Positions 1-64,000 of a stretch of DNA of 64,000 nucleotides are shown in pieces (position 1 is the stretch's first letter; each line of letters starts with the position of its first letter). Position numbers and translations under genes: made by a program. The DNA is taken from NCBI RefSeq assembly GCF_010726955.1, contig NZ_AP022603.1, positions 2,728,001 to 2,792,000 on the forward strand, written 5' to 3'. The DNA is from Mycolicibacterium fallax. Its GTDB lineage: Bacteria; Actinomycetota; Actinomycetes; Mycobacteriales; Mycobacteriaceae. Below the pieces are notes generated by a model. That model did not search any database and was not told the origin of the DNA. It was given only the letters and a program-made list of their open reading frames with translations.

Positions 1-1277
1 CGGTGCTGCCGTCGCTGCGGGAGCACGAGCTGTCCTTCGTCCTGGCCGACGCCGGGTCGGTGGCGATCTTCATTCCGGGTGACTTCCGCGGCCACGACTA
101 CCCGGGGATGCTGGACCGGGTGGCCGCGCAGCTGCCCGACCCGCCGGAGGTGGTGGTGGTCCGCGGCGACGGCCACACCGCGTACCAGGATCTGCTGACC
201 GCGGCGGCTGCGACCGCAGCCCCGGCCGCCGATCCCAGTGCCGCCTCGATGACGCTCTACACCTCCGGCACCACCGGGAGACCCAAGGGCGTTCTGCACA
301 GCCAGAATTCGCTGGCGGCGCTGCTGGCCCAGATCGGTGAGCACTGGGAGGTCGATCCGGGCGACGCCTTCCTGGTGCCCTCCCCGATCGCGCACATCGG
401 CGGCTCCATCTATGCCTTCGAGGCCCCCCTGCTGCTCGGCAGCACCGCGATCCTGATGGACCGGTGGGACGCCGACGAGGCGGTGGCGTTGATCGACGCA
501 CGGCAGTGCACCCACATGGCCGGTGCCACACCGTTTCTGGTCGGTCTGCTGGCCGCGGCCCGGCGGGCCAGTACCCGGCTGCCGAGCCTGAAGGTGTTCA
601 TCTGCGGCGGCGCCTCGGTTCCGCCGTCGCTGATCCGCGAGGCCACCGACTACTTCGCCGGCGCCCGGGTGAGCCGGGTCTACGGCTCCACCGAGGTTCC
701 GGTGACCACCGTCGGCTCCACCGATCCCGACGGCGCCGCCGACACCGACGGCCGGCCCGGCATCGCCGAGATCCGGCTGGTCGACGGCGAGATCCGGGCC
801 CGCGGTCCGCAGATGCTGCTCGGCTATCGGCACGCCGACGACAACGCCGACGCCTTCGACGCCGACGGCTTCTTCCGCACCGGCGACCTGGGCCGCTGGG
901 AGAACGGCCATGTCGTGGTGACCGGCCGGGCCAAGGATCTGATCATCCGCAACGGCGAGAACATCTCCCCCAAGGAGATCGAGGACATCCTGATCGCCGC
1001 CCCCGGCATCGCCGAGATCGCGATCGTCGGGATCCCGGACGCCCGCACCGGGGAGCGGGCCTGCGCGGTGATCGTGCCCGACGGCGCCGCAGCCACGCCG
1101 GACGTCGCCGCCCTCGCGGCGATCCTCGACGGCCTCGGGGTGGCGCGATTCAAGTTCCCCGAACGGGTCGAGATCCGGGATCGGTTGCCCCGCAACGATG
1201 CCGGCAAGATTCTCAAACATCAGATCCGCGCGCAGCTGATCGCCGCGGAACCGACGAAAGGGTGCGCATGCAGGTAG
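1..1277 (+). CDS. Acyl-CoA synthetase, AMP-binding (5' partial)
   Basis: Adenylate-forming ligase that should activate a carboxylic acid to an acyl-AMP and then an acyl-CoA. The reading frame is open from the window edge (first full codon at 3), so the N-terminus, probably about 100 residues, lies upstream. Visible motifs are the P-loop SGTTGRPKG (about residues 88-96 of the visible part), a GSTE adenine-binding motif, the RTGDLG aspartate, the hinge region GRAKDLIIRNGENI and a C-terminal catalytic lysine in NDAGKIL. The stop overlaps the start of the following SDR by 10 bp, and a second ligase follows, so this is the head of a three-gene operon. The carboxylate substrate cannot be read from sequence. 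Family assignment is firm; specificity is unknown. Confidence 0.93.
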   Translation, partial: VLPSLREHELSFVLADAGSVAIFIPGDFRGHDYPGMLDRVAAQLPDPPEVVVVRGDGHTAYQDLLTAAAATAAPAADPSAASMTLYTSGTTGRPKGVLHSQNSLAALLAQIGEHWEVDPGDAFLVPSPIAHIGGSIYAFEAPLLLGSTAILMDRWDADEAVALIDARQCTHMAGATPFLVGLLAAARRASTRLPSLKVFICGGASVPPSLIREATDYFAGARVSRVYGSTEVPVTTVGSTDPDGAADTDGRPGIAEIRLVDGEIRARGPQMLLGYRHADDNADAFDADGFFRTGDLGRWENGHVVVTGRAKDLIIRNGENISPKEIEDILIAAPGIAEIAIVGIPDARTGERACAVIVPDGAAATPDVAALAAILDGLGVARFKFPERVEIRDRLPRNDAGKILKHQIRAQLIAAEPTKGCACR

Positions 1278-2053
1278 CGATCGTCACCGGCGCCAGCAGT
1301 GGGATCGGGTTCGGCTGCGCGGTTAAACTCGCCGAGTCGGGCTGCGCGGTGCTGGGCACCGGCCGCGACGCCGGGCGGCTGGCCGAGCTCACCGATGCCG
1401 TCGTCGCGGCCACCGGCGACCCGAACCGGGTCGGCACGGTCGTCGCCGATGTCACCACCGACGACGCTCCGGCACAGATCGTCGGCGCCGCGCTGGACCG
1501 CTGGGGCCGAGTCGACTTCCTGATCAACAACGCCGGCATGGGCAGCCCGAAACCGTTGCACGAGACCGACGACGAGACCCTGGACGAGTTCCTCGGGCTG
1601 ATGCTGCGGGCTCCGTTCCGGCTGGCCCGCGAGGCGATCGGGCACATGACCCCGGGCTCGGCGATCATCAACATCACCTCGACCTTCGCCGTCGTCGGCG
1701 GGCTCCGCGGCGGGGCCTATTCGGCCGCCAAGGGCGGCCTGACCGCGCTGACCACCCACATCGCCTGTCAGTACGGCGCCCAGGGCATCCGGTGCAATGC
1801 GGTGGCGCCGGGCGTGACGGTCACCCCGATGGTGCAGGGCCGCCTCGACGACGACCGGTTCCGCCGGATCAACACCGAGATGACCCCGCACCAGCGGCTG
1901 GGCCGGGTCGAGGACATCGCGGCCACCGTGGCGTTCCTGTGCTCGGACGGCGGAAGTTTCATCAACGGGCAGACCATCGTGGTCGACGGCGGCTGGAGCT
2001 CCACCAAGTACCTGTCGGACTACGCACTGAGCACCGAGTGGGTGCAGCGGTGA
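1268..2053 (+). CDS. SDR family NAD(P)-dependent oxidoreductase
   Basis: Classical short-chain dehydrogenase of 261 residues that would oxidise or reduce a hydroxyl/keto group on an intermediate made by the flanking ligases. It has the cofactor motif TGASSGIG near the N-terminus, the NNAG motif, the catalytic YSAAK (YxxxK) and the C-terminal VDGGW typical of FabG-like enzymes. The ATG at 1268 lies inside the end of the upstream ligase gene and places the glycine motif 7 residues from the start, as usual for the family. The stop overlaps the next start as GTGA, so translation of the three genes is probably coupled. Substrate unknown. Confidence 0.93.
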   Translation: MQVAIVTGASSGIGFGCAVKLAESGCAVLGTGRDAGRLAELTDAVVAATGDPNRVGTVVADVTTDDAPAQIVGAALDRWGRVDFLINNAGMGSPKPLHETDDETLDEFLGLMLRAPFRLAREAIGHMTPGSAIINITSTFAVVGGLRGGAYSAAKGGLTALTTHIACQYGAQGIRCNAVAPGVTVTPMVQGRLDDDRFRRINTEMTPHQRLGRVEDIAATVAFLCSDGGSFINGQTIVVDGGWSSTKYLSDYALSTEWVQR

Positions 2054-3540
2054 ACATGTTCACGGTGCTCGACCAGGCCGCGGCCCGGTTCCCGGACCGC
2101 GGGGCGGTATTCTCTGGCACCGAGCAGGTCGCCAACTGGGCCGAACTGCGCGATCGTGCGCGCCGGCTCGGGGCGGCGCTGCGGGCCCGGTTCGGCCCGG
2201 GCGCCCGGGTCGGCGTCGCCAGCGAGAACCGCCCGGAGATCGTCGAGCTGATGTTCGGCATCTGGGCCGCCGAGTGCGTCTTCGTCCCGCTGAACTTCAA
2301 GCTGCATCCGCGCGAGATGGCCGACATCCTCGCCGACTGCGACGCCGCAACGGTTTTCGCTTCGCCCAAGCTCGCCGGCGGCCTGGCCGGCGCCGGGGTG
2401 GGCCCGGTCGAGGTGCTCGGAACCGATGGCTACGCCGAGTGGTTCGCCGGCGAACCGGGGGCCGCGCCGGACACCGACCCCGAGGAGCTGGCCTGGCTGT
2501 TCTACACCAGCGGGACCACCGGAAAGTCCAAGGGCGCCATGCTGTCCCACCGGAACCTGATGGCGATGACGGTCGCGCACCTGGCCGATTTCGACGACCC
2601 CGACGAGAACGCCGCCCTGGTGCACGGCGCCCCGATGTCGCACGGCTCCGGCCTTTACATCCCGCCGTACGTGCTGCGCGGTGCCCGGCAGGTGATCCCG
2701 GCATCCGGCGCCTTCGATCCCGGGGAGTTCCTCGACCTGTGCGAGCAGCACCCCGGCGCCGCGGCGTTCCTGGCCCCGACGATGGTGGGCCGACTGGTGG
2801 CGACCGGGCGGCCGCGGCCGGCAAACCTGCGGACCGTCGTCTACGGCGGCGGACCGATGTACGTCGAGAGCCTCAAGGCCGCGCTGGACGCGTTCGGCCC
2901 GGTCTTCGTGCAGTTGTACGGACAGGGTGAGGCGCCGATGACCATCACCGGACTGCGCCGCGCCGATCATCTTGACGCCGACGGCGGCTGGGCCCCCGAC
3001 GAGGTGCTGGGCTCGGTCGGCCATCCGCGATCCGGGGTGCAGGTCGCGGTGTGGCGGCCCGACGGCACCCCCGCCGAGATCGGGGAGATCGGTGAAATCG
3101 TTTGTCGCGGCGACGTGGTCATGTCGGGCTACTGGAACAACCCGGCAGCCTCGGCGGCGACGCTGGCCGGCGGCTGGCTGCACACCGGGGACATGGGCTC
3201 GGTCGATGCCCGCGGGAATCTGACGCTGCGGGACCGCTCCAAGGATGTGGTGATCAGCGGGGGCAGCAACATCTACCCGCGCGAGGTGGAGGAGGTGCTG
3301 ATCGCCCACCCCGGCGTCACCGAGGCCGCGGTGATCGGCGCCCCGGACCCGGAGTGGGGCGAGGTCGTCGTCGCGTTCGTGGTGGCCGGCGGCTCGGCAC
3401 CCACGCCCGCCGAGCTCGACGCCCACCTGCTCGACCGGATCGCCCGGTTCAAGCGGCCCAAGCGCTACGTATTCCTCGACGAGCTGCCCAAGAGCAGCTA
3501 CGGCAAGGTGCTCAAACGGGAACTGCGCGAACGACTCTGA
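2050..3540 (+). CDS. Acyl-CoA synthetase (FadD-like), AMP-binding
   Basis: Complete adenylate-forming acyl-CoA ligase of 496 residues, activating a fatty or other carboxylic acid with ATP and CoA. P-loop SGTTGKSKG lies at about 154-162, followed by YGQGEAPM, the HTGDMG aspartate, the hinge RDRSKDVVISGGSNIYP and the C-terminal catalytic lysine in SSYGKVLKREL. Start chosen as GTG at 2050 because it overlaps the SDR stop by 4 bp; the ATG at 2056 is an alternative two codons downstream. Last gene of the operon that begins before the window. Two ligases and an SDR together suggest a side-chain or fatty-acid degradation step; substrate not readable. Confidence 0.93.
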   Translation: MNMFTVLDQAAARFPDRGAVFSGTEQVANWAELRDRARRLGAALRARFGPGARVGVASENRPEIVELMFGIWAAECVFVPLNFKLHPREMADILADCDAATVFASPKLAGGLAGAGVGPVEVLGTDGYAEWFAGEPGAAPDTDPEELAWLFYTSGTTGKSKGAMLSHRNLMAMTVAHLADFDDPDENAALVHGAPMSHGSGLYIPPYVLRGARQVIPASGAFDPGEFLDLCEQHPGAAAFLAPTMVGRLVATGRPRPANLRTVVYGGGPMYVESLKAALDAFGPVFVQLYGQGEAPMTITGLRRADHLDADGGWAPDEVLGSVGHPRSGVQVAVWRPDGTPAEIGEIGEIVCRGDVVMSGYWNNPAASAATLAGGWLHTGDMGSVDARGNLTLRDRSKDVVISGGSNIYPREVEEVLIAHPGVTEAAVIGAPDPEWGEVVVAFVVAGGSAPTPAELDAHLLDRIARFKRPKRYVFLDELPKSSYGKVLKRELRERL

Positions 3541-3572
3541 CGCCGGATTCACCGGTGGGTACGTCACCGGCG
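3541..3572 (+). terminator. Possible weak hairpin after the ligase operon
   Basis: Just after the ligase stop, CCGGTG (3552-3557) can pair with CACCGG (3565-3570) around a 7-nt loop; an alternative pairing uses CGCCGG at 3541-3546 with CCGGCG at 3567-3572. There is no U-tract, so this is at best a non-canonical terminator of the kind proposed for mycobacteria. The rest of the gap up to 3680 shows no gene. Confidence 0.25.
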
Positions 3573-3680
3573 AGCCGAAGGACGGCCCCCGATTTTTCTC
3601 AGAGATTCCTCATGGTTGGGGTCCCGATTTGTCGGTTCCGGGGCCGGTTTCTGTCGGTGGCTCGATCTAACGTTCTATAC

Positions 3681-5780
3681 ATGGGGAACAGTGCGTACGC
3701 CGACCGGGACACCGTCCTGGCAGCACTGGCCGCCGCCGAATCCGCGGCCGCCGCCCTGGCCGGTTGCCGCCTCGACGGGTTCACCCCCGAAGAACTCCTC
3801 GACGTGCTGGCCCGCCGCCAAGCCCTCGCCTGGGCCGCCCCGGCGTTCGATCACACCCTGACCGCCCACCTGGCCGCCACCGCCGACCCCGGCGTGCTCG
3901 GGGCAGCCAGCCTCAAACTCGTGCTCGCCGAACGGCTCCGCATCTCCCGCCGCGCCGCCGCCCGCCGCCTCGCCGAGGCCGCCGACCTCGGCCCCCGCAC
4001 CACCCCGGGCGGCCAACCGCTGGAACCCCGACTCCCGGCGGTGGCCGCGGCGGTGGCCGCCGGGGCCATCGGGCCCGAACACGTGGACATCGCCCGCGAC
4101 ATCTACCGGCAACTCCCGGCGAACCTGGACCCCGACTACCGCCAAGCCGCCGAAGCAGACCTGGCCGGACTGGCCACCCAGTTCGCCCCCGAGCAATACC
4201 GCACCCTCGCCACCCATTTGTTGACGATCCTGGACCCCGACGGCGACTACCAGGAACGCGCCCGCCGCGCCCAGCGCGGCCTGACCCTGGGCCCGCAACG
4301 CCGCGACGGCATGAGCGCCCTGCACGGCACCCTGACCCCCGAAGCCCGCGCCACCCTGGAGCCGATCCTGGCCAAACTCGCCGCCCCCGGCATGTGCAAC
4401 CCCAACGACGAACACCCGTGTGTCAGTGGGACCCCAAGCCAGGAGCAGATCAGCGCCGATCAGCGCAGCGCCGCCCAACGCGGCCACGACGCCCTGATCG
4501 CCCTGTGCCGCGCCGTCCTGGCCGCCGGAGACCTCGGAAAACTCAACGGCCTACCAGTGACCGTGGTCATCACCGCCACCCTCGCCGAACTCCACGCCGC
4601 CGCCGCCACCCACCCCGACGCCACCCCCAACTGGACCAACACCCACAACAACGGTGGCGGCGAAGACCACGGCAACCACGGCGGCACCACCCCCACCAGC
4701 AGCAACGATGGCGGCAACAGAGATGCCGCTGACTCCGGTGGTGGTGCCGGCGGCGGGTCGTGCCCGCCCGGGTCTGCGGTCCTGGGTCCGGCCCCGGCCC
4801 TGAACCCCGACAATGGGTGGGCCATCACCGCCGGCGGCACCCGCGTCCCCATGCGCGACCTCCTGCGCATGGCCAGCCACGCCCACCACTACCTGAGCAT
4901 CTTCGACGGCCACGGCCGCGCCCTATGGCTCGGCCGCTCCAAACGCCTGGCCACCGCCGACCAACGCCTGGTCCTGTTCAGCCGAGAACGCGGCTGCACC
5001 CGGCCCGGCTGCCCCGAACCCTTCTACCGAACCCAAGCCCACCACCTCGACCCCTGGACCCCCAAACCCGGCACCACCAGCCCACCCCAACCCGGCAGCC
5101 GCGGCGACCCCGGCGACCCCAACCCACCCAATGGTGCCCCTGGTGCCCCTGGTGCGGCCGGGGAGCCCGGTGCGGCCGATGCGGCGGGCGGGAACACCAA
5201 TATCGACGACCTCGCCCTGGCCTGCCGCGCCGACAACAACATGGCCGACAAATTCCACTGGACCACCATCCGCAACACCGACGGCTACGTCGAATGGATC
5301 CCCCCACCCGCCCTGGACCGCGGCCAACCCCGCACCAACACCATCAACTTCCCCGAACAACTCCTGGCCCGCTACCGCAACCTGCGCCAAACCCACCCCG
5401 ACCAGGACCTCCCACCCCAAGACGAACCGCACTGGCTCGACCAAGCCATCGACGCCCACCGCCGCTACGACACCGACCCCACCGACACCGAACTCACCCA
5501 ACAACTCATCCTCGACAACACCCCCTACCCCGACGACTGGAACGACCCCAGCACCTGGCAGAAAATCCGGCCCGGCGACACCGACGACACCGCAGACGAC
5601 ACCGACCACAACACCGAGGACGACCCCGGCACCAGCGACGACACCGACTGGGCCGACCACCCCGACCGGTACGACGACGACACCACCGACCCCGGCTGGT
5701 ACGACGACGAAACCACCCTCACCGCAACCGAACTCGCAAACCAGTCACACCCCGCCGACCCCGACAGCCACACTGCATAA
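3681..5780 (+). CDS. DUF222/HNH endonuclease-domain protein (13E12 repeat family), with insertions
   Basis: Member of the actinobacterial 13E12/DUF222 family, a nuclease-like domain followed by an HNH motif; biological role unresolved, often considered selfish or mobile. The protein is 699 residues against roughly 450-500 usual. DUF222 covers about residues 10-300. Extra length comes from a Gly/Asn/His-rich linker (about 316-363), a collagen-like Gly/Pro/Ala stretch inside the HNH motif between His454-His455 (AHHLDPW) and the NTNIDDLALAC segment at about 505, and an acidic Asp/Thr-rich tail (after about 630). Codons end almost always in C and the coding strand is strongly C-rich compared with neighbours. 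ATG at 3681 has no evident Shine-Dalgarno. It sits alone between two operons. Whether the split HNH is active is doubtful. Confidence 0.85.
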   Translation: MGNSAYADRDTVLAALAAAESAAAALAGCRLDGFTPEELLDVLARRQALAWAAPAFDHTLTAHLAATADPGVLGAASLKLVLAERLRISRRAAARRLAEAADLGPRTTPGGQPLEPRLPAVAAAVAAGAIGPEHVDIARDIYRQLPANLDPDYRQAAEADLAGLATQFAPEQYRTLATHLLTILDPDGDYQERARRAQRGLTLGPQRRDGMSALHGTLTPEARATLEPILAKLAAPGMCNPNDEHPCVSGTPSQEQISADQRSAAQRGHDALIALCRAVLAAGDLGKLNGLPVTVVITATLAELHAAAATHPDATPNWTNTHNNGGGEDHGNHGGTTPTSSNDGGNRDAADSGGGAGGGSCPPGSAVLGPAPALNPDNGWAITAGGTRVPMRDLLRMASHAHHYLSIFDGHGRALWLGRSKRLATADQRLVLFSRERGCTRPGCPEPFYRTQAHHLDPWTPKPGTTSPPQPGSRGDPGDPNPPNGAPGAPGAAGEPGAADAAGGNTNIDDLALACRADNNMADKFHWTTIRNTDGYVEWIPPPALDRGQPRTNTINFPEQLLARYRNLRQTHPDQDLPPQDEPHWLDQAIDAHRRYDTDPTDTELTQQLILDNTPYPDDWNDPSTWQKIRPGDTDDTADDTDHNTEDDPGTSDDTDWADHPDRYDDDTTDPGWYDDETTLTATELANQSHPADPDSHTA

Positions 5781-5847
5781 CCCCGCCCGGCCGCCCCACC
5801 ACCAGGCCACCCCGGCAGCACCGCGGCGCCCCGGCGAATCCGGGCGA

Positions 5848-7062
5848 TCAGCCGATGCTGAGCCGCAGCCGTTCGCGCCGGCGCACCAGGATGCTGGGCA
5901 GCCAGTCGCCGACCTCGTCGGCCACGATCCATTCGGTGTGCTCCAGCAGATAGCCGAGCACGATGCGGGCCTCCATCCGGGCCAGCGCAGCTCCGATGCA
6001 GAAATGCGCGCCCTTGCCGAAGCTGAGGTGGCTCTTGGCGCCAACCCGATCGAGCCGGAATTCCTCGGGCGCAGCGAACTGGACCGGGTCTCGATTTGCC
6101 GATCCCCACAGCAGCAGTAGGTGCGAATTTGCCGGCACCGCCACCCCGCCCAGCGTGGTGTCCCGCCAGACGTGTCGGTAGTGACCGCGGAACGGCGCCT
6201 CGTAGCGCAGCGTCTCCTCAATGAACGCCGCGAGCAGGTTCGGGTTGTCCCGAAGTTGCCGCTGAACCTCGTCGTTGGTCGCCAGAATCCACGCCGCGCT
6301 GCCCAGCAGCGAGGCCGTCGATTCACCGGCCGCGCTGAACAGCGTGAGCATGATGCTCATCGCCACGATCTGCTCGAGTTCCCCCGAGCCGTAGCGCCCA
6401 GCCATGTCGCCGATCAGGCCGGGCCCCGGGTCGGTGGCCGCCGCCTCGAAATGCTCCATCACGTACCCGGCCAGTTGCATTGCCGCGGCGCCGGCGGCCT
6501 TGATCTGGTCCGGTCCGACGATACCGTCGAGCAGGGTGGTGGTGGCGTACCCGAGCCGGATGAGCTCGTCGACATCGGCGCCGGGCAGCCCGAGCAGTTC
6601 GGCGACCACCATCATCGGCAACCGGTTGGCGACCGCACCCATCCATTCGATCTGACCGTCCCGCAGGTTTTCCGCCCAGAGTCCGGCGATGGTGTCGGTC
6701 GCGAATTCCTCGATGGCCCGCACCCGCTTCGCCGACAGATGTGGGAGCAGGATCTTGCGGTGCGCGGTGTGCACGGGGTCATCGGCGGTGGCCAGCGCGT
6801 GGATCGGCGCGCCGGGCTCCCCCATCGGCAACGCGGTCACCGACCCGTCGTCGCGAAAGACCATCGTCGCGGTGAGATTGGAGGAGAAGTCCTCGACCCG
6901 GGTCACCGCCTCGATCACCGCGTCCCAACCGCAGACCGCATAGAAGTCCGACGTTCCGATCCGGTGCACCGGCGCCTCGGTGCGCATCCGTCGGTACAGC
7001 GGGTACGGGTCCTGGATCGCTGCGACGCCGAAGAAGGCCCGCGGATCCTCCAGCAAGCTCAC
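5848..7062 (-). CDS. Cytochrome P450
   Basis: Heme monooxygenase of 404 residues, cytosolic bacterial class I type that would need a ferredoxin and reductase (none adjacent). The heme-binding signature FGKGAHFCIG has the proximal cysteine at about residue 355; the ExxR motif is ETLR; the I-helix oxygen-activation motif is AAGESTA, with Ser in place of the more usual Asp/Glu-Thr pair. The GTG start at 7062 overlaps the stop of the rhomboid gene as GTGA, giving the expected length and an N-terminus beginning MSLLEDPRAF. Translational coupling to a membrane protease is unusual but may only reflect compact packing. Substrate unknown. Confidence 0.93.
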   Translation of the reverse strand: MSLLEDPRAFFGVAAIQDPYPLYRRMRTEAPVHRIGTSDFYAVCGWDAVIEAVTRVEDFSSNLTATMVFRDDGSVTALPMGEPGAPIHALATADDPVHTAHRKILLPHLSAKRVRAIEEFATDTIAGLWAENLRDGQIEWMGAVANRLPMMVVAELLGLPGADVDELIRLGYATTTLLDGIVGPDQIKAAGAAAMQLAGYVMEHFEAAATDPGPGLIGDMAGRYGSGELEQIVAMSIMLTLFSAAGESTASLLGSAAWILATNDEVQRQLRDNPNLLAAFIEETLRYEAPFRGHYRHVWRDTTLGGVAVPANSHLLLLWGSANRDPVQFAAPEEFRLDRVGAKSHLSFGKGAHFCIGAALARMEARIVLGYLLEHTEWIVADEVGDWLPSILVRRRERLRLSIG

Positions 7063-7916
7063 GTCAGGTAAACCCCGACGAGTTGCTCGGTGCGCCACCA
7101 GCACAGCGCGACGAACAGCGCCGCCAGTGCCAGTGGCACCGCGGCATGCACCAGCTTCTGCTGGGCGGGCTTGGCGTAGGCATACCCGGCGGCGATCAGC
7201 GAACCGGCCACCAGGCCGCCGACGTGGCCCTGCCAGCTGATCGACTGCGCGCTGACCGCCGGCAGCACGAAGGTGATGACCAGGTTGATACCGATCAGCA
7301 CGGCCACCGCGCGGACGTCGAGGTTGAGCCGCTTGCCGACGACGAAGGTTGCGCCGAACAGACCGAAGATCGCCCCGGAGGCACCGGCGGTGGCGGTGTT
7401 CAGCGGCGACAGCAGATAGACCAGCACCGCTCCGCCGAGCGCGCTCATCCCGTAGAGCACCCCGTAGCGGGTACGGCCCAGCAACGATTCCAGGGCCGGC
7501 CCGACCAGGTAGAGCGCCCACATGTTGAACAGCAGGTGCACCGGGCCGTAGTGCATGAAGGCCGAGGTGACCATCCGATACCACTGGCCGTCGCGGAAGA
7601 TACCGATCGGCCACAGCGCGAACGCGTCATTGATCGCCGGCGACACCTGCTGCACCACGAACACCGCGACGCAGACCGCCATCAGGGTGTAGGTCACCAG
7701 CGGCCGGCCGTCGTTGACCCGGCCGCCGAACACCGTGCGCACCTTGCGGACCGACCGCCGTCCCTCCCGTACACAGTCCGGGCACTGGTGCCCGACGGCC
7801 GCGGCGGTCATGCAGTACGGGCAGATCGGCCGCCCGCAGCGAGCGCAGCCGATCCGGGCGACGTTGTGGGGGTGGCGGTAGCAGGCCGGTGCCTGCGGCG
7901 CATTCGGGGTGCTCAT
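7059..7916 (-). CDS. Rhomboid-family intramembrane serine protease
   Basis: Polytopic membrane protease that cleaves transmembrane segments of other proteins. The N-terminal about 60 residues hold a cysteine/histidine-rich zinc-binding-like segment (CARCGRPICPYCM and a later CPDC pair), followed by about six hydrophobic helices. The catalytic serine motif GASGAIFG and the histidine in QGHVGG form the Ser-His dyad, and the HLLFNMWALY oxyanion-loop region is intact. The start is taken at ATG 7916; a TTG three codons upstream is in frame but less likely. It resembles the mycobacterial Rv0110-type rhomboids; this is from memory of the family. The stop overlaps the P450 start. Confidence 0.9.
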   Translation of the reverse strand: MSTPNAPQAPACYRHPHNVARIGCARCGRPICPYCMTAAAVGHQCPDCVREGRRSVRKVRTVFGGRVNDGRPLVTYTLMAVCVAVFVVQQVSPAINDAFALWPIGIFRDGQWYRMVTSAFMHYGPVHLLFNMWALYLVGPALESLLGRTRYGVLYGMSALGGAVLVYLLSPLNTATAGASGAIFGLFGATFVVGKRLNLDVRAVAVLIGINLVITFVLPAVSAQSISWQGHVGGLVAGSLIAAGYAYAKPAQQKLVHAAVPLALAALFVALCWWRTEQLVGVYLT

Positions 7917-7934
7917 CGCTCTCAAAGATAGCGG

Positions 7935-8183
7935 TCAGGGGCAGATCAGCGGAGTCAGCAGCAGCAGCGGCCACAGCAGCGTCGACTCGGCGAACGCAAC
8001 GATGTTCGCCCCGGCGGGCAGCACCTGGTTGAGCTGGGCTTCCATCCAGTCCACCCGGGCGGCGTTCAGGAAGGTGTAGACGATGCCGATCAGCAGGTAG
8101 GGCAGCGCCAGCCACAGTCCCAGCTCGATCAGCGCCTCGACGCTGATCCGGCGGCTCAGCACCCGTCGCAGCAGTGCGGTCAT
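7935..8183 (-). CDS. Small membrane protein, unknown function
   Basis: Hydrophobic protein of 82 residues with two likely membrane helices, one around LGLWLALPYLLIGIVYTFL and one at the C-terminus (STLLWPLLLLTPL). Start chosen at ATG 8183 (MTALLRRVLS); ATG 8198 is five codons upstream and also possible. It lies 18 bp upstream of the rhomboid gene on the same strand, so the two may be co-transcribed. No family was recognised; small two-helix proteins of this kind are common and usually uncharacterised in mycobacteria. Confidence 0.7.
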   Translation of the reverse strand: MTALLRRVLSRRISVEALIELGLWLALPYLLIGIVYTFLNAARVDWMEAQLNQVLPAGANIVAFAESTLLWPLLLLTPLICP

Positions 8184-8232
8184 GCCCCTATTGACCATCA
8201 GCGCCGGTGATTGCGGGCGGTTTTCGCCGAAC

Positions 8233-8718
8233 TCAACTGACCACCTCGAGCCGACCGGCGCCGGCGGCGAGCACCCGGTGGAAGTCCTCGCTGTCGGTGA
8301 TCCGGCCACCGCCGCCCGCGGCAAGCAGGGCCTGCGCCTTGAAGGCGCGCGCCGCGGTGCTCAACCGGTGCCGCAGCGGGCGGCCGTCGGCGGTCTGCCC
8401 GCCCCACACCCGCACCTCGGTGTCGCCGATCTCCAGCAATTGCGCGACGTGCTCACGGACCTGCGGAACCGCGCGCAACACCGCGGCCGACACCGCAAGC
8501 GCCTCGGGGCGACGGGTGGTCAGCCCGGGGAGCGCATCAACCCGCTGTGCCTGGGCGCCGATGATGCGCAGCGCGCGTTCGTCCACCTCGCCGGAGACCA
8601 GGACGGTGGCGGTCCAGCCGTCCATCACCCGATCGAACAGCCAACCGCCGGCGGCCGCGGCGACGTCGGCGACGTCGAGGCCGATGACGTCGATCAGGTA
8701 GCTGAGTTTGGGTGCCAT
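8233..8718 (-). CDS. Hypothetical protein (161 aa)
   Basis: Soluble-looking protein of 161 residues beginning MAPKLSYLIDVIGLD, with no signal peptide or membrane segment. The N-terminal third (VADVAAAAGGWLFDRVMDGW) looks helical and the C-terminus carries a short glycine-rich turn (LAAGGGGRITD). I do not recognise the family. It follows the monooxygenase gene by 23 bp on the same strand and could be its operon partner, which would suggest an accessory or regulatory role, but this is only positional inference. Confidence 0.7.
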   Translation of the reverse strand: MAPKLSYLIDVIGLDVADVAAAAGGWLFDRVMDGWTATVLVSGEVDERALRIIGAQAQRVDALPGLTTRRPEALAVSAAVLRAVPQVREHVAQLLEIGDTEVRVWGGQTADGRPLRHRLSTAARAFKAQALLAAGGGGRITDSEDFHRVLAAGAGRLEVVS

Positions 8719-8741
8719 GGATGTCCGCTTCTGTCGATGGG

Positions 8742-10694
8742 TCAGGTCAGCTGATGGTCGGCCGGGTCGATGCCCCGGGTCATGCGCCAGTAGTCCACCG
8801 AGCGCCACGGGCTGAGCACGTAAACGTTGCCGTCGGCGGCCTTGTACCAGGAGTGCTCGATGCTCGGATGGCCCCACATCAGGGTGGCGACCTCGGCCTG
8901 CAGCGCATCGCGGTAGCGGGTGTAGGCGGCCTCGGTCGGCTCGATGCTGCGATGCCCGTTCTCGATCAGCGTGCACAGGGCGGCGCCGACGTAGCGCATC
9001 TGGCATTCGGTCATGAACATCACGCTGCCGGCGTGCGCCAGCCCGGTTCCGGGGCCGGAGAAGATGAAGAGGTTCGGGAATCCGGGCACCGAAATACCGT
9101 TGTAGGCGGCGGGTTTACCGTCCCAGACCTCGCCGATCGACAACCCCTCCCGGCCGATGATCTCCATCGGGGCGAGCACCTCGCTGGCCCGGAATCCGGT
9201 GGCCAGCACCAGCACGTCGGCGTCGTGGCGTCCGGAATCGGTGACGATGCCGTCGGCGTCGATATCACGGATGGTCTCGCTCACCAGTTGGACGTGCGGG
9301 CGTTTGAGGCAGCGCAGCCAGCTGCCGTTGTCCTGCAACATCCGCTTGGCCATCGGCGGGTAGTCCGGGGTCACCCGGTCGGCGAGCTGCGGATCCTCGG
9401 CGAGTTGATCGGCGATCCAGTCGGCGAAGACCGCGCGCCGGGCGGCACTGGCGGCGTTCGCGGTGCGCGGGAAGTCCGGCCAATCCTCCTGGGCGCGAAC
9501 CAGTTCCAGCATCTTGTCGCTCGACTGCAGCATCAGCATGAACCGGTACCAGCGGGAGTAGCCGGGCAGCGCCCGCATCGCCCAGCGCTCCCCCTCCCCG
9601 ACCGCCGCGTGGTACCGGGGGTTGGGCGCCATCCACTGCGGGGTGCGTTGGAAGACGGTCAGCTCGGCGACCTCGTCGACGATTGCGGGGCCGATCTGAA
9701 AGCCGCTGGCACCGGCGCCGACCAGCGCGACCCGCTTGCCGGCCAGATCCACCGAATGATCCCAGCGCGCGGCGTGGAACACCGGCCCGGCGAAGGACTC
9801 CAGATTGGGCAGGTCCGGGATCAGCGGCCGGTTGAGGAACCCGACGCCGGCCAGCAGCACCGGCGCGCAACGTGTTTCACTGCGCCCGTGTGGGCCGACC
9901 GCGCTGACCTGCCAGGTCGCGGTGTCCTCGTCCCAGCGCGCGCGGGTGACCTCGTGGCCCCACCGGACGTGCTCGGCGATGCCGAATTCGTCGAGCAGGC
10001 CGCGGAAGTAGCGGTGCAGTTCGGGCTGTCGGGCGTAGTAGTCACTGAACTGATCGGTGTGGGTGAACGAGTACGAGTAGAAGTGGCTGGCCACATCGAC
10101 CCGGCAGCCGGGGTAGGAGTTTTCGTACCAGGTGCCGCCGACGTCGTCGTTCTTCTCGAAGATCTCGAACGGGATGCCGGCCTCCTGCAGCCGCAGCGCG
10201 GCCAGCAACCCCGCCTCACCGAGGCCGATGATGAGTACCGAGAACCCCGCCGGCACCTCCCCGGGCGCCAACCCGATCGCCCGCGGATTGTCCCCGGCCA
10301 GGTCCATCTCCTCGGCGTAGAGCTCGGCGTAGTCCTCGGCGACGGGTTCACACGCGATCCAGTCGATGATCTCGCGGGTGAGTTCGGGCCCGGGCGGCTC
10401 CGCCCAGGGGCAGCCGGCGTCGCGCCAGGAAGTGATGGCCCGCAGCGCGCCGGCGCGCAGTTCGGCGAGCTCGGCGGCGGTCATCTTGCCCTGGAACTCG
10501 TTCTGAACGAACTCCCGCGGCCGGGCGGGGCCGCGCAACCAGCCCGGGTCGCCGGTGATCTGGACGACCGCGGCGATCAGCGCGGGCACCGACAGTTGCT
10601 GCAGGTGGGCGGCGATGGTGTCGTCGTCGGCGGTGATCGGCTCGACGGTCAGATGCCGTCGGCCCAGCCGGGTGTCGAGTTGCGTCGGATGCAC
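8742..10694 (-). CDS. Flavin-dependent monooxygenase, Baeyer-Villiger type
   Basis: FAD/NADPH enzyme of 650 residues inserting oxygen into a ketone (or oxidising a soft heteroatom). It has an FAD-binding GLGEAGLLAAL motif, a second Rossmann motif GAGASG, and between them a match to the type I Baeyer-Villiger fingerprint FxGxxxHxxxW(P/D) in FAGPVFHAARWD. An N-terminal extension of about 140 residues precedes the first FAD motif, as in a subset of long BVMOs. Start chosen at GTG 10694, which has the purine-rich Shine-Dalgarno AGAGAGGGG about 7 nt upstream. Divergent from a TetR gene across tandem palindromes, so it is probably repressed by that regulator until its ketone substrate or inducer appears. 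Confidence 0.92.
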   Translation of the reverse strand: MHPTQLDTRLGRRHLTVEPITADDDTIAAHLQQLSVPALIAAVVQITGDPGWLRGPARPREFVQNEFQGKMTAAELAELRAGALRAITSWRDAGCPWAEPPGPELTREIIDWIACEPVAEDYAELYAEEMDLAGDNPRAIGLAPGEVPAGFSVLIIGLGEAGLLAALRLQEAGIPFEIFEKNDDVGGTWYENSYPGCRVDVASHFYSYSFTHTDQFSDYYARQPELHRYFRGLLDEFGIAEHVRWGHEVTRARWDEDTATWQVSAVGPHGRSETRCAPVLLAGVGFLNRPLIPDLPNLESFAGPVFHAARWDHSVDLAGKRVALVGAGASGFQIGPAIVDEVAELTVFQRTPQWMAPNPRYHAAVGEGERWAMRALPGYSRWYRFMLMLQSSDKMLELVRAQEDWPDFPRTANAASAARRAVFADWIADQLAEDPQLADRVTPDYPPMAKRMLQDNGSWLRCLKRPHVQLVSETIRDIDADGIVTDSGRHDADVLVLATGFRASEVLAPMEIIGREGLSIGEVWDGKPAAYNGISVPGFPNLFIFSGPGTGLAHAGSVMFMTECQMRYVGAALCTLIENGHRSIEPTEAAYTRYRDALQAEVATLMWGHPSIEHSWYKAADGNVYVLSPWRSVDYWRMTRGIDPADHQLT

Positions 10695-10709
10695 GCCAAC
10701 CCCTCTCTT

Positions 10710-10747
10710 GACACTCCACAGTGTCGAATATGGCACTCCTCAGTGTC
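10710..10747. promoter_or_regulatory. Tandem palindromic operator, monooxygenase/TetR intergenic region
   Basis: Two inverted repeats of the form GACACT-N4-AGTGTC sit side by side: a perfect one at 10710-10725 and one with a single mismatch (GGCACT) at 10732-10747. Their centres are 22 bp apart, about two helical turns, so two regulator dimers could bind the same DNA face. They lie between the monooxygenase start (10694) and the TetR start (10777) and are the obvious site for the adjacent TetR protein. Confidence 0.7.
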
Positions 10748-10764
10748 AAGGGTGGATTTTCCGC

Positions 10765-10770
10765 TACGCT
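10765..10770 (+). promoter_or_regulatory. -10 box TACGCT for leaderless TetR transcript
   Basis: TACGCT matches the mycobacterial TANNNT -10 element and is followed by 6 nt and then the ATG at 10777, with no Shine-Dalgarno. Transcription would start at or next to the ATG. Confidence 0.55.
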
Positions 10771-10776
10771 GCCCAG

Positions 10777-11391
10777 ATGTCCGAACCGAGCCCGCGCCCG
10801 CTGGCCGAGGCCAAGCGCGCCGCGGCCACCGATCACGTGCTGGCCGCCACCCGGCGACTGGTGATCGGCTCGGGACTGGACGTCACGATGGACGCGCTCG
10901 CCGAGGTTTCCGGGGTCAGCCGCCGCACCCTGTTCCGGATGTTCGGCACCCGGGAGGCGCTGATCGCCGCCGCCTTCGACGCCGGGATGGCCGGCTACGG
11001 CCGGAAGCTGCCCGAGTTCGACGGCGACCTGAACGGTTGGCTGCGGGCCACCTGCGCCGAGGCGCACCGGATGAACTCGGTGATCGGGCCCGGCTTCTTC
11101 GAGCTGGCCTCCCGGACCGATCTGCCGCCGGACCTGGCTCGCTCGGAACGACGACGGCGCAGCGACTTTCGCGCTATGGCGGTTCGCACCGCCGAGACGG
11201 CCTGGCGCGCCGCCGGACGCGACGGGGCACCCCCACCGGAGCTCATCGACACCGTCGGCGCGCACCTGAGCCCGCACTTCACCGCGGCGGCCACGGTCGA
11301 GGGCGGCCGGGATTGGCGCACCGCCGCCGAGCTGGCGTACGCCGCGATCCTGGCGGCCCTGCAGCGGCTCCAGCGTGACACTTTGACGTAG
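10777..11391 (+). CDS. TetR/AcrR family transcriptional regulator
   Basis: DNA-binding repressor of 204 residues. The N-terminal helix-turn-helix (about 25-70) contains TMDALAEVSGVSRRTLFRMF, the usual TetR recognition region; the remaining helical part is the ligand-binding and dimerisation domain. Start at ATG 10777, preceded by a -10 box at leaderless spacing. It is divergent from the Baeyer-Villiger-type monooxygenase and two palindromes lie between them, so autoregulation and control of that gene are expected. The inducer is unknown. The end of the gene overlaps a possible operator (11376-11399) for the next gene. Confidence 0.92.
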   Translation: MSEPSPRPLAEAKRAAATDHVLAATRRLVIGSGLDVTMDALAEVSGVSRRTLFRMFGTREALIAAAFDAGMAGYGRKLPEFDGDLNGWLRATCAEAHRMNSVIGPGFFELASRTDLPPDLARSERRRRSDFRAMAVRTAETAWRAAGRDGAPPPELIDTVGAHLSPHFTAAATVEGGRDWRTAAELAYAAILAALQRLQRDTLT

Positions 11392-11399
11392 GTCCGTAA
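11376..11399. promoter_or_regulatory. Near-match copy of the T(T/G)ACA-N14-TGTAA operator
   Basis: TGACA (11376-11380), 14 bp, then CGTAA (11395-11399): one mismatch to the motif shared with sites at 17234, 20239, 24050, 30511 and 33722. It overlaps the TetR stop codon and a -35 element TTGACG (11383-11388) placed 17 bp from the -10 box at 11406, so binding would block the SRPBCC promoter. Weakest of the six copies. Confidence 0.5.
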
Positions 11400-11405
11400 C
11401 GTCGC

Positions 11406-11411
11406 TAGCAT
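11406..11411 (+). promoter_or_regulatory. Promoter of SRPBCC gene (-10 TAGCAT, leaderless)
   Basis: TAGCAT lies 6 nt before the ATG at 11418, and TTGACG at 11383-11388 is 17 bp upstream of it, a good sigma-A spacing. No Shine-Dalgarno is present, so a leaderless mRNA is likely. Confidence 0.6.
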
Positions 11412-11417
11412 CCGCGG

Positions 11418-11930
11418 ATGGGCATCGTCACCACCTCCTCGGAGACCGCGTTTCACCAAAGCGCCGACGTGATCTGGGATTTCGTCACCAACCCGGCAAA
11501 CTGGACCAAGACCTACCCGGGCAGCGAACGCATCGGTGAGCTGCCCGCGGTGCCGCTGCAGGTGGGCGACACCTGGACCGAGGCAGGCCCGGACGGTGAG
11601 CGCATCTACACCTGGCAGTGCGCGATCGCCATGCGGCCGCGGATGTTCGTGTTCAACTCGGTGGGCCGGCTCGGGCACCGGCGCGACGGCAGCGGCGGCC
11701 TCGACGGCCGGATGACCATCGAGTACCAGTTCAGCGAGCCGGGCCCGGGGGTCACGCTGTTTCGTCGCACCATGACCATCGAATCGCCCAAGGGCGCACC
11801 GCTGCCCGATGGCTTCTACCGGATCGTCAACCCCGCCTTCATCGATGCCTACCACGCCGCGGTGGCCCGGGAGCTGGAGCAAGAGCAGTCCGCAGCGCCG
11901 CGCCCTGCAACTCGAACAGCCGCCGGCTGA
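11418..11930 (+). CDS. SRPBCC family protein (START/Bet v1-like)
   Basis: Small protein of 170 residues of the polyketide cyclase/dehydrase-like (SRPBCC) fold, which forms a hydrophobic ligand pocket. Typical features are the N-terminal SADVIWDFVTNPANW segment, alternating beta-strands (WTEAGPDGERIYTW, MTIEYQFSEPGPGVTLFRRTM) and the long C-terminal helix ending in AFIDAYHAAVARELE. It may bind or process a hydrophobic intermediate of the catabolic cluster. Its last 92 bp overlap the end of the esterase gene on the opposite strand. Expression is likely controlled by the operator-like site just upstream. Confidence 0.8.
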   Translation: MGIVTTSSETAFHQSADVIWDFVTNPANWTKTYPGSERIGELPAVPLQVGDTWTEAGPDGERIYTWQCAIAMRPRMFVFNSVGRLGHRRDGSGGLDGRMTIEYQFSEPGPGVTLFRRTMTIESPKGAPLPDGFYRIVNPAFIDAYHAAVARELEQEQSAAPRPATRTAAG

Positions 11931-12783
11931 CCGGCCAGTCCGGGGCAAGCGAATCGAAGCCGTGGCAGGTGCCCGGCCACAGGTGCAGTTCCACCGCGAC
12001 GCCGGACCGGGCCAGCCGCCCGGCGTAGTCCAGCGCCTCGTCGCGCAGTGGGTCGAGCTCCGAGCAGCTGATGAACGCCGGCGCCAGGGCGGCCAGTCGC
12101 TCGCGCCGGGCCGGGACCGCGGCGGCGTCGGGGGCGTGCCGGCCCAGGTAGAGCTGCCACATCGCGGCCGCGGCCGGCCCGTCGAAACCCGGGGTGTCGA
12201 CGAACTCGGCCTTGGCCGGGCTGCCGCGGTCGTCGAGCACCGGTTGGTGCAGCAGCTGGAACACCACGGCGGGGGCGGCGCCGTCGACGCTGCGCTGGGC
12301 CAGGGTGGCCGCCAGCCCGGCCCCGGCGCTGCTGCCCGCGACCGCCAGCGGCCCCGGCAGCCGCTCGGCCGCCCACACCAGCACCTCCAGGCAGTCCGCC
12401 AGCCCGGCCGGATAGGGATGTTCGGGGGCCAGCCGGTAGTCGACGGAGACGACGGTGCAGCCGGCCCCGCGGGCCAGCTGCACGCATTGGCGGTGATCGG
12501 TGTCGAGGTTGCCGAGCACGAACGCCCCGGAGTGGCAGAACAGCACCGTCGGCGCGTCGGGCCCGCCGCCGCGGTAGATCCGCACCCCGATGCCGCGGCC
12601 CTCCCCCGGCACCGTCTGCTCGGTGATCAGCACACCGGTGGTGTCGATGCCCGGCGCCGCCTCCGCGCGGCGCGCGTTGAGTCCGGCGCGCACCCGGTCC
12701 AGCGTGGTGCGGTCCACACTCGTTCGCGCCGAGGCAAATTCACGCAACGCCGGAGCCAGCCGGTCGGCGATCGAGGCGGCCAT
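11839..12783 (-). CDS. Alpha/beta hydrolase, HSL (hormone-sensitive lipase) family
   Basis: Esterase or lipase of 314 residues. The nucleophile elbow GSSAGAG carries the catalytic serine; the aspartate is in ELDPLRDE and the histidine in CHGFDS, so the triad is complete. The oxyanion motif, normally HGGG, reads HSGA (residues 84-87), which may alter activity or specificity. Start ATG at 12783, 6 bp after the stop of the SDR upstream, so it is the last gene of the minus-strand catabolic operon that begins at 17191. The 3' end overlaps the convergent SRPBCC gene by 92 bp; both proteins look natural at their ends. Confidence 0.88.
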   Translation of the reverse strand: MAASIADRLAPALREFASARTSVDRTTLDRVRAGLNARRAEAAPGIDTTGVLITEQTVPGEGRGIGVRIYRGGGPDAPTVLFCHSGAFVLGNLDTDHRQCVQLARGAGCTVVSVDYRLAPEHPYPAGLADCLEVLVWAAERLPGPLAVAGSSAGAGLAATLAQRSVDGAAPAVVFQLLHQPVLDDRGSPAKAEFVDTPGFDGPAAAAMWQLYLGRHAPDAAAVPARRERLAALAPAFISCSELDPLRDEALDYAGRLARSGVAVELHLWPGTCHGFDSLAPDWPVSRRLFELQGAALRTALAPAPGPPRRGRHR

Positions 12784-12789
12784 CGGGGC

Positions 12790-13515
12790 TCAGCCGATCG
12801 TCAGCGACTGACCGCCGTCGACGACCAGCTCGGCACCGGTGATGAAGGACGCGTGCTCGGAGACCAGGAAGGCGACGGCGTCGGCGACATCGCCGGGCAC
12901 GCCCAGCCGGCCGGCCGGGATCCGCTCGGCCAGCCGGGACTGGGTGGTCGAGTCGAGCATCGGGGTGGCGATCGGGCCGGGCAGCACCGCGTTGACCCGG
13001 ATGTCCGGGGCGAGCTCGGCGGCCAGAATCTGGGTCAGACCGCGCAGTCCCCACTTGGCGGTGCCGTAGGCGGCGTGCTGCGGGAACGGCCGGACCGCAC
13101 CGGTGCTGCAGGTGTTCACCACCGACGCGCCGGTGCCGGTGCGCAGCTGCGCGAGCGCGGCCTGCACACCGAGGAACGGCCCCAGGCAGTTGATCCGCCA
13201 GCTGCGCTCGAAGGCCTCCTCGGTCTCGTCGGCGACGGCGGCGCGGTGCAGCACCCCGGCGTTGTTGACCAACGCGGTCAACCCACCGAAGGCCTTGGCG
13301 GTGCGGGCGACGGCCGCGGTCCAGTCCGCGGCCGAGGTCACGTCGAGGGCCAGCGGCAGCACCTCGGGACCGAGATCGGCGGTGCCGGCGGCAAGTTCGT
13401 CGGTGAGCACGTCGGCGGCGGCAACCCGGAACCCGTCGTCGAGCAGGCGCCGCACGATCGCGGCGCCCTGGCCGCGGGCCGCCCCGGTGACCAGGGCAAT
13501 CTTGCTGGCGGTCAT
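12790..13515 (-). CDS. SDR family oxidoreductase
   Basis: Short-chain dehydrogenase of 241 residues with TGAARGQG cofactor motif, NNAG, the catalytic HAAYGTAK (YxxxK) and a C-terminal VDGGQS. ATG at 13515 overlaps the end of the aldolase gene as ATGA-type coupling. In the operon it stands with an aldolase, a Zn-alcohol dehydrogenase and a P450, consistent with oxidation of a hydroxylated intermediate. Specific substrate unknown. Confidence 0.92.
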   Translation of the reverse strand: MTASKIALVTGAARGQGAAIVRRLLDDGFRVAAADVLTDELAAGTADLGPEVLPLALDVTSAADWTAAVARTAKAFGGLTALVNNAGVLHRAAVADETEEAFERSWRINCLGPFLGVQAALAQLRTGTGASVVNTCSTGAVRPFPQHAAYGTAKWGLRGLTQILAAELAPDIRVNAVLPGPIATPMLDSTTQSRLAERIPAGRLGVPGDVADAVAFLVSEHASFITGAELVVDGGQSLTIG

Positions 13516-14285
13516 TGGTAGCCTCCGGCTGGTTTGGTCTGGCCCGTCGCGGTCTGGCTCGGTTCGGTCCCGGCCGCCTCGGCGAGGAATTCCGCGGCCC
13601 CGCGGCGCAGCGCCTGCGACTCGGCGGCCAGCGTCAACATGGTGTAGCCGCGGGCGGCCAGCATTCGGCCGGCCGCTCCGGTCCCGGCGTGAATGCCCGG
13701 GGTGATGCCCGCCGCGGTGGCCAGCGCCTGGATGTCGTCGATGGCCCCCAGCACCCGGGTGTCCGTCAGCCCGTCGGCCACCGCGACGCCCATCGAGATG
13801 GCCAGGTCGGCGGGTCCGACGTACACCCCGGCCAGTCCCGGCACCGCGCAGATCTCGGCGGCGGCCTGCACGCCGCGAACGGTTTCGATCATCACGTAGA
13901 CGCTGGTGCGGGTGGCCAGCGTCGCCAGGTCGGTGCCGAGGTCGGCGCGCAGCGGCCCGAAGCTGCGGACCCCGGTCGGCGGGTAGCAGGCCGCGGCCAC
14001 CGCGTCGGCGGCCTGCTCGGCCGATTCCACCAGCGCGATGATCACCCCGTCGGCGCCGGCGTCGAGCACCCGGCCGATCGGGGCGGGGTCGGCGCTGGGC
14101 AGCCGCACCAAGGTGGTGATCGGGACCCCGGACAGCCGGCGCAGCAGCCGGGCCGCGCCGGCGTCGTCGAAATAGCCGTGCTGGGTGTCGATGCCGACGT
14201 AGTGGTAGCCGGCGCGGGCGAACTCCTCGGGCCCGATGGCGGTCGGCCCGGTGATCCAGCCGCCCCAGCGCACCGCGGCGCTCAC
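13512..14285 (-). CDS. HpcH/HpaI-type class II aldolase/citrate lyase family protein
   Basis: Metal-dependent aldolase of 257 residues that cleaves or forms a C-C bond between a pyruvate-like or acyl moiety and an aldehyde. The catalytic histidine is in DTQHGYFD, the metal ligands are the glutamate in VMIETVRG and the aspartate in VGPADLA. Related enzymes act late in aromatic or sterol ring degradation, releasing pyruvate; here the partner P450, dehydrogenases and thioesterase suggest a similar end-of-pathway cleavage (inference). GTG start at 14285 overlaps the stop of the Zn-ADH gene by 4 bp. The C-terminal 25 residues (Thr/Gln-rich) are an unstructured tail. Confidence 0.9.
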   Translation of the reverse strand: MSAAVRWGGWITGPTAIGPEEFARAGYHYVGIDTQHGYFDDAGAARLLRRLSGVPITTLVRLPSADPAPIGRVLDAGADGVIIALVESAEQAADAVAAACYPPTGVRSFGPLRADLGTDLATLATRTSVYVMIETVRGVQAAAEICAVPGLAGVYVGPADLAISMGVAVADGLTDTRVLGAIDDIQALATAAGITPGIHAGTGAAGRMLAARGYTMLTLAAESQALRRGAAEFLAEAAGTEPSQTATGQTKPAGGYQ

Positions 14286-15250
14286 GGCACCAGCACGATC
14301 TTGATCCGCCCCGGGGTGGGGCGGGCGGCGAGCTCGAAGGCCTGCTGCACATCGTCGACCCCGAAGGTGTGGGTGACGTAGGCCGGCAGCAGCTCCGGGT
14401 GCTCGCGGGCGAACCGGTCGGCCTCGGTCAGCACCCGGCGCCGGTCCAGGGTGATGCCGGAGATCAGGGTCAGGTTGCTGCGCAGCATGTTCCGCATGCT
14501 GATCGGGTAGCAGTCATCGTCGGGAACCCCGAAGTAGAACACCGTGCCCCGCCAGCCGACCGCCTCGATGGCATGCCCGAGGGTGGCGACCTGGTGACCG
14601 ACGGCCTCGATGACGATGTCGGGTCTGGCGCCCGGGTCGAGGTGGGCCAGCCAGCGGTCACTGGTGGCGCGCACCGCGTCGTCGACACCGAAGGTCGCCG
14701 CGACGGCGCTGCGGTCCACCGGGTCCACGCCGGTGACCCGGGCCGCGCCGGCGGCCTTGGCGACATAGCTGAACAGCAGCCCGATCGAGCCCTGGCCGAT
14801 GACCGCGACGTGCTTGCCGGCCAGCGGCGGCAATTGTTCGACGGCGTAGAGCACACAGGCCAGCGGTTGCAGCGCCACCGCGTGCTCCGGCGCCAGCCCC
14901 GGGTCGTAGGGGGCCAGGCCCTCCCCGTCGGAGACCAGCTGGGCCTTGAGCCCGTCGAAGGCCGACGCCCAGCCGACCACTCGACTGCCAACCTGGTGTT
15001 CGGGGTGCGCGCTGGCCAGCACCTCGCCGACGATCTCGTGGATCGGGAAGCCGTCGATGTCGGCCGCGCACGGGCCGACGTCGGCGGGCAGCTTGCCCTG
15101 GGTGCCGCGGAATCCCGGCATGTCGCTGCCGCAGATCGCGGCCGCGCAGAACTTCAGCAGCACCTGGCCGGGTGCCAGTGTGGTCGGATCAGGTTCGGGC
15201 AGTTCGATCTTTTCGAAGGTGTACGGCGCGACGACCCGATGACACCACAC
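14282..15250 (-). CDS. Zinc-type alcohol dehydrogenase (MDR family)
   Basis: Medium-chain dehydrogenase/reductase of 322 residues, NAD(P)-dependent. It has the catalytic zinc cysteine in AAICGSD, the glutamate in IHEIVGEV, and the cofactor-binding GQGSIG. The four-cysteine structural zinc loop of many MDR enzymes is absent; only a lone cysteine (DVGPCAAD) is present in that region. GTG start at 15250, 3 nt after the P450 stop. Part of the P450-ADH-aldolase-SDR-esterase operon; probably oxidises an alcohol produced by the P450 (inference). Confidence 0.9.
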   Translation of the reverse strand: MWCHRVVAPYTFEKIELPEPDPTTLAPGQVLLKFCAAAICGSDMPGFRGTQGKLPADVGPCAADIDGFPIHEIVGEVLASAHPEHQVGSRVVGWASAFDGLKAQLVSDGEGLAPYDPGLAPEHAVALQPLACVLYAVEQLPPLAGKHVAVIGQGSIGLLFSYVAKAAGAARVTGVDPVDRSAVAATFGVDDAVRATSDRWLAHLDPGARPDIVIEAVGHQVATLGHAIEAVGWRGTVFYFGVPDDDCYPISMRNMLRSNLTLISGITLDRRRVLTEADRFAREHPELLPAYVTHTFGVDDVQQAFELAARPTPGRIKIVLVP

Positions 15251-15253
15251 GTT

Positions 15254-16477
15254 TCAGACCTCCACTGGGATGTTGTTCCAGCCCCATTGGAAGCTCGACG
15301 GCGGACGCGACGCGGCCATCTCGTCGATCCGGTAGTCGGGCACCCGCTTGAGGAACTCCTGCATCATGATTGTCACCTCGAGGCGGGCGACGTGTACCCC
15401 CATACAGAAATGTTGGCCGTGTCCGAAGGAGAGCAGTCGCTCGATCGGGCGGTCCCAGATGAACCGGTCCGGGTCGGGATATTCGCGCTCATCGCGGGCG
15501 GCCGAGGCCATCAGTGCGATGACCCGCTGCCCCGGCGCCATGGTGGTGCCGTGAATCTCGTAGGGCCGGCGCAGCGTTCGGGCGAACCACTGGGCCGGGG
15601 CGCTGTAGCGGATGATCTCCTCGCGGGCGACCGGGATGTTGGCGGTCAGGTCCTCGCGGACCGCGGCGAGTTGATCGGGATGGGCCAGCAGATGCCAGAG
15701 CCCGGTCGCGGTGATCTTCGGGACGGTTTCGGTGCCGCCGATGAACACCGCGAGCATCTGGGTGGCGGCCTCGGTGTCGCTCAGCGCCGAGCCGTCGGGC
15801 AGCCGGAAGTTGATCAGCGCGTCGGCGATCGGGTTGGCGCCGTCGGCGCCCGCGGCGCGGCGGCGTTCGATGATCGGGGTGAGGTAGGACAGGTAGCCGG
15901 GCCGGGAGTTCCCGATCTCGACGCCCTCGCCGGGCTGGGTCAGCGTGCTGGCGTTGATGGTGGCCAGCACCTCCGGTGCCAGTTCGGTTGGCAGCCCGAG
16001 AAAGTCACACACCATGGTGGCGGCGACGATGCCGCCGTAGTCCTGGGTGAGGTCGAAGCGGCCGCGGGGCAGCAATTCGTCGAGCCGCTCGTTGGCCAGC
16101 GTGCGGATCCGGTCGTCGAGTTTGGCCGCGGCCCGCGGCCGGAACTGCGCCGAGGTGCAGCGCCGGACGTTTTCGTAGATCGGCGAGTCGAAGTTGGCGT
16201 GAAAGGGCATGGGGTGCAACGGCGGGTCCGGAACCGGGCCATCGTTGTGGCGTTCCAGCACCGCGGCCGAGGGCAGGGTGCCCTCGGAGGCGACGAAGGT
16301 GCCGTCGGTGTTTCCGAGCACGGTCCAGATGTCCTCGAACCGGGACAGCGCGTAGGTGTCGAGTTCCTCGACGTAGTACACCGGATGCTCGTCGCGCAGC
16401 ACCCGGTAGTACGGCAGCGGATCGGCCATCACGCCCGGGTCAAAGGGGTTGTAGCGAAAGGTCGTTGGGCTGCTCAC
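15254..16477 (-). CDS. Cytochrome P450
   Basis: P450 of 407 residues. Heme signature FGHGQHFCMG with proximal cysteine about residue 358, ExxR as EIIR, and the I-helix motif FIGGTETV. GTG start at 16477 with GGAGAAG upstream as ribosome binding site. It follows the dimeric-barrel gene by 9 bp and precedes the Zn-ADH by 3 bp, so it belongs to the operon read from the divergent promoter near 17.2 kb. It would supply the first hydroxylation of the substrate; the redox partner is not encoded here. Confidence 0.93.
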   Translation of the reverse strand: MSSPTTFRYNPFDPGVMADPLPYYRVLRDEHPVYYVEELDTYALSRFEDIWTVLGNTDGTFVASEGTLPSAAVLERHNDGPVPDPPLHPMPFHANFDSPIYENVRRCTSAQFRPRAAAKLDDRIRTLANERLDELLPRGRFDLTQDYGGIVAATMVCDFLGLPTELAPEVLATINASTLTQPGEGVEIGNSRPGYLSYLTPIIERRRAAGADGANPIADALINFRLPDGSALSDTEAATQMLAVFIGGTETVPKITATGLWHLLAHPDQLAAVREDLTANIPVAREEIIRYSAPAQWFARTLRRPYEIHGTTMAPGQRVIALMASAARDEREYPDPDRFIWDRPIERLLSFGHGQHFCMGVHVARLEVTIMMQEFLKRVPDYRIDEMAASRPPSSFQWGWNNIPVEV

Positions 16478-16486
16478 CGGCTTCTC

Positions 16487-17191
16487 CTACTTCAGCGGGG
16501 AGGGCGGCAGCGCCGACAGGATGGAATCCTCCCAGCCGTCGCGCAGCGCGGGCGCCACGCTCATCCAGGTGACGATCTCCGCCGGCGGATCGCCCTTCCA
16601 GGACGGGTAGTGGTTCTCGAAGCAGTCCCAGTCCCCATCCAGCGCCCAATAGTGGATCACCTCGTTGAACCGGAAGGTGGTGATGAAGGAGCCGAGCCAG
16701 CGCTTGCCGGTGGACTCCGACCACGGCACGTAGAGCCGTTCGAGTTCGCGGATGTAGTCGTCCTGGCGGCCCGGTTTGGTCTCCATGATCTCCTGGATGA
16801 CCAGACCGGCGCCGAAGCCCTCGGCGCTCAGCTGCGCCAGCGTCTTGTTGTACTTGCCCGCGTACATGATTCGGCCCTCGCCGGTGGCGCCGATGCCGCC
16901 GAGATAGCGCGACCAGGCGGTCGCGGCCCGCTCGTGGCTGCCGCCGCGGGCCTGCGCGGCACCGATCCGCGCATAGTCGGCGAACGCGTCGATCTCCCAG
17001 ATCACGGTGACCTGAGGCCAGTGCCCGTTGTACCGGGTGGTCTCCCACAGCGCGAACAGCCGGGCCCCCAGCTCGGTCATCATCGGCTGGTAGATCTCCA
17101 GGAATTTCTCGGTGAACCCCGCACCGTCACCGGAGCCCAGCGATATCGTTTCGTGCAGATACAGCAGGGTGTGACCGTAAAACTTCTTCAT
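16487..17191 (-). CDS. Conserved hypothetical, NIPSNAP/dimeric alpha-beta barrel-like
   Basis: Protein of 234 residues with an apparent internal duplication: two segments of about 100 residues, each beginning with a beta-strand (LLYLHETISL; YAGKYNKTLAQL) and including a helix followed by WEIDAFADYAR and RFNEVIHYWALD strands. This pattern is typical of tandem dimeric alpha-beta barrels such as NIPSNAP proteins, but the assignment is by pattern only. ATG at 17191 is chosen because upstream in-frame starts would run into the operator region; GAGGAC lies about 12 nt before it. First gene of the minus-strand catabolic operon. Confidence 0.65.
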   Translation of the reverse strand: MKKFYGHTLLYLHETISLGSGDGAGFTEKFLEIYQPMMTELGARLFALWETTRYNGHWPQVTVIWEIDAFADYARIGAAQARGGSHERAATAWSRYLGGIGATGEGRIMYAGKYNKTLAQLSAEGFGAGLVIQEIMETKPGRQDDYIRELERLYVPWSESTGKRWLGSFITTFRFNEVIHYWALDGDWDCFENHYPSWKGDPPAEIVTWMSVAPALRDGWEDSILSALPPSPLK

Positions 17192-17233
17192 CGACGGGTA
17201 TCCGTCCTCGTTGACAACGCCACCCGCAAAGCG

Positions 17234-17257
17234 TGACACTTAAGCAATGATTTGTAA
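17234..17257. promoter_or_regulatory. Operator T(T/G)ACA-N14-TGTAA, divergent promoter
   Basis: TGACA (17234-17238), 14 bp, TGTAA (17253-17257), in the divergent gap between the minus-strand P450/aldolase operon (start 17191) and the lactonase gene (start 17247). It overlaps the lactonase start codon. The outer sequence GCGTGACACT...TGTAAAGC is nearly identical to the copy at 20239. Likely repressor site acting on both units. Confidence 0.7.
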
Positions 17258-18077
17258 AGCGCCGCGGCCGCTGGCGGGCGGCTTCTGCTTCGGCGAGGGC
17301 CCGCGCTGGCGGGACGGGGCGCTGTGGTTCTCCGACATGCTCGGGGCGGCCGTGCACACCGTCGACCCCAGCGGCGCGATGACGACGCTGCCGCTGCCCG
17401 GACACCGCCCCTCCGGGCTCGGCTTCACCTCCGACGGGGCCCTGCTGATCGCCTCCACCACCGCGCGCACCCTGCTGCGCCGCGACGCCGACGGGCTGCG
17501 CGTCATCGCAGAGCTGGCCGAACTGGCGCCCGCCGACCTCGGGGACCTGGTCGTCGACAACCACGACCGGGTGTACCTGGGATCCCAGGCCCGCACCGAC
17601 GGGGTGCTGATCCGGGTCGATCCCGACGGCGCCGCGGCCGTCGTCGCCACCGGGCTGGACTTCCCCAACGGCATGGTGATCACCGACGACGGCCGGACGC
17701 TGATCGTCGCGGAGTCCACCGGCCGGCGGCTGACCGCCTTCACCATCGCCGCCGACGGCGCGCTGCACGAACCGCGGGTGTTCGCCGGCGGCCTCGACGG
17801 CCCGCCCGACGGCCTGGCGATCGACGCCGACGGCGGCGTCTGGACCGCGCTGACACTGGCCAACCGCTTCGACCGGATCGTCGAGGGCGGCGCGGTCACC
17901 GATCGGGTCGAGCTGGGCGAGCGGGTGGCGATCGCCCCGGCGCTGGGCGGGCCCGACGGCCGCACCCTGTTTCTGTTGTCGAGCACCCTGGCCTATCCCG
18001 AGCGCCTGGTGGGCACCAAGCTGGCACGGGTGGACACCGTGACCGTCGAGATTCCCCGTGGAGGACTGCCATCGTGA
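17247..18077 (+). CDS. SMP-30/gluconolactonase-like protein
   Basis: Six-bladed beta-propeller lactonase/esterase family, 276 residues, metal-dependent. Family metal ligands are visible: the glutamate in FGEGPRW, the asparagine in DFPNGMVI and the aspartate in PPDGLAID. It probably hydrolyses a lactone, which would fit the product of a Baeyer-Villiger or P450 reaction (inference). The only plausible start is ATG 17247, which falls inside the operator, so the mRNA is likely leaderless or nearly so. The stop overlaps the start of the thioesterase as GTGA. Confidence 0.88.
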   Translation: MICKAPRPLAGGFCFGEGPRWRDGALWFSDMLGAAVHTVDPSGAMTTLPLPGHRPSGLGFTSDGALLIASTTARTLLRRDADGLRVIAELAELAPADLGDLVVDNHDRVYLGSQARTDGVLIRVDPDGAAAVVATGLDFPNGMVITDDGRTLIVAESTGRRLTAFTIAADGALHEPRVFAGGLDGPPDGLAIDADGGVWTALTLANRFDRIVEGGAVTDRVELGERVAIAPALGGPDGRTLFLLSSTLAYPERLVGTKLARVDTVTVEIPRGGLPS

Positions 18078-18904
18078 CGGACTGCTACTACGAACTGCTC
18101 GAGGACGACGCCCCGGTGGGCCCGGCGCGGGGGCAGCGGCTGCGCCCGACCGCGATGGCGATCAGCACCTGGACGTCCGCGATCCAGCACGGCGCCCCGG
18201 TGTCCGCGCTGCTGGTGCGGGCCCTGGAGCGGTGCGCGCCGCGGCCCGACACCCGGCTGTCCCGGGTGGTGGTGGACCTGCTCGGACCGGTGCCGATGGC
18301 CGAAAGCCTCTGGGTGACCGCACAACTGGAGCGCGGCGGCACGCAGATCGAACTGGTCGGCGCCACGCTGTGGGCACCGGGTCCCGATGGTTCGCCGCGC
18401 GCGGTGGCCCGGGCCAGCGGCTGGCGGCTGCAGACCCTGGACACCGCCGAGCTCGGTGCCGCGCCGACCGAACCGCTGCCCGGCCGGGAGGCGGGCATCG
18501 ACCGCGAGCTGGCCGGTAAGTGGGACCCCAACTACGTGCACAGCGTGGACTGGCTGTGGCTCAAGGTTCCGCCGCACGACGGACCGGGCGAATCCTGGAT
18601 GCGGCCGCGGGTGGCGCTGGTCGACGACGAACCGCTCACCCCGATCCAGCGGCTGTTCACCGTCGCCGACTGCGCCAACGGGCTGGGATCCAAGCTCGAC
18701 ATCCGGCGCTGGACGTTCATGAACACCGACATGTCGGTGCACCTGCACCGGGTGCCGACCGGGCAGTGGTCGGGCATCCGCGCCGACACCCACTACGGCC
18801 CGGACGGCATCGGCAGCACCGTCGGCACGCTGTTCGACGACCAGGGTCCGGTCGGCGTGATCGCCCAGTCGGTGCTGGTGCGGCCGCGCCCGCCGAAGCC
18901 GTGA
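18074..18904 (+). CDS. Acyl-CoA thioesterase family protein (double hotdog)
   Basis: Protein of 276 residues resembling the TesB-like/thioesterase-superfamily proteins of actinobacteria: two hotdog-like halves, the second containing PIQRLFTVADCANGLG and WTFMNTDMSVHLHR, the latter being the characteristic aspartate-containing strand. It should hydrolyse an acyl-CoA and recycle CoA. GTG start at 18074 is translationally coupled to the lactonase by a 4-bp overlap, so the pair forms a two-gene operon under the 17.2-kb operator. Confidence 0.82.
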   Translation: MTDCYYELLEDDAPVGPARGQRLRPTAMAISTWTSAIQHGAPVSALLVRALERCAPRPDTRLSRVVVDLLGPVPMAESLWVTAQLERGGTQIELVGATLWAPGPDGSPRAVARASGWRLQTLDTAELGAAPTEPLPGREAGIDRELAGKWDPNYVHSVDWLWLKVPPHDGPGESWMRPRVALVDDEPLTPIQRLFTVADCANGLGSKLDIRRWTFMNTDMSVHLHRVPTGQWSGIRADTHYGPDGIGSTVGTLFDDQGPVGVIAQSVLVRPRPPKP

Positions 18905-18974
18905 TCAGGGGTTGTTGAGCCCAGCGGCGCGCCGGCGGCAGCCGGGATCGGGCCGGCAATTGCCGCACCACGGC

Positions 18975-20228
18975 CTACCCGATATGCGCGGGCACCCGCT
19001 TGATGCCGTGGATGAAGCTGCTCTGCAGGTATTCCGGCTGGCCGAACTCCACCGTCTTCAGCCGGGTCAGCAGCTCCCGGAACAGATGGCGCAGTTCGGT
19101 TTTCGCCAGGCTCGCGCCCAGGCAGAAGTGCGGCCCGCCGCCGCCGAAGCCGAGGTGCGGGTTCGGGGATCGGCTCAGGTCGAATTCCCGAGGCCGCTCG
19201 AACACCGCCTCGTCGCGGTTGGCCGAGCAGTAGAACATGCAGATCTTGTCGCCTTCGCGCAGCTGCTGACCGCCCAGTTCGGTGTCGCGGGTGACGAACC
19301 GGGCGAACTGCATCACCGGGCTCGACCACCGAATGAACTCCTCGATCGCCGGCCCGATCCGGCCGTCGAAGTCCGCCATCAGCCAGGCCCGCTGCTCGGG
19401 GTTGGCGGCCAGCGCCATCATCGCGTGGGTGGTGGTCTGCTTGGTGGTGTCGTTGCCGGCCGAGGCCAACAGCACCAGGAAGGCGCCGACCTCCTCGTCG
19501 GTGAGCCGGTGCCCGTCCACCTCGGCGTTGACGATCGCGGTCATCAGATCGTCGGCCGGGTTGGCCCGCCGGTGCTTGGCCAGTTCGATGCCGGTGCTCG
19601 ACAGCAGGATCATCTCGTTGATGGTGTCGGTGGCCCGCTCCTCCAGGGAGCTGTAGTCGTCGTCGCTCATCGAGAAGAGCTTCTCCGCGGCGTGCGCGAC
19701 GGCCTCCCGATCGGCCGCGGGCACCCCGAGCATCTCCGAAATGGTCATCATCGGGAGCTGACTCGAGCAGGCGGCGACGAAGTCCACGTCGCCGGCGCCG
19801 ATCAGGCCGTCGACCACCCGCACGGCGTTGGCGTGGATCTGCTCCTCGATCTTGCGGACGTTGCGCGGGGTGAACGCCGAGCTGACCAGCCGCCGGTACA
19901 CCGTCTGCTGCGGCGGGTCCATCGTCAGGAAGAACGTCGCGATGCGCTGCATCTCCACCGGCATCGGATCCGGCGCCACGCCCTGGGCCGAGGAGAACAC
20001 CTCGTAGTTGAGGCTGGCCTCAACAATGTCGGCGCGCCGGGTGACCGCCCAGTAGCCGGGTTCCTCCAGGTCGAACAACGACGAGAACGGCCGCTGCCAG
20101 GACAGCCCCGGTTGGGCGCGCAGCTGCGCGAAGGTTTCGTCGCGCGCGGTGAAGGGCTGGGCCCAGAACTCCCGGGCCGAAATGTCGAGTTCGCTGTGCT
20201 GCCGCTCGGCGGCATCGACGACGGTCAT
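18975..20228 (-). CDS. Cytochrome P450 (CYP124/125/142-like group)
   Basis: P450 of 417 residues. Heme signature FGGGGPHFCLG with proximal cysteine about residue 369, ExxR as EFIR, and the I-helix motif ASAGNDTT. The GGGGPHFC form and AGN(D/E)TT are typical of the mycobacterial P450s that hydroxylate the terminal methyl of sterol side chains and branched lipids, so a lipid or terpenoid substrate is likely (inference from family resemblance). ATG at 20228 lies about 5 nt after the predicted transcription start set by a TAGTGT -10 box (20246-20241, minus strand) inside the operator. Divergent from the TetR unit. Confidence 0.92.
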   Translation of the reverse strand: MTVVDAAERQHSELDISAREFWAQPFTARDETFAQLRAQPGLSWQRPFSSLFDLEEPGYWAVTRRADIVEASLNYEVFSSAQGVAPDPMPVEMQRIATFFLTMDPPQQTVYRRLVSSAFTPRNVRKIEEQIHANAVRVVDGLIGAGDVDFVAACSSQLPMMTISEMLGVPAADREAVAHAAEKLFSMSDDDYSSLEERATDTINEMILLSSTGIELAKHRRANPADDLMTAIVNAEVDGHRLTDEEVGAFLVLLASAGNDTTKQTTTHAMMALAANPEQRAWLMADFDGRIGPAIEEFIRWSSPVMQFARFVTRDTELGGQQLREGDKICMFYCSANRDEAVFERPREFDLSRSPNPHLGFGGGGPHFCLGASLAKTELRHLFRELLTRLKTVEFGQPEYLQSSFIHGIKRVPAHIG

Positions 20229-20238
20229 GCGATCAGCG

Positions 20239-20262
20239 TGACACTAACTACAATTGATGTAA
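20239..20262. promoter_or_regulatory. Operator T(T/G)ACA-N14-TGTAA covering two divergent -10 boxes
   Basis: TGACA (20239-20243), 14 bp, TGTAA (20258-20262). Within it lie a plus-strand -10 box TACAAT (20249-20254) and a minus-strand -10 box TAGTGT (complement of 20241-20246), which would start RNA about 5-6 nt before the small ORF at 20267 and the P450 at 20228. A dimer bound here would block both promoters. Confidence 0.7.
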
Positions 20263-20266
20263 AGCT

Positions 20267-20380
20267 ATGCGGATGGTTTTCCGCACCGTCCGGTTCACTT
20301 CGGCCCGCGCCAACCCGGTCGCCAGCTACCATCTGATCGGCAAAGACATTCCGATGGGCATGAAGGTCGGTGGCTGGTGA
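20267..20380 (+). CDS. Putative 37-aa leader ORF coupled to TetR
   Basis: Small reading frame between the operator and the TetR gene, starting MRMVFRTVRF and ending MGMKVGGW. It begins about 6 nt after the predicted transcription start and its TGA overlaps the TetR GTG start as GTGA, the same coupling used by real operons in this window. The peptide is basic (five arginines, two lysines). ATG 20273 is an alternative start. I do not recognise it; it could be a leader peptide coupling TetR translation, a real small protein, or the remnant of a lost gene. Codon third positions are GC-rich but the ORF is too short for that to decide. Confidence 0.35.
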   Translation: MRMVFRTVRFTSARANPVASYHLIGKDIPMGMKVGGW

Positions 20381-20970
20381 CGGCAAAGAAGACGGCGGGC
20401 GCCGCGGCGAATGGCGCCAGCTCCCGGCGGGGCGCGCCGGACCCCGCCGCCGCCGTGCACACCAGCCGGCGGATCCTGGACGCCACCGCCGAAGTGATGA
20501 GCCGCAACGGGATGAGCAAACTCAGCCTGTCCGACGTGGCGCAGGAGGCCGGGGTTTCCCGGCCCACCCTCTACCGCTGGTTCTCCTCCAAGGAAGAACT
20601 CATCGACGCGTTCACCCGATACGAGCGCGACCTGTTCGAGGGCGGCATCGCCAATGTCACCGCGGGCCTGCGCGGCGCCGAACGCCTCGACGCGGCACTG
20701 AAGTTCATCGTGGAGTTTCAGCAGTCCTACTCCGGCGTCCGGATGATCGACATCGAGCCCGAGCAGGTGATCGCCCGAATCGCCGAGGTGCTGCCGGTGA
20801 TGCGCGACCGGCTCGAGCGGTTGATCCCGGGTCCCGACGCGGCGATCGCCGCGGCCACCGCGACCCGGGTCGCGGTGTGCCACTACGTCGTTCGCAGCGA
20901 GGACTCCGAGCAGTTCCTGGCCCAGCTGCGCCACGCGGTGGGGCTCAAGAACCGCAACGCCTCACACTGA
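20377..20970 (+). CDS. TetR family transcriptional regulator (candidate controller of the cluster)
   Basis: Repressor of 197 residues. The helix-turn-helix lies at about 30-75 (SLSDVAQEAGVSRPTLYRWF), after a longer than usual disordered Ala/Gly/Lys-rich N-terminus of about 27 residues. GTG at 20377 overlaps the stop of the small leader ORF. Because one copy of the shared operator covers its own promoter and the others sit before the flanking catabolic units, it is the best candidate for the regulator that reads T(T/G)ACA-N14-TGTAA (inference; another TetR elsewhere in the genome is possible). The last 9 bp overlap the convergent phosphotransferase gene. Confidence 0.92.
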   Translation: MTAKKTAGAAANGASSRRGAPDPAAAVHTSRRILDATAEVMSRNGMSKLSLSDVAQEAGVSRPTLYRWFSSKEELIDAFTRYERDLFEGGIANVTAGLRGAERLDAALKFIVEFQQSYSGVRMIDIEPEQVIARIAEVLPVMRDRLERLIPGPDAAIAAATATRVAVCHYVVRSEDSEQFLAQLRHAVGLKNRNASH

Positions 20971-22104
20971 GGATCGCAGCGCCGGCACGGTCTGCAGGTC
21001 ATCGATCGCCGCCACCGCCCGGCGCAGTCCCTCCAGCGCGATGTTCTCGGTCTGCATGCCGCCCAGACCCGCCGTCGCCAGCGCCGAGACGTAGGAATAG
21101 ACCGCGTTCTGTCGGTACCGCTCGAACAGTTCCGCGCCGTCGAGTTCCGGCCCGCCCGCTTCGACCAGGGCCTCGCGGTAGCTGTCCAGCAGTTCGCGCT
21201 GACGCTCCCGGCGTTCCTCGGTGGTCATCCCGAGCACCAGCGTGTAGGCCAGGTCGCGGGACGGGTGCCCGCGGCGGACCACCTGCCAGTCCAGCAGGCC
21301 GGCCCGCCCGGCGCGGAAATAGGTGTTACCCGGGTGCGAGTCGCCGTGCAGCACAAAGTGCCGGCCGCGATCGTTGAACACCGCGATCTGCTGCAGGTGC
21401 TCCCACAGGTACTGGCCCCGGTAGACGTCGATATCGGTGCAGCGGGAGAGCTTTTCGGCGGATTTGCGCATCAGCATCGGGGTCAGCGGGTTGGCCGGAT
21501 CGGTCGACGGCGGCGACAGCCAGCCCAGCGGCCCGGCACCGCCGGGTTTGACCGGCATTCGGTCGGCGAACGTGCCGTGCAGCTGCCCAAGCGCGCGCAT
21601 CACCCCGGTCATCTGGTCGGCGCTCAGCGGGTTGAGGGTGTCCGGGAAGACGCAGTCGGTGACCGACATATCCTCCAGCACCACAATGTAACGCCCGGTC
21701 AGGTCGTCGAAGGCGGTGCCGTGACAGCGCGGCACACCGTCGCCGAGGTCCGGGGCCAGCCAACGGTAGAACCGGCATTCGGTTTCGGCCAGCCGGGCCA
21801 GTTCGCCGAGCATCCGGGTGGCGACGGTGGCCGCGGGCATCTTCACGAACACCGTCTCGGGGACATCGTCGCCGACCAGCGCCAGCCGGGCCCGACACGA
21901 GGTGCCGTCGGCACCGTCCAGGCGCCGGACCTGCTCGACATGCCGGCGCAGTACCCGGGACAGGAAGGCGGCGTCGAGCTCGTCGACCGAGCGCGGGAAC
22001 GCCCGCAGCCCACCCAGCGTCGCGTCGGTGGCAACCCGCAGCACCCCACCGGCGACGTGCGCGCCCAGCCGCGCGATCGGCGCAATCGCGTTGTTCTCCA
22101 GCAC
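20962..22104 (-). CDS. Phosphotransferase family protein (APH/ChoK-like)
   Basis: Kinase-fold protein of 380 residues of the aminoglycoside phosphotransferase/ecdysteroid-kinase type. The catalytic loop HGDSHPGN (HxDxxxxN) and the following LLDWQ metal-binding aspartate are intact, with an upstream FVKMP lysine for ATP. In mycobacterial lipid-degradation clusters such proteins are common and are thought to phosphorylate small hydroxylated molecules; no resistance role is implied. GTG start at 22104, 3 nt after the stop of the oxidoreductase gene; last gene of the SnoaL-VOC-LLM-kinase operon. Confidence 0.88.
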   Translation of the reverse strand: MLENNAIAPIARLGAHVAGGVLRVATDATLGGLRAFPRSVDELDAAFLSRVLRRHVEQVRRLDGADGTSCRARLALVGDDVPETVFVKMPAATVATRMLGELARLAETECRFYRWLAPDLGDGVPRCHGTAFDDLTGRYIVVLEDMSVTDCVFPDTLNPLSADQMTGVMRALGQLHGTFADRMPVKPGGAGPLGWLSPPSTDPANPLTPMLMRKSAEKLSRCTDIDVYRGQYLWEHLQQIAVFNDRGRHFVLHGDSHPGNTYFRAGRAGLLDWQVVRRGHPSRDLAYTLVLGMTTEERRERQRELLDSYREALVEAGGPELDGAELFERYRQNAVYSYVSALATAGLGGMQTENIALEGLRRAVAAIDDLQTVPALRSSV

Positions 22105-22107
22105 CTC

Positions 22108-23034
22108 TCAGCCCGCGATCCGCGCGATGACGCGTTCGCCGAACAGCCCGATCGCGTCGAGCACCTGGGCCAGGCTCTCCCCCGGCAGCGGGACCTGCAG
22201 CCAGCTGACCCCGGCGGCGGCCAGTTCGGTGGCACCGGCCAGGTAGGCGTCGGGGTCGAAGTCCGGCTGCCCGGGAGTGCCGCCGACCAGGTTGGTGAAG
22301 CTGACGTCGATGTCGGTGAATTCCCTTCCCGCCACATCGAATCGGCGACGCAGGTCGTCGATGCCGGATCGCAGCGCCGCCACCGAGTCCAGCGCGGCGG
22401 TGCCGGCGGCCTTGGCCAGCCCGGGCGGTGCGGCGAACGGCGCCCACCCGTTGCCGTGCTCGGCCACCCGCTGCCGGGCCGCACCGGTGTTGCCGCCGAT
22501 CCAGATCGGCGGGTGCGGGCCGCTGACCGGCCGGGGGTGCGCGGTGATGCCGCGCGCGCTGAAGTGCGCGCCCTCCACGGTCACGTCGTCGCCGGACCAG
22601 ACCGCCCGGATCACCGCGAGCGCCTCGTCGAAGCGCTCCGCGCGGGTGTCGAAATCCACGCCCAGCGCAGCGAATTCGCGCTTGAGATAGCCGACGCCGA
22701 CGGCCAGGGTGAATCGGCCGCCGGACAACCGGTCCAGGGTCGCGCCCTGCTTGGCCACCACGAACGGACTGTGGTAAGGCAGCACCACAATGTTGGGGAT
22801 CAGCCGCAGCTCGGTGGTGCGCGCGGCGGCATAACCCATCGCGGTGAACGGATCGAGGCTGTCGTGGCCGCCGGCCTCCAGCCAGCGCTGCGGCGGGGCG
22901 GGATGATCGGTGAAGCCCAGCGCACCGAACCCGGCGGCCTCCAGCGCCTCGGCGACCGCCGCCACACCGGCTCCGTCGACGAGCTCGGGGTTGGCGGGGT
23001 GGCTGATGATCGGGTGGGTACAGGCGAATCGCAT
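22108..23034 (-). CDS. LLM class flavin-dependent (F420-type) oxidoreductase
   Basis: Luciferase-like TIM-barrel oxidoreductase of 308 residues. It shows the family patterns EALEAAGFGALGFTDHP near the N-terminus, LDRLSGGRFTLAVGVGY, and HPRPVSGPHPPIWIGGN, typical of the mycobacterial TIGR03619-like F420-dependent enzymes. ATG 23034 is chosen because GAGGAG lies 7 nt upstream; the GTG at 23049 overlapping the VOC stop is an alternative. Likely reduces or oxidises an intermediate with F420H2 or FMN; substrate unknown. Confidence 0.88.
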   Translation of the reverse strand: MRFACTHPIISHPANPELVDGAGVAAVAEALEAAGFGALGFTDHPAPPQRWLEAGGHDSLDPFTAMGYAAARTTELRLIPNIVVLPYHSPFVVAKQGATLDRLSGGRFTLAVGVGYLKREFAALGVDFDTRAERFDEALAVIRAVWSGDDVTVEGAHFSARGITAHPRPVSGPHPPIWIGGNTGAARQRVAEHGNGWAPFAAPPGLAKAAGTAALDSVAALRSGIDDLRRRFDVAGREFTDIDVSFTNLVGGTPGQPDFDPDAYLAGATELAAAGVSWLQVPLPGESLAQVLDAIGLFGERVIARIAG

Positions 23035-23045
23035 CAACGGGCTCC

Positions 23046-23531
23046 TCACGACGTGCTCAACTGGGCCAGGAAACCGGGCCAGTCGGGGAACAGGGCACGG
23101 TCGACGATCTCGATGCGCACCCCGGAGGGGTCGATGAAATAGCCGAAGGTGTGCAGGGTGTCATCGGCGGGCGCCGCTTCCAGGGTGTAGCCGGCCCGGC
23201 GCAGGCCCGCGGCGGCCGCGGCGATGTCGTCGACCCAGTAGCCCAAATGGTGCACCGCCCGCCCCGGGGTTTCGGTCCAGACGGTGCCCGGTACCGCGGC
23301 CACCAGTTCCAGGTGCGGGGCCCCGACCGTGAAGGCCACCCGGAATGGCATGTCGACGTCGACGGTCTCGCCGCCGGCGTCCCAGATCCGCACCGCGACG
23401 GTGTATTCCAACGGCCGGGTCCAGCTGCAGCCGGTGGCCGCGGTCAGCCGGGCCGCAGCCCCGTCGAAGTCGTCGACGACGATGCCGCTGTGATACAGGT
23501 CGGCCGCCCGCAGCGGCGTCGTCGCGGTCAT
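23046..23531 (-). CDS. VOC family protein (glyoxalase/dioxygenase-like)
   Basis: Vicinal-oxygen-chelate protein of 161 residues: two beta-alpha-beta-beta-beta modules, the first starting DLYHSGIVVDDFDGAAARL and the second HHLGYWVDDIAAAAAGLRRAG. Candidate metal ligands are H15 in the first module, the histidine pair in RAVHHLGY and E in VRIEIVD. It could be an epimerase, isomerase or extradiol-type enzyme. ATG overlaps the SnoaL-like gene stop as ATGA, so they are co-translated. Confidence 0.85.
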   Translation of the reverse strand: MTATTPLRAADLYHSGIVVDDFDGAAARLTAATGCSWTRPLEYTVAVRIWDAGGETVDVDMPFRVAFTVGAPHLELVAAVPGTVWTETPGRAVHHLGYWVDDIAAAAAGLRRAGYTLEAAPADDTLHTFGYFIDPSGVRIEIVDRALFPDWPGFLAQLSTS

Positions 23532-24046
23532 GACCGCCGATTCTTCCGCGCCATCGCCCGGCCGGCGGCGGCGCGCATCCGGTCCGAGACGAACAGCGTG
23601 CCCACCGGGGTGTGGATGTCCTCGCGCAGCCGGGTCAGCGTCGAGGTGGCGATCTGCCACCCGGCGTCGGATTTGCGGTAGGTCTCCCGGTAGTGCCCGT
23701 AGCCCACCAGGGTCGCCAGCCGGCCGAACCGCACCACGTCCTGCAGTGCCCACACCCCGGTGGCGGTGGTCGGCGTGGTGATCTCCAGTTCGGGGGCGTG
23801 CACCTGGTGCACGGTGGGGCGGGACGGCCGGCCCAGGGTGGCGCGGGTGAACGCGACGAAGTCGTCGGCGCCGGCGATCCGCAGCCCGCCGGCCCGGGAG
23901 GTGTCGCTGATGAAGTCGTCGGTGAACAGCGTCCGCCAGCGGGTCCAGTCCTTGGCGTCCAGGTAGCGGCAGTACCGGGCCTTGAGGGTTTTGAGCGCCT
24001 CGAGCTCGAGCAGCGAGTCGTCGGCGTCCACCACCGGCCTTCCCAT
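23528..24046 (-). CDS. SnoaL-like/NTF2-fold protein
   Basis: Protein of 172 residues with the conical NTF2-like fold seen in SnoaL cyclases, ketosteroid isomerase and scytalone dehydratase. Characteristic N-terminal helix LEALKTLKARYCRYLDAKDW, then LFTDDFISD and the C-terminal strand DAGWQIATSTLTRLRE. Likely binds a hydrophobic intermediate and performs an isomerisation or dehydration, or simply acts as an accessory protein. First gene of its operon; the ATG at 24046 lies 3 nt from the operator at 24050. Confidence 0.82.
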   Translation of the reverse strand: MGRPVVDADDSLLELEALKTLKARYCRYLDAKDWTRWRTLFTDDFISDTSRAGGLRIAGADDFVAFTRATLGRPSRPTVHQVHAPELEITTPTTATGVWALQDVVRFGRLATLVGYGHYRETYRKSDAGWQIATSTLTRLREDIHTPVGTLFVSDRMRAAAGRAMARKNRRS

Positions 24047-24049
24047 TGA

Positions 24050-24073
24050 TTACAGATTCACCTTGCACTGTAA
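24050..24073. promoter_or_regulatory. Operator TTACA-N14-TGTAA, divergent promoter
   Basis: TTACA (24050-24054), 14 bp, TGTAA (24069-24073): both half-sites perfect. It lies immediately before the SnoaL-VOC-LLM-kinase operon (start 24046) and about 58 bp before the serine hydrolase start (24131). It would block the minus-strand promoter directly; an effect on the plus-strand gene is less certain. Confidence 0.7.
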
Positions 24074-24117
24074 TGCGCGACGGTCGTCGGTGCCACGGTT
24101 CGGTGATCTCGGGGTCG

Positions 24118-24123
24118 TAGGCT
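24118..24123 (+). promoter_or_regulatory. -10 box TAGGCT for leaderless hydrolase transcript
   Basis: TAGGCT followed by 7 nt and the ATG at 24131, with no Shine-Dalgarno. Confidence 0.5.
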
Positions 24124-24130
24124 GGGCGGC

Positions 24131-25402
24131 ATGACTTCCGACGGCCGGATCCGGGTGCCCCGCGACCTCGACGCGGTGACCACGATCGGCGCGGAGTCGC
24201 GCGGCCCGATCGACACCGCCCCGGTCGAGCGGATCTGGGAGTCGGTCCGGCGCTGGTACCGCGCCGGGATGCATCCGGCCATCCAGGTGTGCCTGCGCCG
24301 CGACGGCGAGGTCATCCTGAACCGCTCGATCGGGCACGGCTGGGGCAATGCGCCCACCGACCCGCCGGACGCCGAGAAGATTCCGGTGACCCCGGCGACC
24401 CCGTTCTGCGTCTACTCGGCCGCCAAGGCGATCTCCTCGACGGTGGTGCACATGCTCGTCGAGCGCGGCGCCTTCTCCCTCGACGACCGGGTCTGCGACT
24501 ACCTGCCGAACTACACCAGTCACGGCAAGCACCGCACCACCATCCGGCACGTCATGACGCACAGCGCCGGGGTGCCGATCCACACCGGCCCGCGCCCGGA
24601 TGTCACTCGGGTCGACGACAGCGAGTACACCCGCGACCAGCTGGCCGCGATGCGCCCGGTGTACCGGCCGGGGCTGCTGCACATGTATCACGGGCTGACC
24701 TGGGGGCCGCTGATCCGGGAGATCGTCGCCGCCGCCACCGGCCGCAGCATCCGGGAGATCCTGGCCACCGAGATCCTCGACCCGCTGGGCTTCCGCTGGT
24801 CGAATTACGGTGTCGCCGAGGCGGATGTGCCGCTGGTGGCACCGAGCCACCCGACCGGCAAGCCGCTGCCGCCGGCGATGGCGGCGGCGTTCCGCCGGGC
24901 GATCGGCGGCACGCTGTATCAGATGATCCCGTACACCAACACGCCGTTGTACCTGACCAGCGTGCTGCCGTCGTCGAACACCGTCTCCACCGCCGAGGAG
25001 CTGTCCCGGTTCGCCGAGTTGCTGCGTCGCGGCGGGGAGCTCGACGGGGTTCGGGTGCTGCGCGCGGACACCCTGGCCGCGGCGATCGCCCCGGTCCGGC
25101 GACTGCGCCCGGACATCGCCACCGGGGGCTGGCCGATGCGCTGGGGCACCGGCTACATGCTGGGCGACAAGCGGTTCGGACCGTTCGGCCGGGACACCGC
25201 CGGCGCGTTCGGGCACACCGGCCTGGTCGACATCGCGGTGTGGACCGACCGGGCTCGCGGCCTGTCCGCGGCGATCGTCAGCAGCGGCAAGCCGGGCAGC
25301 AATCCCGATCCCCGGCTCTATTCGGGGGTGCTGAGCACCATTTCGGCGTCGATCCCGGTCATTCGACCGCGTCGAGAGCCCGGTAGATCCGCTGCTCGCT
25401 GA
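24131..25402 (+). CDS. Serine hydrolase, beta-lactamase/esterase fold (LipE-like)
   Basis: Serine hydrolase of 423 residues in the class C beta-lactamase/EstB-type family, which in mycobacteria mostly comprises esterases such as LipE. The nucleophile motif SxxK is SAAK (Ser96-Lys99), the second motif is YHG (MYHGLTW) and the third is FGHTG. No signal peptide, so cytosolic. It likely hydrolyses an ester in the catabolic pathway. The 3' end overlaps the convergent HrpA gene by 44 bp. Confidence 0.88.
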   Translation: MTSDGRIRVPRDLDAVTTIGAESRGPIDTAPVERIWESVRRWYRAGMHPAIQVCLRRDGEVILNRSIGHGWGNAPTDPPDAEKIPVTPATPFCVYSAAKAISSTVVHMLVERGAFSLDDRVCDYLPNYTSHGKHRTTIRHVMTHSAGVPIHTGPRPDVTRVDDSEYTRDQLAAMRPVYRPGLLHMYHGLTWGPLIREIVAAATGRSIREILATEILDPLGFRWSNYGVAEADVPLVAPSHPTGKPLPPAMAAAFRRAIGGTLYQMIPYTNTPLYLTSVLPSSNTVSTAEELSRFAELLRRGGELDGVRVLRADTLAAAIAPVRRLRPDIATGGWPMRWGTGYMLGDKRFGPFGRDTAGAFGHTGLVDIAVWTDRARGLSAAIVSSGKPGSNPDPRLYSGVLSTISASIPVIRPRREPGRSAAR

Positions 25403-28400
25403 CCGGGCGCGGGGTGCCGAGCTGCTGGGCCCACAGGCTGACTCGCAACTCCTCGATCTGCCGGGCGATGTCGACGACGTCGTCGGCGGCCGCGCGTTGC
25501 GGCGAGATCGCCGCCCGCAGTTCGTCGTAGGCCGCCGACACCGCGAGCACCCGGTCCATCCGGTCCCGGTCGGCCCCCGGCGCCTGGCCGAGCCGATCCA
25601 GCCGTCGTTCCACGGCGGTGAGGTAGCGGGTCAGATCGGCCAGCCGGGCCGCGCCGGTGCCGGTCACGAATCCGGCCGGCAGCAGCCGGTCCAGCTGGGC
25701 GGTGATGTCGGCGACCGCGGCGCGCTGGGGCGGGATCGGGTTGTCCGGCAACGCGATCCGGACCCGGTGGGCGACGGTCAGCACCCGGGTGACCCGGCTG
25801 GCGATGTCGGCGGTGTGCGACGCCAGCGCGGCGGCGACCCGGGTCTTGGCGGCGGTGAACTCGGCGCGGGTGCGGATCTGCCCGGGCACCAGCAGGTCGA
25901 TCGCGGCGTCGGCGCAATCCTCCAGCAGCGCGGTCAGCGAGCCGTCGGGATTGTTGCCCAGCAGCAGCCGGGTACCCGGATCCAGCGCCCGTTCGGCGGC
26001 CTTGACCGGCGAGCCGACCGCCAGCCGCAGCAGCCGGCGCTGGCCCGGGCGCAGCGCGGCGGCCTGCTCGGCGGCGGTGGCGAACACCCGGATGTCCACG
26101 GCCGCACCGGCATCGACGAACGCCGGGTAGCCGCGGACGGTGTGCCCGCCGCTGTCCTGTTCAACAATCCGCGGGAGTTCGTCGAGGTCCTCGGGCCAGC
26201 CGCGCAGCCCGGTGTGCTGCAGGCCGGTGGCGACGGTGGCGGCCACCGCGGTCGCCACCGGGGCGGCCAGTTTGTGCTGCAGGGCGGCCAGATCCTTGCC
26301 GCGGGCGACCTCGGCGCCGTCGGTGCCCGCCACCGCGAAGGTCAGCCGCAGGTGCGCGGGGATCTTGTCCGGGTCGAACGCGCCGACCGGAACCCGGATG
26401 CCGCTGCGCCGGTGCAGTTCGGCGACCAGCGCATCCAGCAGCGACCCGTCGCCGGGATCCAGCGTGCTCAGCAGTGCCCGGGCGGTGTCGGGGACCGGGA
26501 CGAAGTTTCGCCGCAGCCCCTTGGGCAGCGATTTGAGCAGCGCGGTGATCAGCTCGAGCCGCAGCGCCGGTACCTGCCAGGCGAACTGCTCCCCGCCGAG
26601 CCGGGCGAGCACCTCGACGGGGACGTGCACGGTGACGCCGTCGTCGGCGGCGCCGGGCTCATAGCGGTAGCTCAGCGGCAGGTCGAGATCGCCCGAGCGC
26701 CAATGGTCGGGGTGCCCGGAGTCCGGATCGACGCCGTCGCGCAGCAGGTCGGCGCGGGTCATCGTCAGCAGCTCCGGGCTGCGGTGCCGCTGCTTCTTCC
26801 ACCAGCCGTCGAAGTGCCGGGTGGAAACCACCTCGGCGGGGATCCGGGTGTCGTAGAAGGCGAAGACCTCGTCCTCGTCGGCGAGCAGGTCGCGGCGCCG
26901 GGAGCGTTCCTCGATCTCGGCGAGTTCCTCGCGGAGCCGGGCGTTGTCGGCGAAGAAGTGGTGCCGGGTCTGCCACTGCCCCTCGACCAGGGCGTGCCGG
27001 ATGAACAGTTCCCGGGCGAGCACCGGGTCGACGGCGGCGTAGCTCACCCGGCGTCGCGGCACCAGCGGCAGCCCGTAGAGGGTGACCCGTTCGAAGGCCA
27101 GCACCGCGCCGCGCCGCTCATCCCAGTGCGGTTCGCTGTGGTTGCGGACCACCAGATGCCCGGCGGCGCGCTCGATTTCGGCGGGATCGACGCGGGCGGC
27201 GATCCGCCCGTACAGCCGGGAGGTCTCGACCAGCTCGGCGACGACCACCCACTGCGGCGGGCGCTTGGCCAGCGCCGATCCGGGTGCCAGCACGAATTTG
27301 GCGTTGCGGGCGCCCTGATACTCCCGCGACGGCCGGCCGGAATCCTTGCCGCGTTCCTCACGCAGGCCGATGTGCGAGAGCAGCCCGGGGATCAGCGCGG
27401 CGTGGATGCGCGCCGGATCCGGCGCCTCGGCCGAGCGGTCCGCCCGGATTCCGATGTCGCGGGCGATGCTGCGCAGCTGGCCGACCAGGTCCTGCCATTC
27501 CCGGATCCGCAGGTAGTGCAGGAAGTCGTCCCGGCACATCCGCCGAAATGAGCTGCCGGACCGCTCGTTTCGCTGCTCACCGAGGTAGTTCCACAGGTTC
27601 ACCAGGCTCAGGAAATCCGAGTCCGGGTCGGTGAACCGGGCGTGTTTGGCGCGGGCGGCCTCTTCCTTGTCGATCGGCCGTTCCCGCGGGTCGGGGATCG
27701 ACAGCGCGGCGGCGATCACCAATACCGGCTCCACACAGCCCAATTCGTCGGCGGCCAGGATCATCCGGCCCAGCCGGGGGTCAATCGGCAGCCGGGCCAG
27801 CCGTCGACCCAATCCGGTGATGGCGCCGCCGTCGTCGACGGCGCCGAGTTCGACCAGCAGCGCGGTGCCGTCCCGGATGCTGCGGGCATCGGGCGGGTCG
27901 AGGAAGCCGAAGTCCGCGATGTCGCCGAGCCGCAGCGCCGCCATCTGCAGCATCACCGCGGCCAGGTTGGTGCGCAGGATCTCCGGGTCGGTGTAGCGCG
28001 GCCGGGCCGCGAAGTCGTCCTCGGCGTACAGCCGGATGCAGATGCCCGGCGCGGTGCGCCCGGCCCGGCCGGCGCGCTGGGCCGCCGAGGCCTGCGAGAT
28101 CGGTTCGATGGGCAGTCGCTGCACCTTGGTGCGCCGGCTGTACCGGGAGATCCGCGCAGTGCCGGGGTCCACGACGTAGCGGATGCCCGGCACGGTCAGC
28201 GAGGTCTCGGCGACGTTGGTGGCCAGCACCACCCGCCGGTTGGTGTGCGGGGCGAACACCTTCTGCTGGTCGGCGGTGGGCAGCCGGGCATACAGCGGCA
28301 GCACCTCGACGCCGAACGTGCGATCGGCCAGCGCTGCGCGCAGCGCCTCGGCGGTGTCCCGGATCTCGCGCTCCCCGGACAGGAACACCAGCACATCGCC

Positions 28401-29312
28401 GGCCGTCTCGTCCTCCAGCCCGTTGACCGCGTCGAGGATTGCCTCGGTCTGGTCGCGCACCTGGGTTCGGATCACCTCGTGGTCGGGGTCGTCGGCCTCG
28501 CTGTCGTCGTCGCCGACGACCGGGACCTCCAGCGGGCGGTAACGGATCTGAACCGGGTAGGTCCGGCCGGACACCTCGACGATGGGGGCCGGGCCGGCCG
28601 GGCCGGCGAAGTGCGCGGCGAACCGTCCGGGTTCGATGGTCGCCGAGGTGACGATGACCTTGAGGTCGGGCCGCCGCGGCAACAACTCGCGCAGGTAGCC
28701 GAGCAGGAAGTCGATGTTCAGGCTGCGCTCGTGCGCCTCGTCGAGGATCAGGGTGTCGTAGCGCAGCAGCCGGCGGTCGCGCTGGATCTCGGCGAGCAGG
28801 ATGCCGTCGGTCATCAGCCTGATCAGGGTGGCGTCGCTGGCCTGGTCGGTGAATCGGACGGTGTAGCCGACCGCGCCGCCCAGTGGGGTGTGCAGTTCGT
28901 CGGCGATGCGCTGCGCGACGGTGCGGGCGGCCAGCCGCCGCGGCTGGGTGTGCCCGATGGTGCCGCGGATGCCGCGGCCGAGTTCCAGGCAGATCTTCGG
29001 CAGCTGGGTGGTCTTGCCGGAGCCGGTCTCCCCGGCGATCACCACGACCTGGTTGGCCCCGATCGCGGCGGCGATCTCGTCACGGAACTCGCTGACCGGC
29101 AGATCCGGGTAGTCGATGACCGGAACGGCGGCCTGCCGGGCCGCGATCCGGGCCTCGCCGGCGCTGACCTGTTCGGCGAGTCTGCGCAGCTGTTCGGGGT
29201 CGAGGTCGCCCGCGCCCCGCAGCCGCCTGCCGAGCCGGGCGGCGTCGGCGATGCTCAGCCGATCGAGGCGCCCGCGCAGCGCGCGGATCTGCGGGCGCGA
29301 CGATTCGGACAC
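25359..29312 (-). CDS. hrpA: ATP-dependent RNA helicase HrpA
   Basis: Large DEAH-box helicase of 1317 residues, unwinding RNA structures. The core has Walker A GETGSGKTTQ at about 94, the DEAH box at about 189, SAT motif VTSATIEP, and motif VI QRAGRAGRT, followed by HA2/OB and the long DUF3418 C-terminal domain typical of HrpA. GTG start at 29312 has a -10 box TATCCT 7 nt upstream, so the mRNA is leaderless. It is a housekeeping-type gene set inside a catabolic region and interrupts no operon. Confidence 0.95.
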   Translation of the reverse strand: MSESSRPQIRALRGRLDRLSIADAARLGRRLRGAGDLDPEQLRRLAEQVSAGEARIAARQAAVPVIDYPDLPVSEFRDEIAAAIGANQVVVIAGETGSGKTTQLPKICLELGRGIRGTIGHTQPRRLAARTVAQRIADELHTPLGGAVGYTVRFTDQASDATLIRLMTDGILLAEIQRDRRLLRYDTLILDEAHERSLNIDFLLGYLRELLPRRPDLKVIVTSATIEPGRFAAHFAGPAGPAPIVEVSGRTYPVQIRYRPLEVPVVGDDDSEADDPDHEVIRTQVRDQTEAILDAVNGLEDETAGDVLVFLSGEREIRDTAEALRAALADRTFGVEVLPLYARLPTADQQKVFAPHTNRRVVLATNVAETSLTVPGIRYVVDPGTARISRYSRRTKVQRLPIEPISQASAAQRAGRAGRTAPGICIRLYAEDDFAARPRYTDPEILRTNLAAVMLQMAALRLGDIADFGFLDPPDARSIRDGTALLVELGAVDDGGAITGLGRRLARLPIDPRLGRMILAADELGCVEPVLVIAAALSIPDPRERPIDKEEAARAKHARFTDPDSDFLSLVNLWNYLGEQRNERSGSSFRRMCRDDFLHYLRIREWQDLVGQLRSIARDIGIRADRSAEAPDPARIHAALIPGLLSHIGLREERGKDSGRPSREYQGARNAKFVLAPGSALAKRPPQWVVVAELVETSRLYGRIAARVDPAEIERAAGHLVVRNHSEPHWDERRGAVLAFERVTLYGLPLVPRRRVSYAAVDPVLARELFIRHALVEGQWQTRHHFFADNARLREELAEIEERSRRRDLLADEDEVFAFYDTRIPAEVVSTRHFDGWWKKQRHRSPELLTMTRADLLRDGVDPDSGHPDHWRSGDLDLPLSYRYEPGAADDGVTVHVPVEVLARLGGEQFAWQVPALRLELITALLKSLPKGLRRNFVPVPDTARALLSTLDPGDGSLLDALVAELHRRSGIRVPVGAFDPDKIPAHLRLTFAVAGTDGAEVARGKDLAALQHKLAAPVATAVAATVATGLQHTGLRGWPEDLDELPRIVEQDSGGHTVRGYPAFVDAGAAVDIRVFATAAEQAAALRPGQRRLLRLAVGSPVKAAERALDPGTRLLLGNNPDGSLTALLEDCADAAIDLLVPGQIRTRAEFTAAKTRVAAALASHTADIASRVTRVLTVAHRVRIALPDNPIPPQRAAVADITAQLDRLLPAGFVTGTGAARLADLTRYLTAVERRLDRLGQAPGADRDRMDRVLAVSAAYDELRAAISPQRAAADDVVDIARQIEELRVSLWAQQLGTPRPVSEQRIYRALDAVE

Positions 29313-29319
29313 CGTGGCA

Positions 29320-29325
29320 AGGATA
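29320..29325 (-). promoter_or_regulatory. -10 box TATCCT for leaderless hrpA transcript
   Basis: On the minus strand TATCCT is followed by 7 nt and the GTG start at 29312; no Shine-Dalgarno is present. Confidence 0.5.
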
Positions 29326-29376
29326 CTGACCCGCCGCGCGAGGCACCGCTTCGCGGGCCCGACGCCGCCGCCGCGC

Positions 29377-30486
29377 TCAGCTCACCGTGCGCGGCGCCTC
29401 GCCGACCGGGACCACCGCCAGGGTGGGCTGTTCGGGCAGCTCGTCGGCGTGAAACCAGCGGAACGACATCAGGCCCTCGGCGTGGTCCTTGGTGGACAGC
29501 GCGTTGGGGTGCTCGAGCTGCTCGCGGGCGATCACGATGGTGACGGTGCCGTCGCTGTTGGGCACCGCGGTGCCGATGTTGAGCCCGCCGCGGCCGTACT
29601 CGACGTCCAGCGCCGCCATGTACTGGTTCCACAGGGTGAAGTTCCAGAACCGCGCCGCCGGGTGCCGGCCGGTGATCACCAGCGCCTGGCCGGGTTCCAG
29701 GTTGAAGCCGCCTAGGCCGTAGCAGGCATCGGCCATCGAGTAGCCGTGGGTGGCGTCACCGGCCCGGTACGGCGGGGCCAGGAAGTTCTGGCCGGCCAGG
29801 ATCAGCGGGGTCAGCGCGTAAACGTCCTGGGCGAACCGCAGGGCGGCCCGCAGCGACCGGGCCACTCCGGCATCGGTGTGCTCGGGGGTGGGGTCGCAGC
29901 CGGCGTGGTCGATCACCTCGATGTCCCAGTCCACCCGGCGGCCCGCGGCCGGGAACCGGTGGTAGTCGCGGGTGAGCACGCCGTGGGCGTCCGGGGACAG
30001 TTCGATGAACGGGCCGTGGTAGCCGTCGGGTCGGCGGGGCCCCAGCACGCAGGAGAATCGGCCGTCGGCATCGCGGGGCAGGTCGGTGTCGTAGAGCAGT
30101 CCGACGGTCCGGTTCGGCCAGGCACCGGGCTCGGGTTCGTTGTAGACGGTGACCGAGTACATCGCGCTGTCGTTGGGGATGCCGCTGACCCGGTAGCTGC
30201 GGCGCGGGTCGACGACGGCGTAGCTGTAGTAGCAGTCGGTGTTGTCGCCGCCCCACCTGCGGTCCGGCCGGGTGGGGGTGAGGTTGTCGATGAACCGGGG
30301 CGCCACCGGGTCGGCGAACAGGTTCATGTCCAGCGCGACGCCGAGGATGGTCGCGAGGTTGCGGTAGCCCTCGGCGACGGCGGTCTGCCCGCGCACCGCC
30401 TTGGGGCCGGTGAGAAAGTTCTGGTCGAGGTCGGCGAACGCGGAGAGCAGTTCCCGCCAGGCCTGGGCGCTTTCGGAGCTGGACAT
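29377..30486 (-). CDS. DUF1214 domain-containing protein
   Basis: Protein of 369 residues whose C-terminal half carries the DUF1214 pattern, e.g. YSVTVYNEPEPGAW, PAARFWNFTLWNQYM and SDGTVTIVIARE. The domain is common in mycobacteria beside lipid and steroid degradation genes but its biochemical role is not known. Start set at ATG 30486 because a TATCAT -10 box lies exactly 7 nt upstream; the ATG at 30495 falls inside that box and would need a different promoter. Divergent from the sulfotransferase across an operator. Confidence 0.85.
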   Translation of the reverse strand: MSSSESAQAWRELLSAFADLDQNFLTGPKAVRGQTAVAEGYRNLATILGVALDMNLFADPVAPRFIDNLTPTRPDRRWGGDNTDCYYSYAVVDPRRSYRVSGIPNDSAMYSVTVYNEPEPGAWPNRTVGLLYDTDLPRDADGRFSCVLGPRRPDGYHGPFIELSPDAHGVLTRDYHRFPAAGRRVDWDIEVIDHAGCDPTPEHTDAGVARSLRAALRFAQDVYALTPLILAGQNFLAPPYRAGDATHGYSMADACYGLGGFNLEPGQALVITGRHPAARFWNFTLWNQYMAALDVEYGRGGLNIGTAVPNSDGTVTIVIAREQLEHPNALSTKDHAEGLMSFRWFHADELPEQPTLAVVPVGEAPRTVS

Positions 30487-30493
30487 ACCCGCC

Positions 30494-30499
30494 ATGATA
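30494..30499 (-). promoter_or_regulatory. -10 box TATCAT for leaderless DUF1214 transcript
   Basis: Minus-strand TATCAT, 7 nt, then ATG at 30486. This placement decides the start codon over the ATG at 30495. Confidence 0.55.
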
Positions 30500-30510
30500 G
30501 GCCCGCGCCA

Positions 30511-30534
30511 TTACACAAAAACAGATCCTTGTAA
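30511..30534. promoter_or_regulatory. Operator TTACA-N14-TGTAA between DUF1214 and sulfotransferase
   Basis: TTACA (30511-30515), 14 bp, TGTAA (30530-30534), both half-sites perfect. The right half overlaps a -35 element TTGTAA (30529-30534) which is exactly 17 bp from the -10 box at 30552; the left half is just upstream of the minus-strand -10 box. Binding would repress both directions. Confidence 0.75.
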
Positions 30535-30551
30535 AGTTTGGCGTCCGCGCG

Positions 30552-30557
30552 TAGCGT
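30552..30557 (+). promoter_or_regulatory. Promoter of sulfotransferase (-35 TTGTAA, -10 TAGCGT)
   Basis: TAGCGT with a 17-bp spacer to TTGTAA at 30529-30534, and 7 nt before the ATG at 30565. A well-spaced sigma-A promoter producing leaderless mRNA. Confidence 0.65.
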
Positions 30558-30564
30558 CCGGCGG

Positions 30565-31821
30565 ATGAGTTCAACCGCAGCCCCCGCCGGCCGCATCCAC
30601 ATCGACGACCTGGCCGCGCCGCGGTTCTCGCCGCAGGCCCAGAGCATCATCGACGCGATGTCGGCGATGGCGGACCACTGCCCGTTGACCGCCGAGGCGC
30701 TGCACGAGCAGGCCACCGCGCAGACCGGTCTGACCGACTTCGGCGACCAGGACTACCGGGGGCGGATGTCGGTGCTGCTGCAGGCGTTTGAGGAGCTGCC
30801 GAACTTCACCTCGTTCGGTCGCACCTACGCGTTCTCGCTGATGCTGACGTTCCTCAAGGGCCGGCTCCGGGTGATCGATCACCTCAACCGGCACCCCGAG
30901 GTGTTCGACGTTCAGATCGCCGCGCCGTTGGTGATCGCCGGGCTGCCGCGCACCGGCACCACCCACCTGCACAGCATGCTGGCCGCCGATCCGGCGCTGC
31001 GCGCCCTGCCGTACTGGGAGGCCCAGGAGCCGCTGCCGCCGCCCGGCGAGGAGGGCACCAGCGCGGGTCGTCGGCAGCGCACCGGCGACGCGCTGAACAT
31101 CTCGGCCACCCTGATGCCGTACTTCCAGCTGATGCACGAGATGACCATCGACCACATCCACGAGGACATCGGGCTGATGGTCCAGGACTTCGCCAGCGGG
31201 TTTTTCACCACCCTCACGCACCTGCCGCGCTGGAGCGATTACCTGCGCGATCACGACCAAACCCCGGGGTATCAGTTCCTGCGGATGATGTTGCAGGTGC
31301 TCAGCCACCAGGACGGCCGGTCGCGGCGCTGGGTGCTCAAGAGCCCGCAGCATCTGGAGCAGTTCGTGCCGATCATGAACGTCTTCCCCGACGCCACCAT
31401 GATCGTCACCCACCGCGATCCGGTCGATGTGGCGGTGTCGATGGCGACGATGATGACCTACACCATGCGGATGAGCGTCGATCGGGTCGATGTCCCGACG
31501 GTCGCCGGGTACTGGATCGGCCGGATCGACGAGATGCTCTCGGCGTGCCTGCGCGACCACGACAAGCTGCCGGCCGACCGCACCATCGATGTGCGGTTCG
31601 ATGAGTTCATGGCCGATGACCTGGCGATGGTGGCGCGGGTGTGGGACGTCGCCGGGTACTGTCCCGACGCCGAATCCCGCGCCGCGGTCGCCGATTACCT
31701 GGCCGGGCACACCCGGGGCCGGCTCGGCGCGGTGGACTACCGGCCGGCCGACCTGGGCCTGGATCGCGATGAGCTGCGCGCCCGGTTCGCCCCGTATGTC
31801 GAGCGTTTCGTTAATGTCTGA
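30565..31821 (+). CDS. Sulfotransferase family protein
   Basis: Protein of 418 residues of the mycobacterial Stf/sulfotransferase family (Sulfotransfer_3-like). The 5'-phosphosulfate-binding loop PRTGTTHLHSML is intact (about 130-141), and the 3'-phosphate-binding region is represented by THRDPVDVAVSM (about 280). It may transfer sulfate from PAPS to a lipid or sterol, but members beside catabolic operons remain uncharacterised. ATG at 30565 with leaderless promoter; transcribed divergently from DUF1214 under the shared operator. Confidence 0.85.
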   Translation: MSSTAAPAGRIHIDDLAAPRFSPQAQSIIDAMSAMADHCPLTAEALHEQATAQTGLTDFGDQDYRGRMSVLLQAFEELPNFTSFGRTYAFSLMLTFLKGRLRVIDHLNRHPEVFDVQIAAPLVIAGLPRTGTTHLHSMLAADPALRALPYWEAQEPLPPPGEEGTSAGRRQRTGDALNISATLMPYFQLMHEMTIDHIHEDIGLMVQDFASGFFTTLTHLPRWSDYLRDHDQTPGYQFLRMMLQVLSHQDGRSRRWVLKSPQHLEQFVPIMNVFPDATMIVTHRDPVDVAVSMATMMTYTMRMSVDRVDVPTVAGYWIGRIDEMLSACLRDHDKLPADRTIDVRFDEFMADDLAMVARVWDVAGYCPDAESRAAVADYLAGHTRGRLGAVDYRPADLGLDRDELRARFAPYVERFVNV

Positions 31822-31870
31822 GTTTGGTCGACAGCCGAGTTTCGTCGGCACCCGAGTTTCGTTGACAGCC
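31820..31870. repeat. Three tandem 17-bp repeats
   Basis: Three imperfect direct repeats of the form GAGTTTCGTCGACAGCC: 31820-31836, 31837-31853 and 31854-31870, filling the gap between the sulfotransferase stop and the DUF427 ribosome binding site. A weaker GAGCGTTTCGTT copy precedes them inside the sulfotransferase C-terminus. They could have arisen by slippage or could bind a regulator. Confidence 0.7.
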
Positions 31871-31884
31871 GAGGAGGAGCGCCG

Positions 31885-32556
31885 ATGAGCCTGGTCGCCG
31901 GAGCCGGCCCGCACGGCCCGGAGCGGGCCGGGTGGTTCTCCGCCCCGGTGCCCGACAGGCTGGTCTACATCGAACCGCATCGCCGGCGGGTGCAGGCGGT
32001 GCGCGACGGCGTCGTGGTCATCGACACCGAGGCGGCCCTGCTGGCCCATCAGGCCGGCCGGCCGCTGAGCTTCCTGTTTCCCGCCGATGCGGTCGGCGAC
32101 CTGCCCTCCGAGCCCGAACCCCTTGCCCCGGGCCATGTTCGGGTGCCCTGGGATGCCGTCGACGGGTGGCTGGAGGAGGGCCGGGCACTGGTGCACTACC
32201 CGCCCAATCCCTATCACCGGGTGGACTGCCGGCCGGGTGCCCGACGGCTGCGGGTGCGGCTGGCCGGTCAGACGCTGGTCGACTCCGCCGACACCGTGAT
32301 CCTGTTCGAGACGTCGCTGCAGCCGCGGCTCTACGTCGCTCCGGAGCACATCCGGATGGACCTGCTGCGCCCGTCACCGACCACCAGCTACTGCAACTAC
32401 AAGGGTTGGGCGAGCTACTGGTCGGCGGTCGTCGGCGACACCGTGGTCGAGGATGTGGCCTGGAGCTACCCGGACCCGCTGCCCGAAAGTTCGCCCATTG
32501 CCGGGCTTTTGAGCTTTGACGCCGAGCGCACCGAGCTGTTCGCCGAACTACCGTAA
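31885..32556 (+). CDS. DUF427 domain-containing protein
   Basis: Protein of 223 residues with two DUF427 units; the second contains LVDSADTVILFETS, PRLYVAPEHIRMDLL and TSYCNYKGWASYWS, the hallmark of the family. Function is unknown; a small-molecule binding role has been suggested for related folds. ATG at 31885 has GAGGAGG 8 nt upstream. It probably belongs to the sulfotransferase transcript. Its end overlaps the convergent acyl-CoA dehydrogenase gene by 9 bp. Confidence 0.88.
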   Translation: MSLVAGAGPHGPERAGWFSAPVPDRLVYIEPHRRRVQAVRDGVVVIDTEAALLAHQAGRPLSFLFPADAVGDLPSEPEPLAPGHVRVPWDAVDGWLEEGRALVHYPPNPYHRVDCRPGARRLRVRLAGQTLVDSADTVILFETSLQPRLYVAPEHIRMDLLRPSPTTSYCNYKGWASYWSAVVGDTVVEDVAWSYPDPLPESSPIAGLLSFDAERTELFAELP

Positions 32557-33720
32557 CGCCGGGCGGGGCAGGCCGAGCAACTGCTGGGCGATCATGTTCC
32601 GGAACACCTCCAGGGTGCCGCCGTAGATGCCGGTCGGCCCGGCCAACCGGAAGACGTATTCGGCGGCGCCGTCGCCGGCGGCACCGGCGGTGCCCGCGGG
32701 CAGCAGCGCCGCCGGGCCGAGCAGGTCCATCAGTTCCGGCGCGACCTCGCGCATGGTCGCCGCGATCGCGACCCGGCCGCACATCTCCGAGCTGCTCATC
32801 GCCGCCTCGGTGCGCGCGGCGGCCCGGCCCAGCCGGTAGCCGACCGCACCGTCCTGCCCGGGTGCCGCGCCGCCGGGGTCCCGGCGTCCGACCACCGCGG
32901 CGGCCTCGTCGAGGGCCTCGCCGAGCAGCAGCACGTGCTCGGTCATGGTGGCCAGCTTCGACAGGCCGGCCGAATCACGTTCGAGCACGCCATGTTCGGC
33001 GGCCAGCGCCTCGCGCATCACCGCCCAGCCGCCGTCGACCTCGCCGATCCGGTTGCGGTCGGGCACCCGAACATCGCTGTAGTAGACGATGTTGGTGCGG
33101 TCCCCATCGACGGTGCGGATGCCCTGGATTTCGATTCCCGCAGTGTCCAGCGGCACCAGAAACATGGTCAGGTTTCGGTGCTTGGGCGCACTCGGGTCGG
33201 TGTTGGTCAGCAGGAAGACGAACCGGGCGTTGTGCGCGTTGGAGGTGAACATCTTGGCGCCGTTGATGATCCAGTCGCCTCCGTCGCGGACCGCGCGGGT
33301 CTTGCAGGTGGCGACGTCGGAGCCGCCCTCGGGTTCGGTGTAGCCCAGGCAGAGCCGGACCTCACCGGTCAGCACCGCGGGCAGCACCTCCTCGCGCAGG
33401 CCCGGTTCGGCGAACCGCTCAACCAGCCGCGCCACCATGGCGGTGGTGCCCCAGTGGAACCACGGGGTGCGGGCCCGACCGATCTCCAGCTCCCAGATCC
33501 GGCGGCGCACCGCGCTGAAGCCGCCGTCGCTCTCGGTGCGGTAGTCACCGGCCAGGTAGCCGGCCGCACCGAGGGCCAGGTGCACGCCCTCGTCGAAGTT
33601 CTCGCCGGTGATCCGGTCCCGCTCGATCACCTCGTCGGTGACCACCTCGGCCAGGAAGTCGCGCAGCTCACGCTGGAACGCGGCATCCTCCTCGGACAGC
33701 TCCACCGGCGAAAAATCCAT
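32548..33720 (-). CDS. Acyl-CoA dehydrogenase (FadE-like)
   Basis: FAD-dependent acyl-CoA dehydrogenase of 390 residues catalysing alpha,beta-desaturation of an acyl-CoA. Typical blocks are LCLGYTEPEGGSDVATCKT (FAD/substrate binding), WIINGAKMFTSNA and the C-terminal GPTGIYGGTLEVFRNMIAQ carrying the catalytic-glutamate region. ATG at 33720 is 1 nt from the operator at 33722-33745. Mycobacterial side-chain degrading FadE enzymes are often heteromers of two genes, but no second FadE is adjacent here, so it may be a homo-oligomer or pair with one elsewhere. Confidence 0.92.
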   Translation of the reverse strand: MDFSPVELSEEDAAFQRELRDFLAEVVTDEVIERDRITGENFDEGVHLALGAAGYLAGDYRTESDGGFSAVRRRIWELEIGRARTPWFHWGTTAMVARLVERFAEPGLREEVLPAVLTGEVRLCLGYTEPEGGSDVATCKTRAVRDGGDWIINGAKMFTSNAHNARFVFLLTNTDPSAPKHRNLTMFLVPLDTAGIEIQGIRTVDGDRTNIVYYSDVRVPDRNRIGEVDGGWAVMREALAAEHGVLERDSAGLSKLATMTEHVLLLGEALDEAAAVVGRRDPGGAAPGQDGAVGYRLGRAAARTEAAMSSSEMCGRVAIAATMREVAPELMDLLGPAALLPAGTAGAAGDGAAEYVFRLAGPTGIYGGTLEVFRNMIAQQLLGLPRPALR

Positions 33721-33721
33721 G

Positions 33722-33745
33722 TGACAGTTTTACATACTTTTGTAA
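33722..33745. promoter_or_regulatory. Operator T(T/G)ACA-N14-TGTAA before acyl-CoA dehydrogenase
   Basis: TGACA (33722-33726), 14 bp, TGTAA (33741-33745), plus an inner TTACA at 33730-33734 that also pairs with TGTAA at 6-bp spacing. It ends next to the ATG at 33720 and fills the 34-bp gap after irtB, marking the right-hand edge of the suspected regulon. Confidence 0.7.
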
Positions 33746-33754
33746 TGTCTGCGA

Positions 33755-35488
33755 TCAGTGCCCGATCTGCCAGTCGACGGCGGCGCGCTGCTGCTCCCAG
33801 AACGCGGCGAACCGGCCGCCGGCCGCCCGCAGTTCCTCGATCCCGCCGTCCTCGACGATCCGACCGTGCTCCAGGAACAGCACCCGGTCGGCGCCGCGGA
33901 TGCTGGCCAGCCGGTGCGCCACGATGACCCGGGTGCGCGGCCGGGCGTCCCCGGTCAGCGCGGCGACGACGGCGGCCTCGTTCTCGGTGTCCAGCGCGCT
34001 GGTCGCCTCGTCGACCAGCAGCACCGGCGCGGACTTCAGCAGGGCGCGGGCGATGCCGACCCGCTGCCGCTCCCCGCCCGACAGGGCAGAACCGGCCTCC
34101 CCGACCGGGGCGCGGCGCCCGGCCGGCAGCCGGTCCACCAGCTCGTCGACGCGGGCCAGCCGGATCGCCTCGTCGAGCGCGTCGGCGTCCGCGTCCGGCG
34201 CACCGACCAGGATGTTCTCCTCGATGGTGCCGTCGAACAGGTAGGAGTGCTGGAAGACCATGCTGACCGCCGCGCGGCGGGCGGCGGGGTCGAGTCCGGC
34301 CAGGTCGACGCCGTCGAAGCGGACCCGGCCGCGGTCGGGTTGCTGCAGCCCGGCGATCAGCGCCAGGACGGTGCTCTTGCCCGAGCCGGACGGCCCGACG
34401 ATGGCGGTGGTGCTGCCCGGCTCCAGGGTGAAGTGCAGGTCGTCGAGCAGCGCTTCGTCGTCGGCGTAACCGAACCCGACGCCGTCGAACTCGATCCGCG
34501 GCGGGGCCGCCGGAGCCGGCAGGATCCCGGTCCCCGCGGTCAGGGTGGGCGCGTCGAGCACCGCCTGGATGCGCCCCAGGGTGGCCCGGGTGGTGTCGAT
34601 GGCCGGGGTCAGCTCGCTCAGCGCGGTGAACGGCTCCAGGTAGCGGACCAGCACCACGATCAGCGCGACGGCTTCCGCGGCGCCGAGCGTGCCGCGCACG
34701 GTCAGCACGGTGGCCACGCCCGCGAACAGGATCAGCGCCAGCTGGCTGGCCATGCTGAACAGCAGTTGGCCGGGGATCTGCATGCCGAGCAGCCGCACGG
34801 TGGCGCCGTGCTGGGCGTCCAGCGCGGCGCCGGCGTGGCTGCGGGCCGGGGCGACCCGGCGGGCGGCGCGCAGGGCCTGCTGGGTGCGGGCGAATTCGAT
34901 GATGCGTTCGGTCAGTTCGGCGTTCCTCGCTCCGGCCAGCCGGTCGGCGCCTCGGCTGAGCCGAATCGAGGCCCACATCGCGGCGAGCAGCACCGCCACC
35001 CCGGCCAGGCCGGCCAGGCCCAGCGGCACCGAGATCACCAGCAGCCCGGCGGCGATCGCCACGGGCAGCAGGATCGCCCCGATCAGCGGGCCGAGCAGGT
35101 AGACCATCAGGCCGACGAGTTCGGGGCCGGTGGCGGCGATGGCCTGCCGGGTGGTGGCGGTGTGGTCGGCGTCGAACCACCGCAGCCGGACCTCGGGAAG
35201 CCGTTCGGCCAGGTCGCGCTGACTGTGTTCGAGCAGCCCGAAGCCGAGGCGGAAGCCGATCCGGGCGGCGGCGCCGTCGACCAGCCAGCCGGCCACCGTC
35301 GCGGCGGTCAGCCAGCCCAGCCAGGGCAGTGCTCCGCGGGGGTCGGGGCCGAACAGCGCGGCGACCAGCGGCACCAGCAGCACGGTGGCGGCCGCGCGCA
35401 GCAGCACCGACAGCAGGTTCGCCGCGGTGTAGCCGGCGGTTGCCCGGCGGCTGCCCGGCGGCAGCAGGGCGAGCAGGGTGCGGATCAC
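33755..35488 (-). CDS. irtB: Siderophore ABC transporter IrtB
   Basis: ABC exporter-type half-transporter of 577 residues that with IrtA imports ferric mycobactin/carboxymycobactin. Six-helix membrane domain at about 15-300 and nucleotide-binding domain from about 330 with Walker [10 protein letters not shown] (about 363), signature [10 protein letters not shown] (about 468), and Walker [12 protein letters not shown] at 35488 overlaps the irtA stop as GTGA. Length matches the M. tuberculosis protein (about 579). Iron-regulated through the box upstream of irtA. Confidence 0.93.
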
Positions 35489-38130
35489 GGCTGGCTCCTT
35501 GCGGCGGTGCTGGCGATGCCGGCGGCGCGCCCAGATTCCCACAGCGCGCGGTACCGGCCGTCGGCGTGGAAAAGTTGTTCGTGGGTTCCGGTTTCGACGA
35601 TCGCGCCGCCGTCCAGGACGACGATCTGATCGGCCCCGGTGATGGTGTGCAGCCGGTGCGCGATGACCAGCACGGTGCGGTCGCGGGCGAGCTGGTTCAG
35701 CGCCTGCTGCACCAGGTATTCCGATTCCGGGTCGGCGAAGGCGGTTGCCTCGTCGAGGATCAGGATCGGGGTGTCGGCCAGGATCGCCCGGGCGATGGTC
35801 AGCCGCTGGCGTTCGCCGCCGGACAGCGCGGCATCGGGCCCGAGCACGGTGTCGTACCCGTTCGGCAGCGCCATGATCCGGTCGTGGATCTGGGCGGCGC
35901 GGGCGGCCTCCCGGATCCGTTGCGGGTCGGCGTCCGGGTCGGCCAGCGCGATGTTGTCCGCAACGCTGCCGTGCACCAGTTGGGTCTCCTGCAGCACAAA
36001 CCCGACCCGGCGGTACAGCTCGTCGGCCGGCAGGTCGCGGATGTCGGTGCCGCCGATCCGGATCGCACCGCCCTGCACGTCGTGGAACCGGGCCAGCAGC
36101 GCCGCCAGGGTGGACTTGCCGGAGCCGGACGGCCCGACCAGCGCGGTGACGGTGCCCGGCCGCAGCGTGAGGCTCACCTCGCGGATGACCGGCACGTCCG
36201 GCCGGTAGCCGAACGTCACGCCGTCGAACACCACCGCGCCGTTGTGCTCGGCGCGCTGGCGGCCGGGGCCCGCCGGGGCGGTGAGTTCGGTTTCCTCCAG
36301 GGTGTTCTGGATCCGGCGGGCGGCCTCCCGGCCCCCGGCGATGCCGCCGAGCCCGTAGCCGATGCCGAGCAGCCGTGCCCCGAAGGTGGTGCCCAGGAAC
36401 AGGAACGGCAGCAGGTCGACCGGGTCCATCCGGTCGGCGAGGATCAGCGCGGTGCCCACCGCGACGATCAGCCAGAGGAACGTCGACGGCCGGGTGATCA
36501 GGTCCATCAGGGTCTTCTTCCCGACGAACGGGCGCTGCCAGTTGACCAGGAAGCCCAGGTATTCGTCGAGCTTGCGGCGGAATCCCGAGGCCGCGGCGCC
36601 GCCGAAGATCCGCACCACCGGCTGGCCGTCCAGGTATCCGCCGGCCGCGCCGGTCATCCGCTCGGTCCAGCGTTGCGAGGCCAGCACCTTCGGCCCGGAC
36701 TGCGCGGACATGCTGATCATCACGATCACGTAGAGCAGCACCGGTATCAGCAGCACCAGCGCCAGCCGCCAGTCCACCACGAACAGGTAGACCAGCACCG
36801 CGACCGGGGCGAGCACGGCGTTGACGGCGTCCGGGATGGCGTGGGTGACCAGATAGTGCAGCGTCATCGGGTCGTCCTGCACGAGCTGTTTGACGGTGCC
36901 CGAGCCCCGGTCGGTGAACCAGCCGAGCGGCAGGCGCGACATCTTGTCCAGCAGCCGGCTGCGCAGTTCGCGGGCGAATCGGGCGTCGACGAAGTGCAGC
37001 CAGAGGGTCAGCCCCGCGCCGAGCAGGGTGCCGGTGCCCAGCAGCGCGCCGGCCCAGAAGCCCACCGTCTTGAGCCGGTCCGGGTCGGCGCCGGCCAGCA
37101 GCAGCCGGGCCAGCTCCACCAGCAGCAGGTACGGCGCCAGTTGCAGCAGCGTCACCAGCGCCTGCAGCACCCCGGACACCACCAGCGGGGTGCGCAGCGG
37201 GCGCAGCAGCCGGCCCGCACCCTGGGCGCGCCAGTTGCCGCGCGGCTCGCCGGTCCGGGCCGGGGCGGCGTCGGCCGTCGGCACCCGCGCGGCGGTCGGT
37301 ACGGCGTTCGGTACGGCGGCGGGCGCGGCGGCGGGCGCGGCGGCGGGCACGGTGGCCTGCGCGGGGGCCGGCTCGTCGCGGTTGGGCCCGCGCCGGGTGC
37401 CCATCGCCCGGCCGTGGGTCCAGTACGCCTGCGCGTGCAGCTCCGATTTGGGGAAGCCGAACTCGCCGCGCAGCCGGGTCCGCAACTGCTTGAGCGAACC
37501 CGCCTCGCAGCCGACCCAGGCGTACCAGTTCGACCAGTCCCGGGCGTCCAGGGCGGCCGCCAGCGAGCCGGTGTCGACTCGCGGCACCCGGTGCAGCCGC
37601 AGCCGCGGATGCTCGACGATGGGGATGAGCGCATCGTCGGCGTGGTGCTGTTCGAGGTAGCACTCGATCGGCACCTCGGCCGGCAGCACGGCCAGGATTG
37701 CGTTGATCGCCGGGGTGGCGGCGGCGTCGCCGATCAGCAGGTAGCCCGCCGGGGGCTCCTCGGACAGCCGGAATCCGGCCGACCCCATCGACATCACCGC
37801 GATCCGGTCGCCGGCCGCGGCGTCGCGGCCCCAGCGGGTCGCCGGGCCGGCCGGCTCGTGCAACACCATGTCGATGGCGAAGGTGCCCGCGTCGGGGTCG
37901 GCCTCGGAAAGGGTGTAGGCGCGCTGGAACTCGGCATCGCCGCCGTCGGGGTCGGGGAACCAGAACCGCAGCCAGGACGTCGGTTCGGCGGTGGCGTCCT
38001 CGAATACGGTCGGGCTGGTCATCCGGATCCGCAGGAAGTTCGGCGCGAGCTGCTGGGTACCGGTGACGGTGACGGTGTGGTCCCGCGCCCCGAAGCCGCG
38101 CAGCAACGCCCCCTGCAGTCCGCGTGCCAT
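35485..38130 (-). CDS. irtA: Siderophore ABC transporter IrtA with N-terminal siderophore-interacting domain
   Basis: Half-transporter of 881 residues. Residues 1-about 270 form the FAD-binding siderophore-interaction (ferric reductase-like) domain, with [19 protein letters not shown] and [16 protein letters not shown]; a linker rich in Ala/Pro follows; then the membrane domain (about 310-600) and the ATPase domain with GPSGSGKST (about 664) and LSGGERQRL (about 765). IrtA reduces and imports ferric mycobactin together with IrtB. ATG at 38130 is chosen because GGAAGGA lies 6 nt upstream and the start MARGLQG matches known IrtA proteins; an in-frame upstream start would add 15 residues. Confidence 0.94.
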
Positions 38131-38185
38131 CGCCGGTCCTTCCGTTCGACCGCACGTCGCGGCGGCCGTCGCCACGCGGTCGCCA

Positions 38186-38204
38186 TAAGGTTAGCCTTAC
38201 TTTG
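38186..38204. promoter_or_regulatory. IdeR-like iron box
   Basis: TAAGGTTAGCCTTACTTTG matches 13 of 19 positions of the IdeR consensus TTAGGTTAGGCTAACCTAA, including the AGGTTAG core, and lies 56 bp before the irtA start. Iron-loaded IdeR binding here would repress irtAB in iron-replete cells. Confidence 0.8.
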
Positions 38205-38360
38205 GCCGAGTCGGTGACGGCCCCGGGGCGCATCGGAGGATCGCCGCGGTCGCCCCGCCCGGTTCGGGGCGCGGTCAGTATCTTCGTCAGTGCCATCTTC
38301 GTCGGTGCCGCTGCTTCGGCGGCCCGATCGGGCGGCCGAGTCGGAAAGGCGGGCGCAGCG

Positions 38361-39311
38361 ATGCCGGAGCGGATGCTGTGCCTGGGCGAGGGCCTGATCG
38401 ACATCGTCACTGGGCCCACATCGTCCTCCGAGCGGGTCGGCGGCAGCCTGCTCAATGTCGCCGTCGGGATCGCCAGGCTGGGCCGACCGGCCAGCCTGTG
38501 CGCGCACTGGGCCATCGACCCGCGCGGCCGGATGCTCGGCGAGTGGGCCCGGCTCGCCGGCGTCGACCTCATCCCGGGCACCGAGTCCGCGCCCCGCACC
38601 CCGGTGGCCTACGCCCGGATCGACGACGAGGGCCGCGCCAGCTATGAGTTCGACCTCGCCTGGGCGGTTCCGCAGCCGCCGGATCTGGCCGGTTTCGGGC
38701 ATCTGCACACCGGCAGCCTGGCGGTCACCCTGGAGCCCGGCGGCAGCACCGTGCAGGCGCTGACCAGCCGGATGCGCGGGCACGGCACGGTGTCCTACGA
38801 CCCGAACATCCGGCCGGCGGTGATGCGCAAGCCCGCGGCCGTCCTCGAGCGGGTCGAGCGGTTGGTGCGGATGTCCGACGTGGTCAAGGCCAGCGACGAG
38901 GACCTGCGCTGGCTGTATCCGGGCACCCCGGTCGCAGACGTGCTGCGCCGCTGGCTGGCCACCGGGCCGTCGATGCTGGTGCTCACCCGCGGCCCGGCCG
39001 GCGCCGATGCGCTGCTGGCCGGCAACCGGGACATGCTGCACCTGGACCCGATCCGGGTCACCGTCGCCGACACCGTCGGGGCCGGGGACTCGTTCATGGC
39101 CGGGCTGCTGACCGGGCTGTGCGACGCCGGCCTGCTGGGCTCACCGCGGGCCCGCGAACGGTTGGCCGCGGCCGACTGGCCGGATGTGCAGCCCGCGCTG
39201 CACCGCGCGGTGATCAGCGCCGCGCTGACCGTCGGCCACTCCGGCGCGTACCCGCCGACCATGGCCGAGGTAGAGGCGATCCGGGCCACCGACCCGCTGC
39301 TGCGGGACTGA
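38361..39311 (+). CDS. PfkB-family carbohydrate kinase (fructokinase-like)
   Basis: Sugar kinase of 316 residues of the ribokinase/PfkB family. It has the GGSLLNVA N-terminal substrate-binding glycine pair region and the C-terminal signature [12 protein letters not shown] with the catalytic aspartate. Likely phosphorylates fructose or a related sugar. ATG at 38361 with GAAAGG upstream; starts further upstream are possible. It is divergent from irtA across a 230-bp gap containing the iron box; a common iron control is not evident. Confidence 0.9.
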
Positions 39312-39343
39312 CCCGCCCGGTTGCGGCCGGCGAGGGCGACGGT

Positions 39344-39807
39344 TCAGCCGCCGCGCTGGATGCGCGCCAGCGCCGCCCGGATGCGGTCCGGGATCGGGAC
39401 CGCCCGCCGGGTCACCCGGTCCACGAACACGTGCACGAAATAGCCTTCGGCGGAGGGTGTTTCGGTCTCGGCGGCGAAGATGCCGATGCCGTAGCGGACC
39501 GACCGGGTCGACAGCCGGTCCACCCGCAGGCCCGCACGCAATTGCTGCGGGTAGGCCAGCGGCGCCCGATAGCTGCAGTTGGATTCGACCACCAGCCCGA
39601 TCACCGGCGCGGTCTCGATGTCCAACCCGCCCTCGGTGATCAGGAAATGGTTGGCGACGGTGTCGAAGTAGCTGTAGTAGGTGACGTTGTTGACGTGCCC
39701 GTAGACGTCGTTGTCCATCCACCGGGTGGTGATCGGCAGGAAGTACCCGTAGTCACCCGCGGTCGCGGGCTCTTGGGGGGTGGCGGGATCTGGGGGACTC
39801 ACGGTGC

Positions 39808-39811
<4 letters not shown>
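39344..39811 (-). CDS. Acyl-CoA thioesterase (hotdog fold)
   Basis: Single hotdog-domain thioesterase of 155 residues similar to 4-hydroxybenzoyl-CoA thioesterase/YbgC-type enzymes. The [15 protein letters not shown] segment carries the catalytic aspartate (DxDxxGHVNN form), followed by [13 protein letters not shown]. It releases CoA from the operon's end product. GTG start at 39811 overlaps the stop of the HOT-type dehydrogenase as GTGA; last gene of the operon. Confidence 0.9.
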
Positions 39812-41117
<1,306 letters not shown>

Positions 41118-41118
<1 letters not shown>

Positions 41119-42326
41119 CACCGGCCACCCAGGATGCCGGCGTCGTGCAGCCGGCCCAGTTCGGCGGCGTCCAGTCCGAGCACCTCGGCGAGCACCTCAT
41201 CGGTGTGGTGTCCGAGCCCGACCGCGGCGGTCGACGGGCCGTACTCCCCCGATGCCCGCAGCGGACCGCGGGCCGAGAGCACCGGCCCGATGCCGGGCTG
41301 GTCGACCTCGGTGATCACCGCGGCCCGTCCCACCTCGACGTCGGCGACCACGTCGCTGAGCGTGCGGTACCGGCTCCACAGCACCCCGGCCGCGGTCAGC
41401 CCCTCGGCGACCTCGGCGCCGCTGCGCGCCGCGAACCACGGCCGCATCAGCGCGGCGAGCACCTCCCGGTGGGCGTAGCGCTGCGCCTCGTCGGCGAAGT
41501 CCGCCGCCAGCGCCGCGCCGACGGCGGCCACCGCGTCGGCGACCCCGGTGGCGGCGCACAGCGCCTGCCACTGCCGACCGGTCAGCGCGACGACCATCAC
41601 CCGATCGCCGTCGGCCGCAACGAAGTCCACCCCGAAGGTCCCGTACATGTAGTTGCCGTGCCGCGGCCGGTCGCCCTGCTCGCGGGCCTCGGTCAGCCAG
41701 CCCATGTTGGCCACCCCGGCCAGGGCGACGTCGGCCAGCGCCAGCGCCAGGTCCGCGCCCTCGCCGGTGCGGTCGCGGTGCCGCAGCGCGGCCAGCAGGC
41801 CGGTGGTCGCGGTCATCCCGGCGATCAGGTCCCAGGCCGGCAGGACGTGGTTGACCGGGGTGTCGGTGTCGGCCGGCCCGGTCAGCGCGGTGATGCCGAC
41901 CTCGGTGTTGACCGTGTAGTCGACCGCGGGTCCGCCGTCGGACTTCCCGCCGATGTGCATCCGGATGACGTCGGCGCGGCGCTGGGCCAGCGCGGGATAA
42001 CTCAGCCACTCCCGGCCCACCGCGTTGTCGACGACGATGCCGGCGTCCGGTCCGGGCGCGGTGGCCAGCGCCAGCACCAGCTCCCTGCCCTGCGGTTCGC
42101 GCAGGTTGAGCTCCACCGAGCGTTTGCCGCGGTTGAGCGCCGACCAGTACAGGCTGGCGCCGGTTTCACGGGAAACCGGCCAGCGGTGGAAGTCGGCGGC
42201 CCCGCCGATCGGGTCGATCCGGATCACGTCGGCGCCCAGCTGGGCCAGGGTCATGCCCGCGGACGGGCCGGCGACGAAGCTGGCGAACTCAACGATCCGA
42301 AGGCCGGCCAGCGGTCGGGTGCTCAT
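41118..42326 (-). CDS. CaiB/BaiF CoA-transferase family, mesaconyl-CoA C1-C4 isomerase-like
   Basis: Family III CoA transferase of 402 residues. The N-terminal [20 protein letters not shown] and the stretches [36 protein letters not shown] and [13 protein letters not shown] closely follow my memory of 2-methylfumaryl-CoA isomerase (Mct) of the 3-hydroxypropionate bicycle, more than the generic formyl-CoA or carnitine-CoA transferases. The catalytic aspartate of the family should be in the DNAVG region. It would move CoA within a C5 dicarboxylate. Stop overlaps the next start. Family firm; Mct-like function is inference. Confidence 0.85.
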
Positions 42327-42347
42327 CGGGCCACGGTATCGCCCGGC

Positions 42348-43520
42348 TCAGATCCGGTTGCGGGCAATCAGCTGGGCGGCGATGACGTTGCGCTGAATCT
42401 CGTTGGTGCCCTCGCCGACGATCATCAGCGGGGCGTCGCGAAAGTACCGTTCCACGTCGTACTCGCGGGAGTAGCCGTAACCGCCGTGCACCCGGATCGC
42501 GTCCAGCGCGATCGCCATCGCGGCCTCCGAGGCGAACAGCTTGGCCATCCCGGCCTCCATGTCGGCGCGCTCCCCGCGGTCCAGCTTGGCCGCCGCGTCC
42601 AGGGTCAGCAGCCGGGCCGCCTGTTGCTTGGTGGCCATGTCCGCCAACAGGTTTCCCACCGACTGGTGCCGCCAGATCGGCTTGCCGAAGGATTCCCGCT
42701 GCTGGGCGTAGCGCACCGCGTCGTCCAGGGCGGCCTGCCCGACGCCCAGCGCCCGGGCCGCGACCTGGATGCGGCCCACCTCCAGGCCGCGCATCATCTG
42801 GGCCCAGCCGCGGTTGGCCTGCCCGCCCAGGATCGCCGCGTCGCCGACCCGGCAGCCGTCGAACAGCACCTCGCAGGCCTCCACGCCGCGGTAGCCGAGC
42901 TTGGGCAGCTTGCCGGAGACCCGCAGGCCGTCGCCGGGTTCCACCAGCAGCACGCTCATGCCGGCGTGCGCGGGCTGGGCGTCGCGGTCGGTGCGGCACA
43001 GCAGACCGAACAGCCCGGCGTGCCCGGCGTTGGAAATCCAGGTCTTGGCCCCGTCGATCACCCACTCGCCGGCTCCGGTCGGGACGGCGACGGTGCGCAT
43101 GGCCTGCAGGTCCGAGCCCCCGCCCGGCTCGGTCAGCGCCATCGTCGCGCGGATCGAGCCGTCGGCCATCCCCGGCAGGTAGCGGTCGCGCTGCTCGGGG
43201 GTGCCGTAGCGGCGGATCAGGTAACTGATCACCGAGTGGCCGCCGATCGCCCCGGCCAGGCTCATCCAGCCGCGGGCCAACTCCTCGGTGACCCGGGCGA
43301 AGCAGGTGGTGCTGACGTCCACGCCGCCGTACTCGGCGGGCACCAGCAGCCCGAAGAAGCCCAGCGCCTTCATCTCCTCGATGAAGTCGTGCGGATAGAT
43401 GTCGTCGGCCTCGAACTCCCGGACGTGCGGGCGCACCCGCCGGTCGACGAAGTCGGCGACCAGCTCCACCAACTCCTGCTCGTCGCTGCTGTGCTGCCGT
43501 TGCCCGCCGTCGTGGCCCAT
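42348..43520 (-). CDS. Acyl-CoA dehydrogenase
   Basis: Acyl-CoA dehydrogenase of 390 residues. Motifs: [31 protein letters not shown] and the C-terminal [21 protein letters not shown] with the RD-(A/P)xI motif and [15 protein letters not shown], typical of short/branched-chain and isobutyryl-CoA dehydrogenases; the catalytic glutamate is likely in GLEVGRIQ. First gene of the operon that continues with the CoA transferase, HOT-type dehydrogenase and thioesterase. ATG at 43520. Divergent from an SDR gene. Confidence 0.93.
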
Positions 43521-43587
43521 GTCCGAACACCTTTCCGTGCGCAGTAGCTTGAATTGTGCTCGACCGACCAGAACCAGGGAGACAGAC

Positions 43588-44334
43588 ATGAGCGAGCCGC
43601 TGCTGGCCGGCAAGACCGCCGTCATCACCGGAGCCGCGCAGGGGATCGGCTTCGCGATCGCCAAGCGGTTCATCGACGAGGGCGCCCGGGTGGTCGTCGG
43701 CGACATCGATGGGGCGCACGCCGCGGCCGCCGCCGCCGAACTCGGCGGGGCCGGTGTCGCCGTCGGGGTGCGCTGCAACGTCACCGAGTCCGCCGACGTC
43801 GAGGCGCTGCTTGCCGCGGCCGCCGAGCATTTCGGCCCGGTCCAGGTGATGGTCAACAACGCCGGCATCACCCGCGACGCCACCATGCGCAAAATGACCG
43901 AGGAGATGTTCGACGCCGTCATCGCGGTGCACCTGAAGGGCACCTGGAACGGCACCCGGCTGGCCGGCGCGGTGATGCGGGAGAACGGCGGCGGCACCAT
44001 CGTCAACATGTCGTCGCTGTCCGGGAAGATCGGGCTGGCCGGCCAGACCAACTATTCGGCGGCCAAGGCGGGCATCGTCGGGCTGTCCAAGGCCGCGGCC
44101 AAGGAACTCGCGCACCTCGGGGTGCGGGTGAACGCGATCCAGCCCGGGCTGATCCGCACCGCGATGACCGAGGCCATGCCCGAGCGGATCTGGGCGCAGA
44201 AGATGGCCGAGATCCCGATGGGCCGCGCCGGTGAGGTCGACGAGATCGCCAAGGTCGCCCTGTTTCTCGCCTCGGACCTGTCGTCGTACATGACCGGGAC
44301 GGTGCTCGAGGTGACCGGCGGCCGGTTCATGTGA
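43588..44334 (+). CDS. SDR family oxidoreductase (FabG-like)
   Basis: Short-chain dehydrogenase of 248 residues resembling 3-oxoacyl-(ACP/CoA) reductases: [16 protein letters not shown], serine in VNMSSLSG, and YSAAKAG. ATG at 43588 has AGGGAG 8 nt upstream; a TAGCTT -10 box (43545-43550) would start RNA about 31 nt upstream. Its stop overlaps the COG0523 GTPase start as GTGA. Divergent from the acyl-CoA dehydrogenase operon and probably part of the same pathway. Confidence 0.93.
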
Positions 44335-45356
44335 GCACCGCGGTCCCGGTCATCGCGCTGACGGGCTACCTCGGCGCCGGTAAGACCACCCTGCTCAATC
44401 ACGTGCTGCGACGCCCGGATGCGCGAATCGGCCTGGTGATCAATGACTTCGGCGAGATCAACGTCGACGCCGGGCTGGTCACCGGGCAGATCGACGAGCC
44501 CGCGTCGATCGCCGGCGGCTGCATCTGCTGCCTGCCCGACGACGGCGGTCTCGACGTCGCCCTGGCGAAGCTGGCCGATCCGCGGTTGCAACTGGACGCC
44601 ATCATCGTCGAGGCCAGCGGCGTCGCCGAGCCGGCCGCGCTGGCCCGGATCATCCGGTTCTCCGGGGTGGACAACGTCCGCTCCGGAGGGGTCCTCGACG
44701 TCGTCGACGCGGTCAACCACTTCAGCACGGTGGACACCGAAACCCTGCCGCCGGCACGCTATTCGGCGGCCTCGCTGGTGGTGGTCAACAAGCTCGATCA
44801 GCTGCCCGAGGCCGACCGCGCCGCCGTGCTGGACCGGGTGCGCGAGCGGGTGCGGGCAGCCAATCCGGACGCCCAGGTCATCGGCACCTCCGGCGGCCGG
44901 ATCGACCCGGGCCTGCTCTACGACATCGCCGGCACCGCGGAGCAGACCGGGCAGCTGTCGCTGCGCGATCTGCTCGTCGAACAGCCCGAGCCGGGCCGGC
45001 CCCACGACCACCCGCACGCCGATTCGGTCAGCGTGCTCGGCGAGGGCTGCGCGGACCCGGCCGCGGTGTTCGACCTGTGTGAGCACCCGCCGCGCGGGGT
45101 GTACCGGATCAAGGGCACCTTCGCGGTCCGGTACCGCTCCGGCGTGCGCAGCTACGTCGTCAATGTGGTCGGCGCGGCCGTGCACATCGCGGCGGCGCCG
45201 TCCCCGACCCCCGACCCGGCGCTGGTCGCCATCGGGATGGATCTGGACGTCGAGGATGTCCGCGCCCGGCTGCGCGCCGCGCTGGCCCCGGTGCCCGGCG
45301 CGGCCCCCGCGGCCGGCGTCAAACGATTGCAGCGCTACCGCAGGCTGAGCATCTGA
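44331..45356 (+). CDS. CobW/COG0523 family GTP-binding metallochaperone
   Basis: G3E GTPase of 341 residues that delivers a metal (often zinc, cobalt or nickel) to a target enzyme. Walker [13 protein letters not shown], the metal-binding CxCC motif in [10 protein letters not shown], the Walker B-like [11 protein letters not shown] and the NKLDQL guanine motif are present; a CobW C-terminal domain starts near GVYRIKGTF. The histidine-rich linker PHDHPHAD may bind metal. GTG start overlaps the SDR stop. No zinc-uptake repressor site was seen upstream. The nearest metal-enzyme client is the HOT-type dehydrogenase in the divergent operon (inference). Confidence 0.92.
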
Positions 45357-45428
45357 GCACCGTTCCGGGCGGCGCGGCGGCCTGTGGCACTGCTCACCCC
45401 AAGCCGGTCGAGGTGATGAGGTTCTCTG

Positions 45429-45434
45429 TAGGCT
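45429..45434 (+). promoter_or_regulatory. -10 box TAGGCT for crp
   Basis: TAGGCT matches TANNNT and would start RNA around 45441, giving a leader of about 28 nt that includes the AAGGGG ribosome binding site before the ATG at 45470. Confidence 0.4.
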
Positions 45435-45469
45435 GGCCCTCGTCCGATCGCCGCGCGTAAGGGGACCCC

Positions 45470-46195
45470 ATGGATGCATCGCCGACCAAGGTCGATCCCC
45501 CCGCGCCGAAAACCGCGATGGACGAGGTCCTGTCCCGGGCGAGCATCTTCCAGGGCGTCGACGCCGACGCCGTCACCGCGCTGGCCGCGCAGCTGCAGCC
45601 GGTGTCGTTTCCGCGCGCGCACCGGGTGTTCCGCGAGGGCGAGCCCGGCGACCGGCTGTACATCATCGCCTCCGGCACGGTGAAGATCGGCCGCGCCGCC
45701 CCCGACGGCCGGGAGAGCCTGCTCGCGCTGCTGGGCCCGGCGGACATCTTCGGCGAGCTGGCCATCTTCGACCCGGGTCCGCGCACCTCCACGGTCACCA
45801 CCCTGACCCCGGTGGAGGCGGTCAGCATGGACCGCGAGGCGCTGCACAGCTGGATCGTCGGCCGCCCGGAGATCGCCGAGCAGCTGCTGCGGGTGCTGGC
45901 CCGCCGGCTGCGCCGCACCAACAATGCGCTGTGCGACCTGATCTTCACCGACGTGCCCGGCCGGGTCGCCAAGCAGCTGCTCGACCTGGCCAACCGGTTC
46001 GGTTCCCCCGACGACGGCGCGATGCGCATCGACCTGACGCTGACCCAGAACGAACTCGCCCAGCTGGTCGGCTCCTCCCGGGAGACGATCAACAAGGCGC
46101 TGTCGGACTTCGCCCAGCGGGGCTGGATCCGCCAGCAGGGCCGCGCGACCTGGATCACCGATCCGGCCAAGCTGGCCCGCCGCGCCCGGATGTAG
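45470..46195 (+). CDS. crp: Crp/Fnr family cAMP-responsive regulator
   Basis: cAMP receptor protein of 241 residues. The cAMP-binding domain (about 20-135) has [11 protein letters not shown] and the binding pocket [18 protein letters not shown] with the key glutamate and arginine; the HTH contains [23 protein letters not shown]. It closely resembles M. tuberculosis Rv3676 but the gene context differs and the N-terminus is 16 residues longer. ATG 45470 is chosen because AAGGGG lies 7 nt upstream, whereas ATG 45518, equivalent to the Rv3676 start, lacks a ribosome site. Fast-growing mycobacteria carry a second Crp; this may be it. Confidence 0.9.
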
Positions 46196-46209
46196 CCCGG
46201 CTCGGACTT

Positions 46210-47634
46210 TTAGGGAAGCGTCGTCTTCATCAGCATCACGTTGTAGGCCGACCACAGCGACAGCGTGTAGTAGAGCTCCTTGCCCGTCGACCACGGATGC
46301 AGGTAGGGCGCGTAGGCGCCGCCGGGGGTCTGCTGGGCGGCGACCACCAGCTGCGGCGGGCTCCACGGGCCCTGCGGCGCCGGGGCGGTGCTCATCAGCA
46401 CGTCGCCGTTCAGGTTGCCGTACATCACCAGGAACTGCCGCAGGTAGGTGTTGTACTGCGCGGACATCTCACCGACCGAGCCGTGAATCACCGGGGCGGC
46501 GGCGCCGGGATTGTTCGGCACCCAGGTGCCGCCGTCCCAGTATTCGTACCTGCTCAGGTCCGGCACCGCGTTCTGCGGAACCCGGGAGACATAGGCGGGG
46601 CCGGTACGCCCGGCCGGCGTGCCGAACGAGTAGACGTAGCCGTCGTTGGTCTTGAGGAACGCGCCCTGCTGGAACTTCTCGTTGCCGGGCGTGTACTGGG
46701 TGTTCTTGGTGTCATTCGGGTTCGGGGTGCGCACCGAGCCGGGGTAGACGCCCCAGTGCTGGCCGTTGTCCGGGGACACCGCGATCGCCGAGAAGTTCGT
46801 GGTCCACGCGCCGGGGCTGTCCCAGTTCCGGATCGACATGATGTTCATGTACTGCACATTGCCGACGGACACCCCCGCGGTGGGGATGATGCCCTTCTCG
46901 ATCGGCGCCCACTTGATGCTGTTGACGACCTGCTTGGAGTACCCGGTGGCGATCTCCGGGGTGCCGGCGTACCGGTTGGTCATCGAGCCGCTCTGCACGT
47001 TGATGCCGCGGGCCAGGGTCCGGTCCTGGGTGCGGAACAGCACGTTGTAGCGCCACTGCTGGCCCTTGACGCCGCAGTAGCCGAAGGTGTCGCCGAACGC
47101 CATCAGCACCTGGTTGTTGGCCCGGTCGCCGTTGTCCCACATGATGCCGAGGTCGGTGCCGGAGACGCCGAACCGGTTCAACGTGTTGGCGGCGCTGTCC
47201 ACCCCGGTCACCCAGCCGACGATCGAGGTGCCCGGCGTCGAACCCATCGCGGGGTGCGGAACGTCCTGGGCCGGCACGGTCGGGGCGATCGCGCGCCGCG
47301 GCGCCGGCTGCGGCGCGGGTTGCGGCCGCGGCACCGGGGTGACCGCGGCCCGGGAGCGGGCCTTGGTCGGGTTGAAGGCGTCGATCAGGTCCCGGGACAG
47401 CTGACCCAGCTTGGGCAGCGGGGCATTGGGATTGGCGTTGGCCGGCCGGTGCCCGACGGGCGGCTGGTAGTTCCCGCCGGTGTCCGCGTTGGGCATCGGC
47501 TGCGGGGGCATCGCCCCGGCCGCGGGCCCGGTGCACGGATCCGCGGACGCCTGGGGCGAGACGCCGACCACGGCGTTGAAGCCCAGAACGGCGACCGAGG
47601 CGGCCGCAGTGGCAATTCGGATACGCGACGGCAT
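46210..47634 (-). CDS. Exported DUF4185 protein (GH183-type endo-D-arabinanase candidate)
   Basis: Secreted protein of 474 residues: signal peptide ending near ASADP (about residue 32), a Pro/Asn-rich linker to about 130, then the DUF4185 five-bladed propeller-like domain. Conserved acidic residues occur in GTDLGIMWDN and LMAFGDTFGYC. DUF4185 proteins were shown to be endo-acting D-arabinanases (family GH183), so this one may trim mycobacterial arabinan in arabinogalactan or lipoarabinomannan; that function is inferred from the family. ATG at 47634 with AAAGG upstream. Convergent with crp. Confidence 0.85.
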   Translation of the reverse strand: MPSRIRIATAAASVAVLGFNAVVGVSPQASADPCTGPAAGAMPPQPMPNADTGGNYQPPVGHRPANANPNAPLPKLGQLSRDLIDAFNPTKARSRAAVTPVPRPQPAPQPAPRRAIAPTVPAQDVPHPAMGSTPGTSIVGWVTGVDSAANTLNRFGVSGTDLGIMWDNGDRANNQVLMAFGDTFGYCGVKGQQWRYNVLFRTQDRTLARGINVQSGSMTNRYAGTPEIATGYSKQVVNSIKWAPIEKGIIPTAGVSVGNVQYMNIMSIRNWDSPGAWTTNFSAIAVSPDNGQHWGVYPGSVRTPNPNDTKNTQYTPGNEKFQQGAFLKTNDGYVYSFGTPAGRTGPAYVSRVPQNAVPDLSRYEYWDGGTWVPNNPGAAAPVIHGSVGEMSAQYNTYLRQFLVMYGNLNGDVLMSTAPAPQGPWSPPQLVVAAQQTPGGAYAPYLHPWSTGKELYYTLSLWSAYNVMLMKTTLP

Positions 47635-47883
47635 CGCTTACCTTTCGGAGGGGGACGCCGCCGGGGACCTGGCTTCGACGTCAGCAGTTGCTGCGTGTGA
47701 CGATAGTGAAGCGTGAGGTTTTTGTGACTGTTGATGCGGAATGGCTACGGAGCCGTGATCGTGTCGCAATCATGAATAACAACAATGTAAGCCCGGGGTG
47801 TGCATGCCGGGGCGGGGCGCACCGCCGCTCGGCGCCGGGGCGTCACCCCGGGGTGCTGCCCGGCAGCCATTGGCCGCCGAGGA
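47635..47883. other. Intergenic 249 bp
   Basis: Upstream region of the DUF4185 gene. It is less GC-rich around 47700-47790 than its surroundings, as expected for a promoter, and contains scattered TGTGA half-sites but no complete Crp palindrome. No small gene was supported. Confidence 0.5.
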
Positions 47884-48351
47884 TCACCACAGCACCGCGT
47901 ACGGACTGGCCAGCACGAAGCCGTGACCACCGGCAACCTGGCAGGTGACCGCCCCGTGATTGCCGACCGCGCAGCTCGAACCCCAGTTCTCCAACCGGTG
48001 TCCGGCGGGCAGCACGTCGACGTCACGGGTGAAGGTCGGGCGGTCGGACTGCCGGTACCCGGCCGCCGCCCACCCGCTCGCGACGGTCTGGTTGGTGCCC
48101 GCCGGCGCGTCGATCGGGACCGAATCGCAGCCCACCTCGCCGCCGTTGGGCGCGATACCGCAGGCCCGGCCGTCGGGCGTCTTGAAGAACACCCAGTAAA
48201 AATCCCGAATGTCCGGGGAGCGGTAGTTTCCGACGGCCAGCGGGTAGTCGTTCAGTTCGTCGAGGCCGACCGGCGGGTCGGCGGCCGCACTGGGCGCGCA
48301 GAGCAGCGACGCCGCAGCGACGCCGAGGGCGAGCCGCGCAAATCCGGCCAC
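47884..48351 (-). CDS. Small secreted protein, unknown function
   Basis: Exported protein of 155 residues with a clear signal peptide (LALGVAAASLLCAPSAAA, cleavage near residue 24). The mature part has four cysteines (RACGI, VGCDS, SSCAV, VTCQV), probably forming two disulfides, and several aromatic and glycine residues. No family was recognised; it resembles the small secreted proteins that are numerous and uncharacterised in mycobacteria. GTG at 48351, 5 bp after the VOC stop, so they may be co-transcribed. Confidence 0.75.
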   Translation of the reverse strand: MAGFARLALGVAAASLLCAPSAAADPPVGLDELNDYPLAVGNYRSPDIRDFYWVFFKTPDGRACGIAPNGGEVGCDSVPIDAPAGTNQTVASGWAAAGYRQSDRPTFTRDVDVLPAGHRLENWGSSCAVGNHGAVTCQVAGGHGFVLASPYAVLW

Positions 48352-48356
48352 CGGCG

Positions 48357-48710
48357 CTACCGCTTCAGCGGGCTGTAGAACACCAGCCCGTTGCCCTTGT
48401 TGTCATAGACGACGGCGCGACGCTCGTGGGCGTCGTCGTAGGGGCCCCGGACAATCGCCCCGCCGCTGGCCTCGATGGCCCTGGCCGCAGCGTCGACGTC
48501 GGCGGTCTTGATCCCGATGACCACCTGGCCCGGGATGGGGTGGTCGATCTCGGTGGCCAGCGCCAGGGTGATCGGTCCGCCGTCGAGCGCGGCGAAGTGC
48601 GCGCCGTCTCGGAACTTCAGCGCCATCCCGAGGGTCTCGCCATAGAACCGGATCGACTCATCCAGATCGTCGGTGGACAGGATGACCATCTTCACTTCGT
48701 GGTCGCTCAT
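48357..48710 (-). CDS. VOC family protein (glyoxalase/bleomycin-resistance-like)
   Basis: Single VOC module pair in 117 residues: KMVILSTDDLDESIRFYGETLG, a central LALATEIDH and the second half VVIGIKTADVDAAARAIEASG, ending VYDNKGNGLVFY. It may be a lyase, isomerase or binding protein for a small molecule. ATG at 48710 has a strong AGGAGG ribosome site. Followed by the small secreted protein 5 bp downstream. Confidence 0.88.
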   Translation of the reverse strand: MSDHEVKMVILSTDDLDESIRFYGETLGMALKFRDGAHFAALDGGPITLALATEIDHPIPGQVVIGIKTADVDAAARAIEASGGAIVRGPYDDAHERRAVVYDNKGNGLVFYSPLKR

Positions 48711-48774
48711 GCGGTGCCTCCTCGGTAGCCGGGTCGCTTCCACCTTAAAACGACACCGGGCAAGTCCGCCCGGC

Positions 48775-49686
48775 TCAGGAGCCGGTGCCGACAACCAGCC
48801 TGGTGGCGGTGCCCGGGGCCGGAGTCCCGGCACCCGGCGCGGTGCCGTCCGGGGCCGGTGCGGCGGCATCCGGGCCGAAGCTCAGCGTGGTCGGCAACTC
48901 GGCGGCGACCAGTCCGTAGAGCGGGCCGTTCCAGGCGTGCAGGCCACTGCCGGCCGGCGCGTACCCGGTGTGGATGGCCAGTTCGGTGGCGGTGCTGCCG
49001 CTGACGTCGGGGTCGTAGTCGCAGACCGGGTCGCCGACGTCGCAGACGCTGATGGTGCGCGCGCCGAGCGCCGCGGGCAGCGTGTCGGTGTTGGTGCCGG
49101 CCAGGATGTGATGCTCCTGCGCGACGCCCATCCGGGTGCCGGGTGCGCGCAGCGCCGTCGAGCCCATCTTGATGGTGGTGTCGGTGGGAATACGGTCACC
49201 GTCGGCGACCAGCAGCACCGCCGCCAGTTGCGGGCTGTCGGCCAGGCCGTGCAGGTTGCGGTGGATCACCATCGCGCCCTGGGAGTACCCGGCCATCACC
49301 ACCTTGCTGGCGGGGCAGCGCTCGACGTAGGCCCAGTACTGCTGGCCAGTCGCCTCGGCGCCGGTGCGCACGCTGCCCATGAAGTCCATCCAGCCGCCCA
49401 GCCCGCCGTCCTCGGGGACCGGCACGGCCGGGTAGTTCACCGCCTCGGCGGACACCGTGTGACCGGCGGACACCAGGTCCGAGCGCAGCCGCTGGTAGGA
49501 CTGGTAGACCACATCGCCCATGCCCTGGTTGGCGACCAGGCTGGCGCCGTCCCGCTGGCCGGAGCCCGCGGCACCGATGTAGTGCACGTCGGCGCAGCTC
49601 GGTTCGGCGGCGGCGGCGGCGGTGCTCAGCCCGGCCAGCGCCAGCCCCGCGGCCGCGGCGGCCAGCCCCAGGCGACGAATCTTCAT
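48775..49686 (-). CDS. Cutinase family esterase (secreted)
   Basis: Exported serine esterase of 303 residues. Signal peptide to about residue 27 (STAAAAAEPS), nucleophile GYSQG with Ser135, the CDVGDPVCDYD segment holding the catalytic aspartate and two cysteines, and the histidine in AIHTGYAPAG. A Pro/Ala/Gly-rich C-terminal tail of about 40 residues follows the domain. Mycobacterial cutinase-like proteins (Culp) hydrolyse lipid esters. ATG at 49686 with GGGAGG 7 nt upstream. Confidence 0.9.
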   Translation of the reverse strand: MKIRRLGLAAAAAGLALAGLSTAAAAAEPSCADVHYIGAAGSGQRDGASLVANQGMGDVVYQSYQRLRSDLVSAGHTVSAEAVNYPAVPVPEDGGLGGWMDFMGSVRTGAEATGQQYWAYVERCPASKVVMAGYSQGAMVIHRNLHGLADSPQLAAVLLVADGDRIPTDTTIKMGSTALRAPGTRMGVAQEHHILAGTNTDTLPAALGARTISVCDVGDPVCDYDPDVSGSTATELAIHTGYAPAGSGLHAWNGPLYGLVAAELPTTLSFGPDAAAPAPDGTAPGAGTPAPGTATRLVVGTGS

Positions 49687-49843
49687 GCGGATCCTCCCAC
49701 TCGGTGCGACAGCCATTAGATCGCCGCGGCGCCCGCGCGGTGTTACAGACCAGTCCCCCGGCCGACCGGGATCGGCCGCGCGGCGGGCCGCCCGGTCACG
49801 GTGCATTCACCCTCGGATTTTTCCGAGCACGGCCGATCGACCA

Positions 49844-49849
49844 TAGGAT
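49844..49849 (+). promoter_or_regulatory. -10 box TAGGAT for leaderless aminotransferase transcript
   Basis: TAGGAT, 7 nt, then the ATG at 49857; no Shine-Dalgarno is present. Confidence 0.5.
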
Positions 49850-49856
49850 TCGGTCC

Positions 49857-51239
49857 ATGACGACAACCTCCGCCCGCACCCTGCCGACCGGGCAGGACAT
49901 CGACGCCGCGATCGCCGAGGGGCGCCGGGCCTACGAGCTGGACCGCAAGCACGTGTTCCACTCGTGGTCGGCCCAGGCCCAGATCACGCCGATGACGGTG
50001 CTGGCCGCCGAGGGGTCCTACGTCTGGGACGGCGACGGCAACCGGCTGCTGGACTTCTCCAGCCAGCTGGTCAACACCAACATCGGTCACCAGCACCCCA
50101 AGGTGGTCGCCGCGATCGCCGCCCAGGCGGCCAAGCTGTGCACCGTCGCGCCGCAGTACGTCAACGACGCGCGTTCGGAGGCCGCCCGACTGGTCGCCGA
50201 GCGGACCCCGGGCGACCTGAACCGGGTGTTCTTCACCAACGGCGGCGCCGACGCGGTCGAGCACGCGGTCCGGATGGCCCGGTTGCACACCGGCAGGCAC
50301 AAGGTGCTGGCCCGCTACCGCGGCTACCACGGCGGCACCGACACCGCGGTCAACCTCACCGGTGACCCGCGGCGCTGGCCCAACGACCGGGGCGCGGCCG
50401 GCGTGGTGCACTTCAACGGTCCGTTCCTGTACCGCTCGTCGTTCTACGCGCAGACCGAAGAGCAGGAATCCCAGCGGGCGCTGGAGTACCTGGACCGGCT
50501 GATCGAGATGGAGGGCCCGTCGACCATCGCGGCCATCATCCTGGAGTCGATCCCGGGCACCGCCGGGATCATGGTGCCCCCGCCCGGGTATATGGCCGGC
50601 GTGCGGGAAATCTGCGACCGCCACGGCATCATGTTCATCGCCGACGAGGTGATGGCCGGCTTCGGCCGGTCCGGGAAGTGGTTCGCCATCGACCACTTCG
50701 ATGTGGTGCCGGACCTGATGACCTTCGCCAAGGGCGTCAACTCCGGGTACGTGCCGCTGGGCGGGGTGGCGATCAGCGACGCCGTCGCCGCGACCTTCGC
50801 CGATCGGGCCTACCCGGGTGGGCTGACCTATTCGGGTCACCCGCTGGCCACCGCGGCCGCGGTGGCCACCCTCAACGCCATGCAGGACGAGGACATGGTC
50901 GCCAACGCGGCCCGGATCGGCGAGCAGGTGCTCGGGCCGGGGCTGCGTGAGCTGGCGGCCCGTCACCCGTCGGTCGGCGAGGTCCGCGGCGTTGGGGTGT
51001 TCTGGGCGATCGAGCTGGTCGCCGACCGCGAGACCCGCGAGCCGCTGGCGCCCTACGGCGGCACCAGCGCGGCGATGGGTGCGGTGGTGGCCTCCTGCAA
51101 GGCCAACGGCCTGCTGCCGTTCGCCAACTACAACCGGATCCACGCCGTCCCGGCGTGCAATGTCACCGACGCGGAGGCCGCCGAGGGGCTGCGCATCCTC
51201 GACATCGCCCTCGGGGTCGCGGACGGCTACCTGGGCTGA
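49857..51239 (+). CDS. Class III pyridoxal-phosphate aminotransferase
   Basis: Omega-type (subgroup II) aminotransferase of 460 residues using PLP. The PLP-binding aspartate is in FIADEVMAGFGRSG, and the Schiff-base lysine is in TFAKGVNSGYVPLG. It resembles the family that includes beta-alanine/pyruvate and taurine/pyruvate aminotransferases; substrate not assigned. The mRNA appears leaderless. Convergent with the P450 downstream (11-bp gap). Confidence 0.92.
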   Translation: MTTTSARTLPTGQDIDAAIAEGRRAYELDRKHVFHSWSAQAQITPMTVLAAEGSYVWDGDGNRLLDFSSQLVNTNIGHQHPKVVAAIAAQAAKLCTVAPQYVNDARSEAARLVAERTPGDLNRVFFTNGGADAVEHAVRMARLHTGRHKVLARYRGYHGGTDTAVNLTGDPRRWPNDRGAAGVVHFNGPFLYRSSFYAQTEEQESQRALEYLDRLIEMEGPSTIAAIILESIPGTAGIMVPPPGYMAGVREICDRHGIMFIADEVMAGFGRSGKWFAIDHFDVVPDLMTFAKGVNSGYVPLGGVAISDAVAATFADRAYPGGLTYSGHPLATAAAVATLNAMQDEDMVANAARIGEQVLGPGLRELAARHPSVGEVRGVGVFWAIELVADRETREPLAPYGGTSAAMGAVVASCKANGLLPFANYNRIHAVPACNVTDAEAAEGLRILDIALGVADGYLG

Positions 51240-51250
51240 CCCGGCGCTGA

Positions 51251-52555
51251 TCAGCCCGCGTCGAACTCGATGTGCAGCTCGGTCAGCCCGCGCAGCAGGA
51301 AGGTCGGCTCGTAGCCGAAGTGCCGGTCGCCGGCCCCGCCGTGGTTGGCCGGGTCCAGCCGGATGTCGCTCATCCGGTCCAGCAGCCGGTTGAGGGTGAC
51401 CCGGCCCTCGACCCGGGCCAGCGGCGCCCCGGCGCAGGTGTGGATGCCGCGGCCGAACGCCAGGTGTTCCCGGACGTTGCGGCGGTCGGCGTGGAACTCG
51501 TTGGGGTTGTCGAACTTTCGCGGGTCGCGGTTGGCCGCGCCGAGGCAGAGCATCAGCGTGGTGCCGGCCGGGATCCGCACCCCGCCGAGGGTGGTGGTCT
51601 TGCGGGCCAGCCGGAAGTCGATCTTGGTCGGACTCTCGAAGCGCAGCGACTCCTCGATGAACGGTCCGATCAGGTCCCGGTCATCCCGCAGCCGCTGCTG
51701 CAGCTCGGGCCGCTCGCAGAGCACCTTGACCGCCGAGCTCAGCAGCTTGGTGACCGTCTCCTGCCCGGCGGCGAACAGGAAGGTCGCCGGCCGGACGACC
51801 TCCAGCAGCGGCGGGACCGACCCGTCCGGGTACCGAGCGGTGGCCAGACCGGTCAGCACGTCCTGCCCCGGGTTCTCCCGGCGGTCGGCGATATAGCCGG
51901 AGAACAGCTCGTCGAGGTACTGCAGCGGATTGCTGCCGACCGGTTCATGGTCGAGCGCCCCGACCCGGGACCCGGGCGCGTTGCCGGCGCCGAGGTTGCG
52001 CCGGATCTCGTCGCGGTCCTCCTCGGGCACCCCGAGCAGGTCGGCGATCGCCAGGGTGGCGAACGGTTTGCCGTACTCGGCGAGGAACTCGCACCGACCG
52101 TTGGCGATGAACTCGTCAAGCTGCCGATCGGCCAATTCCCAGATGTAGTCCGCGTTTTCGGAGAGCCGGCGCGGGGTGAGCAGCTTGCTCAGCAGCGAGC
52201 GGGCCTTGTCATGCTCGGGCGGGTCCATCACCACCATGTGCTCGAAGATCGGGAACTCGTGCCGATGCGCCTCGATCTGCGCGGAGATGTCGTCGCCCTC
52301 CGGGGTGAACGGCAGCGGCGGGAACGGCCCGCCGATCGCGTTGACCGCGGAGAAGGATTCGACGTCCCTGAACGCCGCCTGCACCTCCGCATACCCGGTG
52401 ACGGCGACGACCCCGTAGTGCGGCTCGGCGACCACCGGTCCCTGCTCCCGCAGGTACTCCCAGTAGGCGTAGGGATCCTGGGCGGTCGCGCCGTCGGTGA
52501 AGTAGTCGGTCGCGGCGAAGTCGGTCATCTGCTCGGTCGGCCTTTCGGTGCTCAC
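51251..52555 (-). CDS. Cytochrome P450
   Basis: P450 of 434 residues. Heme signature FGRGIHTCAGAPLAR with the proximal cysteine about residue 374, ExxR as ESLR, and the I-helix motif AAGQETVT. The CAGAPLAR form is seen in P450s acting on terpenoid and aromatic compounds (family impression only). GTG 52555 is used as start; ATG 52528 nine codons downstream is an alternative, with GAAAGG nearby. Divergent from a TetR gene; the gap contains a palindrome related to the one before the SDR at 53.4 kb. Confidence 0.92.
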   Translation of the reverse strand: MSTERPTEQMTDFAATDYFTDGATAQDPYAYWEYLREQGPVVAEPHYGVVAVTGYAEVQAAFRDVESFSAVNAIGGPFPPLPFTPEGDDISAQIEAHRHEFPIFEHMVVMDPPEHDKARSLLSKLLTPRRLSENADYIWELADRQLDEFIANGRCEFLAEYGKPFATLAIADLLGVPEEDRDEIRRNLGAGNAPGSRVGALDHEPVGSNPLQYLDELFSGYIADRRENPGQDVLTGLATARYPDGSVPPLLEVVRPATFLFAAGQETVTKLLSSAVKVLCERPELQQRLRDDRDLIGPFIEESLRFESPTKIDFRLARKTTTLGGVRIPAGTTLMLCLGAANRDPRKFDNPNEFHADRRNVREHLAFGRGIHTCAGAPLARVEGRVTLNRLLDRMSDIRLDPANHGGAGDRHFGYEPTFLLRGLTELHIEFDAG

Positions 52556-52567
52556 GCGAGATCGATC

Positions 52568-52583
52568 CTGTTCAGTCGATCAG
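52568..52583. promoter_or_regulatory. Degenerate CTGATCG-type palindrome, P450/TetR gap
   Basis: CTGTTCAGTCGATCAG: the right half CGATCAG is identical to the perfect palindrome at 53327-53342, the left half differs at two positions. Likely site for the adjacent TetR regulator. Confidence 0.5.
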
Positions 52584-52652
52584 TTTCCCGATCCGCCTAT
52601 GGGTACCACGGGCACCGGGGACGGTCAAGCATCCCGCCCGCGGTCGAGCGCG

Positions 52653-52658
52653 TAGAGT
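52653..52658 (+). promoter_or_regulatory. -10 box TAGAGT for leaderless TetR transcript
   Basis: TAGAGT, 7 nt, then ATG at 52666; no Shine-Dalgarno. Confidence 0.5.
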
Positions 52659-52665
52659 GCGGTGA

Positions 52666-53268
52666 ATGAGCCCCGCCTCGCCGAAGAACGCCGCGGGCAA
52701 TGCGCGTGACCGACTGCTGGAGGCCACCGCCCGGATCATCCGGGAGGAGGGTTACGCGGCCGCGACGTCGCGGCGGGTGGCCGCCGAGGCCGGGGTGAAG
52801 CAGGCGCTGGTCTACTACTACTTCCCCACCATGGACGATCTGTTCGTCGAGGTGTTGCGCAGCGGCGCCGACGCCGCACTGGCCCGGATGCGGGGGCTGC
52901 TCACCGACGACGATCCGCTGCAGGCGTTGTGGCTGATCAACGGCGATCCCCGGTGGTCGGTGCTGAACACCGAGTTCATGGCACTGGCCAACCACCGGAA
53001 GGCGATTCGCGCCGAGTTGAAGAACTACGCCGAGCGGGTCCGCGACATCGAGACCGCGGCGGTCACCCTGGTGCTGCGCGCCAACGGGATGGATCTCGAT
53101 CGCTACCCCCCGGTGGCGGTGTCGATGCTCATCGCGCAGACCGCGCGCAGCCTGAGCAACGAGGCCGCGGTCGGCGTGACCGCCGGCCATGCCGAGCTGC
53201 GCGCGCTGGTCGAGGGACAACTGGCCGCGCTGCGCCGACCGGCCCCCGCGGTCACCGCCGCCGACTAG
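52666..53268 (+). CDS. TetR family transcriptional regulator
   Basis: Repressor of 200 residues, HTH at about 20-62 (AATSRRVAAEAGVKQALVYYYF), then a helical ligand domain. The YYYFPTMDDL end of the recognition region is typical of TetR proteins linked to lipid metabolism in mycobacteria. The mRNA is probably leaderless. It stands between a P450 and a mycofactocin-type SDR, both preceded by related palindromes, so it probably represses both (inference). Confidence 0.92.
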   Translation: MSPASPKNAAGNARDRLLEATARIIREEGYAAATSRRVAAEAGVKQALVYYYFPTMDDLFVEVLRSGADAALARMRGLLTDDDPLQALWLINGDPRWSVLNTEFMALANHRKAIRAELKNYAERVRDIETAAVTLVLRANGMDLDRYPPVAVSMLIAQTARSLSNEAAVGVTAGHAELRALVEGQLAALRRPAPAVTAAD

Positions 53269-53326
53269 ACCCGCCCGGCCGGGTGCGACCAGCCGTTGAC
53301 ACCGCGGCGCCGTGATGGCAATCTCC

Positions 53327-53342
53327 CTGATCGACCGATCAG
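53327..53342. promoter_or_regulatory. Perfect palindrome CTGATCG-AC-CGATCAG before SDR
   Basis: 7-bp arms around a 2-bp centre, 25 bp before the SDR start at 53367 and 10 bp before its AGGAG ribosome site. A related copy lies in the P450/TetR gap at 52568-52583. Fits a TetR operator. Confidence 0.65.
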
Positions 53343-53366
53343 ATTCAACAGGAGAGTGGGGACGTC

Positions 53367-54206
53367 ATGGCCGGACGCGTCGAGGGCAAGGTCGCAGTCA
53401 TCACCGGGGCCGCGCGCGGCCAGGGCCGCAGCCATGCGGTCCGGCTGGCCAGTGAGGGCGCCGACATCATCGCGGTCGACGTCTGCCGTCCGGTCACCGA
53501 CACCACCGCGATCCCGGCGGCCACCCCCGACGACCTGGCCGAGACCGTCGACCTGGTCAAGGGCCTGGGCCGCCGGGTGGTCAGCGCCGAGGTTGACGTG
53601 CGGGACTTCGACGCGCTGCGCGCCGCGGTGGACAGCGGCGTCGAGCAGCTCGGCCGGCTCGACATCGTCTGCGCCAATGCCGGCATCGGCAACGGCGGGG
53701 CGACCCTGGACCGCACCACCGAAGCCGACTGGGACGACATGATCGGCATCAACCTGTCCGGGGTCTGGAAGTCCGTCAAGGCCGCGGTCCCTCACCTGAT
53801 CGCCGGGGGCCGGGGCGGCTCGATCATCCTGACCAGTTCGGTCGGCGGGCTGAAGGCCTACCCGAACACCGGGCACTACATCGCCGCCAAACACGGTGTG
53901 GTGGGGCTGATGCGGACCTTCGCCGTGGAACTCGGCCAGCACAGCATCCGGGTGAACTCGGTGCACCCCACCAACGTGAACACCCCGATGTTCATGAACG
54001 AGGGCACCATGAAGCTGTTCCGCCCGGACCTGGAAAGCCCGGGCCCCGACGACATGGCCGTCGTCGCGCGGTTGATGCACGTGCTGCCGATCGGCTGGGT
54101 GGAGCCCGAGGACATCAGCAACGCGGTGCTGTTCCTGGCCTCCGACGAGTCCCGCTACATCACCGGCCTGCCGATGACCGTCGACGCGGGCAGCATGCTG
54201 AAATAG
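53367..54206 (+). CDS. Mycofactocin-coupled SDR family oxidoreductase
   Basis: Short-chain dehydrogenase of 279 residues. The opening GRVEGKVAVITGAARGQGRS, the insertion after the second strand (about 50-65) and the HYIAAKHGVVGLMR catalytic segment with YxxxK are typical of the mycofactocin-associated subgroup (TIGR03971), enzymes with tightly bound NAD that pass electrons to mycofactocin. Likely oxidises an alcohol substrate. ATG at 53367 with AGGAGAG about 12 nt upstream. No mycofactocin biosynthesis genes are in the window. Confidence 0.9.
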   Translation: MAGRVEGKVAVITGAARGQGRSHAVRLASEGADIIAVDVCRPVTDTTAIPAATPDDLAETVDLVKGLGRRVVSAEVDVRDFDALRAAVDSGVEQLGRLDIVCANAGIGNGGATLDRTTEADWDDMIGINLSGVWKSVKAAVPHLIAGGRGGSIILTSSVGGLKAYPNTGHYIAAKHGVVGLMRTFAVELGQHSIRVNSVHPTNVNTPMFMNEGTMKLFRPDLESPGPDDMAVVARLMHVLPIGWVEPEDISNAVLFLASDESRYITGLPMTVDAGSMLK

Positions 54207-54209
54207 CAT
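54204..54209 (+). promoter_or_regulatory. -10 box TAGCAT overlapping the SDR stop
   Basis: TAGCAT includes the TAG stop codon of the SDR and is 6 nt before the GTG at 54216, so the SnoaL-like gene may have its own leaderless transcript in addition to read-through. Confidence 0.45.
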
Positions 54210-54215
54210 CGCGGG

Positions 54216-54638
54216 GTGAATTCCACCGATTTTCAAGAGATCTCGGCGCTGCTGTACCGCTACGCGCGCGCCGTCGACGGTCATGACTGGGACCTCTACC
54301 GCAGCGTGTTCACCGCCGAGGCCACCATCGACTACCGCTCGGCGGGCGCGATCGCGGGCAGCCGCGACGAGGTCGCCGACTGGCTGGCCGCCGGATTCGC
54401 CGCGATCCCGATGTCGATGCACTACATCACCAACATCGAGATCCTGTCCGCGACCGCGGACACCGCGTCGGTGCGGGCGATGTTCTACAACCCGATGCAG
54501 CTGCCCGGGATGACCGAATTGTCCTACTGCGGCGGGTATTACCACCACGAGTTGGTGCGCACCGGCGACGGCTGGCGCAGCCGGGCACTGCGCGAGGAGA
54601 ACCTGTGGTTCACCAACCGCCCGTCGGGCGCTAGCTGA
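54216..54638 (+). CDS. SnoaL-like/NTF2-fold protein
   Basis: Protein of 140 residues with the NTF2-like pattern: N-terminal helix [37 protein letters not shown], and C-terminal strands around [15 protein letters not shown]. Relatives include steroid isomerases and dehydratases; exact role unknown. GTG at 54216. The 3' end overlaps the convergent thiolase gene by 8 bp. Confidence 0.82.
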
Positions 54639-55818
54639 GTCCTCGGTACGCGGTGACGACGACGGCCCCGCCGAGGCCGATGTTGTGCTGCAGCGCGACC
54701 TTCGCGCCGGCGACCTGACGGTTGTCGGCGGTGCCGCGCAGCTGCCAGGTGAGTTCGCTGCACTGCGCCAGCCCGGTCGCGCCGAGCGGATGCCCCTTGG
54801 AGATCAGGCCGCCGGACGGGTTGACCACCCAGCGCCCGCCGTAGCCGGTGTCGCCGGCGTCGACGAGCTTGCCGCCGTCGCCCTCCGGGCACAGTCCGAG
54901 CGCCTCGTAGGTCAGCAGCTCGTTGGTGGAGAAGCAGTCGTGCAGCTCGATGACGTCGACGTCGTCGGGACCGATGCCGGCCTGGTCGTAGACCTTGGTG
55001 GCGGCCGCCCGGGTCATGTCGGCACCGACCAGGGTGATGGCGCTCTGCGCGGTGAAGGTGTGCTCCAGATCGGTGACCATGGACTGGCCGATGATCTCGA
55101 CGGCCTGACCGGCCAGGCCGTGCCGGTCGACGAAGTCCTCCCCGGCGAGGATGACCGCGCCGGAGCCGTCCGAGGTCGGCGAGCACTGCAGCTTGGTCAG
55201 CGGACCGTAGATCTGCCGGGAGGCCAGCACCTCCTCCAGGGTGTAAACGTCCTGGAACTGCGCGTACGGATTGTTCGCGGAATGCTGGTGGTTCTTCACG
55301 CCGATCTTGGCGAACTGTTCGGCGGTGCTGCCATAGCGCGCCATGTGCTCCAGGCCGGCGGCCCCGAACATGTACGGCGCCGGCGGCATGGCAAATTCGT
55401 AGAGCCCCGACAGCGCCATCAGGTGCCGCGCCATCGGTTGTTCGCGGTCGGTGTAGGTCGACCCGAGCGACCCCTTCTGCATCTTCTCGAAGCCGAGTGC
55501 CAGGGCGCAGTCGACCTGACCGCTGCGCACCGCCTGCGCGGCGAGGAACAGCGCGGTCGATCCGGTCGAGCAGTTGTTGTTGACGTTGATCACCGGGATG
55601 CCGGTCATGCCCAACTCGTAGACCGCGCGCTGGCCCGAGGTCGACTCGCCGTAGACGTAGCCGACGTAGGCCTGCTGCACCTCGCGGTAGTCAATGCCCG
55701 CGTCGGCCAGCGCCGCGGTGCCGGCCTCCCGGGCCATGTCCGGGTAGTCCCAGTCCCGGGCACCGGGCTTCTCGAACTTCGTCATGCCGACGCCGACCAC
55801 AAACACCTTGCCGCTCAC
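54631..55818 (-). CDS. Lipid-transfer protein/thiolase (Ltp1-like)
   Basis: Thiolase-superfamily protein of 395 residues, strongly resembling M. tuberculosis Ltp1 (Rv2790c) in [34 protein letters not shown] and [17 protein letters not shown]. The nucleophilic cysteine is in NNCSTG. These nondecarboxylating or retro-aldol thiolases act in sterol side-chain degradation, usually with a DUF35 partner, which is not seen here. GTG at 55818 with GGAG 8 nt upstream. Confidence 0.9.
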
Positions 55819-56078
55819 AAACCACTCCAGTCAGATCTCGCCGGATACCGTGCGGTCAACATACCCGGAACGGAGCGTCGGCACGGCGGCGATCTGCGGC
55901 GCCCGCGGGGCCGCAACGTCACCGCCGGGCCACGTCGGGATCACGGCGCGGCTCGTTTTCGCCTCGACCCGATAACCATTCCGTACCCGTCTAGACACCC
56001 CTCTCACAGAAGTCTTATGGTCCGCTTAACCGAGACTTCGGATTCGGTTCCCCCCTCGCACAATCCAGGAGTCCGGCG
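55819..56078. other. Divergent intergenic region, 260 bp
   Basis: Holds the upstream regions of the thiolase (minus) and the Pro-rich secreted protein (plus, ribosome site AGGAG at about 56066). No palindrome related to the operators elsewhere in the window and no small gene were found. Confidence 0.5.
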
Positions 56079-56633
56079 ATGACCTTCGCCCTTGCTACGT
56101 TCCGTCTCACCACCATTTTCGGCGCGGGCGCGCTCGCCTGCGCACTGACCCTGAGCCCCTTGGCCGCGGCCGACCCCGACGGCCAGACCGACACCGTCGC
56201 CTCCGGCAAGGGTGTCCCGGTCGCCGCCACCATGGCCGGCGACGGGCCGATCGCCGGGGTCCCGGTGGCGCCCGGGCCGCCGGTCCCGCTCGCACCGCCG
56301 GTGCCCGTGGTGCCGCTCGCTCCCCCGGTCCCGCCGGTCCCGCTCGCACCGCCGGTTCCGGTGGTCCCCGCGCCGGTGGCCGCACCGGTGCCGGTGGCCG
56401 CGCCGATCGTGGCCCCGGTGGCCGCGCCGGTCGCCGGCGGCAAGGGCGTGCCGACCAGCACCGTCAACACCGGTGGGCCGACCCCGGGCGTGGCGGCGCT
56501 GCCCGGACCGGCGAATTCGGCGCTGCCCGGTCAGGGCAATTCGGCGCTGCCCGGTCAGGGCAATTCGGCGCTGCCCGGTCAGGGCAATTCGGCACTGCCC
56601 GGCCCGGAGGTGCCGACCCTCGTCGTGCGCTGA
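56079..56633 (+). CDS. Secreted Pro/Val/Ala-rich repeat protein
   Basis: Exported protein of 184 residues: signal peptide to about residue 31 (LSPLAAADP), a low-complexity Pro-Val-Ala stretch with repeated VPLAPPVP units (about 68-122), and a C-terminal array of the octapeptide NSALPGQG (residues 146-177). No catalytic domain. It resembles cell-wall or surface Pro-rich proteins of mycobacteria such as the APA type only in composition. ATG at 56079 with AGGAG upstream. Convergent with the L,D-transpeptidase. Confidence 0.8.
   Translation: MTFALATFRLTTIFGAGALACALTLSPLAAADPDGQTDTVASGKGVPVAATMAGDGPIAGVPVAPGPPVPLAPPVPVVPLAPPVPPVPLAPPVPVVPAPVAAPVPVAAPIVAPVAAPVAGGKGVPTSTVNTGGPTPGVAALPGPANSALPGQGNSALPGQGNSALPGQGNSALPGPEVPTLVVR
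56514..56609. repeat. 24-bp tandem repeat (NSALPGQG-coding)
   Basis: Units at 56514-56537, 56538-56561, 56562-56585 (identical) and 56586-56609 (diverged), reading AATTCGGCGCTGCCCGG plus TCAGGGC. Each encodes one octapeptide, so copy-number change keeps the reading frame. Confidence 0.85.
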
Positions 56634-56647
56634 CCGGGCGGCTCGGG

Positions 56648-57508
56648 CTACTCCTGCACGATGATCGGGTCGCCGACGTTGACGGTGTGGAAGTACCACT
56701 CGGCGGCCGCCGGGATCAGGCTGACACAGCCGTGGCTGACGTTGTCGAACCCGATCGAGGGCACCGCCCACGGAGCGGAGTGCACGAACAGGCCGCGGTG
56801 GGTGAACCGCACGGCGTAGTCGACGTCGAGCAGGTAGCCGTCCGGGTGATCCTTCGGGATGCCAACGCTGCTGGAGTCCATCACCACGTCGCGTTGTTTT
56901 GCCAGCACGGTGTACTTGCCGACCGGGGTGGCGTACTCGGGCCGGCCCATCGAGGCGAGCAGCACCCCGGCCTCGCCGGCGTGCGGCAGGTGGTGCGGCG
57001 ACGGCAGCTCGATGGCACCGGGCGGGTCAATGCCGTCGGGGGTGCCGCCTGGGGTGGCGTCCATCCCGTCGGCGGTGGCACCGATGCCGTCGATGGTGAC
57101 GGTGAAGGTGTGCTCGGAGATGTCGGCGACGCCGATCACCGCGGACCCGGTGCTGAACTGGGTTTTCTTACCACCCACCGAGAGCAGCACGGTGGCGTGC
57201 GCCGGCCAGTACCGATCGGGCACCCACTGCACGGTGCTGGCGTCGAGCCACTCGTAGCTGCCCGACCTCGGCGGCCAGGAGGCCACGGCCATGGCGTCCT
57301 GCACGGCCGCCCGGCTGCCCACCGGATCCTGAAAGCTCACCACCACCGGATGCCCGACGCCGACCGGCCGGCCGGGGTCCGGCGAGATCGACCGCACCGC
57401 CGGCAGCTGCGGATGACTGGCCGCGGCGGGCTCGATGCCCGCCGAGCCCGACGCGATCGTAGAGACAACCACAGCCACGGCAAGACTCGACTGAACAACC
57501 GTCCGCAT
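56648..57508 (-). CDS. L,D-transpeptidase (YkuD domain)
   Basis: Exported peptidoglycan cross-linking enzyme of 286 residues making 3-3 cross-links. N-terminal signal/anchor (about 1-30), an Ig-like domain (about 40-140), then the YkuD domain with the catalytic SHGCVSL (Cys261) and the upstream histidine in GLFVHSAPWAV. Similar in plan to LdtMt1/LdtMt4. A short Gly/Pro/Asp insertion (ATPGGTPDGIDPPG) sits at the interdomain junction. ATG at 57508. Confidence 0.9.
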   Translation of the reverse strand: MRTVVQSSLAVAVVVSTIASGSAGIEPAAASHPQLPAVRSISPDPGRPVGVGHPVVVSFQDPVGSRAAVQDAMAVASWPPRSGSYEWLDASTVQWVPDRYWPAHATVLLSVGGKKTQFSTGSAVIGVADISEHTFTVTIDGIGATADGMDATPGGTPDGIDPPGAIELPSPHHLPHAGEAGVLLASMGRPEYATPVGKYTVLAKQRDVVMDSSSVGIPKDHPDGYLLDVDYAVRFTHRGLFVHSAPWAVPSIGFDNVSHGCVSLIPAAAEWYFHTVNVGDPIIVQE

Positions 57509-57612
57509 CGATCCATTCCTCTGACGCCCGACCCACCCCTGCGGCGCCCATGCTAGGACGCCCGGCCGATGCGAACGTCCCGGCGCGCCTTGCGATTTCG
57601 GTCAAGGATTCG

Positions 57613-58083
57613 TCACGGTTTGGGCACACCCACCATCACGGCCAGCATCCGGACCGGGTGGTCGTTGTGATTGCGCCAGGCGTGCATGGCCGACTGCTGC
57701 ACGACGACGTCGCCGGCGTTCACCTGCACGGTGCTGCCGTCCTCCAGCGCCAGTTCGACGGGGCCGTCGAGCATCAGCACGTAATCCAGGGTGGTGGTGG
57801 CATGGAAGCCCGCCCCGTCGGTGACGTCCTGCTTGATCTTGGCCAGCATCTCCAGCACCACCCGGTAGGGCGGCAGCTCGATCAGCCGCAGCGCCGTCAC
57901 GCCCGGGTCCAAGTTCGGGTCGGCGGCGACGGCGGCCGGGTCGGGTGCACTGCCCTGCGGATTGTCCGGCCCGGCGGTCCAGAGCTCATGCCAGAACTTC
58001 GGCGCGTCGGTGTTGACCTGCCCGTCGGAGATGAGGGTGGATCGGCCGTCCACGATTCCGGTGACGATACGGCGGGGTCCCAT
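57613..58083 (-). CDS. Cupin domain-containing protein
   Basis: Cupin of 156 residues. The barrel metal motifs are diverged: first motif around GFHATTTLDYVLMLDGPVE (one histidine, one aspartate in place of the HxH-E pattern), second motif SAMHAWRNHNDHPVR with two histidines. It may be an oxygenase, isomerase or sensory protein. ATG at 58083 with AAGGAGC upstream. Divergent from the SDR at 58198. Confidence 0.8.
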   Translation of the reverse strand: MGPRRIVTGIVDGRSTLISDGQVNTDAPKFWHELWTAGPDNPQGSAPDPAAVAADPNLDPGVTALRLIELPPYRVVLEMLAKIKQDVTDGAGFHATTTLDYVLMLDGPVELALEDGSTVQVNAGDVVVQQSAMHAWRNHNDHPVRMLAVMVGVPKP

Positions 58084-58197
58084 GGGATTCGGTGCTCCTT
58101 GCGGCTGGGCGACTGTCGGTACCGCCCAGCCTGCCAGCGACTACTGTCCTAGCCGAGCGCCGCCCCAACCGACCCGCCCGCCGCGCAGGAGCCCGCA

Positions 58198-59019
58198 ATG
58201 ACCGCAGCCGATTCGCCCGCCCTCCGCCGCTACGCCGGACGCCGGGTGCTGATCACCGGCGGCGGATCCGGCATCGGGCAGGCCTGCGTGCACCGGATCC
58301 TGGCCGAGGGCGCCCGGGTAGTCGCCGCGGACATCAGCGAGGCCGGGCTGGCCGACACCGTGGCCAAAGCCGGCGAGCACGGCGCGCGGCTGAGCACCGT
58401 GGTGCTGGACGTCGGCGACGAGCCCGCGGTGCGCCGCGGCGTGGCGGATGCCGTCGAGACGCTCGGCGGATTGGACACCCTGGTCAACGCCGCGGGCATC
58501 CTGCGCTCGGCGCACCTGGAGCAGACCACGCTGGCCGATTTCGAGCGGGTGCTGCGGATCAACCTGACCGGCACCTTCCTGGTCACCCGGGAGGCCATCG
58601 CCGCCCTGCGGCTGGGCAACGGCCCGTCGGTGGTCAACTTCAGCTCCACCTCGGCGCAGTTCGCGCACCCGTACATGGCGGCCTACGCCGCCTCCAAGGG
58701 CGGCGTGCTGGCCATGACGCACAGCTGGGCGATGGAGTTCGCCAAGGCCGGTATCCGGTTCAATTGTGTTCAGCCCGGGTCGATTTCGTCGGGCATGACC
58801 GACGGGTCCGGGGCCTCCCGGCAGAGTGTGGGCCCCGGCCTGCCCGAGGACGTCGACTTCGCGCTGTTCGGCAAGGTGGCACCGATGTTGGCGCGCGAGG
58901 GTGGCGCATTCTTTGCCGCACCCGATGCCGTCGCGGGTGCGGTCGCGATGCTCGGCGGACCCGACGCCTACTTCATCACCGGCACCGAGATCCGCATCGA
59001 CGGCGGCGCGCACATGTAG
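58198..59019 (+). CDS. SDR family oxidoreductase
   Basis: Short-chain dehydrogenase of 273 residues with TGGGSGIG, NAAGILR, serine in NFSSTSAQ and the catalytic YAASKGG; the C-terminus has IDGGAHM. ATG at 58198 has AGGAG about 8 nt upstream; a TACTGT -10 box at 58142-58147 would give a leader of about 44 nt. Followed by the amine oxidase 22 bp downstream, likely the same transcript. Confidence 0.92.
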   Translation: MTAADSPALRRYAGRRVLITGGGSGIGQACVHRILAEGARVVAADISEAGLADTVAKAGEHGARLSTVVLDVGDEPAVRRGVADAVETLGGLDTLVNAAGILRSAHLEQTTLADFERVLRINLTGTFLVTREAIAALRLGNGPSVVNFSSTSAQFAHPYMAAYAASKGGVLAMTHSWAMEFAKAGIRFNCVQPGSISSGMTDGSGASRQSVGPGLPEDVDFALFGKVAPMLAREGGAFFAAPDAVAGAVAMLGGPDAYFITGTEIRIDGGAHM

Positions 59020-59041
59020 CACTCCCCGGGAGGAGCGACGG

Positions 59042-60346
59042 ATGCAGCAAGACACGGTCACCACGGTGGCGGTGGTGGGCGCCGGACTGGCCGGGCTCAG
59101 CGCCGCCCGCGACCTGCACCGGGCCGGCATCGACGTGCTGGTGCTGGAGGCCGCCGACCGGGTGGGTGGCCGGGCGATGGCCGTCACCACCGCGCTGGGC
59201 TCTCGGGTGGACCTCGGCGGACAGTGGCTCGGCCACGATCACCACCGGATCATCGCGGCGGCCGACGAACTGGGGCTGCACCGCTACCCGATGCGAACCC
59301 AGCCGCTGCCGAGGGTGCTGGCCGGATCCCGCCGGCTGCACCCGGCCGGTGCCGCGATGCTCACCGCGGGCCTGGCCCTGGCCGGCGTCGAACTGCTCTC
59401 GCGGGTGGGCACCCCGGCGCGGTGGAACACCGTCACGCTGGACCGCTGGCTGAGTCGGGTGCCGGGGCCGACCGCCCGGCGACTGTTGGAGGTCCTGGCG
59501 GCGGTGTCCTGGACCGCCGACCCCGATCGGCTCTCGGTGCACGCGGTGGCCACCATGCTGGCTCGTCAGGGTGGCCTGCGCACCATCCTGTCCACCACCG
59601 GCGGGGCGCAGGAATCGCTGCTCGTCGAGGGCATCGGGACACTCGCCGACCGACTCGCCGAGGGCCTCGGGCCGCGGATCCGGCTGGCCGACCCGGTCAC
59701 CGCGATCAGCCACACCGACGACGGCATCACGCTGCACACCCGCACCGGCCGGGTCCGCGCGACCAAGACCATCATCACGGTGCCCGCCCCGATGGCGGCC
59801 CGGATCGACTTCCGCCCGGCGCTGCCCGCCGACCGGGCCGCCATCGGGCGAGCGAGCTATATGGGCTCGGTCTACAAGGCGCTGGCGATCTACCCGCGGC
59901 CGTTCTGGCGCGGTCGCCACGGCGCGGAGTTCATCGTGCTCGACCGGCCCGGCCGGGCGGTGTTCGACTCCGGCCCGCCCGGCGGCCCCGGTCACCTGTG
60001 CGTGCTGGTCGGCGGCCCGGAGGCCCGCGAACTCGACGCGCTGGACCCCGGCACCCGCCGGGCCGCGCTGCTCACGCCGCTGGCCGATTACCTTGGCCCC
60101 GAGCTGCTCGAGCCCGCGGACTGGCAGGAAAAGTCTTGGCACCGCGACGAATTCACCGGCGGCGGGTACCTCGCGATGCCGGCGCCGGGCAGCATCGCCG
60201 GGTTTCTGCCGGTCGACTCGGCACCGATCGGCGACCTGCACTGGGCCGGCACCGAGACCGCCGAGGAGCACCCCGGCTATCTGGAGGGCGCGCTCCGCTC
60301 GGGTGCGCGGGCCGCCGCAGAGGTCATCGCCGCGTTGGCGCGGTAG
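59042..60346 (+). CDS. Flavin-containing amine oxidase
   Basis: FAD-dependent oxidase of 434 residues in the monoamine oxidase/phytoene desaturase-like family. N-terminal FAD motif GAGLAGLSAARDLH, followed by VLEAADRVGGRAM, and C-terminal DLHWAGTETAEEHPGYLEGAL, which binds FAD. It probably oxidises an amine. ATG at 59042 with GGAGGAG 8 nt upstream. No signal peptide. Confidence 0.92.
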   Translation: MQQDTVTTVAVVGAGLAGLSAARDLHRAGIDVLVLEAADRVGGRAMAVTTALGSRVDLGGQWLGHDHHRIIAAADELGLHRYPMRTQPLPRVLAGSRRLHPAGAAMLTAGLALAGVELLSRVGTPARWNTVTLDRWLSRVPGPTARRLLEVLAAVSWTADPDRLSVHAVATMLARQGGLRTILSTTGGAQESLLVEGIGTLADRLAEGLGPRIRLADPVTAISHTDDGITLHTRTGRVRATKTIITVPAPMAARIDFRPALPADRAAIGRASYMGSVYKALAIYPRPFWRGRHGAEFIVLDRPGRAVFDSGPPGGPGHLCVLVGGPEARELDALDPGTRRAALLTPLADYLGPELLEPADWQEKSWHRDEFTGGGYLAMPAPGSIAGFLPVDSAPIGDLHWAGTETAEEHPGYLEGALRSGARAAAEVIAALAR

Positions 60347-60350
60347 CCGC

Positions 60351-61367
60351 TCAGGAACCCTGCTGGCCGGCGTTGCGGGCCAGGTCGATGGCGTACTGGT
60401 TGACGAACACACCGGCGGCGGGTTGCCCGCTGGCACACGACCCGTCGGATTCCCCGACCCGCTTGATCCACAGGTAGGCGTCGGCGTGCGGGCCGGCGGT
60501 GGCGGTGGTCGGCGGGGTCCCCAGCGCCCGGCCGGCCGGGTTGCACCAGTTCATCGGGGAGTCGTCGATCGGGCCGGCACCGTTGCGGGAGGTGTCCACC
60601 ACATAGTGCGCGCCGCCGGTCATGCCGGAGACGGCCTCGCCGTAGCCGATGGATTCCTCGGTGGTGTAGTAGTTCGTGGTGTTGAGGCTGAAGCCGCGGG
60701 CCCGGTCGATACCGGCCTGCTGCAGTCCGGCGGCGGCATCCTCGGCGCTGAGCCAGCGCGGATGCCCGGCGTCGATGTACACCGCGGCCGCCGGGTTGCG
60801 GGTCAGGGTCTCCACGGCGTAGCGGATCAGCGCGAACCGCTCGTCACGCTGCTCGGGCCCCAGGCAGCCGGCCATCGCGATCGCGTCGGGCTCGACGATG
60901 AACGTCGCAGGTCGGTCACCGACCCCGGCGGCGATCCCGTCGATCCAGGCCCGGTAGCTGTCCCCGGATCCGAACCCGCCCGCGGCGTAGCTGCCGCAGT
61001 CACGGTTCGGCAGGGCGTAGATCGAGAAGATCGGCATTGCACCGGCCGCCTGGGCCGCGCCGGCGTAGCGCGACACCGTGGTGCCGACCGAGCCGGCCGG
61101 GAAGGCCTGGTCCAGCCAGTAGGCCTGCGGCGTGTTGGCCACCGCCTCCAGCTCGGGGCTCGGCGAGTTCTTGGCCGCCACCATCGCCTTGGAGCTCGGG
61201 TCGACGTAGAACGGCATCCCGGCCAGCGGGTTCCCGTCGTTGACCAGGCGGACGTCCGCGGCATCGGTCGGAACTGGGCCGGCCTGCAGGGCCCCGGCCG
61301 CGACGGCGGCCACGGTCAGCGCGGGGCCGACCCATCGAACAAACGCGTTGGCGGCAGAGGAGATCAC
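60351..61367 (-). CDS. Glycoside hydrolase family 6 protein (CelA1-like)
   Basis: Secreted GH6-type enzyme of 338 residues, similar to M. tuberculosis CelA1 (Rv0062), a beta-1,4-glucanase. An N-terminal hydrophobic signal segment (about 10-30) precedes the catalytic domain; the family aspartates are in FIVEPDAIAM and in the YVVDTSRNGAG region, with WCNPAGRALG carrying a disulfide cysteine. GTG at 61367 with a -10 box at leaderless spacing. Convergent with the amine oxidase (4-bp gap). Confidence 0.9.
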   Translation of the reverse strand: MISSAANAFVRWVGPALTVAAVAAGALQAGPVPTDAADVRLVNDGNPLAGMPFYVDPSSKAMVAAKNSPSPELEAVANTPQAYWLDQAFPAGSVGTTVSRYAGAAQAAGAMPIFSIYALPNRDCGSYAAGGFGSGDSYRAWIDGIAAGVGDRPATFIVEPDAIAMAGCLGPEQRDERFALIRYAVETLTRNPAAAVYIDAGHPRWLSAEDAAAGLQQAGIDRARGFSLNTTNYYTTEESIGYGEAVSGMTGGAHYVVDTSRNGAGPIDDSPMNWCNPAGRALGTPPTTATAGPHADAYLWIKRVGESDGSCASGQPAAGVFVNQYAIDLARNAGQQGS

Positions 61368-61373
61368 CCTCGG

Positions 61374-61379
61374 ACGCTA
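61374..61379 (-). promoter_or_regulatory. -10 box TAGCGT for leaderless GH6 transcript
   Basis: Minus-strand TAGCGT, 6 nt, then the GTG at 61367. Confidence 0.5.
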
Positions 61380-61443
61380 TCGGCGCGGCCCGCGATCCAC
61401 CAAACCGCGGTCAGCTGCGCACCCCGCCGATCCGTTTCGACGC

Positions 61444-61980
61444 TCAGCCCAGCAGTGGCTCGATCTCGGCCGTGATCTGTGCCGGCGTCACCGCCGACTC
61501 GAATCGCCGGAGCACCGCGCCGTCGCGGCCGACCAGGAACTTGGTGAAGTTCCATTTCACCTCGTCGCTGCCGATCATCTCCGGGCGCCTGGCCTTGAGG
61601 TAGTCGTACAGCGGGCCGTGCTCGGGGCCGAAATCGCCGGGTGCCTGTTCGCGCAGGTAGCTGTAGAGCGGGTCCGCGCCGGGCCCGTTGACGTCGATCT
61701 TGGCAAAGACCGGGAAGCTGACGTCGTAGTTCGATGCGCAGAACTCCTGGATCTCGGCATCGGTGCCGGGTTCCTGGGCACCGAACTGGTTGCAGGGGAA
61801 CCCGAGTACCGCCAGGCCCCGATCCCGGTTCTGCCGATACAGGGTTTCCAGGCCGGCGTACTGCGCAGTGAACCCGCATTTGCTGGCGACGTTGACGATC
61901 AGCGCCAGCTGCCCGGCATAGTCGTTGAGCGATGTGGTTGAGCCGTCGGCGGCCCGCACCGAGAAATCATGGACGGTCAT
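61444..61980 (-). CDS. Glutathione-peroxidase-family thiol peroxidase
   Basis: Peroxidase of 178 residues reducing hydroperoxides. The peroxidatic Cys35 is in VNVASKCGFT, the conserved glutamine region is FPCNQFGAQEPG (Cys63) and a possible resolving Cys81 is in EFCASNY, followed by the WNFTKFLV signature. Non-selenium bacterial members use thioredoxin rather than glutathione, and mycobacteria lack glutathione, so a thioredoxin or mycothiol system is expected. ATG at 61980. Divergent from the lipoprotein hydrolase. Confidence 0.92.
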   Translation of the reverse strand: MTVHDFSVRAADGSTTSLNDYAGQLALIVNVASKCGFTAQYAGLETLYRQNRDRGLAVLGFPCNQFGAQEPGTDAEIQEFCASNYDVSFPVFAKIDVNGPGADPLYSYLREQAPGDFGPEHGPLYDYLKARRPEMIGSDEVKWNFTKFLVGRDGAVLRRFESAVTPAQITAEIEPLLG

Positions 61981-62099
61981 CGGGCCATCCTCTCGGAAGC
62001 GCCGTCGCGGAGCCCGCGCGGGCCTCCGCGTCGGCCAATTTCTTTCCGGCGTCCCGGCTCCCGCGGCGCGCCCGGCGCCACCGCATTCCGGGCGGGGTC

Positions 62100-62105
62100 T
62101 ACCGT
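62100..62105 (+). promoter_or_regulatory. -10 box TACCGT for leaderless lipoprotein transcript
   Basis: TACCGT, 7 nt, then the GTG at 62113; this decides the start over longer in-frame options, and the signal peptide begins there. Confidence 0.5.
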
Positions 62106-62112
62106 CGGCACG

Positions 62113-63663
62113 GTGACGGTGTCGGCGCTGCGGATCGCCCGGTGCTGCGCGGCGGGCGCGCTGGCCGTTGCGCTGGCCGCGACCTCGGCGTGTTCGCCGG
62201 CCGGCCAGCCGCCGCCGGGCTCCGACGCCGCGGGCAGCGCCGCCCCGAACTCCCCAGCCGCGGTCCCGCGCACCCCACACCCGATCCCGGCGGCCCCCGC
62301 GCCGGCCCTGCCCGCCGTCGGCGACATCCCCGCGATCACCCAACTGGTCAACCAGGCGATCGCCGCGCCGCGGTTGCCGGGCGCGGTCGTCCAGGTCGGG
62401 CACGCCGGGGAGGTCGTGCTGCGCCGGGGGTTCGGTGAGCGCAAGCTGGCCGGCGAGCCCGGGCTCGACGGGCGGCCCGCACCGCCGGAGCCGATGACGG
62501 TGGACACCGTCTTCGATCTGGCCTCGCTGACCAAGATTCTGGCCACCACGACCGCCGTGCTGCAGCTCTACGAACGGGGCCTGGTGCACCTCGACGACCT
62601 CGTGCAGGACTACCTGCCGGAATTCAACGCGGCCGACGACCCGGTACGCGCCCGGGTGACGCTCCGGATGCTGCTCACCCACACCTCCGGCATCGGCGGC
62701 GACCTGAGCCACCAGGGTCCGTGGGGGCTGACGGCACCCGACAAGGCCGACGGGATCCGGCGTGCGCTCACCGCGCCGCTGGAACTCCCACCCGGCGAGG
62801 TGTTCCACTACTCGGACATCGGCTTCATCATTCTCGGCACCCTGGTCGAGCAGATCACCGGCCAGCCCTTGGACGAGTACGTCCAGGCCAAGGTGTTCGA
62901 CCCGCTGCAGATGACCGACACCCGCTATCTGCCCGCGGCCAAGGTGTGCGGTCCGCATCAGATCCGTGGCACGGCAGTGGCTTTCGACAAGGACGCCTCC
63001 GATGTCGCCGCCTGCCCGCCGGATTCCTGGAGCACCGACCTGTTGGCCCGGATCGCCCCGACCGCCCTGGACGAGGACACCCCCGGGTTGAACCCGGACT
63101 TCGGCCGGCCGCTGCGCGGCACCGTGCACGACCCGACCGCGCGCCGCATGGGCGGGGTGGCCGGCAGCGCCGGGGTGTTCTCCACCGCCGACGACGCCGG
63201 CCGGTACGCCCAGGCGCTGCTGGACCGGCTGGCCGGTCGACCCAGCGCGTTCCCGCTCCAACGATCGACGCTGGAGTTGATGACCACGCCGCAGCAGCCC
63301 GGCCACCACCCCGGCCAGCTCGAGGCCGCCAACGCCGCGGATCGCCGCGCGGTGGCGCTGACCCCCAATCGGGCCGATCCGCTGGCCGCGCCCCGCTACC
63401 CGGCGATCCCCGGGCAGAACCTGCGCGGCCTCGGCTGGGACATCGACACCCCGCACTCCCGGCCGCGCGGCGTGGTGTTTCCGATCGGCAGCTTTGGTCA
63501 CACCGGGTTCACCGGCGTGACGATGTGGATCGACCCCGGATCGGACACCTACGTGATCGTGCTGGCCAACGTCATCCACCAGCGCGGCGGCCCGCCCATC
63601 ACCACCCTCAGCGGCGACGTGGCCAGCGCCGCCGCCCAGGCCCTGGGGTTGTACGGCAGTTAA
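62113..63663 (+). CDS. Lipoprotein serine hydrolase (beta-lactamase/DD-peptidase fold)
   Basis: Exported lipoprotein of 516 residues. Signal peptide with lipobox ATSAC (Cys27), a Pro/Ala-rich linker to about 75, then the class C beta-lactamase-like domain with nucleophile SLTK (Ser138-Lys141), second motif YSD and third motif FGHTG. Such proteins act as DD-carboxypeptidases or esterases at the cell envelope. GTG at 62113 is chosen because the signal peptide starts there and a -10 box is correctly spaced. The stop overlaps the stop of the convergent IclR gene by 4 bp. Confidence 0.9.
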   Translation: MTVSALRIARCCAAGALAVALAATSACSPAGQPPPGSDAAGSAAPNSPAAVPRTPHPIPAAPAPALPAVGDIPAITQLVNQAIAAPRLPGAVVQVGHAGEVVLRRGFGERKLAGEPGLDGRPAPPEPMTVDTVFDLASLTKILATTTAVLQLYERGLVHLDDLVQDYLPEFNAADDPVRARVTLRMLLTHTSGIGGDLSHQGPWGLTAPDKADGIRRALTAPLELPPGEVFHYSDIGFIILGTLVEQITGQPLDEYVQAKVFDPLQMTDTRYLPAAKVCGPHQIRGTAVAFDKDASDVAACPPDSWSTDLLARIAPTALDEDTPGLNPDFGRPLRGTVHDPTARRMGGVAGSAGVFSTADDAGRYAQALLDRLAGRPSAFPLQRSTLELMTTPQQPGHHPGQLEAANAADRRAVALTPNRADPLAAPRYPAIPGQNLRGLGWDIDTPHSRPRGVVFPIGSFGHTGFTGVTMWIDPGSDTYVIVLANVIHQRGGPPITTLSGDVASAAAQALGLYGS

Positions 63664-64000
63664 CCGGCGGACAACTCCTCGGCGGCGCGGCACACCAGCG
63701 CGGCCAGCCGCGGATGCTCGTGGGGCGTCATCCGCTCGGCGGGGCCGCTGATCGCCACCGCGCCGATCGGGTGCCCGGTCGGTCCGAGCACCGCGGCGGC
63801 GATGGTCATGCTGGGGGCGTCCACCTCGCCGCTGGCGGCATAACCGCGCTCGCGGGCCTGCTCCAGCAGGGCGCGCAGCCGGTCGTCGGGTTGACCGCCA
63901 AGCAGTTCGGCGCGCCGCTCGGCGGTGAGCAACGGCAGCAGCACCCGGCCGGTGGCGCTGGCCCCGGCCGGGATCCGCGCGCCGATCCGCGGCACCATGC
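63660..64000 (-). CDS. IclR family regulator, C-terminal part (5' end beyond window)
   Basis: Only the end of the effector-binding domain is visible (at least 112 residues), with ASATGRVLLPLLTAE, ERGYAASGEVDAPSMTIAAAVLG and GAVAISGPAERM, typical of the IclR ligand domain. The helix-turn-helix lies beyond position 64000. It regulates an unknown operon outside the window. Confidence 0.85.
   Translation of the reverse strand, partial: MVPRIGARIPAGASATGRVLLPLLTAERRAELLGGQPDDRLRALLEQARERGYAASGEVDAPSMTIAAAVLGPTGHPIGAVAISGPAERMTPHEHPRLAALVCRAAEELSAG

Follow-up and report, generated by a model that had tools for sequence, protein, structure and literature searches.

KstR and KstR2 are TetR-family repressors of mycobacteria that bind palindromic sites, in the case of the KstR motifs short adjacent palindromes, and control P450 and acyl-CoA catabolism. 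In Mycobacterium sp. VKM Ac-1817D, the text of a 2019 paper describes a palindrome, motif X, before 14 operons that include P450s, alcohol and aldehyde dehydrogenases, SDRs and three TetR genes, with one site near the start codon of the regulator; its targets are phytosterol-induced and were assigned to G155_05115 (PMC6593523). Eleven further TetR motifs located between divergent mycobacterial TetR genes and their neighbours are described by Balhana et al. 2015 (PMC4482099), and Mce3R, described as a double TetR, recognizes an operator that is not a palindrome (PMC11667970).

Here we analyze 64,000 nucleotides of Mycolicibacterium fallax (NZ_AP022603.1, positions 2,728,001 to 2,792,000; the window), in which an autoregulated TetR protein encoded at 20377 very probably represses a regulon for P450/acyl-CoA catabolism, occupying the promoters through a 24-bp operator. 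The evidence read from the sequence comprises the motif, its conservation, its co-occurrence with the TetR gene, and a fixed start-codon position in some target families.

A 24-bp element in the window and across the genus

The original prediction proposed T(T/G)ACA-N14-TGTAA as a shared operator, and the five exact copies have the positions and 14-bp spacing claimed for them. The one-mismatch copy is also real. The predicted operators are as follows:

11376..11399, + strand: operator TGACA...CGTAA, its right half carrying one mismatch, upstream of 11418; score 20.7
17234..17257, + strand: operator with the extended consensus nearly intact, AGCGTGACACTT...ATTTGTAAAGCG, in a divergent gap; score 38.0
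20239..20262, + strand: operator between the CYP268 and TetR genes; score 28.0
24050..24073, no strand: operator of the symmetric TTACA/TGTAA type; score 18.8
30511..30534, no strand: operator of the symmetric type, between the DUF1214 and sulfotransferase genes; score 23.9
33722..33745, + strand: operator upstream of the acyl-CoA dehydrogenase gene; score 21.6

The exact pattern occurs at five places in the window (seven strand-wise matches) versus 0.01 expected, the mean over 100 dinucleotide shuffles. Scores come from a half-site profile that includes the flanks and was built from 194 sites in other species; at a threshold of at least 12 it returns exactly these six sites and none in six Markov shuffles, in agreement with the remark that no copy was noticed elsewhere in the window. 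All six stand in promoter regions, 11376 being upstream of the ORF at 11418-11930, and four of the five exact copies occupy divergent gaps as had been noted, the exception being 33722, which precedes the acyl-CoA dehydrogenase gene alone. Sites 17234 and 20239 do have flanks in common, AGCGTGACACT and TGTAAAGC, as had been said.

One mismatch alone is not evidence, since matches with at most one mismatch number 47 genome-wide versus 49 for the reversed control. These counts led us to suspect that 11376 was noise, a suspicion overturned by its profile score and conservation. They also fit a reading of the motif as chance AT-rich matches, to which we give practically no credence: this reading is already refuted by the exact sites, which number 5 versus 0.01 in the window, ten versus 0 for the reversed pattern in the whole genome (far above chance), and 220 versus 0 for the control in 78 named TetR loci. 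The full element is longer than first drawn and asymmetric, with the consensus AGCGTGACACTT-N8-ATTTGTAAAGCT; 175 of 204 sites are asymmetric and 26 of 204 have the symmetric TTACA/TGTAA form at equal spacing.

In a sample of 198 genomes of the genus, the 164 that carry an orthologue of the 20377 TetR have a mean of 10.8 sites (reversed control, 3.8) versus 2.5 (control, 3.4) in the 34 that lack it (Mann-Whitney p 4e-18), and site number rises with the copy number of the orthologue (rho 0.67), with the caveat that p values in this survey overstate independence because the sampled genomes are related. Fewer than five sites were found in 4 of the 164 TetR-bearing genomes (1, 1, 3, and 4). Each of the 78 loci has at least one site, and 215 of their 220 sites fall within -80 to 400 of a called start, a figure given without a control; these loci, together with the orthologue counts given below, indicate conservation of the motif before orthologous genes. 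The predicted regulon reaches beyond the window, as the genomic site at 83732 is kept in 7 of 27 other loci. For the remaining distant sites, support is weak or lacking: an operator was found at the same place as 994007 in 0 of 15 loci, and that at 2591699 is kept in 1 of 29. Site 1729825 was rejected as a sure member, as orthologous gaps carry variants (e.g., TGTCA...TGTAA or TTCCA...TGTAA) that are perhaps the sites of another regulator.

Predicted target genes

The genes around operators 11376 and 17234 are as follows:

11418..11930, + strand: SRPBCC/polyketide-cyclase-like gene (weak match to Pfam PF10604, 18.8 bits, below the cut-off of 27.4)
11839..17191, - strand: putative operon left of operator 17234, its membership (the next six genes) inferred from spacing
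11839-12717, - strand: HSL-type alpha/beta hydrolase
12790-13515, - strand: SDR
13512-14285, - strand: HpcH/HpaI aldolase
14282-15250, - strand: Zn-alcohol dehydrogenase-like protein
15254-16432, - strand: P450
16487-17191, - strand: conserved protein with a sub-threshold NIPSNAP match
17247..18077, + strand: SMP-30/gluconolactonase-like lactonase, start uncertain (first ATG inside operator 17234)
18074..18904, + strand: acyl-CoA thioesterase (4HBT_3), second gene of the lactonase 17247 unit, within a longer ORF

The 3' end of a TetR-family gene (10777-11391) runs into site 11376. The 11418-11930 ORF was not called by the gene caller and overlaps the end of the 11839 gene; long matches to it occur in 10 of 78 loci at 63-77% identity (L113 and L087 have fragments), and in all ten loci with such an ORF an operator lies at most 250 bp upstream of the called start. 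Operators also precede 15 of 35 orthologues of 16487 and 37 of 44 orthologues of the lactonase. A lactonase start inside the operator was discarded as a general rule, an in-frame start at position 14 being present in only 11 of 37, and in locus L088, read by eye, that frame hits a stop. For the NIPSNAP-like gene, a GTG start at position 35 was rejected because none of the five relatives tested has it in frame; this GTG is apparently part of the -35 region of the opposite promoter.

The remaining operators are flanked by the following genes:

18975..20228, - strand: cytochrome P450, CYP268, start codon at operator position 35
20962..24034, - strand: putative operon left of operator 24050, comprising the next four genes
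20962-22104, - strand: APH/EcKL-like kinase
22108-23034, - strand: F420/LLM oxidoreductase
23046-23531, - strand: glyoxalase-like protein
23528-24034, - strand: SnoaL-like protein
29377..30495, - strand: DUF1214 protein, predicted target, divergent from the sulfotransferase at operator 30511
30565-31821, + strand: sulfotransferase, predicted target behind operator 30511
31885-32556, + strand: DUF427 protein, predicted target behind operator 30511
32548..33720, - strand: acyl-CoA dehydrogenase, predicted target of operator 33722

The nearest solved P450 to the 18975 protein is CYP268A2 (446.7 bits over 413 residues; the next, CYP125MRCA, scores 362), and 28 of 29 CYP268 orthologues have the operator upstream. 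The APH orthologues of relatives are the first gene after an operator in 19 of 20 cases. LipE (24131) was rejected as a target of this operator and looks like a bystander, because the site occurs in 0 of 29 other LipE loci, 24 of which are from TetR-bearing genomes. The proposed membership of the DUF1214 and sulfotransferase genes has window operator 30511 in its favor but not conservation, as no upstream site was found in the two closest DUF1214 orthologues, of 77-78% identity (3/29 other DUF1214 loci scanned). The operator stands upstream of 5 of 35 DUF427 orthologues and directly upstream of 2 of 26 orthologues of acyl-CoA dehydrogenase 32548; in locus L135 one such orthologue is third in the gene row behind the operator.

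The TetR protein and its proposed mode of action

20377..20970, + strand: TetR-family regulator, proposed repressor of the regulon (TetR_N, 1e-16; site co-occurrence)
20267..20380, + strand: leader ORF of 37 codons directly after operator 20239, its stop overlapping the TetR start (GTGA)

The 20377 protein has an N-terminal TetR_N helix-turn-helix (PF00440, E 1e-16, 60.9 bits versus a cut-off of 24) and an all-helical C-terminal ligand-binding/dimer domain, with nine helices in a predicted fold of moderate model confidence (pLDDT 79). The predicted fold matches TetR structures, with the acyl-CoA-responsive FasR and FadR at the top, a ranking hardly above 250 other TetR-type matches. The recognition-helix region SRPTLYRWF is invariant in the 18 rows of alignment A1; its invariance in alignment A2 is partly by construction, because RPTLYRWF was one of two search patterns. 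One TetR copy in locus L117 reads SRPTLYRYF. In the window the TetR start lies 104 bp past operator position 35, behind the leader ORF, for which the loci of relatives gave no convincing match.

A palindromic operator is present near the 20377 gene and its divergent neighbor, and the suggestion that this TetR was probably the repressor gains support from motif number, which tracks the presence and copy number of its orthologue across the 198 genomes. Co-occurrence does not tell the 20377 TetR apart from the other cluster genes inherited with it, any of which it would suit, and the window has further TetR genes at 10777 and 52666. It is nevertheless improbable that the motif is bound by some other regulator inherited along with the cluster and that the 20377 TetR is a passenger. 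Site number grows with TetR copy number, all 78 loci fetched with the TetR have a site, and 46 of the 104 TetR copies in these loci have an operator before them, as autoregulated genes usually do. That no more than 46 of the 104 do so counts against the repressor model.

We propose that the 24-bp element is the operator of the 20377 TetR, which would bind two inverted half-sites, AGC(G/T)T(G/T)ACA, with centers 19 bp apart, and repress its own neighborhood (P450s, lactonase, thioesterase, CoA and aldehyde enzymes, and itself) plus a few distant units. The operator would lie on the core promoter: each half-site would serve the promoter pointing away from it as -35 hexamer and, through its opposite strand, the promoter pointing at it as -10 region. 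Repressor bound there would therefore keep out RNA polymerase whichever way it reads. The protein would be freed by a ligand, which is probably either a CoA thioester or an oxygenated intermediate in the breakdown of the substrate. We infer binding, repression, the -10/-35 assignment, leaderless transcripts, ligand, and substrate alike. Some TetR-family proteins activate, and NCBIfam labels FasR an activator; activation by the 20377 TetR at some or all sites is unlikely, however, since at some of the genes behind it the operator lies over the predicted -35 and -10, a position that favors occlusion.

Among operator-bearing orthologues, an in-frame ATG or GTG falls at operator position 35 in 40 of 46 TetR and 20 of 28 CYP268 genes, the ALDH start is at 35 in 15 of 23 and at 36 in the other 8, and APH has an in-frame start at 34 in 10 of 19. 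Earlier in-frame starts occur in TetR (7 of 46, at 29) and APH (5 of 19, at 31). The position-35 rule was not seen in SMP-30 orthologues (position 34 in 5 of 37) or in TesB-like, CoA-transferase, 185-aa, NIPSNAP-like, and SRPBCC genes. The start positions in the TetR, CYP268, and ALDH genes are those expected of promoters within the operator that give leaderless transcripts. On that view the flank base T28 would end the -10 hexamer; T28 is found at the TGTAA half on 67 of 87 sides with a start at 34-36 versus 75 of 155 other sides (Fisher p 1e-5) and at the TGTCA half on 36 of 38 versus 91 of 158 (p 3e-6). It is also frequent on TGTAA sides without a called gene (0.68 of 47), which counts against the promoter reading because that reading does not predict it. 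The -10 consensus is TANNNT, to which the supposed -10 sequences (AAAGCT and CACGCT) are only a partial fit. Where operators have genes on both sides, starts at 34-36 on both occur in 19 of 133, 13 of these being CYP268/TetR pairs.

Whether operator and promoter are one object throughout the genus-wide regulon, with a half-site serving as the -35 of one promoter and part of the opposite -10, is a possibility that we take seriously while leaning slightly against it. If true, CYP268 and its own TetR, both leaderless, would in the tightest cases start 44 bp apart around one 24-bp operator, so that a single repressor binding event would close both, and promoter geometry would dictate the exact 14-bp gap no less than the protein does. 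Such an overlay, if confirmed, would be an economical arrangement for divergent pairs of leaderless genes and could be used as it stands as a reporter in two directions. The asymmetry of most sites (175 of 204) and the fixed start-codon distance in three families would also suit an element that is mainly a promoter, possibly of a special sigma factor, and no operator; we find this very hard to credit given the symmetric sites of equal spacing (26 of 204), the co-occurrence with one TetR, and a palindrome with an exact 14-bp gap that a promoter would not need.

Repression by the 20377 TetR would give a candidate regulator, operator, and target list for a P450/acyl-CoA catabolic island carried, as far as the TetR marks it, by 164 of the 198 genomes sampled in the genus. 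The inducer of this TetR would offer a route to the substrate of CYP268 and its partners.

Comparison with described regulators

The 20377 protein scores below the cut-offs of the equivalog models for KstR (31.2 bits; cut-off, 280), FasR (35.1; 330), and the mycofactocin TetR MftR (31.3; 224.9). Its operator has half-sites 14 bp apart, whereas KstR motifs are short adjacent palindromes. FasR and FadR are its top-ranked predicted folds, which would suggest a fatty-acid/acyl-CoA type of regulation, but have 15-22% identity to it in structural alignments. Mce3R is its best PDB sequence match, in the HTH part only, and differs, as described, in being a double TetR on a non-palindromic operator whereas the 20377 operator is palindromic (PMC11667970). 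The Balhana motifs, compared by description and not by letters, likewise lie in gaps between TetR genes and neighbors (PMC4482099), and PccD was rejected because its footprint, as described, differs (PMC11596240). No paper naming the 20377 motif was found among the open-text papers listed, as far as their text goes.

It is conceivable, though rather doubtful, that the regulon is the phytosterol-induced motif X regulon of G155_05115, the Rv0767c orthologue of Mycobacterium sp. VKM Ac-1817D. We take the motif X core cluster to match M. tuberculosis Rv0760c-Rv0767c and not the 20377 cluster. The text of the 2019 paper places a steroid delta-isomerase in that core cluster, which adjoins the Rv0767c orthologue, and this speaks against identity; the palindrome, the P450, dehydrogenase, and TetR targets, and the site near the regulator start speak for it (PMC6593523). 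Rv0767c ChIP regions are described as rich in GAC and GTC, as TGACA/TGTCA halves would give, and as depleted in TAA/TTA, yet the 20377 operator has TTACA/TGTAA; this counterargument is weak because such depletion is described as common to most factors (PMC10312376). The two systems differ, as far as the published description goes, in their core clusters, the motifs being compared by description and not by letters, and a phytosterol expression response is known for motif X whereas the 20377 regulon is predicted from sequence. By the same description they share a mycobacterial TetR, a palindrome near the regulator start, P450, dehydrogenase, and TetR targets, and predicted autoregulation.

Operator copies in M. 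fallax and their tie to TetR 20377

Genes beside the operators at 17234 and 20239 are as follows.

16487-17191: NIPSNAP-like gene
17247-18077: SMP-30 lactonase gene
18975-20228, minus strand: CYP268 (P450), across the operator at 20239 from the TetR gene
20377-20970, plus strand: TetR 20377, the proposed repressor

The original prediction placed exact copies of T(T/G)ACA-N14-TGTAA at 17234, 20239, 24050, 30511 and 33722 and a one-mismatch copy at 11376, and all six were confirmed, with only 0.01 exact occurrences expected in the window. Scanning the genome (one contig, 4,156,821 bases, completeness 100) returned ten sites versus 0 for the reversed pattern, 5 of them within 16.5 kb inside the window. 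Allowing one mismatch buries this signal (47 forward matches versus 49 reversed), so mismatch copies require other support. A half-site profile built from 194 sites of relatives, none taken from the window, matched exactly the six sites at ≥12 (scores 38.0, 28.0, 23.9, 21.6, 20.7 and 18.8); no other place in the window reached this threshold, and neither did any in six Markov shuffles.

Named public genomes yielded TetR 20377 orthologues, in every case under the title Mycobacterium or Mycolicibacterium, and 78 TetR loci were obtained from the best 80 of 320 relatives; counts of loci and sites in relatives refer to this set unless stated. Every locus has at least one operator site. The copy at 11376 stands upstream of an ORF overlooked by the gene caller (11418-11930), and all ten loci that match this ORF at length (63-77% identity) carry an operator upstream.

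We surveyed 198 genomes of the genus, evenly drawn from a larger group, scoring TetR presence as a match at E≤1e-40. The 164 TetR-bearing genomes average 10.8 sites versus 3.8 for the reversed control, and the 34 TetR-less genomes 2.5 versus 3.4, with five or more sites in 160/164 versus 6/34 (site count with versus without TetR, p 4e-18, a guide only because the genomes share ancestry). Mean counts by number of TetR copies are 8.5 for one (n = 93), 13.3 for two (n = 49), 14.35 for three (n = 20) and 22.0 for four (n = 2). Genome size does not explain the difference, since the mean is only 3.1 sites in the 12 genomes that lack the TetR yet reach at least 5 Mb. Among 24 sampled genomes from other families of the order, no TetR 20377 match was better than 1e-10. 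The recognition-helix region is invariant in one alignment (A1); in a second (A2) invariance is partly built in, because RPTLYRWF served as a search pattern.

Predicted target genes and weaker members

We counted orthologues (≥50% identity) with an operator -80 to 400 from their called start. As predicted, the operator is conserved before orthologous genes: CYP268 (28/29), an APH kinase (19/20) and SMP-30 (37/44), followed by TetR copies (46/104), NIPSNAP-like (15/35) and DUF427 (5/35). Counts are low for thioesterase 18074 (2/46), LLM (2/32) and acyl-CoA dehydrogenase (2/26), and no operator directly precedes orthologues of ADH (0/18), SDR (0/11) or aldolase (0/9); low-count genes are mostly inner genes of gene rows. 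LLM and acyl-CoA dehydrogenase may still be targets, because in locus L135 an operator is followed by TesB-like, LLM and acyl-CoA dehydrogenase genes in the same direction. Four more target clusters occur in relatives: TesB-like thioesterase (32 loci), a 185-aa family (26), CoA-transferase III (23) and aldehyde dehydrogenase (ALDH; 23). Two loci, L117 and L141, share an island, with one additional 245-aa gene after the thioesterase in L141:

ADH - P450 - NIPSNAP-like - operator - SMP-30 - thioesterase - ferredoxin - CYP268 - operator - TetR - CoA-transferase - operator - kinase - TetR - operator - ALDH - SnoaL

A small ferredoxin-like gene adjoins CYP268 in relatives (L117:5338-5532, with Pfam for this one only; L141:5623-5820; L093:8385-8597). 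In the window the corresponding interval (18904-18975) spans just about 70 bp, so the CYP268 redox partner is probably encoded elsewhere in M. fallax.

For DUF1214, originally placed in the regulon, conservation is lacking: neither of two near orthologues among the matches listed (77-78%) has an upstream site, and one adjoins another TetR copy with its own operator. LipE was rejected as a conserved target (0/29 other loci). Distant sites of the M. fallax genome lie at 83732, 994007, 1729825, 2591699 and 3632928; conservation is 7/27 other loci for 83732 (SnoaL unit), 1/29 for 2591699 and, at the matching position, 0/15 for 994007, where 3/15 have a profile match about 1.3 kb upstream. At 1729825, in an SDR/CstA gap, orthologous gaps mostly hold variants; TGTCA or TTCCA ... 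TGTAA recurs there in one species after another, possibly marking a related regulator of distinct specificity. Another palindrome, TGACATGTC(A/G)CT-N2-TGGA(A/C)TGTCA, recurs within degenerate-pattern matches of four scanned genomes (G034, G020, G122, G175) and may belong to another regulator.

Two further regions of the window were also noted. P450, TetR, SDR and SnoaL genes lie at 51251-54638, where the profile found no operator; this SnoaL is 71-77% identical to the one that, in the relatives compared, follows the ALDH under operator control. Beside the regulon, 33755-38130 holds two ABC exporter genes, one (35485-38130) with a siderophore-interacting (SIP) domain, which we take to be an IrtAB-like pair.

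Operator shape and a predicted promoter overlay

The 1.5 Mb of the 78 loci contain 220 sites T(T/G)ACA-N14-TGT(A/C)A and 0 reversed. Most distinct sites (175/204) are asymmetric, with one TGACA and one TTACA half; the remainder are TTACA/TTACA (26/204) or TGACA/TGACA (3/204). Conserved bases reach outward beyond the half-sites, giving AGCGTGACACTT-N8-ATTTGTAAAGCT. In L093, L096, L098 and similar loci, the CYP268/TetR gap holds two operators 60-61 bp apart (about 9847 and 9907), one near each gene start.

Counting outward, an in-frame ATG/GTG falls at operator position 35 in TetR (40/46), CYP268 (20/28) and ALDH (15/23, the other 8 at 36), mutually unrelated families on both strands, and at position 34 in 10/19 kinases. 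A fixed position is absent in the SMP-30, TesB-like, CoA-transferase, 185-aa, NIPSNAP-like and SRPBCC genes of relatives' loci. Were the start codon +1, the -10 hexamer (AAAGCT or CACGCT) would occupy positions 23-28 and the -35 hexamer (GTGACA or TTTACA) positions 0-5; the two, separated by 17 bp, would lie inside the extended operator. A bound repressor would then be predicted to occlude these leaderless promoters, because the operator is placed over the predicted -35 and -10. The outer base T28 is retained more often on sides with a start at 34-36 than on all others (67/87 versus 75/155 for the TGTAA half, 36/38 versus 91/158 for the TGTCA half). Its rate of 0.68 on TGTAA sides without a called gene (47 sides) speaks against the overlay, whereas on such TGTCA sides it drops to 0.24 (45 sides). 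The T28 count where no gene is called, and the families that lack a fixed start, lowered our estimate slightly, and from sequence we hold the coincidence of operator and promoter to be a tentative reading, somewhat short of even.

Starts at 34-36 occur on both sides in 19/133 two-gene operators, 13 of them CYP268/TetR; two starts at 35 put the start codons 44 bp apart. In the window CYP268 follows the rule (ATG 20228 at position 35) and TetR 20377 departs from it, starting behind a 37-codon leader ORF (20267-20380) that begins directly after the operator and whose stop overlaps the TetR start (GTGA). Searching the fetched loci (tblastn) recovered only two copies of the same place and a weak 21-residue match (E 0.09); the leader is private to the M. 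fallax genome or spurious.

Predicted pathway and relation to known systems

The closest solved relative of P450 18975 is CYP268A2, which oxidizes branched and isoprenoid-type lipids. The combination of CYP268 with lactonase, ADH/ALDH, CoA-transferase, acyl-CoA dehydrogenase, thioesterase and aldolase suggests that a branched or cyclic lipid is hydroxylated and then degraded by a beta-oxidation-like route. Against the predicted TetR 20377 structure (pLDDT 79), the acyl-CoA-sensing FasR and FadR rank top, with many other TetR structures scoring almost as well. We infer substrate and ligand with somewhat less than even confidence.

TetR operators and regulons are of a well-known kind. The nearest reported system is motif X, a palindrome assigned to the Rv0767c orthologue (PMC6593523), compared here through its published description. 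According to PMC10312376, Rv0767c regions are enriched in GAC/GTC, compatible with the TGACA/TGTCA halves of our operator, but depleted in TAA/TTA, which argues weakly against identity; the two may or may not be the same motif. This analysis contributes the operator sequence, its link across the genus to a single TetR, a list of targets and the predicted promoter overlay.
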